DNA of 64,000 bases. It comes from Blattamonas nauphoetae (lineage: Eukaryota > Preaxostyla > Oxymonadida). Positions 1 to 64,000 of the stretch are shown here, piece after piece. The stretch is from positions 30,812 to 94,811 of the forward strand of contig JARBJD010000288.1 of assembly GCA_033064195.1 (NCBI GenBank), written 5' to 3'. Each line of letters starts with the position of its first letter. Position 1 is the stretch's first letter. Under the pieces are notes generated by a model. It had not been told where the DNA came from. It saw nothing but the letters and a program-made list of their open reading frames with translations, and ran no database searches. The position numbers and the translations under genes are program-made.

Positions 1-1005
1 TTGACTAGATAAATTCAAGAAGTCACAAAGAGAAAAGACACACCACGCTGAGAATCAAGGTTGTGTATTCATCTCAGCAAACTTGGGATTTGGTGATGTG
101 CAGGGATGAGTTGAAACTGAAAACTTGTCGTGACGGAAGAGATCATTGACGGAAAACAATACCTTGATCATTCGTCACATTTCGCACTGAGGGAAAGATG
201 GACCCTCACCACCACTCACGGGTCCTTCTCAGTGATAATACTGGTTGAAACAAGAAACTGGATATAAACATCATCGGATAAACACGCAACTTCGGGAAAA
301 CCCGCAACTCCACATTCTAACAACTGAAGTCACCTCAAGTGTTCACATTTTCGGCATCCGGTATGGACCAATATTGCATTCAAAATCCACATTTTTACCT
401 CTAAATTTCGTGTCGTCATCTCACAAGTTCTCATTGTGGGTCGATTTGAAGATGAAAGTGAAACAACTTCTTCCGAACGTTGCTTTGGAGGAAGAAGCGT
501 ACTGACGATTGGGAAATCGATTGCATAACAGTAGTCATCCACAAAATGATCCTATCGTCAACAGTTATCCCGAAAGAAAAAGGGGACAATTCGAAGACAG
601 GGCTATCGTCTCTGGATGGATCTGAAAGTTCGGAAATTTCATTTTATGAAATAACGATTCGCGAAGACCCGTCAGTTTTGGAATCAGCAGTTTTTCTAAC
701 CAGTTTGAGCAGACAGATCGACGCGAACTGGAAGAAGCAAAACCTACTAAAACTTGCGGAATTGGCAGCTAAACATCCCTTAACGGCATCAATAAACACA
801 CACGATGATGATTTTGTTCTGAGCCATCCGATCTCAGTGTTCGCCTGTGATTGTGTGCTTGTGATTCAACCGTCGCTGCAAGTGCTCTTCTTCTCCTTCT
901 AACTGCCTCATTTCAACGTTCATCTCTTCGCTCTTGCTCGCCACCATAGCCCAACCAATTCCACCTCCCATACATCGTCAAGATCGCACTCCCAGTGAAA
1001 GACTG
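1..1005. other. Repeat-flanked sequence with one short unassigned ORF
   Basis: No convincing gene is visible. A 140-codon plus-strand frame at 480-902 has an ordinary mixed composition (acidic middle, hydrophobic end) and could be a fragment of a decayed exon, but I recognise no family in it. Positions 275-311 carry two units of an AACCCGCAACT / CGGATAAACnCGCAACTT motif that recurs in inverted orientation at 5959-5995, like the subterminal repeats of the MITEs elsewhere in the window. Nothing else in the first 1 kb can be supported. Confidence 0.3.
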
Positions 1006-2578
1006 ATACAGTCGGTCGGACTGTTGAGGAATTTGTAACTCGTCACGTCAAACCTGAAACTGTAGAATTGCATTTTTCATCGAAAATAAAAAAAGTGTCA
1101 AACCTCCGTCTGTCTCATGTGTCGACATTCGATTATCTTTCAAAATTTCCATTCAAAATTCCATATCAAGATTTCTACATCATTGTTGAGCACATTCTTC
1201 AACTTTTTTCGTGATCGTGTGCTGAGAGAATGAGGAGAGTATTCGATTGGAAAAAAGAAGACAACAAAGGACGATACCGGAACAACCCAGAGAAGACATA
1301 GGGTGCTGGGCGCATTCAAGGGTCTCGTACAACCAGCTTGGGAAAAATGATGATCCAGTCGTGGAGGAAGTAAAGAGCGTATTTTCAAGGAATCAGAAAG
1401 CAGTGTACTATGCTTGATAAAAGAAGACAGTAGAAGAGAAATATCATGAAATCAAACCTAAATTTTTGATAGAGAATCAGAGAAAACACATCGTTTGGAA
1501 ATCCGAAGAGCAAACCCATCTGACTTTACTAGACTCGATTCAAAATAGATTGTCCAAATTTCAAGAAGTCTGAGGGGAGCTTGTTGAACAGTGATACATA
1601 GATTTGATGATGTTCAATTCGGTTCGCATATCCATTTTTGTCTCTCAAAGTTCCACCCACTCCGGTTTATCAACACGAGTGGAGACGACTTTCAACAGAA
1701 TGAGAGATTTGCACTGATGTCTGGAAATAGTAAGTTTGCCGTTTGATTTCTTTGAAGTTGTACTTTCAAAGTTTGAGATGAAATCAGTGTCCGAATCGTA
1801 CAGATTTCAGAAATTTACATTGTTGGTTGACAAAATTATTAAGACGGCAAACCAAATACTTCCGGACATCAGTGCAAATCTCTCATTCTGTTGAAAGTCG
1901 TCTCCACTCGTGTTGATAAACCGGAGTGGGTGGAACTTTGAGAGACAAAATGGATATGCGAACCGAATTGAACATCATCAAATCTATGTATCACTGTTCA
2001 ACAAGCTCCCCTCAGACTTCTTGAAATTTGGACAATCTATTTTGAATCGAGTCTAGTAAAGTCAGATGGGTTTGCTCTTCGGATTTCCAAACGATGTGTT
2101 TTCTCTGATTCTCTATCAAAATTTAGGTTTGATTTCATGATATTTCTCTTCTACTGTCTTCTTTTATCAAGCATAGTACACTGCTTTCTGATTCCTTGAA
2201 AATACGCTCTTTACTTCCTCCACGACTGGATCATCATTTTTCCCAAGCTGGTTGTACGAGACCCTTGAATGCGCCCAGCACCCTATGTCTTCTCTGGGTT
2301 GTTCCGGTATCGTCCTTTGTTGTCTTCTTTTTTCCAATCGAATACTCTCCTCATTCTCTCAGCACACGATCACGAAAAAAGTTGAAGAATGTGCTCAACA
2401 ATGATGTAGAAATCTTGATATGGAATTTTGAATGGAAATTTTGAAAGATAATCGAATGTCGACACATGAGACAGACGGAGGTTTGACACTTTTTTTATTT
2501 TCGATGAAAAATGCAATTCTACAGTTTCAGGTTTGACGTGACGAGTTACAAATTCCTCAACAGTCCGACCGACTGTAT
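1006..2578. repeat. Long near-perfect inverted repeat, about 737-bp arms, about 100-bp loop
   Basis: The sequence from 1006 to about 1742 is the reverse complement of about 1843 to 2578, centred near 1792. The same 82-codon frame therefore appears on both strands (1140-1388 minus, 2196-2444 plus). The arms differ by a single A in one homopolymer (near 1640 / 1950) and by a few substitutions next to the loop. The outer edges are abrupt: ATACAGTCGGTCGG begins the left arm and its complement ends the right arm, and I see no flanking target duplication. The paired 82-codon frame shows no recognisable domain and is probably not a gene. The structure may be a foldback element, a hairpin made by inverted duplication, or an assembly artefact near a contig end. 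Confidence 0.85.
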
Positions 2579-2599
2579 TGTGTTCATTTTTTGCGGTGA

Positions 2600-4750
2600 G
2601 CGCAGCCTGTTATGCATTCAAAACGGAACCGTTCAACAAATCTACTTTCCTCACGTGTGGACGACAATGGCACTGACCACGCTCTCCTTCTCAACCCACA
2701 CTCTGGAAGGCTCCGCTCACCTTCTCCTCTCCTCGAACAGCACCCAATTCACCGCCAATATGGAACGAAAAACACACAACCAGATCCCTCTGGTGGATAT
2801 CCTTCTTGTCTCTTCGCGGATTTGGACCCAGAAAATGATCGTGGGGTATCGAGACAGACGATGTCACAAAACGACGAGATTGGAGTGTCGTCATACGACC
2901 TGCTGGATCCAGCCGCCTTTGGGGTGTCGCCTGAACACAAAACAATCCTGTTTACACCAATCACGTGTGGGTTGGTTCAAGTGCCGACATCGAAACTAGT
3001 TGTGATGCCAACATCTCGATACTCTCGTTCGCAGTCGATCTCGCCAGAGCTGATGTCTGCAACAGAAGAAACACAAACGTTCGTTATTCTCCGATGGCTC
3101 CGACAGGATCGAACAGCTTGACATTGACATCTCCCGTGGCATCCTCTTTGTCAGTCATTCTCAACTCTCTGCGGGAAACACGAGACCACAACAACGCCAC
3201 ATTTCCGCCACATTTCAACGGAAAGCTGCTCAGAACATGTGCATCCACGATTTGACGGTCAGTGCACGAACCACCCCTTCTTCTCGATATCACTCTCACC
3301 GTTCTCGTTTGTACTCTCGCAGTCTGGGATTTCTGCCTTCACGATCAGCGACTCTGCTGTCACAAGATCCCCACATTCAAACTTTATCGCTCCTCGTCCA
3401 CTGTTGTCTTGAATCAGTGTCCCTCCTTCGTAAATGTTGAACAGATACGCAATCCCTCCACTCAACCCATTCGTTTCCGAGAACGACCACAGCTCAAGTT
3501 CCGCTGCGGTGAACACGCTGCCCGACGGCAACGAAAGTCCACTCCCAACAACACTCGTCTCGTTGACCAGCCCTCGTTTGTCAGCTGCTGTTCGGATAAA
3601 CACGCTGTGACCCGTTTTTTCTGTACCAGCTTTACTCCCAGCGAGGACACATCACCAAACGACCCTCCTCCAACATCATCTGACGAACAGCTCTTGAATG
3701 TTCCTGAAATGGACACAGATCCTGTTCCCGCCACCTTCACCTGCATCCCTCCTCCTTCCCCACTCGCTGAGCATCCATCAAACAAGGAATCAACAATCGT
3801 CGCTCTTCCTCCACTCAGAACACTCACATGAACTCCTCCTCCTCCCAGACTCGTTCTAAGTGATGATAACTTCGTGTTTGTCAGCTCCAACTCTACACCA
3901 TCATCCCCTCCACAGTTCGAGAATGTTAATTCGTTTGTCAGATCTCCAATCTTCAGCTTTTGTTCGTACTTCACAGTGAATGCGATTGTCGATACATCTG
4001 CGGCATTCGTTGTGTGCGATGATGTTCCTGCAACAAAGGTTCTCCTTGTCAGTGTCAGCGAGTCCTTTCCTGAAATCAGTTCCTTCGTCAGCGTCGCGAA
4101 GTCAACAGACAGATCCGACAGAAGCGCAGATCCTTCTGTTTGAGCCAAAAGCGATTTCACAAGCACACTTCGAGTGTTCAGATTCAGTCCTGTCATCTCC
4201 ACATTTCCTCCTTCCACTTTCAGAACATCTGCATCGGCTGATGAATCGGCTAACTCTGGAGCGATCGATCAAGATGTCAGTGTTGTCGATCCACCTGACT
4301 GGGTCAACAGCGACGGAACCTTCCCTGACCATTTCAATGTCACTGCGTTCAGAGGCTGTGTTCCTGATGACACCATACACCGACACAAGCGCCGACGAGA
4401 CCGAAACTGACGAGCCTCCTCTAATCGGTGTGTTTGTCACGATCAGATATCCAACCGCTGTCAGAACTCCCCTGAATCGTCTCCACACCGAAAATGGCTG
4501 ACCCTCTAACTCCAATCCATGCGATCACACTTATCAAGACACTGACATTCTCATCTCGCGTCTGCCATCTCTTTACTGAGACCACCCACAAGACGCTTCT
4601 ATCTGACGGGTGTGGAGGCGATGGAGTGTTTCATTTATACCGATTCGACCCAACAACTGACTCACTCGCGATTCAGAAACCCATCACAGAGAAGCGAGAA
4701 GAAGACAAACAGAAGTGTCAGCGAGCGATGACCGCTGCTTTCCGCTCCTG
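2600..4750 (-). pseudogene. Decayed beta-helix surface-protein gene
   Basis: Minus-strand reading gives beta-helix-type sequence, but in three successive frames: about 4515-4250, 4217-3620 and 3603-3259. The middle block is the clearest, with SIVDSLFDGCSA-like rungs and glycine-rich turns (GGGGVHVSVLSGG, SASGEGGGMQVKV) typical of the Ser/Thr/Gly-rich parallel beta-helix ectodomains of receptors A, B and C. Below 3259 homology fades, with short family-like stretches until the inverted repeat is met at 2578. No signal peptide, transmembrane segment or kinase-like tail remains. At least two frameshifts (near 4250 and 3610) break it, so it is a relic of an ectodomain exon. Exact ends are uncertain. 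Confidence 0.6.
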
Positions 4751-6679
4751 ACTCGCCGACTCCACAGAGAGCGCCGCCGTGTTTGTGATCAGAGCACCAA
4801 AGAAGAAGCCTTCCACGAACGCCCATGATCCCTTCTTGCTCTTTCCACATACACAGCCTGCGTCGAAAGAAGCTCGGATCACAACATCAGCCAAGACAGC
4901 GGCAGATCCACAAGAAACGAACCTCGCCCAGTCTCCACAACAACCTGCACATCGTCCTTCACCAGCCTCTTCGTCGCTACATACCCAATCGTCTCGCACC
5001 GACCCGAATACGACGTCACACATGTTGGTCCGTTATTTCAATTCGAAATATCCACAAGCACAGCTGGATCGGGGAGACGACTGTCGAGGAGTGTGGTTGA
5101 GGACCACTTCTGATGGAAATGCGAAGGAAACAGGAATTGCTGATGCTTTTTGACAAATGACTCAATCGCGAGAATTGCATTTCAATCTTGGTGTGAGTAA
5201 AGTGTTGGTTGTTACTTTATTGCATATTATTCATCTTTCTCAGGAATTCACCCATTCCTCTTCTCTCTCATCCCTCTCGTCTTCATTCTTTCCTTGTCTC
5301 AGGCCTCTGAATCTCACAAGATCTCCACACATGTCTGGATCGAAGTGACAGTCTGCATCCTTCCTCCTGTCAGATCGAACAGAAATCCGAAGTGGTGACG
5401 CGGAAGAGGCTATTCAATTCTCTCTCACACCAGATGTTCCCCGAACATATATATTCATCGAAAGTAGCGACGACTGTATGCTTCTCTCTGAAAGGCTGAT
5501 TCTTCTCATTCACTCTTCATGTTTCAACAACTTTACTCTCTCGTTCATTCCAGTTCTCAAGATCTGCATCTACTCGCCGCACCGGAGATGAAGAAGGTGA
5601 AAAGCTGACGCGAAAGTGGAGGAGATCAAGAAAGGAGCAGAGGCAAAGAAAAGGAGAAGAAGTGAGAATCGAATCGAAGTGAACAAAGATGAGATGAAAA
5701 GAACAATGAAGGAGAGAACAAGGAACGAGGGAGATTGAGCAACAAGAAACGAGAAGGTGGAATGAGAATTGCTAATTCTCTCAATACCCTTTCCAAGATT
5801 TCGACACTCTTTGTGTCATATTTTTTTTATGGTCGTGATCTTGATCAACCACACTTTCTCATTCATTTCATGAGATTAAGCGTTCTCTAGAACAGATTAT
5901 GATGAAATAACGGCGAAATCATGATGAAACTTGGAATATACCGAAATTGTGGGCCCTGGACCCAAGTTGCGGGTTTATCCGGAGTTGCGGGTTAAATCGA
6001 GTACGTTAACTTCCAAGAATCAAACAGATCAATATCGGTCAGAAATACGTTCAATCAATCTTTTTCGACTTTAAACTCATCAAATACATTTCGTGAACGT
6101 TCGTTTCAATTCTTTTTGAAAATTATGCGATTTACGTCACAATAGACTTCCTTCATCCAAAAATCGTGGGAGGTGAGAACTCGATCCCACAAGAAAGTAA
6201 TGAAAACATCGTTCTCTCATTCTGTAATTTTCTCCTCGAGTGATACTCTCGTAAAGTTAAAACAATTTAAAGTTACAGGGATCGAGCAGGATGAGGTGAA
6301 TCACGTGTCATGTCGCGAAGAGCATGTCCTTCATTAATTTTGTTTTACAGTTTTCACGTCATTCAGAATTTTTTGGTGTCCAATTTTTTGTCACAAGGTG
6401 TTGAACTCTCTCAATTATCATTGATAGAAAATTAAAAAATATAGTCTCTTTATTCGGAAAAATAAAACCGTTTTACAGCCGGATCAAGACGTCGTGTCGG
6501 GTTGTATAAAATAGAACCGTGATCACAATGTGCAATATACACAGAATCACGAACCAAAATAGCTTCGAGAAACGAATACTACGAAATGGAAGCAGAACGC
6601 CCTCCACGAACACAATCCCTCTTAATCTGCTCTGTGTGATTTCTCGTCCCTCATCACTAACTGCGAGTGATGCGATTCA
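4751..6679. other. Noncoding, repeat-bearing stretch
   Basis: No gene is supported. The first 350 bases may be the worn 5' end of the beta-helix pseudogene. From 5560 to 5760 the plus strand is purine-rich (GA-rich), and 5800-6660 is AT-rich. Two units of the AACCCGCAACT-type motif lie at 5959-5995, inverted relative to 275-311. A GGTCGTGATC...TTGATCAA motif at 5834 resembles GGTCTTGATCAAGGATCACGACC inside the MITE at 23388-24057, so a related element remnant may lie here. Confidence 0.4.
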
Positions 6680-7852
6680 TCAATAGTCCGAAGAATCAGC
6701 GAAATCTGAAGAATCAGTTGAATCAGACGAGTCTGAGGAATCCGATGAGTCTGACGAATCAGACAAATCAGAGTCATCCTCATCAACAAAGTCATGATTG
6801 ATGCCCTCGTTTATCGCCATCATATATATATTCACCACAACATCGTCATCTTCGGGGTCTTCAGTGGTCGTCATTCTGGCTTCGAGCGCATCTTCAAACC
6901 CAAATTCGCCAAGTTTTCTTCTCCGGTGTCCCCATCTTTCATCGCTCTGTAGCCTCAGTGTAAAATCTCGATCGTCCATGTCTTCGAGTTGTGAATCGAG
7001 CTTCTCCTCGTCTTCGATTTCCGTCATCCATGCCACTTCCCAAGCTTCTCGTTCTGTGATCAAACGTCGTCCGTGATTAGCCTCGAATTGTTCCATATCA
7101 GTGAGTCTCAAGTGGAGTTTCGTGATGGCTGTTGAGAGTGTCATCCTGTAGGTTCTATCCAATTTAAGAAACTGCTCTTTCGGAAGGATGAAGACAAGAT
7201 AAGATTTGGCGACTTCCACAACATTTTCAACGAGAAGAGATGAAGTTCTGGTTTTAGTCTTGGATTTCATCCAGGTGAAGGATTGTGAATCGAGGAAATG
7301 AGTGATCACCGAAATCAGATGGAAGTGAAGGAGTGAATTCGACAGTGGGATAGTGTGTGGTGGCTGGACGGAGAAGATTCTGGCAAGAACACGGCGTTCA
7401 AGGAGTGGGGCGATCTGGGCACCACATCGCTTCACAAATTGGACGAGAAAGGCGAGATCGTTCATCGCATGAGAGTCCTTGAACTTTCCTCTCGACGTGA
7501 CGAGAAGATTGATCAATGTCTCAATGTCATCGAACGCCGACTCGACGACTGGAAAGAGATTATAGGATCTCTCTTCAAGACTGTTGGTTACGAGATTCCA
7601 GCATGTGTTTAGAGTTTCTATGATATGCCGTTGTTCAAGAGGTGTTGAGTCAAAGTAATGTTCGAATGAAGACGTTTTGATATGGAGAAGAGATGTGAGG
7701 TTGGCATCGAGATCAGTCAACCAACGACAGCGGTGGACACGACCGGCTGCTGTTGGATGGGAAGAGGGTCTGATGGGTTGAGTGTGGAGGAGGAGAAGTG
7801 TGTGGTGAGTGTGGAGAGAGACGGGCGTTCGTCTGGATCGAAGGAGAGACAC
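6680..7852 (-). CDS. Hypothetical protein with acidic Ser-Asp tail, 5' end unclear
   Basis: The frame codes for up to 390 residues. The body (from about residue 45) is alpha-helical in character, with Leu/Ile/Val heptad-like runs, and the last 25 residues are a repeated Ser-Ser-Asp tail preceded by an acidic stretch. I do not recognise a domain; it resembles the solenoid proteins near 42-52 kb in style only. The first 45 codons overlap the 3' end of receptor A on the same strand in another frame (A stops at 7717) and read as low-quality sequence, so that start is doubtful. The next in-frame Met lies near residue 130. Either an upstream exon is missed or the 5' part was lost when receptor A became its neighbour. 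It ends with TGA. Confidence 0.55.
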   Translation of the reverse strand: MSLLRSRRTPVSLHTHHTLLLLHTQPIRPSSHPTAAGRVHRCRWLTDLDANLTSLLHIKTSSFEHYFDSTPLEQRHIIETLNTCWNLVTNSLEERSYNLFPVVESAFDDIETLINLLVTSRGKFKDSHAMNDLAFLVQFVKRCGAQIAPLLERRVLARIFSVQPPHTIPLSNSLLHFHLISVITHFLDSQSFTWMKSKTKTRTSSLLVENVVEVAKSYLVFILPKEQFLKLDRTYRMTLSTAITKLHLRLTDMEQFEANHGRRLITEREAWEVAWMTEIEDEEKLDSQLEDMDDRDFTLRLQSDERWGHRRRKLGEFGFEDALEARMTTTEDPEDDDVVVNIYMMAINEGINHDFVDEDDSDLSDSSDSSDSSDSSDSTDSSDFADSSDY

Positions 7853-10800
7853 TCAGCAACAAGCGATGCCAGCGAATTGTCTTCCCAATTCGAGATCAGA
7901 GGGAGTTGGCCTCCTTTCACTTGGCGACTCGCATTCACGGCATCCAGCTCTCCAAACGGCACAAGACCAGTCTCCAGTTCCCACAAGACGAGGCCAAGCC
8001 TAAAAACTGACGCCTTCAGAGAATCGTATGGAACTGTTCGTGGTTCTTTCTCGTCCTTGTGTTGGTTTCTGTCATCTTCATCAATCTGTTCAGGCGCACT
8101 CCAACGACGGTCCTCTTCTCTCATCTTCTTCCGATTTGCAAGCTGCTGTGTTGTCAGATCCGTTTCGTTCAAGTTCTGATCCAATTTCAGGCAGACAGAA
8201 CCAGTGGAGTCGAAGAGGATCCAGTGCGACGAGAGTTGGGTGAGGATGTCGCTGAATGGATTGTGTTGGAGGAGTCGGTCAAGTCCAGTCACCAACTGCC
8301 TTCTGATCTCCATCTTCGGCAGATCGTTTCTCTTTTCAACGTGAAGTGCAGAGTAAAGTGTGTGGCTTGCATCCACATAAGTAACAGCTGGCTCCCCTTC
8401 GCATTTCAAGACTTCAACTTGTTCGACGGACGGCTGTTGAAAAGACGAGAATTGTGGTTGGTCCTGCGCGACGCCATTGCTGATCATGTTGAAAGAGTTG
8501 GGAAGGAGTGTCATGTTCGATGTATCCACAATTGGTTTGATTGTTGAATTGTGCTCGAGTTCCTCATCTTTCAATTCGATTTGGATTTCGTCCAGCTCGC
8601 TCATCTCTTTTGGATTAGTTCTCTTCTTTTTTTGTTGAGAGCGACAAACCAGAATAAGCACGACAATCAGAATGATGAGGAGGAGAATGACGGAGCAGAC
8701 AATCGGAACAACAACCGACACAACTCGACCAGCCTGCGACATGGTCCCTTTCAATCCTGTCAGCGAGTACGAGTCTGTCTTTCCACTCTCTCCGAACAGC
8801 ACACGGCAATGGAGATCGTGTTTCGTGTTCAGAGAATCGAGCGATGACTGATGGAGAGATAGTTCGATTGTGTCTTCCTTCCATGATGTCATTTTGGATG
8901 GATCCAACTCCACCAAAATGTGTTCGCCTTCCGAGAATTCTGTTTCGGAGAGCGCGATCCCTTCAAACACTTCGAGAGACAGACCACACGGGATGAATGT
9001 CTCCCCTTTCAACACAATCTCAAACATCTTTGCTTTCCTGTTAAACGTGGAGGTTGACTTGGATGACGAAAGGGTTGGAACAAAGAAGGGAGCATGAAGG
9101 AGCTTATCTTCCTTCTCGACTGAACAGTTGTTCGCCGAAATCCAATGATGAGGCGACGAAAGACCATCTCCTCCTCCAATCGTCTCAATCGACACTTCTC
9201 CGCCTGAACAGAACAGATTCCGACGAAGCGAAGGGAAATCAGTGTTCGATGGAGTGTTGTCATGGAAGATGCAGCCAGTCAGTGTCAGCTCACCTCCAAC
9301 CATCAACACAGCTCCTTGTGGAAGATACTTCATTTCGACTGAGTGAAATGACGAGGAGCAAGTGGTGAGAGGTATTAAGGAGTTCGTCCACGAACACATG
9401 TCTGAAATTCCTTCGTTGTTTTTAGGAGTTGACTTTGCATGCCCAGAGAAACGACTAGTTTCAAAGTCGAGTGAAGTCACATTTGTCGCTTCAATCAGAG
9501 TTCCTGATGAGAAATCAGTGATTGAAATATTAGAAAGGGAACACGAGTCGAGGGAGGTGAAGACGAAGGCAGCAGACGAGAAGGAGATGTGTGAGAGAGC
9601 GACGTCTTTCACACGAGCTGATGTTCCTGATGCATCAACAAGGAAACCCGCAATCGATGAGACATCAATAATGGACACTCCAGAGACACTCACATTTCCC
9701 CCCTTCATCCACACAATCGACGAGTCCAATGCAATCCCACTCTCCACTCGAAGTGAATCCACACTCACTTTCCCTTCAACAATCTCAATAAAATTTGTGT
9801 TCTCTTTCATCTCATACTGGATTACCAAATCGGCCACTGTTATCTTTCCTCCAGTCACTCTGACAAGAGTTCCGTCACTTGCTCCCGTTGATGTCACCAC
9901 GATTGTGTTGAGAGTCGCAGTACCAGAAAGAGGGACGATGATCACTGCTTCGGCATTTTGTGTCGGTGGCAGCGTGATCGACAGTTCTTCCACGAGCAGC
10001 GAGTGGTGTGCGGCACATGTCAGACACCCACACGATGAAACATGCAGAATCGCTCCTTCCTCTCCCTTTGTCATTGAAATATTGTTTGTCAGAGTCATTG
10101 GCAGAGACAGATCTGAATCTCCCAAAATGATGATTTCGGACAGAACACGGTCAGTGGTCCGAAAAACCGCTCGGTCAACTGAGCTGCACCACACATTCAG
10201 GTATCCACACCTGTCCATGTCATACCCTCCTCGCTCAACTCGCACTGGTCCTTCCTGTGGTCGAAGATAGAACAGGAGCGAGATGGACAAGTCAAATGCT
10301 TCGTCGATGGTCCAAAGATGGTTCTGATTCGAGTCGTTCGAATAAGATCCCGAGAATCTCTCGTCGGCCTCTGAAATGAAGTTCGAGATGTTCCAACCAA
10401 CAATCTCGACAAAATGAGCTGTCGCCAAGTGCTCATCTGTTCCTTCAAATCTCAGATTGGTCAGAGAAAACGAAGGGAATGGAGAGGGAAGTGTTATGGA
10501 CGAGAAATTGAGCAGAACAGCTGGCGATCCTGATGAGCAAGGCATGGACGAGAAGTTCACAGAATCGATTGTCAATCTCATTCCACTTGTCATGTTCGAC
10601 AACAGAATCGATCCTTTCCCAGACTCTCGTTCAATCGATCTGAACTCACACGAGGTTAGCGAGAGCGACCCGGAGACGTGAGAGATTCGCGGTGACGAGC
10701 CGAGTGTGAACGATGAAAGAGAGCATGATGTCAGTGAGAGAGAACCAGACTCAACGACGAAGAGGGGATCAGCACGAGTGCTCTCGCCATTCGAGAACGC

Positions 10801-13800
10801 TGATGAACGGGCACAGGTGAACTGGACGGTGAAGAAAGAGAGATCTCCTCCTTCAACTTCGACAAAAGAGTCGAGGGAGACAGATACCTCTCGTTGAGTT
10901 GTGTCCGAAGATCGGACTGTTCGAGTGTCAGTCACTGTCATCGTTCTTTCCAGCGAGGAAGGCGTCGAGAGAGTGATCACTTCGAGAGAGTTGAGAGAGG
11001 CCGATTCCAACGCTGAGTCGAGTGTGGTGCACTTGAACTCAGATGATCCACAATTCGGATGATCAGTTGAGGCTGAATCAGTTGCATTCACAAGAATTCC
11101 ATCTGAAGGAGAGAACAGCCAATACACAAGCGAGCCTTTTCTCCACTTGTGACTCACAGCAAGAGAGGTGTCTTCTCCACAGAGAGTGGCCAGTTCACCT
11201 TTTGAATAGCTGCGAGCCCAATTCTCTGGAATGATTTGTTGTTTGAAATGTTGGCCTTTCACTGAGATATACTGCCCAGCAACCAAGTCACTCTGAATCT
11301 GTCTGAAAGTGATATTCTGGAATGTGACGTCGCCTGATGTCTCGACGACGATGATCGATGAGTTGAGAAGAGTCAGATTTCTGAAGGAGCTTCCTGTGAT
11401 TGAGAAAGGAGCAGATCCAAGTCCTCCTTCCTGTGATGGCATTGGACTGAAAGAGATAAGTGGCACGGGGAATGAAATTTGTGGTGACGAAGACCCACCA
11501 TAGTTGAATTCACAAGAATCAAGCGAGAGCCCACTTCCAACTGATGAAATGAGAGATTGGGAGTAAGTCCCTGGTTGGAACGCCACAAGACAACCACTCA
11601 TCTCCAACCAGCTCTCTCTTGACGCGACGGACACGAGCGTATGATTGAATTTATGTTGGAATTTGAAGTTGTGGAGTGTGAGATGAGAGCCCTTCCCGAT
11701 TGTAAACATGCTTGACCCTTCCGGAACTGTTGATTTGAGCTCGACTTTTGAAGCTTCGAGGAAAATGTTTGCTTCTTCCAGATACATCGGTTCAAAGATG
11801 TAATAGCTGCTCAGATAAGCAGAACGTGGACAGGCAGTGCCGTTTGGATAATAAATTTTGAGATATTGAAATGCATATTCAAGAGTTTTGCAGTCAGATT
11901 TCGAAAAGCGACAGGTGTCGTTATCAGTTCCAGTGTCCGAGATGAATATTTTGGGAAAATCGATGAAAGTGGCGATTCGGGTCCATTCGACTTCGTTTTC
12001 CTTTTTTGTGATTCCTTCGATTTCGAGGTGAGGCCAGCCACTCCACGAGGCCTCTTTGCATCCCTTCAGACGATCAGGTCCTTCGTCATTGAGAACAGAT
12101 TCTTCAACAAAAACATCGTTTCCGAAGGCAGCCGTGTTGTTGTCAAACACAGCAGCTGTGAGACTGATTGGAGTCTCAACAGTTGTTGTTCCTTTCACTA
12201 AAAACGCTCCTCCTCTCCCGACTTCCACTCCATTCTCATCCATCGCGGTTGCTTGACATTCTGCGAAGATAGAGGGAGAATGTGTATACTGATCGGACGA
12301 GAGTCGACACACACTGTCCAGTTCCAGAAAGATCACTCCGCCATGCTGTGCTGAACAAGATGAGAACTCAGACCGTGCGATTGTCACGTTGCATGAAGTG
12401 CAGAATGCGAAACCACCGCGCTGGGCTGAACAGGACGAGACTTTCAGAGTTGAAAGGGTGACATTCGAGTTCTTCGCGAACAGAAAACTTCCATCGCACG
12501 ACGAGTTGATTGTCTTGACTGATTTACTCGAATCAAGTTCGATGTTCAGAGTACTCATTCCTTCGAGATGAAGAAAGGGCTGAGTTGTGAGATTGACAGA
12601 TGTCACTGAAGTGGAGCGCCAAGTGAAGTTTCCATCATTAGTGGATCGAACATGCCGTACAAAAGAGACACCATTCAGGGTGAGACTAGCATCAATAGTG
12701 ACAGAGTTGATGAGCGCTGATCGTCCAATCGAATCGATGAAAGGGTGAGTGAGTGTTTTGTTGGCGAATGTAATATGAATTTTGGTCAGTGAAAGCGATG
12801 AATCATGATCGACAGAGAAAGCCGTGTTCTTGAGTTCTGAGAATGAAAGGTCGACATTATACAGTTCAAGTGAGGCGTTTAGAAGACAACCGAAGATCTG
12901 GTTGTTCTGTTGTGTGATGTTGATTTGAGATGGAGAGGCCAGAATAACATTGACGGACGCATTTTGGAGAGTGAATGGTGTCATCGATTCGGTGTAAACG
13001 AAATCTGTGATGATGGCAGTGTGGACATTGTTGTGGAGGCGAGAGCCGAGGAGGAACTGGAGAGTGAGATCAGACAGGCTTGGTTGACAAAGTCTGTTTG
13101 GAGCCGACCAGGCGAGGGTCATGTTGAGTCCTTCCTTCGAAAAGAAGAGGGTGTGAGGTGGCGGAACGAGTGGATGGGAATCGTCGATGAGGAAGGGCAG
13201 TTTGGATAAGGATTCAATTGCTGTGAAGTTGAGAGTGAGTTGCTGATCTGAGAAGTCTTTCAGAACAACATCGTCTCCCTTCACTGCCTCGTTCAGCCCT
13301 GTCCCCGCCGAGTTCTCATCAAATTGACATCCTTCCATTGAAAGTCTGCTTGTTTCATCGTTCCGCAGAATGTCAATCACCCCTGCTCGCCCATTCGAAC
13401 AACATCCTCCAAATTTGCTAAATTGAATGGAAATCGAGCCACTCGTTTAACCTTCCACACAACTCCCACTTTGCACTGATTCATTCACAGCAATGGTGAG
13501 CGTGCGAGAGATGGTTAAGAATAGCGTGTCTGACAGGAAGAGTGATCCAGTTCCAGATACAACGATCAATGCTGAGGAACCGGTGATTAACGAGAAACGA
13601 GATTGGGAGAAGTGACTTGTTCCTGCTGACATGGTGAACAGCTCATTCGTTCGATCCTGCTGGGCACACACGACAATATTCTTCACAGAAAGGAGTCCTT
13701 CCTTGCTCATTGCGACAATTGAAGATGAGGATGAGGAAGGAATGAGGGTCATCGAGCGAAGTGTCAGATTGGCACCAGCTTTCACGTTCAGCGTTACTTG

Positions 13801-16800
13801 CAGTTTCGTAGTGTGAGGACGCGGTGATTCGCCAAGCTTGAGGTGCACAGATTCCGTTCCATTTCCGACAATCTCGATGTCGGTTTGGATCGACAGGATT
13901 TGATTTTCGGTGAATGGACCATCGGAGAGTGAGAGGATGGTCGAACTTCCTGTTTCGAGTTGTTGGATTTCTGGCCAAATTATGTCGTTCGTCTCGACTG
14001 GATTTCCATTCTGATCTGCATCTGCCTCCATCGTGATTTCAGTTTTCGTGTTTTGAGTCTGAACGACTTTGAAGAGAGGGCATTCTGTGAGTGTCTTCCC
14101 GTCAGTTCTCACTCTGATTTCCCGATTCGACGTGCAGTCAACGACCGAAGAAGTGTTGAGTAGCGATGGGCTGGCTGTTATGAATCTAAAATCAGCATTC
14201 GTTGACGATTCGAGATCAAAGCGACAATCTTCCAGAAGAACTGATCCATTCGTCTCGACAGTCAAAAGATTCGAGGTCATTCCAGTGAGGTTGGTGAACG
14301 TGCAGGAATAAGCTTTGAAGGCAGTGTCTGTGAGATGGAACGGGGATGTATTTGGGCCTGTTGTTTTGCATTCTTTCATTGTACACGTGTCCATCGTGAG
14401 TGATGTTGATCGTTGGCACGTGATCAATCCAACTCTGCTCGTTTCACACCCGTCGAACAGACAGCCGTGAAAGAGAAGAAAAGAGTGTGCTGCTGTCTTG
14501 AGGAGTTGTGTCGGATAAGAAGTTGGCATTATGTGGAAAATACTTCCAACAAATAAGATGTCGGTGGAGTACGTGTTTAAGTCCACTTTGAACCCGTTCA
14601 GAGTACAGTCGACTACGAGGAGAGGGTCGTGTTGAGTGACGAGATTGTATTCGATCATCAGTGTTCCATTTACAAGATTAGATTGAGACACCACAACTGG
14701 CGCAACACCCGAGACTGAATATAGACTGAAGTATGAGTTTGTGTTGATAATCTCCGTGTCGGTGACGCTCAATCCGCCTGATCCAAATGCACAGTTGCGA
14801 ATGTAGATACAATTTCCAGTCGAATTTCCGTCTCCCTCAAGGCGGCAGTTGCAGATAATTGGAGGGGACGATGTGTCTTCCAGAGTTTGAAAGGAGATGA
14901 AACCTCCATTTCTCGATTGCTTCTTGACTCCCGACAGAGTGAAGTTGGAGTCGACGATGGAGGGAGACGTGGACGTGTAGAGAGTCCCCACACCCCCTCC
15001 ATTTTGATAGTAGTTTGTTGAATGTCCCGGGTACCAATCTTCGAAGGAACACGACGAGACGGAGAAAGGGGATCGGAGGAGGTTGAAGATTGATCCTCTC
15101 ACAAGAATGCATCCACCGTAAATGTCTAAAGTCTCTTTTGTGGAGGTAACAGAGCAATTGTTAAATGAAGAATTCTGAACTGTCAGATGTGTTGTGTTTG
15201 AGGTGAGAATCAACGCTGATCCACCATCATACTGGTTGCCTGTGGTGTGGATCATGTTTTGGAAGGTGCAGTGCGTGATGGTGGTTTCGGTGATGATATA
15301 CAGCCGAGTGTCCCCAAGCTCACCGTCGTAAGTGTCGTGATCGAAGACGGTGTTGGAAGATGGAGACGAAGGATGGGGTTGAGAGGAGAAAGGTCGCTCC
15401 TCTGATGTTGTGCTGCACCAGATGAATGTCGTGTTTGAGCACAGCAGGCTCCCTCCGCTGTTCATGTCCCGCACGGTCGATCCGCTCAGATGGTTGTTGC
15501 TCCCCCAAACCGAGCTCCCAATCATTTGTTGACGAAACGAAGGCGAGGCGGAAGGGACAGATCCAGGAAGCGATGAAACATTCCTAAACGAAATTCCGAT
15601 GAATGACGTCGTGATTCCTGAAAACATCAAAAATCCCGTTCGGTCCGCTCCTTCCCCCACTCCAATCCCATCTTGTCCTATGATCCGTTGGTTCCCCACA
15701 TTGCTGTTCAATATTGTCAGCACAAATCGTTCATGTCCCTCAAATCCACGATTATCGGACAAAATTGCTCCCATTCGATCTGATTTTGAGTGGATCGCAC
15801 AGTTGATGAGGGTGATTGAGGAGTCCATGGTTGAGAATTCCTCCATCCTATCAAGTGACATCAATGGTCCCCAACGACTTCGAAGGAACTCAGCATGCGA
15901 TGCACAAACAATGGATGAACATATTGAGGCGAACAGCACTTCTGAGTTTGCCGTTTCGTGATCAAGTTCCATTCTCACTTGGGAGATCGAGAATGTTGCA
16001 TTTATGACAACGAACAGGCGAGGTTGAATGATTTGTTGGTTTGATGGCATCTTTGTCGGATATACACGTTCATTTGAACTTGGTGGTTCAAGAATGATAG
16101 TTGTGTCGTTTTCTCCATTAAGAGAGAGATATGTCGACATTACTTCAAGGTCCACGCATGTAACTTTGGCATTCGGCAGTTGGAGGACATCATCAGTCAG
16201 ATAATTCGGCATGGGTCCATTGTGTCTGGTGGTTTTGAAAAGAGTCTGGCTCAACGGGTTCAATGTGTCTGGCGGTAGATTTCTGAAGAAATCTGGAATG
16301 TATCACAATATAGTTTTCATATATGGTAGTGATGAGATTCATAGAGAGGGTGTCGAAGGGACAGAACCACATAAAAGTCATGGAATGATGAAATTCGTCC
16401 TGTCAATGTTGATCTGAAAAAACTCCAGGTTTTGACTTTATGGATGGTGATTTTGAAAAATCATATGTTTATCACATAATAATGTTCAAAACAGACAATA
16501 ATCGAAATATAGTGAACCTACAAGTCCAATGAAGTGATAGTTATTAAGGATTTCGAATCGGAGCCTCACATTCTTGAAGGGCAGATCCTCCATTGACTGC
16601 TCCGCCTGTAGCAACAGTTGGGAAAATAGATGCCAAGAATGTAATCAATCGATTGTGTATGTTCCAACCCTCAGATGCTCGACTTTTGGAGGTATCTCAC
16701 CACCAGACACACTGGACCACCGCCAGACATATCGGACCACCACCAGATACAATGGACTTCGCCAGACACACTGGACCCATGCCGATAATTCTTGTCCTTT

Positions 16801-16892
16801 TGGGTGAACGGCTGAAGACAAGTTTTGAGTTGAATTGTCGCAGAGGGAAGTGGCACCCCCGATATCGAGAGAAAAATGAGGAGGATGCACAT
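7717..16892 (-). pseudogene. Receptor A: giant beta-helix receptor pseudokinase, MITE-interrupted
   Basis: Probable cell-surface receptor of about 2,860 codons if the MITE at 16208-16783 and one target copy are removed. It starts at 16892 with a signal peptide (MCILLIFLSISGVPLPSAT), followed by a very long Ser/Thr/Asn/Cys-rich ectodomain of beta-helix rungs, one transmembrane segment (about 8641-8725, run of Ile/Leu/Val followed by CRSQQKKKR), and a cytoplasmic kinase-like C-lobe (about 8400-7800). The tail keeps RWSAPE and GLVLWELETGLVPFGELDA but has LSSHWILFDSTG where HRD...N should be, no DFG, and no glycine loop or VAIK lysine, so catalysis is unlikely. A single in-frame TAA at 13447-13449 separates two otherwise continuous frames. 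Without the TAA and the MITE it would be intact; it could be a recent null allele. Confidence 0.8.
16208..16783. mobile_element. MITE, 576 bp, 8-bp target duplication GATAATTC
   Basis: The ends are inverted copies of GGCATGGGTCCA(T/G)TGTGTCTGG. Inside each end lie further copies of a CCACCAGACACACTGGAC-type motif (four on the right at 16695-16775, two to three on the left). GATAATTC flanks both sides (16200-16207 and 16784-16791). No ORF of note lies inside, so it is non-autonomous. It sits at about codon 36 of receptor A; removing the element and one GATAATTC joins ...KDKNY to LTDDVLQLP... in frame. The GGCATG terminus, subterminal motif arrays and 8-bp duplication link it to the element at 23388-24057. 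An 8-bp duplication fits hAT-like or Mutator-like transposases, none of which is seen here. Confidence 0.92.
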
Positions 16893-17281
16893 AGAGGTAA
16901 TGGAAATGATTGAAAAGTGAATAGTAGCCCCTGTTTAGGAATAGGAGAGTTTCAAAAAGAGAATGGTTTGATCGATCTCCTATTCGCTCGTTTGTGCACT
17001 CAACCTGTCTAAACTAATTGTGGACACCTTCCGACATCTGTTTCCTTTCCGTAGTTTCTGTTTTGAATACTTTTACTCCAAATTCGATGAATGAACTTTC
17101 CACCCAAAATCATTTTTTTTGAAGGAACGTCATCATTCAAATCATTATTGCCTTGTATCATGATAATCGATCATAACCATCAGACTGACATTGTTCCAAC
17201 TTCTGATAACCCTCATGTATGATCCAATCTCCTCACACAATCAATCCTCCATTTTTCTCCTTCTCTATTTTTTTCAAGCCG
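16893..17281. promoter_or_regulatory. Divergent intergenic region between receptor A and the helical protein gene
   Basis: These 389 bases separate two outward-facing starts (16892 minus, 17282 plus), so both promoters must lie here or in the transcripts' 5' ends. The sequence is AT-rich without a motif I can name. An alternative in-frame ATG for the plus gene lies at 17219. Confidence 0.4.
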
Positions 17282-20200
17282 ATGCCCAACACTTTATTCG
17301 AAAATATTCTCTCGGATGATTTGACTTTGTCTAAAGATTCACTGAAATTGGTCAGGACAGAGATAAAAGGTTGTCATTTTGTAATTTCAACGGAATCACT
17401 CTATTGTTCGTCCATATCTCACCAGATTTGAAAATATCCGTAGACTCATTTGTGGAATTGCATGGTCTTGACAGACTTGAGACGCTCTTTTCCGATTCTC
17501 GTGATCCCCGCTCAATCGTGTGTCTCTTGTCTGATTTTGGAGTCTCCATTCGCCTTCTCAGATCGACATTGGATGGATTTTGTGTCATGTTGGTCTCACT
17601 TTCTTCTTTTTGACGTATATCTTAAAGCTCGCTCGAATGTCGAGAATTGCTCAAAACTTGTTACATCTGGCTTGTGCTTGTCGATTCTACACAAGTCAAC
17701 TCCAGACAAGATGACCAAAGACACAGCACATGTTTATGTCCATGTTTGTCGTTCTCGACTCTTTACCACTTCAGCTGTGGAAGGTGCTTCAAGCCATCGC
17801 TGAACAATCGACCCTCTCGTCTGACCCGACACTTCTGAAAGATATTCCGTTGGTGGTCGCTGATACCATCTCAATTTTGGGACAATTTACGAAAAATCAA
17901 AAGCAGACACAGGCGACATTGCCATTCACCTTAAGTCAACGCTCTGATCTGTTCAGATCGTTTCTGGGGTTTGTGGTCAATGAACTGATGTCGTGTGTGG
18001 TGTTTGGAATTGAAACCGAACTCTTTGGGGTGATTCAGAAGAATATCACAATTCTGGATTCGATGAGCAATATTGTGGCTCCGAACAAGATAACGAACTT
18101 TGGCGAACTTTTGACCTCCATCAAAGCATGTTCAACCATTTCAGTATGTTTTCATAGTTTATTCACCTCGGCAGACACCCACAGGGAGACTGCTGGCGAC
18201 TGTCCGGAAAGTCACCGATAGTCCGTCTCATATGCAAGTTGTGATGGTCTTCGTCCTTCGTTTTCTCTCCAGTATGTTTCTTTTCTCTCGATTAAGCACT
18301 GTTTGCACAGATTCAGCACATATCACTGATTTCATCTCGATGGATGGCTTCACCATCATTCATGGTCTATCTGAGCATTTGCATCTCAAATCCTGGTCCA
18401 AAGTGATGGAACTTCAGACCGAGATATATTTGAAATTGGGTATCATCTTTGTTCGATCATCACGTCAAACATCTCAAACACTCTTTCTCAGCGTTGCATG
18501 ATGTCATTTCCTGCGCCAAATGGATGACAGAAATCTCGTATGCCATAACAACCGACCATCGTTCAATGGACCTCCGCGGACCGAAACTGGAGAAGCATCT
18601 GCGGCTGCAATCCCATTTCTGGAAATTGATGAAATTGTACCCAGAGATGACGGAGCGAAACCAACAGGCCGTCCACAATTGGACCAATTCATGCCTGAAC
18701 ACGTTGCTGGAGATGGTGTGTGGGAGGGAGTCGGAAGAAGAAAATGCAGCGATGGCACTGGAACACCTGGTTGGGATCGACAGCGCTGAGCTCGAGAAAC
18801 TGTTCACAAAAACACCCATCACGCTCTCTCCACCTCTCACCTTCCCTCTCGACACCTCTCTTCCTGACGATGCTCGAGGAATCTCCAATCTGCGCGACAT
18901 CCTCTCTCACATCAAACACGCCCGATCGTTTCATGGTCTGCCGAAATACTTGCCGTGCTGTCTTTGCAACAGGATGGGTGAATTGTACGAAGACGAGGAA
19001 GCCAATCGGGATCTGATCGCGAAGTATGACGTTCTCATGACGAGATACTTCACAATTCAGAAATCACAACTTCTCACACCAGCGATCTTCCTTCTCTTCA
19101 GTTTGGTGAAGTCTCCAGAAGTGAAGCGGGTGCTCGTCAAGCACGTTCCTCGCAGCATCACCACCGACCAAACACTCGTCCCTCTCCGCGACATCACAAA
19201 AGAAGAAGCGATTTTGGAAGTGTTGTTGACAGACGGGCCTGACACACCTTCCGTTCTCCTCCCGCCGATCGAGAAGAAGCTGCTGGACGAAAAGAAGAAC
19301 AGCGACGCCCAATACGTGTTCCGACTTGACCGTCCTTACGTCTCGCTCGACTTCTCTGCCATCCACTCCTCGTCCCTCTCCCTCCTCTCCTCCCCCGAGG
19401 GTCGATGGACAGTCGTGGCGTTCCTGGCAGTGATTCCGATCAAAGAGACAGTTCTCTCGTTCGAGCAGACGAAAGGGTTGGTTGAAATGGCTGAGGAAGC
19501 AGCGTCCGACGAGAGGCTGGTTGTTGTGCTGCGAGCACTGACCAGACACACCCTCACTGAACTCTCCCTCCCTCCCACGTCAGACCTCCTCTCTCGCCTC
19601 CTCAACGTCATCCGTCCCCACTCCCTCCGCTCCGACAATGCCCATCTTTCGATAGAAGTGTTCTCGCTCTTCACTCGACTTCTCCCGTTCAAGCCGACAC
19701 TGGAGAAGGAAGCAGTGGAGTGTGCGAGGCAGCTGTTGGACAAACTTGTGCTTCAACAGATGATGATTCTTCGCTTCCCTCTCTTCTCCATTTGGCACTG
19801 CGAAGAAGACGTGGAGGAGAGTGCTCTTCTCGTTCTCGGAGAGTGCGTGCGAGCTGTCCAACACGGCCTCATTTCTGACCCTCTCCCACTCGTCCCAACC
19901 ATCACTCACTTTGTCTGCACACGCTCAACTTCGATTCTGGCCAAAGTCCTCGATTTTCTGAAAGCGGTGGAGGACCTGACACAACACTCACCAACTCCAT
20001 TCGCCCCGCTCTCCCTCCCCATCCCCATCCTGTCCGAAGAACGCCAAGTTCTCCGTACGATCCCTCTCCACGTGTACCTCGCTGGGTTGTGGGGAGCAGA
20101 AATGAAGGAATGCACTAAACACAACGATTTCTGGGCATACAACACGCAGCCAGTGAAACCACCGATGATCTTCGCTGTTCGAGACGAGGCGGAAGTGGGA

Positions 20201-20872
20201 GGAACGATTCTGGTGATGAAGGTGGCTCTGGATGAGGTGAACGGGAGTCTGAAAGACATGCTGGCCGACGTGGAAGGACGACCACACCTTCAAACTATCG
20301 TCAGCGAGCGAGAAGAGGAGGATCTGTTCGAACTCATCAAGACAACCATCAACACAGGCACGTTCCACTTCCCAGTCAACCGCCTCTTCGTGACCGGCTA
20401 CCACGTCGTCAAAGAAGGGCCCTCGCTTCTCGTCCACATCATTCCGCACTGCTTCTCACTCTTCTCGCTCTGCCGTCTGCTTCAGCTGGTGTCCCCCCCT
20501 CCAGCAGCCCCGCCAGGCCGACCAGTCGTTTCTGTTTATGTCATCATGATCAACGGTCTGTTCACGTCGTGTTTGAACGAGCTCCGAAGCTCAGATTTCT
20601 CGTATTCGCAACTCTTCGATTTGTGTGCCTTCTTTGCCTTCATCAGCCAAGTCGCCGAACATGAATGTCGACTCAGCTATGACCAACCAGGCGCTATGCT
20701 TGCCCAACTCCAAGACGCAAACAAGGCTCGGTGGACACTTGTTAATCGGCTGATGTTTGCGGAGGGATTCGAAGACAGGAGGGATCAACAGTATCTCGTG
20801 TCCAGACAGTATCGGAACATCGTCGATGAGCGGAATTTAACGTTTCTTCGCCATCGAGTGATTGGGTTCTGA
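17282..20872 (+). CDS. Large alpha-helical (HEAT/ARM-like) protein, seven exons
   Basis: The spliced product is about 1,107 residues. Six introns were placed from frame continuity and GT...AG ends: 17370-17425, 17582-17627, 17732-17774, 18144-18174, 18272-18310 and 18440-18491 (31-56 nt); exon lengths then sum to exactly 1,108 codons. The protein is rich in Leu-patterned helices throughout, consistent with an alpha-solenoid, with no signal peptide or clear membrane segment. I recognise no catalytic motif. The last exon (18492-20872) has higher GC and strong third-position C/G preference. The start at 17282 (MPNTLFENIL) is chosen because the upstream 21 residues from the ATG at 17219 look like a pyrimidine-rich leader. 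It ends with TGA, converging on the metallophosphatase gene. Function unknown. Confidence 0.82.
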
Positions 20873-21173
20873 TGGGGTTAGTGTTTATTCGTCTCGTTTC
20901 ATGAGTTCCTTACCGATTTTAGTGTGTTCTGGAAGAAGACAGAATATTTAAACGCTTTATCCTCCAAAAGAGATGGTTCACTGCAACCTCAGTGATTTGA
21001 ATTGATCAAGCCCACGGTTTAATCTGACAGTTCCGCTCGCCCATTTAGCAGATTGATGGTCTTATCCGCTCTACTCTACGTGCTGAGTGTTATCTCTGTT
21101 TCTCTCGAAACTTTCGTGAAAGAAAGGAAACTCAGTAGTTACATAGTGATTAATCTAACAAAAACAATGAATC
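20873..21173. other. Convergent intergenic region
   Basis: About 300 bases between two converging stop codons. It must contain both 3' ends and polyadenylation signals; AT-rich patches are present (for example AATATTTAAAC near 20942), but no defined signal can be assigned. Confidence 0.3.
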
Positions 21174-22988
21174 TCAACATTTCCAGTAATTCTTGACATA
21201 GACTTTCAGTGAATCACGGGTAGAGACACTTGTCTTCCTCATGGTATATTTTCCAGGAGCAATCTTCTTCAAGCAGGCAATTGCTTGCTTCATGGAGGCT
21301 CTGTCCATGAATATGTCGTAAAGTGCTGTGTCCGCAATCTTTGCGTGTTTTGTGATGAACTTGTTTGTTTTGAAGATAGCATTCGACACCGCCCCGTCCA
21401 TATCCTCATCGTGTTCGACTCCATCCTCGTCGGCGGAATCGGAGTTTGATGTTGCGAGGGTTGCTCCCCACAATTTCTTCAAATGGGCTCCAGTCATGCC
21501 AAGAATGGCCTGGTGTTCATATGCCATCGGGTCGGTGTTGTAGATATCGTCTTTCAGCACAGCGCCTTGGAAGAGTGGGTCTGAAAGATGGTGATGAGAA
21601 TTATCAAAGAACGGGAATATAAGGCAGAAGGAGCAGGCACACATCGCATGTTCGCTTGTTGGATGTACAGAGTGGTGACAGCGTTTGGCACAGATTCGAC
21701 ATTTTCCCCATTTGCGGTCGTGACATTTCCTCGTTTCGGTCCGACCTTGGGGAAGACAGTATCAACCAACAATCTGTAAATGGAGTCTGCGTCAGCAGCG
21801 GTGGCTGAGTTTGAGTACCTCTTTGGGGAGCATCCTTGCTTGTTCAGGAGACCGAACGCATTCAGTCGAGTTTGGATGGTGGACTTAATTCTGGAGCCGA
21901 CTGCAGTGTTCCAATTGGCTGCGGACACACCTGCTTCTGCTTGAAGGAGCGCAACGTTGGTTTCGAGGTATTTCTGGTTGAATGTGGTCATATCCAGGCC
22001 GCTTGCCAATCCTCCGTTGAATTCGGTCAGTTCAGCAAAATTAGAAGTGGCGGAAGCTGTTTTTGGAAGAGCAAACTTCATGACTCCGATTTTGTTGAAA
22101 TAACGCCCACTTTCCATCGCGAATGCCTCCGTGTCAAGTTTCTGGGTTCGTTCCTGATGTGAATGGCCTGTCAGGAAGATAATTGGTGTTTTTGGTTTCT
22201 TTGCACGAAGAATTTTCTTGATATTGGCGATGTGTGTGTGGTCAGTGTTGATGTGGCAAAGAACGACGATTGCGCGTGTGTCTTTCGATGCCATCGCACG
22301 GCCGAACCATTCTTGGTTCAGGAAGGCGGCGACACCTGTAACCTTCACTTTCTTCTGAACATTGGCAATGTTGTAGGTAAATCCAAGAACGAGGATTTTG
22401 CCGTTGCCTTCCCCAAGGCTGATTGTTCTGAAATTGTTTCCAAGTTTCTTGCCGGTTGGAACATATACAGCTTGACCAGCGAGGTATCTATGAAAAGAAT
22501 GGGGAACAGAAACAAGATTTCCATACTTTCCGGCGTGAGCAGGTTGGAAAGTTTTGACGATGAGGTCAACACTTTTGTCGTATTTGATGTCGTGGTTTCC
22601 GTTAACAAGACCGTCGTAGGGGATATCTTTCATAATGTTGAAAATCTCAATTCCCCTGGTTCCATTATAGTCACTCAGACCAGTTCCCTGAGGGTAGTTG
22701 ATGAGTTTGAGAGAAGACAAACTTCGATCATGTCACCAGTGTCGAAAGCGAGAACGATCTCGTTGGATGCCTTATTCTTCTTTCGATGGTAAATGAAGTT
22801 GTACAGATCTCCGGCATCAGCGTTAAGATTTGGTTGGTGTCTGTGACCGTAAATCCAGCCATGGACTGAAGATCTGAAGAACAACACGAGTACACACTAT
22901 CGGTTGTGTGGAGAATTGTTACTGTCACTCCACCATAATTGTCTGTGGGTTCTCCGAGCGATAAAGCGAGAAAAAGAATGAGACTCAT
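21174..22988 (-). CDS. Secreted 5'-nucleotidase-type metallophosphoesterase, five exons
   Basis: The spliced product is 548 residues. Introns on the minus strand are 22897-22866 (32 nt), 22722-22688 (35), 22526-22488 (39) and 21642-21581 (62). Joining the first exon gives ILHTTD-IHGW, restoring the DxHG metal-binding motif; further calcineurin-like motifs follow: GDMIE (Asp75), NGNHD (residues 108-111), LCH (His210) and GHSH (239-242). An N-terminal hydrophobic segment (MSLILFLALSLG) indicates secretion or surface location. The C-terminal half matches the substrate-binding part expected of 5'-nucleotidases. Such enzymes dephosphorylate extracellular nucleotides and would suit purine salvage in a gut anaerobe, but the substrate is inferred. 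All metal ligands I can see are present. It ends with TGA. Confidence 0.9.
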
Positions 22989-23387
22989 AATAGATAAAGC
23001 AATTTATGGCTTGATCGTTGCGAGAATACAGTTTTATGGGCCTCATTTAAGGAACACGACTGTGAAGAAATAAGATGAGAATACTGCTCTCGAGAGTGAA
23101 TTTTTTCCAATCTTGTCTTTTGTGAAGCTACTTTGATGTAACTCTTCCATCTTGGCTATAATTTCAGGATCGGAGAAAAAATGGTATCGGAACGATAGAT
23201 AGCGAGGAGTCCAGGACAACTTAACATCAAAAACAAAAGATAAAGTTCCTCCAAAAATGCGGGAGACAACGACGAGAAAGGGCAGTTGTCTTAAAACACA
23301 ACTCGCTGAAAGGGGATCATATCAAAATCCACATGTTTCAAAAGAAAGATCGGAATGTTGAGAGTGAGCACTGAAGAAATCCATTCG
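22989..23387. other. Upstream region of the metallophosphatase gene
   Basis: No gene seen. Positions about 23206-23262 carry a roughly 60-bp sequence (AGGACAACTTAACATC, GTTCCTCCAAAAAT) repeated in the same orientation at 24203-24260, so it flanks the MITE on both sides. TCCATTCG at 23380-23387 is the left target copy of that MITE. Confidence 0.45.
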
Positions 23388-24260
23388 GGCATGGATGTAC
23401 CCTGTAGGGGATCGGGAGACTGTAGGGGATTGAGCAATTATGTGTCATGGCGACAGTATGAGATGGGGGATTATGAAAAATATCACACTTCTGATGGAGG
23501 AACATCGTTCTTTGATTTCTTAAAAAAATCAGTGTGGAGGAACTTGTGTATTTTCTCAAACACTTTTGATCTTTGTGACATTTCACAATATTGCAGGTTT
23601 GGTGACTGAATACTCACACTAAACGAAGAGAAACTGGGGATATATGCGAAATGAAATGTAATTAGTGACCTTAGTGTCCATTTGAGGCGAAGACAGCCAA
23701 CGATGTTGTTATGGTCTTGATCAAGGATCACGACCATCAATGACTTTTACAAAAAATGAAGTTGAATTTTGTGGATGAAATACAAACAGAATTAGAATAT
23801 GAGTGGAATTATAGCCGATAAAGGAGTAATTCGAAGGAGAATGGAAAATGACACAATCGAGGATGTATGAATCTCATTGTTGTCTCTGGCACGTTTCATT
23901 GTGTGGAGTGAGTGGAAAACACTCTTTTAAGTCAACCCCTACAGAGTGTCAAAATCCCCTACGGGCTCCCTTTCATCCCCTACAGAGTCCCGATCCGTCC
24001 CCTACAGGGTCCCAATCCCCTACAGTCTCCCGATCCCCTACAGGGTACATACATGCCTCCATTCGTTAATCTCTGCAATCTGTTCTGAGGAGAACTCAAG
24101 AACAAACAAGATGAAAGGAAGAAGAAAGAACAGATGTTCAAAGAGCCCGCTTGGATTAATGTGAAATCGGACAGACAAAAGTGTCGTACGGAGAGAGGGT
24201 GAGGAGTACAGGACAACTTAACATCATAAGCAAAAGATAGAGTTCCTCCAAAAATACTGG
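23206..24260. repeat. Direct repeat of about 57 bp on both sides of the MITE
   Basis: Copies at about 23206-23262 and 24203-24260 share GAGGAGT(C/A)CAGGACAACTTAACATCA and AAAAGATA(A/G)AGTTCCTCCAAAAAT with a few mismatches. They lie about 1 kb apart, outside the MITE boundaries at 23388 and 24057, so they are not its target duplication. Confidence 0.7.
23388..24057. mobile_element. MITE, 670 bp, 8-bp target duplication TCCATTCG
   Basis: Termini are GGCATG(G/T)ATGTACCCTG inverted, continuing with TGTAGGGGATCGGGAGAC. The left end holds two and the right end about six copies of a TGTAGGGGAT(C/T)GGGA-type unit, arranged as inverted subterminal arrays. TCCATTCG lies directly outside both ends (23380-23387, 24058-24065). 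The interior has a short palindromic motif GGTCTTGATCAAGGATCACGACC-like at 23710 and no transposase frame. A diverged copy lies at 27262-27865 with TGTAGGTTGT instead of TGTAGGGGAT. It is non-autonomous and belongs to the same GGCATG-ended group as the insertion in receptor A. Confidence 0.92.
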
Positions 24261-25168
24261 AGGAACGGCAACAGCCGGGCAGGTGGGAACTCATCTCCCA
24301 GACTCAACACTTCAACAAGAGCCACATCTGGCAAACACTAATCGATTAGTGCAAACGGATTTTTTTCGAAAAAAAAGTGATTGTGTTTTTCGAGTTGATT
24401 CTCACTTCACCCGATCCTTTTTTCTGTCACTTTTTCACAATGTCTGGTCGTCTTCACAGCCCCCCGCTCAAGAGCAGGGGGGGCTGTGAAGACTATAAGA
24501 GAATTATCAAAAGAAACATCGAAAAAAGGATCTTTGTGAAGTGACAAAACAAAATGTGGCCTCGATCGGACCAGCAGTAGGCATTTTTCAGCAGATCTAC
24601 AACACTATTGACCACAAAATCAAGAGGGTTAACGTATTAGAGTGTCTTGTTTGTGAATCTCTTCTTTCTTTACATTTTTATTCTTCATAAATCCTGAAAT
24701 GTTCATTCTTGTCTTTCCTTTCTTTTTCATGAGTTGAGTGGAGATTTTCCTTAAAAATGGAGGAATGAAATTGTGATGATGTGTGGATGGACAAGGAAGA
24801 CAAGTTATTTCAGTATCGTTGGTTCCCAACATCCCGGCTGTTGCCGGAGGAACAACGACAGCAAAGAGTCGTTGACTTCACTCGGAGTGGAGAAAGACGA
24901 TCAATGCAATCTCGAAGAGATGAAAAAGAAGAGTGTGTTGTGAGAACAAACAAAAAGAGATCGGAATGGAAAGAGTGAGACAGAGAAGAAAAATCAAATA
25001 TATGTCTCATTCAGACAGGATGACGTGAGAACTGTAGATACACACAAGCCAAGCTCTGATGTCTGCTCTGACGAGAATACAAGAACAAAAATGACGAAGT
25101 GGAGAAGAATGAGCAGAGGTTCACAGAGCAAGTCTGCATGGATGTCTGAATGGCTGATAGAAAGAGTG
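24058..25168. other. Noncoding region with palindromes and worn repeats
   Basis: No gene supported. A perfect 16-bp palindrome (CACTAATCGATTAGTG) lies at about 24337, followed by TTTTTTTCGAAAAAAA and the hairpin at 24450-24493. Sequence at 24066-24150 resembles 25050-25150 (both contain a CTG(A/C)GGAGAA...AAGAACAAA run), suggesting old duplication of a gene's 3' flank. The region lies downstream of receptor B, whose stop is at 25169. Confidence 0.45.
24450..24493. repeat. Strong hairpin, 16-bp perfect stem
   Basis: GTCTTCACAGCCCCCC (24450-24465) pairs with 24478-24493 around a 12-nt loop that itself contains GCTC-AA-GAGC. Outside it, CACTTCACCCGATCCTTTTTTC (about 24408-24430) is matched by an inverted, slightly diverged copy at about 24513-24541, so the fold extends over roughly 130 bp with an internal bulge. 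It could be a foldback element core; no transcript evidence is available. Confidence 0.75.
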
Positions 25169-25544
25169 TCAAGACTTCGGGTGGATAGATTCGAGATTGT
25201 CTTTTTCGTTTTCGAGCGACGATTCGGGAAGTGTCTGTAGGAGCGAAGCCACAGAGGCGAGTGATGGGCGGTCGTCGGGGCTGAGGGAGAGGCATTCGGT
25301 GATCAAATCCCTCATCTCTTTCTGAATTCCAACCATTTTTGGCAGAACTCCTGTCCCAAGTTGACGCTGAGCATTCACAGCGTCTTGTTCTTGAAATGGA
25401 ACTTGACCTGTCTCGATTTTGCACAAAACGAGGCCGAGACTAAAAACTGCCAACTTCCGAAAATCAACTGTTCCGTTCGATTCTTTGGCAACCTCTTCTT
25501 TTACCAGTTCAGGTGGTGCCCAATGTTGTCCATCCTCAACTGTC

Positions 25545-26400
25545 CCAATAATTTTGAAAGAATCCATCCGTTTCACTGGTCTTTCTATCAAATTCTGTCT
25601 ATTCTTGTTCCAGGAACAGATTAAAGTCCTCAATCTCCACGGATATCTTCTCTCAAAACTTCGTTTCTACACATCCTCTTTTCAAGCACTGACTCTCCAA
25701 CCTTCATTGTGACCTCACTGCTCCACCTTTGATAAACTGCGTTCCACTCAGATCGATGTACATCAAGTCACATGTGTGAAGATCGGGTGTGCTCTTTTCA
25801 CTTTCTTTGAAACTCGTAGCACCTGAAAGCGGATTCTCTTTTTCCATGACGGTTACTCTTGGAGATTAAGATAATGATGTCCCAATGTCTCTTCACCAGT
25901 GTCAAACAGACATATAAAACCTGTTTGTTCTCAATTATCTCTCATAATTTCAGATAGACAAAGGAAAGGAGTGTTCAGGACACGATCGATGATGATCTTG
26001 CCAGATGGGTGCAAACATGTGTCCAATTCAAGAAAAAATACTTGTACTCCTGGGTTCATGCAGAAATCTAATTTCAACTGATAATTCAAGTGCAATAGAG
26101 CATTTTCGAGACTATTGAGTATTTTGCCTCTATTTCTTCACAATACATCTTATCCGTACTCTCCATTGTAGAACCTTCTTTTTTCACATTGTCTCACCTC
26201 ATGATCTTCTCTCATCTGTTTTTGAAACAATAAATGTGTTCAATTGGCGTTTCAAAAAAGTGTCGTTTCTCGTCACGATCGAAGCTCAATTTCGAAACAA
26301 ACCCCTTTTCCATCATATTTGAGTGATTTTAAGAATTTGGAGAAAAATAAAAAAAGTGAAACCATCCATAGTGTTTTGGCTCTTTTCAAAATTATTGGGA
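25545..26400. mobile_element. Insertion element, 856 bp, 17-bp inverted ends, 6-bp target duplication
   Basis: TCCCAATAATTTTGAAA at 25545 is matched by its inverted copy ending at 26400. CAACTG lies directly outside on both sides (25539-25544 and 26401-26406). No transposase frame is visible. It splits the kinase-like tail of receptor B between KTNP and VEDGQHWAPPEL; deleting the element plus one CAACTG rejoins NPVEDGQHW in frame on the minus strand, which is independent support for the boundaries. The element family differs from the GGCATG group in termini and target size. Confidence 0.85.
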
Positions 26401-27261
26401 CAACTGGATTTGTTTTGATCGAATTTTGGAGTGGTGGGGCGTCTTGGAGTTTCAGGCACACATTTCCAGCTTCGTCAAACATCACCCAATGCGACGACAG
26501 CTTCGACAGGATTGGCGCTGCGCTGTTCGCTTCCGCAACTTTGAGCAATCCATTCACAATCTGTCTGCGGAGAACGGTCTTCACAATTGGAATTTTGGAT
26601 TCCTTTCTGCTTCCAGAAGGGTGACTGGTTTTATGAGCGAAGAGTCGGTATCATCCAAAGTTTTGTCGGTTGTCACAATGTCCTTCGAAACGATCGCGTC
26701 TGGATCATTCGCGTGGATTCCTTGTTGTGTTCCGTCCATCTCTTCAACTTTCTCGATCTCGTCCACTTCTGGTGTCTCTTCTTTCATCTCTTTCGATTCG
26801 GCTTTCTGTTTCAAATTGCGTTTTCGGAAGACGAAGAAGAGAACAAGGCCAACGAGAAGCAGAAGAGCCAGCGAGATGACGAGAGGAATCAGCCAAGGAA
26901 GCGTCTTTCGCATGGTCTGGGCGAGAGCTTGCTTCTGACTCAGTTTAAAAGTGAAGGAGTCTGTCTCTCCACTTCCCCCAAATCCAACCAGTCAAATCCA
27001 TTCCAATTTCTGGTCGAAATGAGAAAAGTGAGAAGCATTCACAGAAATGTCGATTGACGATTCATTGTGATCGGTTGTGATGAGTTGGGCGAGAGGAATG
27101 GTCTGCGATTTCGGTTCTCCTTGTTCCTTCGCTTCTCGAACAATCAGCGTGAGATTGCACGGAAGCAGAAGAGTGCCTCCCAAATGGACGGAATATTCTG
27201 ACGTCTTCTTCTCAAATTTTGACGAACTGTCGTTCTTTGAAAGCGTTGGAACGAAGAATGG

Positions 27262-27865
27262 GGCATGTATGTACCCTGTAGGTTATCGGGAGACTGTAGG
27301 TTGTGGAGCGACTGTGTGAGAGAGAGGTACTATTAGAGGGGGGAATGTGGACAATATTAAACTTTATAGAGAGTTACATCTTTTCATAATTTCATTTGAA
27401 AATTGGTTCGGAGGAACTTGTGGATTTTCTCGAACACTTTTGTTTCGATGTTCATTTCGCGATCTGCAGTGTTTATTAGTTGATGACGTTAAACAAACGA
27501 AGAGAAATAGTGAATATCTGTGAAATGAAATGGAATGAATGAGAATAGTGTCCATTTGATTCGACAATCTCTGACATTGTTCTTGTGGTCTTGATCAAGG
27601 ATCACAACAAACCAAGATTGAAAGAGAAAATGGAGTGTATCATGGACAGTGATATGTAAAAAGAAACTGAATGTGAATGGAATTAAAGCAGAAAATTGTG
27701 GAATTCAGAGTTTGATGGAAAGTGGAACGAACAACGATTGGTGAATCCCGTATGAGTCTCTGGCATGATTTATGGAGCGGAATGAGTCGAGAATACAGTG
27801 TTGAGACACAACCTATGGAGTACCAAAACAACCTACAGGCTCCCTTTCACAACCTACACAGTCCC
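27262..27865. mobile_element. Truncated MITE related to the 23388-24057 copy
   Basis: The left end reads GGCATGTATGTACCCTGTAGG and the interior aligns with the 23388 element, including AAACGAAGAGAAA and GGTCTTGATCAAGGATCAC near 27590. Its subterminal unit is TGTAGGTTGT rather than TGTAGGGGAT. The right end stops after the inner repeat units (about 27865) and lacks the terminal 75 bases, and the candidate left target AAGAATGG is not repeated on the right. It lies in receptor B between the truncated ectodomain and HAPFFVPTL, so a deletion after insertion removed the right terminus and part of the gene. Confidence 0.8.
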
Positions 27866-30800
27866 TTTTCGCAACACACGAACATCACAACTGTCCCCTC
27901 TTGCGGTGATCAGAGTGTTGTCTTGTGTCAAGTCAAGTTCCCTTTCCAGTTGTGCTTCGTCTCCAACCTCAATCTCGGATGGATTGGCGTGGACAAGATG
28001 TCTGTCTGCTTCGTCCAAACTGTGACATGAAGTGAAGCTACCACCACAGCTCGCAATGTCACGGCCATCAGAACCAACAAAGATCTGAGAATTGGAGTAA
28101 AACCACAGATACACGAGAAGTGTTGGAGAAGAGAATCGACTTTCTGATGGTTCGTTCAGATCCAGTGATTGAGAGAGTGAACTCTCATCCGAATGGATTG
28201 ATGGGAAGCCAGATTCCTGTTTGGAAGTGATCACATTCGACAAGTCCCAGCCTCGAACCGAGATCCGAACTGCATCCTCAGACGAAGGCGATTTCTTCAC
28301 ATTCGCAAAGTTCACACGCGACAATCGAATCGAAATTGCTCCATCAATGGAGACAATCGCACTCACTGAGGCATCAGCCAGAAGATCAGAGAAGGCAACA
28401 TCATCCCTCTCAATCTTAAGGTCACTCCACGCTTTGTTTGACATGGCTGCGATAGTTGGCGGACTGGCCGCAATGATTGGAGAGAGAATCGGCCGAGTTG
28501 GATTGGCTGTGGTGAATTGAGTGTCCAACACGCGCAGACTGCCAGCATGGCACACGATGAGTGACGAGACCAGATCAATGTAGAGTTTGAAGTGTCAGGT
28601 CTCGATCGTCACTTCAGCTGTCGGGGAGACAACTTCGCAAAGACCGATTTCTGCTTTCCAAACAAACTTCAGATCAAAAACAGAAATCAGTCCATCGTTG
28701 CCGACCAACAGCAGAACGGAATCTCGTGAATCAGCATCATAACCTTTTCGGAATGTGGTGGCTGCCCGGGGATCTGAAGTTTTGTCAAACCGCGTCAGGA
28801 GTGCTGACTGTTGCTCGACAAATGCTGTTTCAAAGAAGTATAGTTCGTTCTTCACCAGAATCGGAATCTGGACGAACGACCCATTGTCGTTCTTTTGGTG
28901 AAAGAACTCAAACACTGAAGAGATGTCCGAGCATTCTGCATTCTTCTGGATTGGGTAAGAGGCATTCGATTTCATGTTTGATCTGCTTGCTACAAATTGT
29001 CGTGGTTCCAAGTTGAAAGACTGCTCAAGATCATCCTCGATGTGCACATGTCTTGTGCCCGTTGACAAAGACTGACTGCTCAGAGACCAGCCTGTAGTTT
29101 TCAGTGTGGAGAGCACAGACGGGAGAGATGGGAGAGACTCGGCAAACGATTTCGCAATGTAGATGTCCGATCCTTCACAGAAACAATCCCCGTTCGATCC
29201 AGCAAATCGGTTGAAAACCAGTTCACATTGGTCTGAGCACACTCCATCAAGAAAGAACCCTGCTCCCTTCTTCGCTGAGCAATTCGAAAACAACGCGAAA
29301 GGCTGTGGCCAGAATACTATTGCGTAACCAGTCTCGAGTTGGAGAGAAAAGGGGGTCTTTGCTTGGAAGAACAATCCTCCACCAAATTCAGCCGAACAGT
29401 TGACAAAGTTGGCACTCAGTGAAATCTGAGTCCTGTCAGGATCATCGCATTCCATCCACAAACCACCTCCGTTTTGAATGGCTGAACAGCCAACAAACGC
29501 ACATGTCAGAGAAGTCACATTGCAGTTCCGAAGGAAAACTGCTCCGCCGTTCCGAGCTCGGCAGTTGAGGAAGGGTCCGGCATCGAGCGTCGAGATCTCC
29601 GTGTTTTGCGCATTGAGGAAAGCTCCATCGAGATCTGTGGTGAGATCTGCCACACAGCGAACTGAGTCTTTTCGATAGAATTTGAATGAGAATGAACCAG
29701 CGATACATTGAATGCAAGAAGCTCCTGTGAAAGCCATGTTCACAAATGCTGTATCCTGGAAAGAGACAGATCCCATGGACTGGATGAATGGCCTGCTCAT
29801 CTCCCTCCCATCAGAAGAGACTGAGACGAGTCGTAGTGTGACGGCTGAAGACGAGTCAAGTGTGATCATTGGGTCGGTCTGCTGACAATCCAAAAAAAGC
29901 TTGCAACCAGTAACAGTGAGGGTATGCCCTGTTGTGAGAGTGAAGAGGCTCCCAATGGAGTCACTGGCTTGTCGAATTGTTGTGAATAGAGGTTTCATTT
30001 CTTCGCTGTAGAATACTAGATTCATGTCCAGTCGTGATTGATGAATGAGAAATTCCTCTCTTCTTGACTACACATCGCAGTAGAATGACGGATCTGATTG
30101 CAGCGAGAGCTGATGATAATCAAGCTCAATGAAGTCACTCCAGAGGAGGATATGTAAGCGATTTTTCATTTTAAGGAGCCAATCATCATCGTCGATGATA
30201 TCGAGGTAGACTATTGGAGTGGGGTCAGGATGAATATCTCCATTTTCGACAATTGATGGAGAGTGGCTCATCGAGTTGACTCTCATGAATGCCCATCTGT
30301 CGATGTTTGACAGTTTGAAGTCAAAAAGAAGGATGTCGTGGGCGTCGTTTGTTTTCTCCCCTTGATTCTTGAGGAAATATCCAGAAATGGTGATGTTCCC
30401 CGGACGGTTGGAGTGAGAGAGGAAGAGAGCCCCTACTCGTCCCTTCCGAGAGATGCAGTTCGAGAAATGTGAGTCGACATTGAACCCTCCAAACTCTTCT
30501 GCATCAATCGCTGCAGCTCCTTTTCCTTCTGTTCTTGTCAGTCTGTGGAAGATGCAAAATGTTGTTGTGAACTTCCCACCAGACATGATCCAAATTGCAC
30601 AATGTGTGGAAACAATGTTTCGAAGAAGGACTGCTCTCATCGTGAATTCTGCTGATGTGGATATCTTGATGAGAGGGCAATCGGTTGAAGTGATGTTCTC
30701 AAGTTGACTATCTTCAAAAGAGATTGATCCAGCTGAGAAGTCGAACAGTGGAACGGTGACAGAATGAACATTGACAATCTGCAATGCAGACAAGATGATT

Positions 30801-33800
30801 GTTTTAGTTGAGCGACATTCCACAAGCCGCTGTCCTTCGAGTGGAGAGAGAATGAAGTCCTTCACTGTCACAGAGGCATCGAAATCTATGCCCAGAGCGA
30901 ATGTTGTCATCATCGATGAATTTTTGACCGTGTCAAGAGGATAGTGTCCTCGGATCGTCAACATTTCACTCATTGAAGAGATTGTTGTTGGTTCAAATGA
31001 CCCTGGACACACGTTGATTGTGAAAACTTTTACTTCGTTCGCTTTCGTCAGAGCATTCGCGAGTGTTCCACAAGGCTGGTCTTTCGTGCAGTTAGTTCCT
31101 TCTCCATCGTCCGACACGACAATCAACGAATCATCGATTGTCCAATCATCCACTGATTCAGTGCATCCGCACACAACACAAGGCGAACCGAGAGACCAAT
31201 CAGGATCTGTTTGAGCAGTATTGTTTTGGAAATTGGAGAAGAAGATGGAATATTCCGTCTGTCCAGAAAATGCACCACCCTTCACAGCCGAAGTCGACTC
31301 GAAAGTCGAGAACGAGACGCTGCAACAGGAACAGAAGCACGCTCCGCCTTGTCCGGCCAGGACCGAGCATTCAGAGAATGACGACCTCGTAATTGTGTGA
31401 AACCCAGGTGCTTGGAATAACAGCGCTGCTCCGCCGACTTCCGTAAAAGTGTCGTCGGATATGCATTTCGAGAAGGTACATTCTTCAATGAAGACGATGA
31501 TAGGAGATTGACCTTGGATATCTGTTGTGGTGATGGCCAATCCTTCTCCATTATTTGAACGTATGTCTGAGAATGAGCAGCGTGTCACCGTCAGAGGTGC
31601 AGGAGTTTGAAGACACAGAGCGAGGCCGTTCTGATTTTCAATTTCTGCATCGCGAGACATGTGTTCGAAAGAACAATTTGTAAAAGAAATTGGGTTGACT
31701 ATCGTAGCATAGAAATATGACTGTTCAGGAGGACGGAGTGTGTCCGCAATCTGAGTGAAGAAGCTGAATCCTTCAGAGTCGATTCGACTAAGATTGTGAC
31801 ATGTGTATGGTGGACGAGAATAAGGTAAAACTCTTCGGAGAAAGTGAGAATAATACTCGGCGACGATGATGTCCAGAGATGGCGACGGTGTGGACTCGCA
31901 ATGAGTGAAAGTGGTGTTCTTGCTTAGAAATGTCCCACCAAGGTTAAAGTCTTCCATAATCGTTCCCTGAAGGGCCCCCACGCTGTTTGAGATGGAGTTT
32001 CCGAGTGAGGACTGTGAGAGCTGAGAAGGGATGCAAAGAGGCATGTCTTTCGTCGACGTCACATTTGAGAAGTGTGAAGAGACAATCCGAGATGAGATAT
32101 CACAATTCTCATCGACTCTCGAAATATGGGGTTGAAGACGAAATGCAAGGGAATTTCCATTTTTCAGAGTGGCAGAGGAGATCGACGAAGAGATAAGCGT
32201 CAAAGAGACAGAAGATGGACTGGTCGAGGGCAATACATGGATGAAAGAGCCAACAAGAGAATCTGAAGCAATGAGTTGAGTTTCCATCACTCGAAGGGTA
32301 GAGCTCGATTCTGACGACTCCGAAGTGATCAGGAACGGTGATTTAGCTCCTGAGACATTTATCGAACATCCTGACCTCGTTCAGGGAGATTGATGTGATA
32401 TCTTCCATTTTTGTGTCCAACACTGTCCCATTTCCTGAAGAGCGAGTAATCGACGATATTTCACATGATTCAAGAGTCAGTGAGCCAGACATGTGGGTGA
32501 TCAGTGGTTTGTTGGCGATGACAAAAGATGAGAGTGAGCAGTCTGTCAGTTCAATCGAGCCAGATTCCACAACGAACAGAGAATCAGTTCTTCCCAACGG
32601 TTCCACATTCTGGGATGGATTCGAAGTGAGAGGAACGAACTTCAGGTTCGTGAATGCGAGAGACGAGCTGCGCGATGTGAAGGTTGTCGAACTTGACACA
32701 GAAAGGGTCTGTTTCGTGTCGTCCGATGTTTTGACTGAGAGATCCTTCGTTGCAATGAATCCAGTTGTTTCAGTCAGAGCACTGCAGACAACAATCGCTT
32801 CTCCATCACCAACATTCTCGACATTGGCTGAGAGTGAGGAGCACGGAAGAGCAGAAAGTCCACATTTCGGGTGATCTCTTCCCTCAGAATCAACAAACAT
32901 CGTTATTCCTTCATACGGATGCCAGTGATAGATCAGCTCATCCACTCTCCCAGTATCGATCTCGACAAACTCGTCGATCTGGGCTTTCGAGAAGCGTGCT
33001 CCATTCGTTGTCAGAGTCGGTCCCCAAGTTGTGAATTGTGTGGCGATAGATTCAATCGATGATGATTCCAGTTCTGTCGAGGAGAGAACGAGTACATGGC
33101 TTCCAGCTGCTTGTGACGAAATGTCTGTGATGGGTTTTGTTCCACTTGAGGAGATTGTCGCGCCGAGATGAAGACAGATGGCTGATCCGAGAGTGGCATG
33201 TGAGAATGCGATATGTTGGATCAGAGTGTCGGTGAGGGTGAGTGTTCCAGCTGCCTGTACTTCCAATCAGAGTCGCTGTTGATGTTGGGAGAACAAGTGT
33301 TGATTCACTGATTGTCGTTCCGATCAGACACGACGAGAAAGAGATCTCTCCTTCCTCAATCACAATGAGAGTGGCTGACTGACATGTTGGGGCAACAGTG
33401 AAGACGATCGACTCAAATGACAATTTGCTCCCGGAACTTGCAACTTCGATCGAGCCAGTCTTGTCAAACTCGATTTCTTGCTTCGTCGCCGAAGACGACT
33501 TGATCACCCACAAGGACTTCGCTGACAGTTCCGATGAGAGCGACGTTGATGTTGAAAGCGAGAGAGTGGAGAGGTCGTTGAGACCAGCTGATTTGAAGGC
33601 AGAATCGAGAGTGGTGCACTGGAAAGTGGATGATCCACAATTCGGATGATCGACAGCGTTCTCAACTGATCCAATGAAAATCTCAATCGAAGGAGAGATC
33701 AGCCAATACACAAGTGAGCCTGTTCTCCACTTGTCGTCTTCGTCCATTGAAACATCCTCCCCAATGAAATAGGGCAGATCTGATGTGCTCGGGTTCGAGT

Positions 33801-36117
33801 GCCAAAGAGAAGGCTGAATCTGCTGTTTGAATGACTGTCCTTTCAGAGAAATGAATTTTCCATGTTCCAAATCTGTTGTGACGCGATAGATAGGTTGAAG
33901 AAGAAAACTGACCTGCCCGCTCGTTTCGATCACGAACATCGTTGTCTTCGGAAAAGTGAGATTCGTGAGAGTACAGTTGGTAATATCGCACGAACCAGAT
34001 CCCAACTCCTTTCCAGCTGAGGGCGTCGGGGCGTAATGGACGAGAGGGGCAGAGAGTGTTGAAATTGATGCGGTGAGAGTTGGGGCGAATGAAACGTTGT
34101 TCAGGGCGAGTGAGCTTCCCACAGAATTGATTGGTGATTTTGATGTCGTCAAGTCGCTCTCAATCAAGACAAAGCAGTTTTGCATCGCAAGTCGTCCATC
34201 CTTGGAGTTCACGGTCACAACTTGGTGCGATGATTTCAACAAAAACTTGACCCTCACAGCTGTCAATCTCGATTCATCAGTAATCGTGAACATGATTCCC
34301 TCCTTTGTGTCATACGCTGCTGAGAGAGACAGAGAGTAAACCGATGTGCTTGAAGAACTGTAACTGACATAAATCAAATCGTGTTTCTCCAATTCGACTG
34401 GTTCCGTTGTCATTGAATCGTTATATTGAACACATTCTCGTTGGAACATGCTTCCGTTGAGAAGAGGGGACTTAAGATGTTGGAGCGCGTATTGGATTGT
34501 CAGACAGTAGGTGTTGCTCCATCGACATGCTGGATCATCCTTCCCAGATTTTGAAACACGGATCGATGGATAGGGCACGAGGTTTGAGATTCTGGTGATC
34601 TCATCCTCATCTCCATCATAGTTCTCGATTACGAGGTGTGGGAATCTACTGTAGGACTCTGCATAACCGTTCGACAGAAGATCAGGTCCTATTTCTCCCA
34701 GCACTGCCTCCTCGACGAACACATCATTCCCAACAGCAGCTGTATTCCCCTCATAATGACCACTGGTACTGAAAGGTGTCTTTGCAGTTGTCGTCCCTTT
34801 CACATAGATCGCTCCTCCCTTCCCAGAATCCACTCCATTCTCATCCTCATCACGGGCAGTGTTGGATGTGTAATTTGAATTTGATAATGAATAGACTGAT
34901 GATGTGGATTGGTCTCCAAAGTCGATCCAGAACACTCCTCCCCTCTTTGCTGAGTTGGAGACGAAAGAATTTGAAGTGAGGCGAAGATAAGATGAGACAA
35001 TGCATGCAATTCCACCTTCTTCAGCCTCGCAGTTCGTGAAGACTGCATCGAAAATGGTCGTATTGCATTCTTTTGAGAAAAGAAAGCCGCCTTGTTTCGC
35101 TGAACATGAGTTCGATTTCAAGTCTTCGAATTCGACAGTTGAATTCTGGCAATAAACCAGACCACCCCGCACACCTGAACTTAAATTCCCGGTATCGTAA
35201 TCGGATGTGAGAGAACAAGAATCAAGGTGGAGGAACGCACCATCGACTGTGGACTTGAGAAGTTGGATCTTAATCCATCTGAGTGTGAGAGCTGAATCTT
35301 TGGCGGAAACAAACGATGCCGAATTGAGGTGAGATGAACTCAATGTTAGACCTTCCATCTGAAATGTCTCAGCTCCCACACATTCGATGAACGGAGCGGT
35401 CAGAGAATCGGCGAGAAGAGGAGTAACGTAATTGAAACTGAGAGAAGCATCCTGCTCTGTCCGAATGAGTCGAATAAAGGGAATGTTGTCCAGAGTGATT
35501 GGTTGTTTGGAGTCCTGATATTCGAAACGGACCAAAGGACCTACAGAATCGATAAATGAATGGGTGAGCGTTGGATTGGTGAATGTGAAGGCTGTTAAGC
35601 TGAGTGAAATGGATGAATTCTTATCACAAGTGAAGGCTGTTTTGGTCAGATGCCCAAACGCGAAAGTGGCTGATGAGAACGACAAGGACGCATTTTGGAT
35701 CGTAATGAACACTTTGTCCTGTTGTTCCACTGAAATGATGGAAGACGTGTAGCTCGAGAGATCCACTTGTACGGTTGAATTCTCAAAGATGGAGAGTCTT
35801 TTGTTATGATCTTGGAGAATGGCTTCGAAAGGATCGGTGATTCAGTCGAGAGGATTGCATGAACGCAAGTCATCTCTATTGTCGAATTCACAATTTGCAG
35901 AATGCTTTCATACAACTGGTGATGTGCGAATTCCTTTTTGTTGGCGTAATTGGGGCTTTCCATGATGAGTACCAGGATTTAGACGAATCACACGTGGCAG
36001 TTCGGTATATTCGACATTAGGGAGCTGTTCTTCGAAAACATCAGAGAGCGCGATAACCGGATGCTGATGCCAATCAAACGATGTCCCAATCACAAAGAAG
36101 ATAATAACTGGGAGCAT

Positions 36118-36517
36118 CGTTGGATGGATGAGTTTTGTGGGGAGGAGGAGTCTGAGTTCAGGTCTGGATCGATGATCGGGGACCGAATTGTTCTCCATTA
36201 CCATTTCTTTATTGTCTTCTTCCTTTAAATTCACCAAAGAAAGTGGTTTTTCTCCTTATTTTGTCAAAATCCCGAGAAAAGAATCAAATCAACAAAATGA
36301 AGTGCGGGTTTCAGAGATCAATCATCCAGCGTCGTATCGAGTGGTATTGCCAACATGGCATGGATCTTGTTCAGCAAGTGGCTACCAACGGCATGAAAGA
36401 TGAACACAGATAGACTCGAAAAAATAGTCGCAATGAAGAAGAAACATTAATTAAGAAATGAAAGAGAGTCAAATTAATTACGTAAAACAAAACAAAAAAA
36501 GAGGAGAAGATAAGAAA
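36118..36517. other. Intergenic region between the WD40 gene end and receptor B start
   Basis: About 400 bases, AT-rich towards the WD40 gene's stop (36518). It should hold the promoter of receptor B and the 3' end of the WD40 gene. No conserved motif can be named. Confidence 0.35.
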
Positions 36518-39500
36518 TTAAAAAATCCCACTGAAATCGAAAGGGGATGAGAGTGGCGACTTCATTGGGGTTGTTGGAATCAAAATCTGCTTCAACTTCC
36601 CATCCTTCTGCCATTTCGTGTCAGCATAGTGTTCTGTCCGATCCTTCAGCAGTGTTCCCTCGTTCATCTGAGCGTGGAGGATCATCTGCTGGGTTTGTTT
36701 GGGCGAAGTTCCCTGAATGACATCACGTGGTGTGACAAGTGGAGTCAGTCGAGTGTCTCGTGAGTCGTTCTTCGAAGTGAGGGTGACAGTGTGTTGTCGT
36801 TGGGAGCGATCAGTGAGGGCGTGTGAGCTTTGCGCCAAATTCAGATCGCGGGCTGTCTCCCACAACGCTTTTGGGCGGATCAGGTTGGCCCTCTTCTCGC
36901 TGAGAGGGGTTGGGTAGAGGCGGAGAAGCTCCTGCCGCTCCTTCTCTCGTTCCTTCACTCGCTCGTCGCCGAACAGCAGGATGTCTCTGTTCATCTTCAT
37001 CTGTGCCATCTGAGCCTTCCTTCGATACGACACGAACTGGTTCGATCGATTCTGCTTTTCCGGTTTGTGATACAACTCCGTGCTTGTCTTCGCGCGTCGT
37101 TCTACCCGTTCTGCTCGTTCCTTCTCGATCTGGTTGACGTGCTCCAAGCGTTGTCGGTGAGCTGTCTTTGTAATCTTCTGTCTGCGCATCGCAATCAGCT
37201 GTCTGGTCTGTTCTTTTCTGATGTCCAGTTCACCCTTTGCACGCGCTGTCTGCGGATGGTCGTCAGCGTTGTTGATCGCGAATCGATCGCTGGGGAAGTC
37301 TGAAGTGAACCTGAATCCCTCCTCGTCGTCCTGGCTGAAGGCTGGCTGGGTGTGCTGGATAGCAGGTAGTGGGGAGAGCGAGTGGTCGTGGGCGGGCGAT
37401 TGAGGCAGTTCCGGTGAGGAATGTTGTCTCATATTGACCAGTCCACGCGTGGCCTGTCTTCGGAACGTCGGCTCGTTGTCCCTCTCATCGCCAGATGAGT
37501 CGAGAAGGAGCTGATTCATCTTGCCTCGCTGTGAGCCTGTTTTGCTGCCGATGGATTGGTGTGGCGCTTTCGAGTCAAAAAAGTCGTGTGGGACAGGCTC
37601 GGGCGCAAAGAGGAATTTTGAAGGAGTTTCAGAGAGATTGTTGAGGAGGTTGCTGGTCCTCACCACATCCGACCCAGTCAGGTCTCCAATGAGCCCTCCG
37701 TCGAGCGAGTACAACGAAAGATAGTTGGCGTGGCTGAGGCAGACGAGATGGCGGATGTCCGAGCGATGAGTGATGGGGACAATGACGAGACCAGTGATCA
37801 TGTCTTCTGTGGCCACCCACTGTTCCTCCACAAAGAGAGACGCAGCTTGGACAGGCATGCGACTCCGTTGGGGCGTTGAAGTGCCCGAGACGTGCCCAGA
37901 TTGGAGAGAGAGGGAGGTCAGGGAGGATGTTCGGCCGGGCGGCGATTGTTGAAGAGCAGCGATCTTGTCGAGTGTCTCGTTGACCGCTTTGAGCATCGTT
38001 GTGAAGTTGAAAATCTGGACAATTCCATCCGCTCCAACCAACCCCAACTTTTCGAGGTCGGGTGAGATGTTGAGGCGGAGGGCAGTTGTGCGGAAGGTTG
38101 TGAACGAGATGACAAGACATTGGTGTTTGACTGACCAGAACTGGATCACGCCAGTTGTGTTGAGAGTGACAATCAGGCCAGCTTTTCCCGGAATGAACTC
38201 GCAAAGAGTGATCGGCGATGATTTCAGGATCTCTGCCTCTCTTCGCCTGGATGAATTACCAGCTGTCGTGTCGGGAATGTCTTCCACCATCTCTCTCGTC
38301 TGCAGCTGCACAATCTGCATCCCGTTGTCCGAATTCCACACAATGAAGCTTCCATCGTCTGACGCTGCAGCGACGTAGTACGGTGGACTGAAGGCACATG
38401 TGACAACATGCGCGGAATACTTGTGGGATTGGGCAGAGTGGATCACTCGCTCGCTCCATCCCGTCGCTTGGCTGTTGTCGATCACACTCAGCCATCCCCG
38501 ATTCCCAACCACAGCGTACCCTCTGTTCACTTGGATCGAGCTCAGCGGAGCGATTTTGTGAAGAACGAACTCGTCCGTTGCGTTGATGTCTGGTCGGCCA
38601 GACGCGTCCGTCTCTCCAATCCGCCGTTGTGGAACTCGGACCTTCGCTTCGTCGTAGCGATGGCGAGAGAAAGTGTGGATGTGCTTTCCCGTTCGACTGT
38701 TCCACGTTTTGATTTCGCCGTTGACTGCAGTTGTCACCAGACGACGCCCAGAAACATCGAAGATGGCAGAAGCAATTGGGGCAGAGTGGGAGACAGAGAA
38801 CTTGACGAGAGGGCAGGCGTGGACAGTCGACCAGATGGTCACGACACTCTGCTCGTCGATGGAGTAGAGGAGGCGGAAGGGGGCGTTGAAGATGACTGTG
38901 ATGATGTCGACTGTCGACACTTTTGAGATGGGTTTGTCGACTTGGTGCACACCTCGCCATGCAAAAGGTCGCTTGCTGCCCAACACGATCAGGTTGCGGT
39001 TGGTGGGGAGTGTGTGGAAGTGGATGAAGGTAATGGGCGTGCCGAGCGTCGAATCCTGCGCTGAGACTGAAGACAGACACTGAAACCTGTCGCTCTCCCA
39101 AATTCGGATTGTGCCGTCCAGTGACAGCGTCAGGATGAGTCGAGAGATGTCGTCGATGGCTGTGCACGTGACAGGCGCAACATGTCCCTTCAACAGCGCT
39201 GCCATCTCTCTCGTCAGAATGTTCCACACAATCGCCTGATTGTCCAACGACCCGCTGACTGCCATTTTCAGAGCGGGAGAATAGGCAAGTCCTTTGACTC
39301 CCTTTTTGTGCTCGTGGAAAGTGTGGAGAATGCGGAGTGTGTCGAACGAGATGACTTTGATTGTGTTGTCCATCGACGACGAGATCAGCACAGACAAGTC
39401 TGAAGCCCAGATCACATTTGTGATGGGGAAGAAGTGGACTGTCTCCGTCCACATTGGGTCGACAGCTCGAAGTGCGAAATGTGTGTTCCTCAGTCGCTCC

Positions 39501-42229
39501 GATCCAATGTCAGGAAAGAGAGGAGCTGGTGTTTTTGGGAGAAGGCTCTCCAGGCGAAAGAGCGAGCCAGTGGCAGAGTGGTTCAGACGACGCTGTGGAG
39601 TGCTGCGAGACGACGGACGAGTCGGGTTGTGTGTGGCGAGTTGGACGATGTGGGCGTGGGCTGATCCCCGCCTGCTCTCCTTCGAGTGCGCGGACTCCCT
39701 TCTGCTTTCCTTGGAGTGGGCAGACGAATGAGCTGAGTGCTTTCGGAAGACGTTGTTGGTTCCTGTTTTGATCAATTGGAACGTGTCGATCGTGCCTGAC
39801 GAGTTGGAATCGGAATCAATCGAAATGTGTTCGGCTTCATCGCTCGACCCGCCTTCCTCGTCGTCCGGCTCGTTCACAGCGAGGCGAGAACGACCCTGCC
39901 TGACCGGCGTGGAAGCTGTGGTGACAGTTGTGACGGAGATGGCAGATCCAATGTGGCTCAGTGATCCCTCCATCTGCCTTGTGCCGGAGTGAGGCGTGCC
40001 TGGAGTGGGCGTGGAGGGTTTGGAAGGAGTGAGGGGGAGTTTCGACTGAAGTGCCATCTTCGCTTCGAGCATCCGAGCGTTCTTGTTCCGATGAGTGTTA
40101 GCGTTGGGTGTTTCTGGTCGTGCGAACTTGTGATCGGCGATTTGGTGTGTCTTTTCTGTCGTGTCTTTGATTTTGAGTCGATGTCGGAACTGACTCATCC
40201 CTTTCTCCGTCGACACATCAACCACAATCTGCATCGCTTCCTTCGTCAGCGAGATGGCCGAGACAGTCCCGTCCTCAAACCCAACCACGACCACCTCCCT
40301 CCCCACTGCTGTGTCAGACGACGGGACGTAACATGCGCATTGTGGAGCAGAGGCAAACCCATTCAGCTGTCCCTTGGCTTGGAACTGATTCGGTTCGTAA
40401 AACGTGATTGTCTTGTCCGTCCCAAGCACAACGAAGTACCCGCTCTCCTGCAGCACAACAACGCCCATCACCCAAATCTTGTTGAAGACGGAAGACGACT
40501 GGAAAGGCGTGTCGGCTGGTGCGTCTGTCTGCGCTGCCAGTTTCTGGGAGTGGACATGCGGAAGGGTGAATGGTTTCCACAGCCCAGTTCGTTCCAGTTT
40601 CTGCACAATGCGAGATTCCATCTGTTCCAACCCTTTCTCCCGTGTGGTTGCGATGTCCATTTCGTTCCCGCGTGGAGTGGAGAGAGGTGGAAGGAGGGGA
40701 GCGCGTTGGATGGCAGCCTGCGATGGTGATTCTTCTGCATCAATGGCTGTAATAAATGTGTCGTCGGGTTCAAAACGAGTGGGAGAAGGTGTTGCTGCCC
40801 CGCTTCTTGTTGAGAGCTCGATTCCCTGACCCATAGCTTGTCTTCGAGGTGATCTTCGCGAAGAGCCGATGAACGTCCGATCCACCTCCTGAGGCAGCAG
40901 ACGAGGAACGGTGGGGCGAGTGTTGCGCGGAGAATATTCGTTTGGGTTCCGTTCGAAGTAGGTTTGCTCTTTTGGATCACGTTTGGTTCGCATCGTTTCT
41001 TGGAGGCGTCGTTCTTCAAATTCTCGCGCTAAACGGCGTTTGTTCTCTCTCTCAATGGCCTCCTCACGCATCTTTTCTTCCTCCCATTCTCTGCTTTTCT
41101 CGTTAAAGACAGTCATCTCGGACAGTTTCTTGTGAATTCCATTTTGAAAGAACTTCTGCGGTCGCTCTCCAATTCGAGTAATTTGTGATGTTCGGTCTGT
41201 ATAGAGCTGTTTTCGTTCTTTTAAGCGGTAAGCAATGGCTATCTCCTTTTGTTCCCGCTCCTGCGACAATTCAGGAGGTCCAACGTTTGTCAGGTCAATA
41301 CGGAATCGGGCAGAATGTTCAACGGCACCATTTCGATCAGATTTGTTTGGTGACATCGATAAAGTTCCTCTTGGAGAGCTCCCATCTGATTTTTCCCGTG
41401 GAATCCGATCAGATCTTCCGTCTGGTCCCATTGGGCATCCGAAGATTGACACTTCTGGAATTGAAAGATCCACTGCCGTACTTTGGGTTTGCTTAGTTTG
41501 AAAGAATTTGGTGGAAGAAAAATGGTTGATGGTGAAGATAAGTCGACCAGTAAATTCATCATCCCAAATTTTGATGAGTCCGTCCACACTGTCAAGAGAA
41601 AAGCAAGAAGAATCATCACAAGAGCATAAAATAAAGGATGTGAGGAAATATCACAGAGATAAATGAAGCGAGAATGGAAAAAGAGTCCAGACCCTGACGT
41701 GATGACGAGTCGTTTTGAATGGTGAACATCAAGAGTTGTAAGGTTTTGACGATGCCCATTGAGGACGATTTGACTCATATTTTCGGGAAGAGGAACATTG
41801 ATTTCTTGGTATAAACGTCCCTGGCAGGATTCCGTGAATGTTTCAGAAAATGACGCATACTGAGCGTGTTTGCGATTCAAATCCCATCGAGTAGTCCTGA
41901 ATGAAAGCTTCTGAGATATCTGACCAGGACACTGTCATGTACAAGAAGATAAAGGAGAAGATGTGACAAACACGAGTTTGTTTCATTGTGATCAAGTTGT
42001 CGGTAGAATGCGTTGATAATATCTGCACTTGGACAACGATCTTTCAATATTGACAAGATACACTCGTAAAACTGGAGTGGAGAATGTCATTAAAAATTAT
42101 GAAGAGAAAAACGTTGTCTTCAGAAATCCCACCTCTTGAATCCACACGTGACAGAATTGTGGATGAAACTGTTTCCATATCATCAAGTCTGATGTACTCT
42201 GAGATCTGAAACAGCTCACTTTGTGTCAT
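36518..42229 (-). CDS. EF-hand and WD40-repeat protein (WDR49/WDR64-like), five exons
   Basis: The spliced product is 1,817 residues. Introns are 42145-42072 (74 nt), 41971-41932 (40), 41860-41821 (40) and 41692-41589 (104); lengths sum to a whole number of codons and the last join restores SGVDGLIKIWD across the splice. An EF-hand-like loop lies at residues 55-66 (DHNETNSLSWSD, position 12 Asp). WD repeats begin with GHRQNLTTLDVHHSKRLVITSG and resume after a charged linker, with clear units such as SSSMDNTIKVISFD, SGSLDNQAIVWNI, SLDGTIRIWES and ASDDGSFIVWNS. The C-terminal 400 residues are basic and coiled-coil-like. The EF-hand followed by long WD40 arrays resembles WDR49/WDR64 (cilium-associated) proteins; that assignment is inference. 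It ends with TAA. Confidence 0.85.
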
Positions 42230-42312
42230 CGTGCTTCTTCAGAGGACGAATTGGAGAAAGAAAAAATGTTGCCTCGATCTAAGTGCCTAACTAACAAACG
42301 TGGTCGGACGAA
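42230..42312. promoter_or_regulatory. 83-bp bidirectional promoter region
   Basis: The WD40 gene starts at 42229 on the minus strand and the solenoid gene at 42313 on the plus strand, leaving only 83 bases for both promoters. The segment is AT-rich in the centre (GAAAGAAAAAATG). Core elements cannot be named. Confidence 0.45.
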
Positions 42313-43356
42313 ATGACTGAATCAATATCACACGATTTTCAGAAAGATCAATCTCCGTTTTGTCCGCAATTCCCCTCTACCAATCCCTGGTCCATCCAGA
42401 CTTTTTTTGCGGCTTCATCCTATTTTCGCTCGATAGTGAGCTTTGTCAAAGCGGGAAATGTTCTTACCGATTCGGCTATCAAACAAGCCTGCTCCTTTCT
42501 TGGGAAACGCTTGTCTCAATCTCCAGACACCTCCATTCAAGGAGACATCCTACACCAACTGGTCCCGTCGCCAGATGGAAGTTGTCGCGGTTTTGTCGAA
42601 CACATCATTCCCCTTCTCACATGCAACAACCAGAAAATTGTGAATGCAACGCTGACGTTAGTGACTCATGTCATCCCTTTCGCTCTGATTTCTGAACGCT
42701 TCGACTTTGTCGCCACAGGCATTTTTGAACAACTTCCACAATCATTCTATGAAAATGAAATACACTTGATACCTCAAACAGACCTATATTTGAACATGAT
42801 CATCTCCACTTGTCTCGAGTGTTCATCACCAAGGTACTGGAAAGGAATCACACGAAAGAAGTCTTTTTCCGTTGAAACCGTCTTTCACACCATTTTTACC
42901 CAACTTGTCATGCCATTGAAGCCATACTTGACATACCTCTGCCGACACAAACGACAAATTGAGGACAGCCATGATTCGACACAATTTGCATATATGCTGG
43001 GAACACTGCTCTCCATTACTCCTTTCTATGAGCCGACCACACAATTTGTGCGAGACTCTCCAATCTCTCTTACATTCACAAGCTGTTTCGAACACTTCGA
43101 GACCAAGCTCCTCCGGTCGACCATTATTTCCGAATTAGTGGAAGGAATCGACTTATGGGTCCACGCAGATAGAGCCGTCCAGCAGAGAGGCAAACTCATT
43201 CAGGACGCTCTTCGGGAAGAAGGACTCTTCGACGAGCTCGACAGCTCTTTTCTTCTGATCAAAAGGAATTTAATGATGACACACGACTATTTCATCTGTT
43301 CTCGTGTGATTGCGATGATGGGCGGGAACATTCGGTTCGTCGTTCCAAACGTTTAA
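42313..43356 (+). CDS. Alpha-solenoid (ARM-like) lineage-specific protein 1
   Basis: 347 residues in a single exon, ending with TAA. It shares with the three relatives at 43555, 44869 and 51443 the overall plan: a short variable N-terminus, helical repeats with Leu/Ile/Phe periodicity, the sequence PSPDGSCRGFVEHIIPLL comparable to SSSNGSTAIFLESIVALL in the 51443 gene, and a C-terminal block around ALREEGLFDEL comparable to MEGFCDVIEQ. No signal peptide or membrane segment. The family is expanded in tandem, which suggests lineage-specific expansion; function unknown. Confidence 0.8.
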   Translation: MTESISHDFQKDQSPFCPQFPSTNPWSIQTFFAASSYFRSIVSFVKAGNVLTDSAIKQACSFLGKRLSQSPDTSIQGDILHQLVPSPDGSCRGFVEHIIPLLTCNNQKIVNATLTLVTHVIPFALISERFDFVATGIFEQLPQSFYENEIHLIPQTDLYLNMIISTCLECSSPRYWKGITRKKSFSVETVFHTIFTQLVMPLKPYLTYLCRHKRQIEDSHDSTQFAYMLGTLLSITPFYEPTTQFVRDSPISLTFTSCFEHFETKLLRSTIISELVEGIDLWVHADRAVQQRGKLIQDALREEGLFDELDSSFLLIKRNLMMTHDYFICSRVIAMMGGNIRFVVPNV

Positions 43357-43554
43357 CTCCCCTTCACACTCAAGCAGTTTCGCATGATATTATTCTTCGC
43401 TAAAATCGTGTCAATCATGTTTTATGATGGCTAGTCTTATTTCACAACACTTTCAGTACAATTCTGCTCAAGATTCAGTATTGAGTTTGATCGTCCCGTC
43501 ATTTGGTGATTTCGATTTCGAAGTTGCTTTACCAGACTCTTGAACTCCGCAAAG

Positions 43555-44614
43555 ATGATCATATCCGAAGGTATCCACTTCATCTCCTCATTTTCTCACG
43601 ATTGATCCAGAATACTCACCATTCCTGAACTGGAATCCGAGTGCTTCTCTTTCAGTTGATTCTGTTGTCCCAATCTTCGTCTCACTTGTTTCAATGGTCC
43701 GAGATGGCTTCAAGTTTGATGGTGAACTTGTCACAAATGCTTCTGCGTTCCTTTCTTTCATGAGCCAACGTATCAATCCGGTGACTCATTTCTTCATCCT
43801 TGTCGGCGATTTGTTGAAGGCCATTGGGCAAGGCTCCACCAATCCTGCCTCCGTGTTTTTGGATTCGATTATGATGCTCTTGTCTTCGTCCCATCCATCG
43901 ATATTCCGGGAAGCCCTCTCCTTCGTTCACAACTCAATGAACTATTGTTCCGCCTCGATCCGCCTGGCCCTGATTTCATCCAAACTCATTCCTAGAATCC
44001 TTTCAATACCCCACTTCCGAGATCTGTCTGTGATTGATGATGAACTCCTTTCCAGCATCGTCTCCATCTTCCGATTTAGCATCGAGATCGTCGAAACTGT
44101 TTATCTGCAAGCACTCTCCATCACTTCCCACACTCCCCCTGAATCAATCCGAGATGTGGTGTTCCATGAAGTATTCATTCCAATGGAACCATCTCTCGTC
44201 CAGATCAGTCGAAATCCTCTCCTTTTGTCATCGAACAATGCAATCCAAGCCACTCTGATGATCCTGTCAATAATCTTTGAAACGGGTGCTTTTCACCAAC
44301 CGTCACTGGATTTGATTGGCTCTTCCCACTTCCCACTGATCTATCCATCACTTCTGTCCGAAGTCGAAAACGAAGGCGCCCGTCAACTCATCATCTGGTT
44401 TATGTCTCGATCCATCGTCAAATGGGAAGAAAGTGAAGCCGTTGTTGTGGGGAGAGGAAGAATAGTGTTGCAGATGCTGGAACAAGAAGGTTTCGAAGAT
44501 TATCTCGAAGAACTATTCTTTCACGACAAATCATCGCCAAATGGGGTGAATGTGAAGTTCTTCTCGTTCAGAATCATGAATAATTTGGGAATGAACTCGC
44601 ATCTGCCCGAATAG
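43555..44614 (+). CDS. Alpha-solenoid family protein 2, with 16-nt first exon
   Basis: The model uses a 16-nt first exon (43555-43570, ATGATCATATCCGAAG), a 40-nt intron (43571-43610) and a second exon to the TAG at 44614, giving 339 residues that begin MIISEEYSPFLNWNP. Without the intron the first usable Met is at 43694 and the conserved EYSPFLNWNP would be lost. The tandem neighbour at 44869 has the same exon-intron layout with the same intron length, which supports it. The helical body contains the family blocks SLVQISRNPLLLS and MLEQEGFEDYLEE. Cytosolic by appearance; function unknown. Confidence 0.78.
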
Positions 44615-44868
44615 ATGACACATGACACCAAAAGAACTATGTCGTCCTCATACTCTTCTTTCACTCTGATTCGTTTCTTCATCATCTTTAGGTTCCAGAT
44701 GCTTCTGGATCTTCATTCACATTCATGTCAATCATGTTTTGTGATGGACAGTCTTGTTTACCAACGAATTACGTGTAGATACATTCTTGGGTCAGAGATA
44801 AGTTTGATCGTCCCATCAAAGTGTTTGATCGAAAAGAACCCTCATAATAGAGAAGGCAGACACTCTCC

Positions 44869-45922
44869 ATGATCACATCTGAAGGTATCCACTTCATCTC
44901 CTCATTTTCTCATGATTGATCCAGAATACTCTCCTTTTCTGAAGTGGAATCCGAGTGATTCTCTTACCGTTGATTCTATTGCCTCAATCTTTGTTTCTCT
45001 TGTTTCAATGGTCCGAGATGACTTCCAGTTTGATGAAGAGCTTGTCAGCAAAGCTGTAAAGTTTCTTGATTCGATCATTCGGGATATCAATCGCCACCGA
45101 TCCACCACAGTTTTTTTCACAGCCATTGAGCAAAGCTCCTCAATCACCGCCGCAGTGTTTGTGGATTCGATTATGATGCTCTTGTCTTCGTCCCATCCAT
45201 GGATGGTCAGGGATACTCTCGTCATCGTGAGTTTCTATTTCGAATACGGTTCCACATCAAACCGCCTGGCCCTTGTTACATCCAAACTCATTCACAGAAT
45301 CTTTTCAATCCCTCACTTCCGAGATCTTTCGGTGATCGATGATGAGGCCATCCTGTTGAGAATCCTCAACATTTTTCTTTTTTCCGTCGGCCTCGCCGAA
45401 GCTCCTTCTTATCGATCCCACTCCATCACTTCCCACACTGCCCCTCAATCAATCCGAGATGTAGTGCTGAATGAAATGTTGATTCCAATGGACCCATCTC
45501 TCGTCCAGATCACTCACAATCATCACCTATCGTCGTCGATCGACGAATCCACACTCCCCTTTTGAATCCTTCAGGCAGTCTTTGATTTGGGTGTAGTCCA
45601 CCAACCAACTCTGATTTTTTTGTGTTCTTCTCACCTCCCAATGGTCTCCCAAACACTTCTCTCAAGAGTGGAATTCGAGTTCAGCCACCAATGCAAACTC
45701 GAGCCCATGTCCCATACAATCACCAAATGGAAAGAAAGTGAAGCTGATGTTGTGGTCAGAGGAAGGATAGTGCTGCAGACGCTTGAAGAACAAGGATTTC
45801 GAGATTACCTCGAGCAGACGCTGCTTCACGACAACTTGACGGGACAAGGATACAATATGAGGTTCCATACACTCACAATCACAAACAATTTGGGAATGAA
45901 CTCTCCTCGGCCCCAGTGGTAG
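44869..45922 (+). pseudogene. Alpha-solenoid family protein 3, broken by one in-frame TGA
   Basis: A tandem duplicate of the 43555 gene, about 70 percent similar by eye. Exon 1 is 44869-44884 (MITSE-), the intron 44885-44924, and exon 2 continues MITSEEYSPFLKWNPSDSL. An in-frame TGA at 45563-45565 stops it after STLPF; the same frame then continues ILQAVFDLGVVHQP to the TAG at 45922, aligning with ILSIIFETGAFHQP in the intact copy. So a single nonsense change (or small local rearrangement) truncates it at about 220 residues. The 3' flanks of both copies are also similar (ATGACAC after the stop), showing the duplication unit includes flanking DNA. Confidence 0.78.
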
Positions 45923-46322
45923 ATGACACGACACGAGAAGAAATCTGTCGCCCACATCGCACATTTCACTCGATGTTCAGATGACATCACATGCTGACTC
46001 TTCGCTGTTTCACACTCGCTCGACGTTGACACTTCGGTGTGCTCCATTCTCTTCTTTCACTCTGATTCCTTCATTCAACCTCTTTTATTTCCTACCCTTC
46101 TGACCTTTGTGTCTCCATCATCGATCCATGTTTTCAATCTGTTTTATCAAACATATGGTTCAAAATATGGCTAAAATCATAGACCCTTGCAAAAAGAGGA
46201 CTGGTAAACAAGAGAAAACCCGGAAAAGGAGAGAGAAAGGTGTGAGAAATCCTCTGTACTGAAAAATGATGAACACAATTGTGAAAGAAGGTAGTTGTTG
46301 ACAGTGGGAAAGGAAGAAGAAC
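45923..46322. other. Convergent 3' region
   Basis: Four hundred bases between the stop of solenoid copy 3 and the stop of the CK1-family kinase. It contains a copy of the CTTTCACTCTGATTC flank seen after the 43555 gene and is T-rich. No gene seen. Confidence 0.35.
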
Positions 46323-49300
46323 TTAAAACAAAAGACACGAACAGCGGAGTGAATCGTCTTCCTGTTTCGCTGGTTTCGTGGACTCCTTCGACGCAGCAAG
46401 GTCTTCCGTCGATGCATTCGCCGCCTCGTCCTTCTCCTCGTTTGCGAGTTCGTCCGCCACAGACGGGCAGGCGAGAAGGATGTTCGGATGCGAGTGGGAG
46501 AACGTCTGGACGGACATGGCGTCATTCGTGGAAGAGAGACGCGAGTGACTGTTGGATGAGTGAGTGCGGACATTGAAATCTTCGTCCGCCTCGACCAGTG
46601 GCGACAGGATCCGTCCCGCTGAAAACTCAATCGAGTTTGTCGACGTGTCGAGTGGAGTGAGATTGACAAGCCGACGTGTCTGCAGCTCCGAAGCTGTCGA
46701 GTTTGGCGGAAAGACAGACACTTCGGAGTGGCCATTGATAATAACGTAATCGGGAGAGTTCCTGACCAGCTTCGGCATCGCTGGCGACGACTCCGTGTGC
46801 AGACTCCGCCTCATCATGTTCCCCGTCACAGGAACAGACGGGCTGCGTCTGTGTTTGGGTTTGAATGGGACAGTGTCGACTGGGTCGAGATGAGAAGTGG
46901 CGAGTAGCGGCGACTGTCTTGATTCGAGTGTGGTGATGCTCTGACTGCGCGAAAGTGTCCGATCCGAGCCTTCGTTGCTGTCGAGCGACACAACCGACCC
47001 TGTTCTGATCATCGGGGCCTCCGGGTTTCCGAAGATGTGTGTGCGGGCAGCGATGGTGACGCTGCGAGGGGTGTGCATTTCGGTGTTGTCGTCGGGGATC
47101 TTGAGGTGGCCAGTGGAAGGCGACTCGGTGAGAAAGGACGAGGCCATCAACGACTGCCCAGATCGGAAGGGACTGGGGCCTGTTTGGTGGATGATCTCCG
47201 GTTCGACTGGCTCGAGCTTGTGGTCGAAAGTGATGGGCTGTTTGATGGAGACCTTCTGAAGGAGAGACCCCACATCGGATCCCGTCTTCTGCCTTCTTTT
47301 CTTCCGATGCGCAGAGCTCTGCTGCTTCTGCGGACGAGGAATCATGTTTGGTGCATTCGCCGACCCTCTGGCCAGGTACTGCTGTTGGAGGAGAGACTTC
47401 CCAGGCATCATCCCCGAATGTGGCGAGACACCGTCAACCATTCCGTACTGCCCGCTCTGCGAGGGAGGAGCACCCATCTGCGACGGTTTCTGGATGCTCA
47501 TTGCGAGTTCCTGCAGAAGCTGGATTTTGATGTCGTCGGGGTAATTGAAGAGCTGCTCCAGAGGCACTTGGAGGAGACCTTGAAGGCCTGTCTGCTGCTG
47601 GCCGGGGTGGCTGTGTCCGTGGCTCGACGACATCTGGCTGCGCCCCATCTGCGGGAAGGACTGCCGGTTGGGGTTGGCAGAGAGTCTGATGGCGTCGAGT
47701 TGGGGTTGGTCGAGTGGAGGTTGTTGTGGGGCGCCTCGCTCTCGTTTGGAGTGCGTGTTGTCCAGCTGGATGTATTGTGATTCGGGCAGAGGGATGGGCG
47801 GGATGTCCTCGATGGTCTGTGCTGTCTTTGCTTTCTTCATCGAATACGTCGGCACGTTCCTCGCCGATGGACAGAACATCTTTTGCGTGACGTCCATTCC
47901 GCCCACCTCCAACAGCTGCAGAACAGGCTCCGACTGATTCGCTCGCATGCGGCCTCCGTGCGCGCTGAGGTCGGTGGGAGGTGTGCTCGACGGGGAGCCG
48001 ATGGGCGAGACTGGCGGTTGGGTCTTCTCGGGCACTTCGGGTGTCCACTTCTCGTCGGAGGAGCCGTGATGGTACGAGAAGTGGCGTTCGGAGTCGGTTT
48101 GTCCTGACTTCTCTGTTTCCTTCCCTTTTTGGGGTGGAGGAGGGGCAGATGCGTTGGAGGGAGTGACAGAAGTGAAGCCGTGTTGGTGTGTGTTGAGGTG
48201 GGTGTTGTGTTCGATCTGGGTTTTGGAGGTGTGGTGGGGAGCAGCGTGGAGGAGTGAGTGCAGTTTTGATTTGTGGAAGACACAGCGATGAGATGAAAAG
48301 AAATGCAGAATCGAATCAAAACTGACGTTGGTGTGCTGACACGAGAAATGAGGAGCCGAACGACTTCTGAACAGCCCGTCCATGCCGTCGTCCGAAGAGA
48401 AGAGGTCAGAATCCTCAGACGACGTGCGCGGGACGTTCGGAAGGGACTCCGACTGTTCGAGCTGTCTGTTCGGGTTGAGAAGGAAGAGTGCACGCTGCGA
48501 GTATGTTGGCTGCTTAAAGACCGATTGCTGTGGAGTGTGTGTTTCGTGGTGTTTGATCCGAACCGATCCGCGACGGGTGCGGAACGACGTTGGCTCGTTT
48601 GATGTATTCCGTTGATGGTCGCTTCCGTGGAGTGGCGAGTCTGTCGTGGAGTTTGCTGGTGTGGCTGAGAATGTTGAGGAAATGTCGCCAGACGAACCGT
48701 TGTGGATCTTCTCTCCGGTTTCTTGGCTGGCGGTGAGCTGTTGGGAGGTGAACGAAGCGTGTGCGAGGTTGGACGAGGCTTCGATGCGCTTGTTTGCGGA
48801 GGGTGGAGGCGGAGAGAGAGGTTCTGGTGTTTGGAGTGTGTTGCTGTCCATGGTGTGTTTCGAGTGGAGTCTGTTTGAGGATTCAAGTCCTCTCTCTTTC
48901 CTCTCCACGTGTGTTGTGCTTCTGCTCAGCGTGTTGTGCGACTCGTTCCGCGGGGAGAGCTTCTGCCCTCCTTCCATGATCCCCTCCGTCTGCGCGATCA
49001 AACCCATCGAATGAAGACTCCCAGTGTCGGTTAAGAAAGACGAAAGAGTGATTTCCGAATCTGCTCTGCTCATGGTCAGTGTTGTGATGGAGCAATTTGT
49101 GGGGAAGAGAGCGAGTGTCGGTTGTGGCGTGGGTGGATTGCCTGACACCAACGAGAACGACGCAAAAGTCGATCGCTGCGAGAGAGATTCGGTCGTCTCG
49201 TTGAGATTGTTCAAAGAAAGATATTTGTCGGTGTCTGGGTGGTGGGTGTTGGTGCGTGCGGAGTGGACGAGGTTCATGAAAGGGTTCGTGGCGAGTGGAG

Positions 49301-51088
49301 AGAAAGTGGGGGTTGGAGTGGGTGTGCCGGAGTTGGCGGTGAAGTTGTGTTGGAGAAGGGGAGACAGCTGCTCTGTGGGGCTTCCTTTTGACATGTTGAA
49401 CAGATGCTGGACCTGCGGGGAGTGGTGTGTGTGGAACAGAAGAGGCGAGAAATCGTTGTGGAGTGGGGAAGGAATTTGTTGAGGGGCTGTTTGTGCGGGA
49501 TAATCCATTGAGAACTGCAAGGGCGAGGAATTGGACTGTTTGTGGATGAGAACGGAAGGGGGAACGTGAGACGGGACGGGTGATGATGGTTCCACTGTTT
49601 GCGGTGGTGCTGGCTGATTCTGCTGAGCCTTCTTCTTTTCATGACGCTCTTTGTCAAATGGTTTGATTTCCGGCAGCGTGAAACGGGAAGAACGCGATTT
49701 TTTGTGCTCGTCGTATGGCTGTTTGGGGGACTTGACTTCCTGTTGTTCTTTGTTCTGTTTACTTCGAGCGCGTTGCTCCTCGCGTTGGTTTTTTGTCAAA
49801 TTGTTTGTTTGTCCCTGATTCTGCTCCTTTTCCTTCTGAGCATCTCGTTCCCAATCGAAGAAGTCGATGAGTGGGTTTCCTGTTGTATGGCGCGTTCTCG
49901 GTGACTTTTCAGGGGTGCTCGCATGTGTGCTAACATTGGTTCGTGTGATGTCGGACTTTTCCGAGAAATTGAGGTGAGAAATATGCGAAGGTGTGGACGG
50001 GAGTTTGAGATGACCAAGACTGAGCTGATTGAGTGCAGATGAGAAATTCGAGATCAGAAGATCATAGTTGGGAACATCGAAATAACTTTGGGTTCGGAGA
50101 TATTCTTCCATCTCTAGAAAAACAGGTGGGAGGTCGGCACATAGACGCTTCCCTTTCTTCACCCAGCGGTCATTTTGAGCTTGGTAATAGTCGTTTGTGG
50201 GTGGAATGAACTGATTCGCGGGGACATACTTGTCCGCAAATTCTTCCTTCGCATATCCAATTTCTTTGCGTTCCTTCAGATCGTTCCATGGAAGCTTACC
50301 AATTAAGAACTCATATAAGCAATACAACACCGACCAAAGATCGTCAACTCGACTGAGATCCTTAAAGCGATGCGCTCGGAGCGAGGCGTATCTTGCTGTT
50401 CCTCGGAAACCGACATGACTGCGTTTGGGGTACTCTTCGCCGTTTTCTGTGTGTGTTCTTTTCGCAAGACCGAAATCAATAAGATAAATCCTGTTCAGAT
50501 CGTGAGAACCTCGGCCAATGACAAAGTTGCTCTGATAAAAGCAAAGGGAGGGTGACGAAAGATCGAGTCACACTGGTTTGATGTCCCTGTGGACCCACTG
50601 GATTGAATGCATAGCTTTGAGTGCCTTAACCATTTCAGCACCTATTTTGAGAACGGTGGGGTAGGTGAATGTTTTGTTTGGCTGTTTAGAAATCAATTCA
50701 CTGAGATGGAAGACGGTTGGTGAGAAAAAGAGGAGGATACGCAAGATTTGGCCCGAGTAATTCCATAGCAAGATATAGCTGGTCGTGGTATGTGCCAAAA
50801 ACATAATATTTCGCAAAATAAGGTAATTCTGATAGAATGATTGGATAAAAATGGGATCGTACTTTGGAGCTTTTTTAGAACGTAATATTCGAGGTTTAAG
50901 ACACTTTTGACCGCCTTTTTACTCTCAAACTTGATAGCTACCGATGGTTTCGAATTTGAAGAAAGATAGGTGGCCTCGAAGATGTCGCCAAACGCCCCGT
51001 GTCCAAGACGCTTTATCAGTTGGAACTTATCATGGATAATATTTCCAACTTGAACCGTTTTGGGCTCACTGTTGCGCGAGCGGCTCAT
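46323..51088 (-). CDS. CK1/TTBK-family protein kinase with long tail and CaaX-like end
   Basis: The spliced product is 1,549 residues from four exons; introns are 50862-50829 (34 nt), 50740-50701 (40) and 50573-50532 (42), all confirmed by restoring kinase motifs. Catalytic elements are complete: GHGAFGDIF (29-37), VAIKFE (Lys53), LNLEYYVLKKL, LLGPNL, HRDIKPSN (Asp144) and LIDFGLAK (Asp166), then FRGTARYASLRAH and SRVDDLWSVLYCLYEFLIGKLPW. These are hallmarks of the CK1 family, nearest to tau-tubulin kinases. About 1,200 residues of Ser/Pro/Gln/His-rich, probably disordered tail follow. The protein ends CSCLLF, a CaaX-type box that would allow prenylation and membrane attachment. The Met at 51088 is chosen over one 31 codons upstream because the extension looks noncoding. 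Confidence 0.92.
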
Positions 51089-51442
51089 TCTCGGCGAAAA
51101 ATAGCCTGACCTTCGATAATGGTGATCTGGACCAGAAAAGGTGCCCACAATTTTGTGTTGAGAAAAAAACAGCCATAACACACTGTGTCAGCTTGTCGAA
51201 GTGCAAATAGAAACAGTTGAGTGAAATAGTTATGCATGTTAATGTTTGTAGTTGAAAATACTGTGAGAATCAGGTGATTTCTCCCTCTTCCGTCTGGCTA
51301 CGTTGAGGTTTAACTTGGTTAGGGGAATAGTCTTCTACACATCACAAAAATTGTGAATCTCGCCTTTCCGATGAATTTTGATCTTGATGAAGACAGGTGG
51401 TTGGTTCGTTTAGTTCGATTCTGTGGCTGCTCTGGTCTGTTT
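51089..51442. other. Intergenic region upstream of the CK1-family kinase
   Basis: About 350 bases, with the kinase start on one side and the stop of the 51443 gene on the other (same strand). It should contain the kinase promoter. No motif is assigned. Confidence 0.35.
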
Positions 51443-52558
51443 CTACACAAGCTGTTGAACATTCATTCCAAGAAAATTGTTCCGTTGAATCGAATCTCTT
51501 GCTATAAGAGTGCCAGCTTTCCTTGATCTGTCGTTTAGCAGCTTTTGTTCAATCACATCGCAGAATCCCTCCATTCGCAACATTCGCTGCACGGTCTTCC
51601 CCATCTGTCGCTCATCTCCCCTTGTCTTGTTCCATTCTCGGTGAGAACTGATCATTCCAAACAGAAAAACCCACATTGAGGAATCATGAACGAAAAATGT
51701 GAGACAACTTGGTATTGTGAGAACGACTGGCATATTCATGACGAAATCCAGTTTCGGTTGATAACAAGGAGATATTCTGAGGAGTCGAGCGAGAAGATAC
51801 ATGAATCGATGCGACATCACTCCTTCGACGATTGAAAAGCGGTTGAAGCACAGATGGCAAATATAACCTACCGCGGTATCGAGAACACGTTTGAGGACGG
51901 TCTCAACAATGGTTTGCTGTTCATTGGGACTGTTTACTTGCTGGTTTTCGAGCTCATCCGAAGTTGCGATGGCGAGGCACTTGTCGATGATTGTGATGAG
52001 AGATGTGTGGATTTCTGGAGTATCAGTAAAAGATAGAGACAATGGATTGAGAGAGGCGATGAGTTGAGAGACAAGACCAGTATTGAGGAGTGAGAGGCGG
52101 ATTTTGGGAGAACAGTGGATGATCAGATGCTGCAACATCTCCAATGTTGCGATGGTGATGGGTCGTTTGATCGAAGAAAGGAGAGCTACGATAGATTCAA
52201 GAAAGATGGCCGTTGATCCATTTGATGATGACAGAACAGACAAAATCATTTGATCAGATCCTTTCGCGTTGGACGGTCTGACTTGTTCAAGAAATGACAC
52301 TGCTTTCTTTTCCAAAGCATTGTCTAATGTACGATCGTCTTGAATCATTTGCACCAGAGTAGAATAGATGGACGATTGGTCTGATAAGGATTCGAATGGA
52401 CCTCCATCCCATTTTCTGAAGGCTGAAGGATCTAAGAAGAATAAAAACAGAAGAACATATATACCAGATGGATTCTGTTCAGAGAAGACACTTGATGAAG
52501 AATATTGATCATTCATTCCGAAGATTGATTGGTGATTTGAACTGTAATGGGTTTCCAT
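51443..52558 (-). CDS. Alpha-solenoid family protein 4, one intron
   Basis: 360 residues after removal of a 33-nt intron (52464-52432), which joins SEQNPS to DPSAFRKWDGG. The intron lies near the 5' end just before the conserved (S/A)(F/P)xxW block, at a position comparable to the introns of the 43555 and 44869 genes. The body is helical; family blocks include ILSVLSSSNGSTAIFLES and the C-terminal RMEGFCDVIEQKLLNDRS, ending GMNVQQLV and TAG (relatives end GMNSHLPE). It faces opposite to the other three members. Cytosolic by appearance; function unknown. Confidence 0.82.
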   Translation of the reverse strand: METHYSSNHQSIFGMNDQYSSSSVFSEQNPSGIYVLLFLFFLDPSAFRKWDGGPFESLSDQSSIYSTLVQMIQDDRTLDNALEKKAVSFLEQVRPSNAKGSDQMILSVLSSSNGSTAIFLESIVALLSSIKRPITIATLEMLQHLIIHCSPKIRLSLLNTGLVSQLIASLNPLSLSFTDTPEIHTSLITIIDKCLAIATSDELENQQVNSPNEQQTIVETVLKRVLDTAVGYICHLCFNRFSIVEGVMSHRFMYLLARLLRISPCYQPKLDFVMNMPVVLTIPSCLTFFVHDSSMWVFLFGMISSHREWNKTRGDERQMGKTVQRMLRMEGFCDVIEQKLLNDRSRKAGTLIARDSIQRNNFLGMNVQQLV

Positions 52559-52979
52559 GTCAGATAAAGCAGCAAAGAGATAGATAGTTTCACATCATGA
52601 AATGATGGAAATAAGTGTGATGTGTGATGTGAATTGTTAAGTGCCGTCGGAAACCCAACGGTCAAAAATAAGAACACAAAAAATGAAGTGATACTTCAAA
52701 GAAAGGCCAGAAGAGACAATAAGCGAGTTACGAAGAACTAATGATGATAAAAAGCATTGAAGGGCGATGCGTGCGAGCTGCGGAGTGTTGATACAAAAGA
52801 TCACGTACGTTCGGAAGGAAAGAAGACACGAAATAAAGGATGAATCAGACAACGTGGAATTCGGGGAATGAAGAGAGTGTGTTGTGGTGAGGTGATGAAA
52901 TATGAGGTTTACGTGAGTGTGGGCTCTTGATGTGTCCTGTTCGACTGTGAAGTGAGGCAGTGAGATCGAGTCGATGCTA
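52559..52979. other. Intergenic region between solenoid gene 4 and receptor C end
   Basis: About 420 bases, AT-rich, no gene seen. It lies upstream of the 51443 gene and downstream of the receptor C stop (TGA, 52980-52982). Confidence 0.35.
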
Positions 52980-53101
52980 TCACTGCACTCCATCGAACAA
53001 CACCCCCGACCCACACGAGAACTCCACTGACTCCAGTCGCTCCTCCAAATCCTCCAAGTTCGGCCTCTTCGACGCTTCCACACACAGGCACGACTCAATC
53101 A

Positions 53102-56100
53102 TAGTGCCTCCACAAACCCGTCAAAAATATATAAACCCGTTTTTATTCACCTAGACCCAGAATTCGAACTATAGTGGAAAAAAGTCATCTTATATATTCC
53201 TAGAAATGCATTGGTGATGGTATTGAGAGAGAAATTGCACTTGATATTGATTGATGAAATGAGAATGGATCTAAAGAATGGGTAGTGAGGATGTAAGATG
53301 GCTGAAGAGCGCGTGTCCACAGGGGATGACCGTGTCTCAGTCTCGATCTGTTGTCAGAACGAGAAGAAGACACAGAAGGACAGGACGACGAGATCCTGAA
53401 GAGGCAGAGAGAGACAATGAAGAGAGAGGAGTGAAGAAAGATGGCAGAAGAGCAATAACGATGAGAAGAGGAGAAGAAACACAAACCACATTCTCGATGA
53501 AGTATTCCTTCATTTTGAACGTTTCGAAGCATTCGCTGATCCTTCACATCTAGTCGAGAACGCTCTTCTGCCCATCCGTGTTCTCGTTGGCGGCGGTGAG
53601 TGAAGCGACGGTGCCGACTTGGCTGGAAATGTATTTGTTGAACTTGCGAGCCTGCTCGACCACTCTCCGCTCCATCTCCTTCTGCTGCTTCTCCACGTCG
53701 TGTTCTGTCACCGGCTGCATGTTCCGCTTCGATCGTTGTTTGCGAGGGGTCATGCTGGGCACGTGCTTGGCGGGCGAGAGAGGTGCGAGTGACAGCTTCT
53801 TTCCCCTCTTCGTTTTGGCTGGCTAAGCAAGAGTGGGAACTTGGAGTGGCTGGATTGTCGTTTGGGACTGCAGATCGCTTCGGGTCCGCCGCAACTGTGT
53901 CTTGTTCACTTCCTCACCCTTCTCCAGCGCGTAGGAGTACTCTCTCACCTTTCTCATGTCACTCTCAGTGAAGTGCATCATATACGATCCGATCTTGTCG
54001 CCGATGTCGTCCAAGTAGTGCGGTTGGTGTGAAGTGACGCTGGCAGGCTTGAATTTCTCGATTGAGGAGAGTTGTGCAGCTGACTCGCTCACTCCAATAC
54101 ATTCTGTCTGCTTGTCGGTCGTGATGAGCCAGTCTTTGGAGAGAAGGTGCTCCAGTTCTGCGTTTTGGGCAAGGAGGGAAGAGACCTCGAAGGAGAGGGT
54201 GTCGATGCTGAAGGGAAGAAAGGAAAACAGAAAGGAGAATGATTGAGGAGAGAAGGGCATGAAAGAACGAAGAGCAAAGACGATGAATGAGATGAGATGC
54301 ACACCGCTGGTTGGATTCGTCGAGTGACTGGTTTGTTGCGGTCAGGTTGGCTTTGAGTGTGTCTCGCTCAGTCGTGAGCTGATCAATGTTCGTGTGGAGT
54401 GTCTCGATGGAATGGCTCTTCTCTTTGTTCATCCCAATCCACTCATCCACCTCCCTCTTCGTCTCCTCCAACCGCGTGTTGTTCTCCCGCTCCATCTCCA
54501 TCTTCTGCCTCGTCTACTCCAAACTCTTTTCCGGCGTGTTTTTGTCTGTGGCCAGCGAAGCTGCCTCGAACTTGGAACTCTGACATTGTTTCGGTCAGTC
54601 GAGCGTTCTCCTCTGTGAGACGAGTCAGTTCGGAGTGTTCCTCAGCCGAGACTGAACCTATTGTTCGTAGTTCTTTTTCATACTTCGCCTTGTCAGCCGA
54701 GCGCTGTCGTTCTACTTCGACGAGTGTTGCTTTCAAAGAATCGATTATTCGCAACAGATCTGCATTCGATGCAGAAGATGCGGATGTGTCGACGAGTTGT
54801 TCTAATTCCTGTTTCAGAGATGAGTCGACACTGCCATCCTTCTGCTTGACCACTCCAATCTGCTGTTCGGCATCACTGTCCAATTCATTTGGAGAGAGAC
54901 GGTGCTCTTCGGCTGTTGTTGGTGCTCATGTGAACTGCCTCGTTGCGACATGTGCATCTGAAGACGTTGTTGGCGGGGTGTGTCGTGTCAGATCAGCCGG
55001 ACGAGTTGTGTTTTCCTGTTTGGGTTTTGGGTCCAGTTCAATCAAGTCGCTGTTGTCAGAATCATCCTTCTTGTCCTCTTCCTTCCGCTCTGGCTCGTCC
55101 TGCTTCCCGCGAGGAGCAATTGGTGGGTGGGTGGAGCAGGGTGAGGGGAAGCATAGCTCGCTTTGGGATCGGAGGGAGAGTTGCAACTGTTGCTCTTGTC
55201 GACTCGCTGGTCATCTGAAAAACACCCTGAGGTGGATGAAATGGGGTGATATCTTTGGTGACCTCGCTTTCTGGTGGGCCTGAGGCTGGATCACAAGGGT
55301 TCTGATGAGATGGATTCCTGGACCTGCCGGCGGGCGAGCTCGGTGGTGAGAGACCCTGCAAGAGAAGGAGTGCCGCGACGACTTGTGTGAAGGTGCGTAT
55401 GAGCGTCTTCTCCGAGAACTCCTTCGCGACGTCGATTGCGTGCCTCACTGACTGGCTGTCTGGGAGGTGGCCATGAAGTCGTACTCGGCGGCGTTGGAGA
55501 TCATCTCGAGCGCGTTGTCCATGTCGCTGTACCTCATCAGTCCCGCGCATCACCAGTCGCACAAGGCCAGATGACGCCCCCACGGGCAAAGGTGGGCTGG
55601 CCAGAGTTCTTTGTATAGGATTCATTGACTCGGCAACATGTATTAAATCATGGAAAAGAGTGTCCAACATGATCTGAATGGTGATAAAGCAAGTTTACAA
55701 CACGAATTGGTTGTGTCACGGTTCGTGTGATATTCTCTTCATTCATGGACAAACATCGAACAATGGATGACTTTTAATCGTCTTGTGATGTTTGTTCCTC
55801 CAAATTCTCAATTAGATCTCCGGAGAACGAATTGATCATTGACTTTTGTGATGGTGGTTGATGAGCTTGTCGATAGATGTGGTAATCTTCTGAAAAAATA
55901 GTGGTGGTGATGGAGAAGAGGTGGTAGACGGGAAATTAGACATCGACGATCTTATATTCTGAGAGAGAGGGGGAGTTGAAATTAGATACCCATTCTTTGA
56001 AATTGAGTTCGACACAATTTAAATCAGATGCAGATAACCTAGATATTGCAACTCGTTTCTAATTCACCTAACTTTGACTCACTGCTGAGATATTAGGATT

Positions 56101-56160
56101 ATTAAGTTCTTTTCGAATAAAAACGGGTTTATATTTAAAAACGGGTTTGTGGAGGGTCTA
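53102..56160. mobile_element. DNA transposon-like insertion, 3,059 bp, 3-bp target duplication
   Basis: Inverted ends are TAG(TG/AC)CCTCCACAAACCCGT, followed at both ends by a second ATATAAACCCGTTTTTATTC-type unit (53128-53150 and 56115-56135). TCA is duplicated outside (53099-53101, 56161-56163). Deleting the element and one TCA joins KELI to ESCLCVEASKRPNL of receptor C in frame, giving the expected kinase C-lobe helix. The interior carries a broken coiled-coil gene but no transposase I can recognise. Three-base duplications occur in CACTA and Harbinger-type elements; the ends here read TAGTG...CACTA outward, the reverse of classic CACTA order, so I leave the superfamily open. Confidence 0.9.
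53550..55670 (-). pseudogene. Coiled-coil protein gene carried inside the transposon, decayed
   Basis: The minus strand reads as one coiled-coil/helical protein in several frames. From upstream: a helical stretch (YSDMDNALEMISNAAEYDF, then VRHAIDVAKEFSEKTLIR) in two frames, an acidic/proline linker, a strong coiled coil (KATLVEVERQRSADKAKYEK), a further coil (REVDEWIGMNKEKSHSIETL), a 97-nt intron (54304-54208) joining SNQR to IDTLSFEVSSLL, and a basic C-terminus ending NTDGQKSVLD. Damage includes frameshifts near 55500 and 54560, an in-frame TAG near 54515 (KSLE|TRQK) and another at 53823-53825 (PTLA|PAKTK). Base composition and codon use resemble GC-richer host exons. It may be a captured host gene rather than a transposase; I do not recognise the family. 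Confidence 0.55.
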
Positions 56161-58919
56161 TCAGCTCTTTCAGCTCACAATCTTTGACTAGCTCCATTCG
56201 AGGCAGAATCCCACTTTTCATCTGACGAGACGCATTCAGTGCGTCGATCTCGCCATGCGGAACAGCTCCAGTCTCAATCTCAAACAGAACAAGACCAAGA
56301 CTGAACACAACTGCTCGCCGAGCATCGAACTCCTTTGTGGGCTCACCAGTCTCAGCAGTTGCTTCCGGAGCCCTCCATCGAAGCAACTCGAACCCTTCCC
56401 CCTGCTTCTCTGCCCCACTCCCCACACTCCGCTGCGTCGACACAGCTGCCTGAGTCAGTGATGGAGCAAGGGTGGTGTGTGCGAGCGATTGCGGCGTGGA
56501 TGGGACTGAGGTGAGATCGAGATTCACATGGCCATCTTTGTCAAACAGAACAGAATGCGATGAGAACCGAGAAAAGAGAGCGATGTGCGTGTTCGTCTTG
56601 CTCAGCCGAGACAGTGCCTGAACAATCTGTTGTGCTGTCATAAATTTCACAATCGGTTTCTTGTTCGACGAGTGCAGTCTGTTGTACAATGTGTCCTTTC
56701 TTTCGATGCCGACTGGTTCCACCTTGGAAATCTCGAGAGGCAGGTTGAAGGTCTGTTGTTGTTTTGGATTTTGTTCCGATTGGTCCGCATGTTCGAATGG
56801 CGCATCGGAAACAGCAGCAACTGGTGTTGTCAAGTGAGGATTGAGCATGTCGTCCACAAATTCAATCTTGTCAGGAGGGAGGTCGTTCATTTCTGTTTGG
56901 TCCTGTTTCAGAAGCAACTCCTTCTCTTTCGATTTCGAAGAGCGGCGACGAAGAATGACAACGACGATCAGGATCACAAGAAGAGCAACCACACACCCAG
57001 CGATCAGCGGGATCATCCACTTCATCGCTTGCTTCATCAGTGCTTTTCGCTCATCCGATTCGCTCGCTTTCACAACGAACCACGATGTCTGGAAACCATC
57101 TCCAAACACAAGTGTCCCATTCCATCCAAATTTCGGGTTCAGTTGAGCAAGCTCGGACGATGACAGCGAAACAGAAATCGACGATTCGTTCGTCCATCCA
57201 AACAGAGTGGGTGTCAGCTCAACTCGAAATCCTTCCAAGCTCGAAGAACTTCCAACTTCACAAATCAACAGAAACAGACTGCACGGAATCAGCATCGATC
57301 CAACCAAGTCAATCGACACAGACTTGTTCTTGTGCATCACACTCCTCGTCAATGAAACATCCAACCAAGGAACAAACAGACCAGCCACAGTAACTCCAGA
57401 CCCTTTCTTCACAACACAATCCTCACTCGAGATCCACAGCGACTCGCTCTCTTCGTTTCCACTCTTCTCGTTCTCAATCTCCACTTCACCAGACAAGCAG
57501 CGCATGTTCCGACTCATCGAAGGGAATGTCGCATCGTTCGCACTGTTCGCGATGAAGACAGTGTTGAACAGCGACACCACACTTCCATTCACGTGCAGAG
57601 CACCCTGCGGCAGATGCGAGAAGCGAGTCTGCTCAATCATAGTTGGGGTGTCGTTGATTTTGATGAGTCCTGTTTCCCAAGAGCAGAGATTGTCTGTATC
57701 ATCGTCTTCGTTGACTTGGTTTTCGTTGAGTGATGTTGAGACTCCACCGAAGGAGCAAGAAAGGATGATCAGATCCTCGCCGTACTCAGCTGTGATGAGT
57801 GTTGGGGTCTGAATTTGCTTCGTTGTCAAGTTGGTGAATGAGCAGGCATCGAAAGAGGAGAGGACGAAGGGAGTGGAGATGAACGAAATCGGAGGCAGCG
57901 CGAGATTCACAAGCGAGAACGATCCGCCGACCACGGAAACAAGTCCATCACTCGAGGCAATCGAAGGCGATACCAACAGATCGCTCATCTGCACTGAACC
58001 TTTCTTCACCAACAGCAACTTCCCAACCGACGATACTCCATTCAGAAGCGACAACGACGAGAATCGTCCAACACTTCCTTCTCCATCCACACACATCAGT
58101 GTTGTGTTGATCAGCGAGGACGTATCTCCTCCAGAACTGAACACAACTGTATCTAAAACTATCTTGGAACTCATACATGACAACACAGTGGACGAGCAAT
58201 CAACTCCAACAATGATTGACACTCCATCAATCTCAACGTGCTCTCCACTGTCAACCATAATTCCCAGACCTTTGAGACTGATCTCATCGATCTCAGCTTT
58301 TTTGATCTCAGAAAATAACTAGTGTTCAAATTCTCATAAAACTCGAAATAACGAAGTAAAAGACCCACTATCCGTGTTGTTTTTTGTTTAGAAGTACTTT
58401 CATTGAAATCTCGAGATGAATCGTCACAGAGCCGTCCAAAATTTTGGACACCTTTGATCTCTTTTCCAGAAAAGTGGACACCTGTCAAAGGTGTCCAAAA
58501 TTTTGAATCAATTTTCGTAAAAAATCCCAGGATTTGGACACCCCCAGATTCTGGACACCTTTCTGCCAAAATAGGAGGTTAGGTGTCCAAAACTCTGGAT
58601 TTAAGGAAAGCGTGAAAAACAATCAGAAAAGAGTTCATGAGATACAAAACCCAAAAAAGGAGGAGAAACGAACTACAAAAACCGTCCTAGACAAAGGAAG
58701 CGACAGATCATGACGAAAGATAAAAAGAGAGAATAGAAGAAGAAAAGAGCAAGATGGTGGAAGAAAGAAAGTAGAAATAGGGAGTGGAAGGGCCAAGGCG
58801 TTGATGGAACAGGACAGCACGTAGGTAGAGGTGAAAAGAGAGGGTAGTCAATAAAAGGTAATGGACGGCATGATTAGAGGGTACATAAGAGAACGCGAGA
58901 TGGAATGCGAAAGAGTAAA

Positions 58920-59175
58920 CCAGAGTTACACACAATGCGCCACAAATCTGCGACTTTGACCATAATGCTGGAGCACAAGTGCCAGAGCAGGAGATCCGCA
59001 CGATTTCACAAGTTCTATCGAAATTTAAGAGAGAGAAACAATAAAAGAAGAAGAGCAAACTAGAGTTACATCCAATGCGCGATCAAGTTGTGAATTTCAT
59101 TGTGTTGTTGATACGCTAGTCACCAAGGGGATGATCCTCACCATTTCACAAGTTCTATCGAAGTTCAGAGACAGT
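58920..59175. repeat. Tandem duplication inside the Mutator-like element
   Basis: Two direct copies of roughly 120 bp, about 58920-59045 and 59061-59170. Shared blocks are AGAGTTACA(C/T)(A/C)CAATGCGC near each start and TTTCACAAGTTCTATCGAA near each end, with a diverged middle. This is internal to the element and asymmetric to its centre, so it arose after or independently of the arms. Confidence 0.7.
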
Positions 59176-59459
59176 CAACAGTTGGAGAACATCCTATGTG
59201 GCAGCTGGTTATCGTCAACGTAATCATTAAAACTAGATGCTCATCCCAATTGGCACCGTACCCAGTGTCGGTAGAAGAATCAGTTTGTGATTCTGTCTTG
59301 ATTCCATGTTAATTTCAGAATTTTGAATCAATCTGTGAGTTGATGGAAACATTGATCGTACTGTTTGTTGCGAATATTGTCCGAAGCCTTGACACACAAA
59401 ATTTGTGTGAATTGATTAGCCATACTTTATTTTTCATCTTTCTTCAATGATCTCGTCCA

Positions 59460-60066
59460 CCTACAGGAACTGATCCGCACCCTCACCGTTGTTGCCCCTT
59501 CTCGGAGAATGCAGAGACAGCCCTTCTCTCCTTCGTGTTTGCTTTCTGGCCCATTCAACTTTTCACCAGCAACGCTCCCTCAAGCGAAGCCCACCTGCCT
59601 CATCGACTCCTCGCGAGCTCCCTGCCTGATCGTTCCGTGCGGATACTTTGGTTGCTGGGGACAAATACAATCTCCTTCTGAAGTAATTGAGTTGTCAGAC
59701 ACGCTCAATCCATTCTGCGCTTCTTCAAACGGATGTGTGCTCCTCTCTCATCTATCACCTGTTCTCTTGTCTTTGATCTTGTTTATGTGTTTGGGTGCAG
59801 TTTGACGCATGCCTGTGGTATCAAATAATTCTCGTCCTTTCGACGATCATCAGTTCGTTCTCCCTCACACCCAGTTGAGAAGACTCATGCAAGGAGTTTC
59901 TCTTTTCTTTCCCTTCTCATGCTGCCATGTGATTTCACCTGCTCGATGTCGTGATTCAGTGCTGTCGATCTTGTCCGAGACATTTGGTCAACAACCAACG
60001 ATCTGTGCGGACGAGCTCACTGCACGTGTTCCTGGCGGATGGAGGGATGCTGTTCATACGGAATAG
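59460..60066 (+). other. GC-rich gene-like fragment inside the Mutator-like element
   Basis: Composition shifts from AT-rich arms to a coding-like, GC-richer segment. Two plus-strand frames look plausible: 59509-59805 (98 codons) and 59809-60066 (85 codons, ending WRDAVHTE), and a third frame reads ENAETALLSFVFAFWPIQLF over the same bases, so no frame is clearly right. No start, splice pattern or family is convincing. It may be a captured host fragment, as Pack-MULEs carry. Confidence 0.3.
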
Positions 60067-62698
60067 TTCATCGCTGGGGGATTAAATTCGTGTTGAAATC
60101 GGGAATGCGTATGAAAGTGTGATTTCTCGTCTTGCACGAAAGAATGATGTGACGTGTGCATTCTCCTCTTTGTTCACATCTTTCCTCATTTTTCTTTGTT
60201 CTGTTTGCGATCGCGGATTGTTGTGTTTGTAGGACTGTGGCTGTTAGTCACACTGTGACATGAGAGCCGGCAATATGACAAAAGTCACAGATTGTTCGCG
60301 TTCTCACTTTATCATGAGTTTGCTCTTCCACTTTTGTTCTTACCTTCCCTTATGTACCCTCTAATCATGCCGTCCATTACCTTTTATTGACTACCCTCTC
60401 TTTTCACCTCTACCTACGTGCTGTCCTGTTCCATCAACGCCTTGGCCCTTCCACTCCCTATTTCTACTTTCTTTCTTCCACCATCTTGCTCTTTTCTTCT
60501 TCTATTCTCTCTTTTTATCTTTCGTCATGATCTGTCGCTTCCTTTGTCTAGGACGGTTTTGTAGTTCGTTTCTCCTCCTTTTGGGTTTTGTATCTCATGA
60601 ACTCTTTTCTGATTGTTTTTCACGCTTTCCTTAAATCCAGAGTTTTGGACACCTAACCTCCTATTTTGGCAGAAAGGTGTCCAGAATCTGGGGTGTCCAA
60701 ATCCTGGGATTTTTAAATTACAGGTGTCCATTTCTGCGTTTTTCGACAAGTGTCCACTTTTCTGGAAAGAGATCAAAGGTGTCCACAATTTTGGACGGCT
60801 CATCGTCACACAATAATTCTTCTTCCCGATCCGATTGAAGAACTGGATGAATCACGCTTGTTTATCGAAAAATTATTAATTCCACCGTGATGGATCTCAT
60901 ATACCATTTCTTGACGATTATTTCTCTCTTAGAGTGATTTATTCAGCAGGTTTACATTCGTTGTTCAATTGTTTATTAGTCTTCGAGATTTCTTTTCATT
61001 ATATCCTTTTTCTTCTATATTTCAACATTCTTATTCCATTTTCTCTTTTTCATTTCCTTTTATTTCCTTATCTTTCAAATTCTCCCTTCGTTCAAGTCTG
61101 GAAACGAAATCTCTGGCCTAACTGGATGTTTCTCTTCACGGTTTGTTTGCCTGTTTCCTTCCTCCGAACTCTTTTGACTTTATTCTTTTATTGTCTTTCT
61201 CATCGATTGTTTTATTTTCTTATCTTTAGGATTGTCATTCTGAACAAAACTGGATACTCGCTGTCTGGCATGTCACGCTGTTTTTCTCTGACCGCTTGGT
61301 GCAGTGGCTGAATATGATGTTCGAAATTCCGAATCTGGTGTCTGTTCTCTTCCACGACTCGTATCTGTCGCTCCACTCTGTCTCCGCGTCGCTTCTGTTC
61401 AAGGTCCGGAAATTGTTCACACTGAAGAACCAGTCTCTACAGACCCTCCTGACTGAATGTGTGCTCTCCTTTTCTGAACAATCGCACATTTCATTTATCG
61501 TTTCCAACAGTCCTCGCTCTTCTTTCTTTTCGTTGCTGATTCTGCTCTACCATACCCACATCAGGCAGCATTTGGGATGTGCAGTGGATCTGTCTCAACA
61601 TGTCCAGCAAGTGACGCTCCATGACATGCCGAGCCGAAGACGGGTGTCGAAGATGAGCGAAGAACTGTCAAAACGGGATGGTCCCAAAAGTCGTGATATC
61701 GGACAAATTGACGAAGAAAACATCTCAGAAGACGGAGAGAGTGCAAACGACACTCGTTTTAGTGACAAGCAGGACATTTAGAGTGAGGAACTGATCCAAG
61801 TTTGTGTTGCAAACCTTCTTGTCTTCTATTGACCCTATTCGGTCTCTCTCGACTTTTCATCGTTTTTGCCTTCAATTTGTAACTTTTCATTTTGAATTCA
61901 CACTCATTTTCACAGGACCAGCTTCGGATGAGCGATGTTGAATTTGGGCGATTGAGTGGCGGTCTTGTGCATTCCCGCCCCGAAAACGACGCTGAATGGG
62001 AAAGAACAGACTTACTATCGGAAAAGCGTGAGATTGGAGTGAAGTTGGAAATGGAGAACGAGCGATGGTTGGAACGAACAAATCGAAGCGATTTGGAGCA
62101 CACAGAAACATCACCCGACTCGATTTCGTCGGATTCGCATCATTCTCCACTCTTGACACCACCTCACTCACAACACTTGGCTGTCCCAGACTCACCCTCC
62201 CCACCATCCTCCCACCACTCTATCACCGACTTCCGCTCTCCTCTGCCGCAAACCATCGACTCTTCACATTTCGATTCTCACTCCACCTCGCCTCTTCCAC
62301 TCTCATCCGCACTTCACACTCCTTCTCCTTCCCAACACAAGTCTGAATCGTCATCACACGCATCTTCCAACCGTGACAAGACAGATCGTGTGACATCGTG
62401 CAGACACTCACCACAATCTCGGAATTTGGATCAAAATGAAAGAAGAGATACGAGGAGAAGCTCCGACTCACTTGGAAGCACACGAGGCTCGTCGATTGTT
62501 TTGAAGAAGAAAGAAGAGACATCTCGCGTGGCTGAACAAGAAAGCAGTTTAGAAGACTCAAGTCGACACAGCCAAGATGAACAAGACGGACCTGGAGAGA
62601 CCGACGAAGAGAGACAAGTCAACAAAAGCAATGACCAAAGCGAGATCGAAGAGGGCGACGAGATGGATGACAAATATGTGCATCGTCGACAGCCCTAA

Positions 62699-63013
62699 CT
62701 AGGATCTGTGTAACGACTGATCATTCGGTGAGGAGATTGGGAGGAGAGAAGGGACGAGGTGGGTTGGAGGGAGGATGAAAGAAGAGAAGGTGGATGAAGA
62801 GAGATGGAGAAAGGAAGAAGAACGGAAAGTGAGAAGGCGAGTTGAGTGGGAGCTGTTTTACGAGAAGAGGAGGCAATTTGATCTCCCGAAGCGATTGGCT
62901 TGAAGTCAGCATCAGGTCGAAGCTGGCTATTCCAGTCACCATCCCCCATTCACCTTTGAGGCCAAAGCAGTCTCTCTGAAAGGCCAGTTTCAGTCGTCTC
63001 TTCAGCCGTTCGT
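62699..63013. other. Intergenic, purine-rich
   Basis: Downstream of gene D. Bases 62725-62840 are strongly G/A-rich on the plus strand (GGAGGAGAGAAGG-type). No gene seen. Confidence 0.35.
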
Positions 63014-64000
63014 GTGTCCTCCCACACAACCAGCTCTCTCTTCACCGTGTCTGACGAAGCCTCTCTTTGTGGTTTTTCTTCCACCAACTCGATTCCTCAA
63101 TCACGGAGCTTCTCATCAATATCAGTTCGGAGGGTGTGGTCGAAATCTCGCTTTGTGCCTTCACATCAGATGGAGGAATCCAAAATGGCCTTCGCCGATC
63201 ATTCAGGTTTCGAATTCGATGGAGGATCTGTCAAACTATTACTCGCCCGTGATTTAAATTCTGTTCTCATCGCTAACGTCGCAACGACTGGCGATGGAGC
63301 CGTGCTGAGTTGCCGAAATGCGTTTGTTGAACTGACAAAGCGCATTTCTTCGAGGAGTGTCACAATCAACGTCAATCGGATGCTCGCTACGCTCTGCTCA
63401 GCGGAGACCAGAGGCGGTGACTACTTCATCCCCTCGCTCGATCAAAATAGCGATCTCAACCTTCAACCGACTCTGATCGAGTGTTCTGCCAAACTCGGTG
63501 GCTGAATGTTTCTCGACGTGTCTCGCTTTTCCTCACTGACCCTGACTCATCCCGGATATGTCGACCTACTCTCAATCAACATCCCTGCAACCCATGTCCT
63601 CGAATTATGTCGCTGTGAAGGGAGGGAGGGATCTTCTTCGACGGAGATTGGTTGCATGTTGGGAGTGTTCAGTTCGAATCGTTGCCAATGTCGAATGGTG
63701 GTCCATTTATCTACGGAGAAGCTGGTCGAATAGCACGATGTCGTCGAATGATGGTTCTCCATCCAAACAGATCGAAGTGGAAGGCCATCCCGAATGGTCT
63801 CGAAATTTGGATCTTCAAAGATTGTTCTGATCGCCTCTGATTCGCCGACTTATCAAAGTGTCTTCGAGAAGGAGTCGAAAAGCAGTTCGATCAACGATTA
63901 TCTCCCTCTGCTGCATCTGAAGACGAGAATTACGAGTATCTCCAAATCCCGATCTTCATCCAGCACAAAGTGTTTTAGACCAAACAGGAGTTGTGACAAG
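63014..64000 (+). pseudogene. Beta-helix receptor fragment, broken, runs to the window edge
   Basis: The plus strand shows beta-helix ectodomain sequence: LLISISSEGVVEISLCAF near 63100, FEFDGGSVKLLLARDLNSVL from about 63200, and CSAKLGG followed by an in-frame TGA (63503-63505), after which the same frame continues MFLDVSRFSSLTLTHPGYVD. Frameshifts lie near 63180 and 63610; later family-like pieces (VGSVQFESLPMSNGGPFIYG, 63655-63715) are in another frame. No signal peptide, transmembrane or kinase-like part is inside the window. It is a relic of the same family as receptors A-C, in the opposite orientation. Confidence 0.6.

Follow-up and report, generated by a model that had tools for sequence, protein, structure and literature searches.

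Families of kinase-like proteins with many damaged or catalytically incomplete members have been described in protists. In Entamoeba histolytica, the portion of the published account used here reports that 6 of the 35 members of the TMKB1 family are full length and that the kinase domain is complete in 13 of the 28 members having one (PMC2880585). In Giardia, 139 of 195 Neks are without a key catalytic residue, Nek-GL4 shows rampant pseudogenisation, ankyrin repeats are present in 133 of 198 and, within the sections drawn on, no receptor kinases were found (PMC3218828). In Monocercomonoides exilis, the relevant excerpt lists the 'protein tyrosine kinases' among the largest gene families and describes an overlap with unclassified repeats (PMC8767320).

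Here, we analysed a window of 64,000 nucleotides from Blattamonas nauphoetae, by which we mean the whole stretch of DNA. On balance, we lean slightly towards reading this window as a cluster of related giant surface proteins, all from one family, that would cross the membrane once and carry C-lobe-only pseudokinase tails with a docking role. The locus resembles TMKB1 in comprising multicopy, mostly truncated, putative single-pass receptors of a gut protist; unlike the locus, TMKB1 has a Cys-rich/Asn-rich ectodomain and, in the part of its description considered, a full kinase domain in intact members. The Giardia Nek expansion is likewise a large protist kinase family that is mostly dead and affected by pseudogenisation, as far as the sections drawn on describe it, whereas its members are Neks and not receptors and N-lobe loss is not among the features described there. 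With the M. exilis family, as the excerpt presents it, the locus shares a repeat-like expansion, and the tail of copy A (see below) could earn that family's name via PF07714. With such precedents, dead kinase-like receptors lying in a damaged cluster are nothing strange for a protist. Receptor pseudokinases as such are already known, and the unusual part is the C-lobe-only tail.

Comparing copy A to the window with tblastn, we obtained nine rows, one of which is A itself. The copies and the elements that interrupt them are:

7717–16302, minus strand: copy A, one frame of 2861 codons with a giant ectodomain, a membrane helix and a tail
13447–13449, minus strand: in-frame TAA, codon 952 of the A frame, with the frame open on either side
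32367–35787, minus strand: copy B1, mid-ectodomain only (A residues 1112–1917), in two frames
25169–32098, minus strand: copy B2, a disrupted copy (A residues 230–2847 with gaps) in several frames
27261–27865, strand not given: dispersed repeat of about 0.6 kb within B2, with its other copy at 23387–23991 (70% over 609 nt)
56135–58318, minus strand: copy C, an open frame of 727 codons that matches A residues 2175–2815 only
3465–4268, minus strand: D, an ectodomain relative without a tail (profile match, E 1.9e-6)

As assembled, the window seems to retain copy A almost whole, with the other members (B1, B2, C, D) reduced to relics. The frame of A, 16302–7720, closes with TGA and its interior holds a single TAA, which lies upstream of the membrane helix and tail. 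The order of ectodomain, predicted membrane helix and dead kinase-derived tail is present in A's frame, with the stop preceding the helix. Two ways of reading across this stop were rejected. An alternative code with TAA and TAG as Gln does not fit the use of 58 CAA and 35 CAG codons in A compared to one TAA, and the other long frames in the window terminate with TAA, TAG or TGA. An intron over the TAA was traced by eye with a single GT..AG choice and leads to a frameshift; it is also disfavoured by the frame being open on both sides and by a weak alignment between A and B2 that spans the site (20% identity, A residues 838–1861). A candidate signal-peptide reading frame near 16890 on the minus strand was spotted by eye; we found no evidence that this frame is spliced to A, and no signal peptide exon is established for A.

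The sequence-only reading had described three receptors, A, B and C, that share ectodomain, membrane helix and tail. In the tblastn comparison with A, its 'B' is two things, namely the ectodomain fragment B1 (35787–32367) followed by the interrupted copy B2 (32098–25193). The long frame of B2 is broken by an in-frame TAG (30068–30070) and an in-frame TGA (28595–28597), the frame shifts near 26590, between the frame of the membrane helix and that of the catalytic loop, and its two tail pieces are set apart by a stretch of some 0.8 kb that shows no similarity to A. C is partial: it aligns from 58090 to 56159 with A residues 2175–2815, and its similarity to A ends after ELKELI (56159), short of the RPS motif, leaving it without most of the ectodomain and without the end of the C-lobe. 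The chance of C's 727 open codons at its base composition is 7e-17. About 0.1 kb 5' of C, we observed an inverted-repeat element whose arms (58429–58920 and 60318–60801) are 93–100% complementary. A weak match to the ectodomain profile at 62960–63502 on the plus strand (E 0.0063) lies near the window end and may begin another copy.

With B and C disrupted and A carrying one nonsense codon, the description as a family of receptors overstates what the window could express. On the assembled sequence, no copy encodes an intact receptor unless a further assumption is made for A. Any function in the window would be putative, and for B and C it is doubtful. That A, B1, B2 and C are all lesioned or truncated counts against the docking-tail reading, whose closest rival is the decay of a larger receptor family. 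According to this rival, what remains in the cluster is the wreckage of a far more extensive family of receptor kinases, none of it now working, and the tail lost HRD a single time, through decay of a source copy from which duplicates continued to be made. We consider this possible but rather unlikely. It is consistent with the lesions across copies, with the dispersed and inverted repeats inside or next to B2 and C, and with the precedents of Entamoeba TMKB1 (PMC2880585), Giardia Nek-GL4 (PMC3218828) and the M. exilis tyrosine kinases (PMC8767320), to the extent that the excerpts of these papers describe them. What it would have to explain in addition is the pattern of conservation, to which we return below.

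The membrane segments and tails comprise the following features:

8641–8730, minus strand: predicted transmembrane helix of A (best 19-residue hydropathy 3.82)
8362–8640, minus strand: putative cytosolic linker of A, 93 residues, without an N-lobe match in Pfam
7816–8361, minus strand: kinase C-lobe remnant of A, spanning helix D through the RPS motif (Pfam and PDB profile matches)
8182–8244, minus strand: catalytic-loop replacement of A, LTQLSSHWILFDSTGSVCLKL (tail alignment and kinase profile alignment)
26818–26904, minus strand: predicted membrane helix of B2
26444–26593 and 25172–25537, minus strand: tail pieces of B2 (similarity to the A tail)
25172–25537, minus strand: second half of the B2 C-lobe (PF00069, scanned as 25172–25666)
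56942–57025, minus strand: predicted transmembrane helix of C (hydropathy)
56513–56575, minus strand: catalytic-loop replacement of C, FSRFSSHSVLFDKDGHVNLDL (tail alignment)

The descent of the tails from kinases, as proposed in the sequence-only reading, is supported by Pfam matches for A and B and by profile matches in PDB. The piece of A at 7720–8979 (420 residues, membrane helix and tail) matches PF07714 with E 2.2e-7, above the Pfam cutoff. The piece of B at 25172–25666 matches PF00069 with E 7e-8 and 32.6 bits compared to a cutoff of 31.7, a margin of 0.9 bit, and also passes PF07714 (1.4e-6). For C scanned separately, Pfam returned no kinase family up to E 1. A tail profile built from A, C and two B pieces was searched against PDB and found 300 sequences at E up to 0.01; the top matches, among the best 60 of these 300, are the MLKL pseudokinase (6vc0, E 1.3e-11) and B-Raf (2.7e-10). 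The B-Raf alignment spans the helix-D motif (TLYSALH in A) through RPS. Matches of the tail in NCBIfam reflect generic kinase C-lobe similarity and are far under the cutoffs. The suggested folding of the tail with AlphaFold2 (four rows) gave no fold (pLDDT 35); a Foldseek search with this model returned nothing significant, and we treated its result, including a TNNI3K row at E 5.1, as no evidence. By sequence comparison, the tails are C-lobe homologues of TKL-type kinases.

An N-lobe with its glycine loop and VAIK had been described as absent, and this was borne out: in the linkers that follow the membrane helix (93 residues in A, 84 in C and 77 in B), a Pfam scan up to E 10 found no N-lobe and gave only one weak, unrelated match. 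Among the best 60 of the 300 PDB matches, none begins before profile position 78 (helix D). The envelope of the B-Raf match nonetheless extends to chain residue 32, and among the best 60 of 384 matches in another kinase listing, two TNNI3K rows begin a few residues before helix D. Like MLKL, the tails carry a C-lobe of TKL type that reaches from roughly helix E as far as RPS, with the catalytic residues lost and 'SS' within the catalytic loop. MLKL carries an N-lobe and an N-terminal four-helix bundle executioner domain and has no giant ectodomain, whereas the tail here begins at helix D beneath the predicted membrane helix. Similarity of the tails to B-Raf and other RAF kinases covers the C-lobe between the (S/T)LYxxLH motif of helix D and RPS; unlike the tails, B-Raf has a complete, active kinase domain.

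The replacement of the catalytic loop was found as first described, with (L/F)SSH(W/S)(I/V)(L/M)FDxxGxVxLxL present in all three tails (A 8182–8235, B 26447–26500 and C 56513–56566) and no HRD or DFG tripeptide in the tails of A, B and C. From the B-Raf alignment and the tail columns, the HRD Asp is replaced by Q/K/R, the catalytic Lys by S and the Asn by W/W/S in A/B/C. DFG is replaced by LDQ/LQD/LTS in an ungapped reading by eye, at a place where the program's alignment has a gap. The helix-F Asp, whose structural role is to contact HRD, is S/A/V in A/B/C, which fits the loss of this contact. Other motifs are kept to a different extent: all three tails retain ExDAxNAxRQ; A and C have an intact APE, which reads PPE in B; and SLGLVLxE(L/I)ETGxVP is kept in part, with E changed to K in B and S changed to R in A. 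The Arg of RPS is retained in A and B, and C stops short of it. These replacements bear on the idea of a split kinase, in which the N-lobe and catalytic loop would come in trans from a separate polypeptide. Only the N-lobe absence speaks for such an arrangement, whereas the C-lobe's own catalytic Asp and Asn are replaced, and we regard it as extremely improbable.

Comparing the tails to each other, we find that the copies are about 36–46% identical, with 76/167 identical residues between A and B (46%) and 86/237 between A and C. All three tails have 126 columns in common, of which 43 are identical. The 21-column replacement block is identical at 14/21 columns between A and B, at 10/21 between A and C and at 9/21 in all three, which places it at rank 36 of 79 windows (29 to 35 for windows offset by up to three columns). 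Conservation peaks elsewhere: the top 21-column windows, with 13/21 identical in all three, lie over helices F–G, as do nearly all windows that rank above the block.

Mismatches in the tails are distributed unevenly over codon positions 1/2/3, with.44/.35/.60 for A–B (chi-square p 1.7e-5),.48/.42/.62 for A–C (p 3e-5) and.48/.35/.64 for B–C (p 1.8e-5). Position 2 has the lowest and position 3 the highest mismatch in eight of eight aligned segments, where it should be considered that the alignments were built by protein similarity, which itself lowers the mismatches at positions 1 and 2. In six of these eight segments, protein identity is 34–46%, and the remaining two have 24% and 31%. Near-saturated third positions combined with this protein identity and with long open frames are hard to obtain without selection, which suggests that selection acted after the copies split. 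For deeply diverged copies that lack HRD to show this codon-position bias and still have open frames, selection would have to act on them for long, which counts against simple decay.

The simplest reading is that an ancestor without HRD left descendants that were long kept, followed by later breakage of B, C and perhaps A. The catalytic loss is probably ancestral and older than the duplication that separated A, B and C, and the C-lobe-only pseudokinase is, judging from these comparisons, real and probably old. The earlier interpretation as a conserved design and not random loss thus holds insofar as the sharing and the codon bias count against independent random loss; sharing by itself points to descent from an ancestor without HRD and not to present function. 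Overall, the original observation is confirmed in part and its interpretation is supported in part.

The ectodomain had been proposed to form a parallel beta-helix. We modelled 420 residues of B1 with AlphaFold2 from three rows; pLDDT over the five models went from 63.5 for the best down to 32.4, with a pTM of 0.67 and mostly strands. Foldseek, run with this model against PDB, returned 231 matches up to E 10; TM-scores are low, the best match has E 0.032, and none of the best 50 of the 231 reaches E 0.001. The top rows are a galacturonidase, an alginate lyase and a polygalacturonase, and most rows among these best 50 are polysaccharide-acting enzymes, tailspikes or autotransporters, which we take to be right-handed beta-helix proteins. 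NosD in Pfam matches B1 with 19.4 bits, under the cutoff of 23.6, and the ectodomain profile has no relative among PDB sequences at E up to 0.1. The strand-rich model hints at a beta-helix but does not demonstrate it; a right-handed beta-helix is the likely fold on the basis of the modelled piece. Chlamydial Pmp proteins have a repetitive, beta-helix-like ectodomain comparable to the one suggested here, and PF02415 matches B1 weakly; in contrast to the proteins here, they are bacterial autotransporters, and the match (14.1 bits) is below the cutoff of 20.6. In the motif counts, Pmp motifs were not clearly above shuffles (GG[AFVGLI] 8 compared to 4.4, p 0.065; F..[NC] 15 compared to 11.1, p 0.135). 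N-glycosylation sequons (N-x-S/T) are enriched in the ectodomain of A, with 46 compared to 31.4 in shuffles (p 0.004); their density per 100 residues in the tail (1.30) is not far under that in the ectodomain (1.82).

The giant repetitive ectodomain, the sequon enrichment and the tail-less partial copies B1 and D would also be expected of an adhesin or variable surface antigen, in which the ectodomain works, the tail is a leftover anchor and the relics may serve as donors for gene conversion. We think this improbable, as the tail is conserved at least as well as the ectodomain: A and B2 are 46% identical in the tail compared to 24–36% in the other B2 segments, and the ectodomains of A and B1, with 37–40% identity, are also under this value. 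Furthermore, the listed direct repeats that link A with B1 are short, with lengths of 79 nt (77%), 75 nt (80%) and 46 nt (93%).

Returning to the docking-tail reading, the most likely function is that of a non-catalytic docking tail beneath a giant adhesin-like ectodomain. One strong hydrophobic segment is present in each of A, C and B2, with weaker ones elsewhere in A and C, and from this we infer the membrane topology. The C-lobe homology, the linkers without an N-lobe match, the codon-position bias, the open frame of C, the conservation over helices F–G and the sequon enrichment in A speak for this reading. Besides the lesions, what weighs against it is the poor tail model, the missing Pfam kinase match for C scanned separately, B's margin of less than one bit, the similar sequon densities of tail and ectodomain, the weaker hydrophobic windows and the lack of an established signal peptide exon in A. 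The architecture would combine a long repetitive beta-rich ectodomain with a single membrane helix, followed by a linker of some 80–90 residues and a C-lobe-only TKL-type pseudokinase, whose pseudokinase state would have arisen before these copies duplicated. In an intact member, the ectodomain would bind a surface ligand, and the tail, presumably incapable of canonical ATP binding and phosphotransfer, would act as a docking face. By analogy with the helix-G face of KSR/RAF–MEK pairs, the best-conserved surface, that of helices F–G, may bind a partner.

A conserved C-lobe-only form beneath a giant repetitive ectodomain would be unusual and would provide a natural test of the role of an isolated C-lobe. 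It would also mean that some protist kinase counts are inflated by domains incapable of kinase activity. A speculative extension, which we consider unlikely, is that many members of a whole large protist family now labelled 'protein tyrosine kinases', reported among the largest in M. exilis, are receptor pseudokinases with no more than a C-lobe, which owe the label solely to the PF07714 match of this lobe; if true, this would be a surface-receptor system founded on half a kinase. We found no relative at E 1e-3 or better in viral contigs (7, 30 and 46 pattern matches) or prokaryote contigs (82). A literature search that covered open-licence PubMed Central alone, and is thus weak as a sign of absence, found no paper on oxymonad pseudokinases.

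Lastly, we describe other features of the window. The pseudokinase tails are not its sole kinase-like sequence: at 46326–51187 on the minus strand, two frames match the start of an N-lobe (PF07714, E 4.8e-4) and part of a C-lobe (PF00069, E 9.2e-5), both under the cutoff, and the second of these frames continues for more than a thousand codons. A near-perfect palindrome at 1006–2578, with arms of 461, 178 and 118 nt that are 100%, 99% and 92% complementary and 79 nt between the innermost arms, is either a foldback element or an assembly artefact. At 43555–45562 on the plus strand, there are two tandem gene copies about 1.3 kb apart, with listed repeats that are 75–85% identical and no Pfam match above the cutoff. 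At 36521–41650 on the minus strand, a WD40 protein is encoded in a single frame of 1710 codons that ends with TAA.
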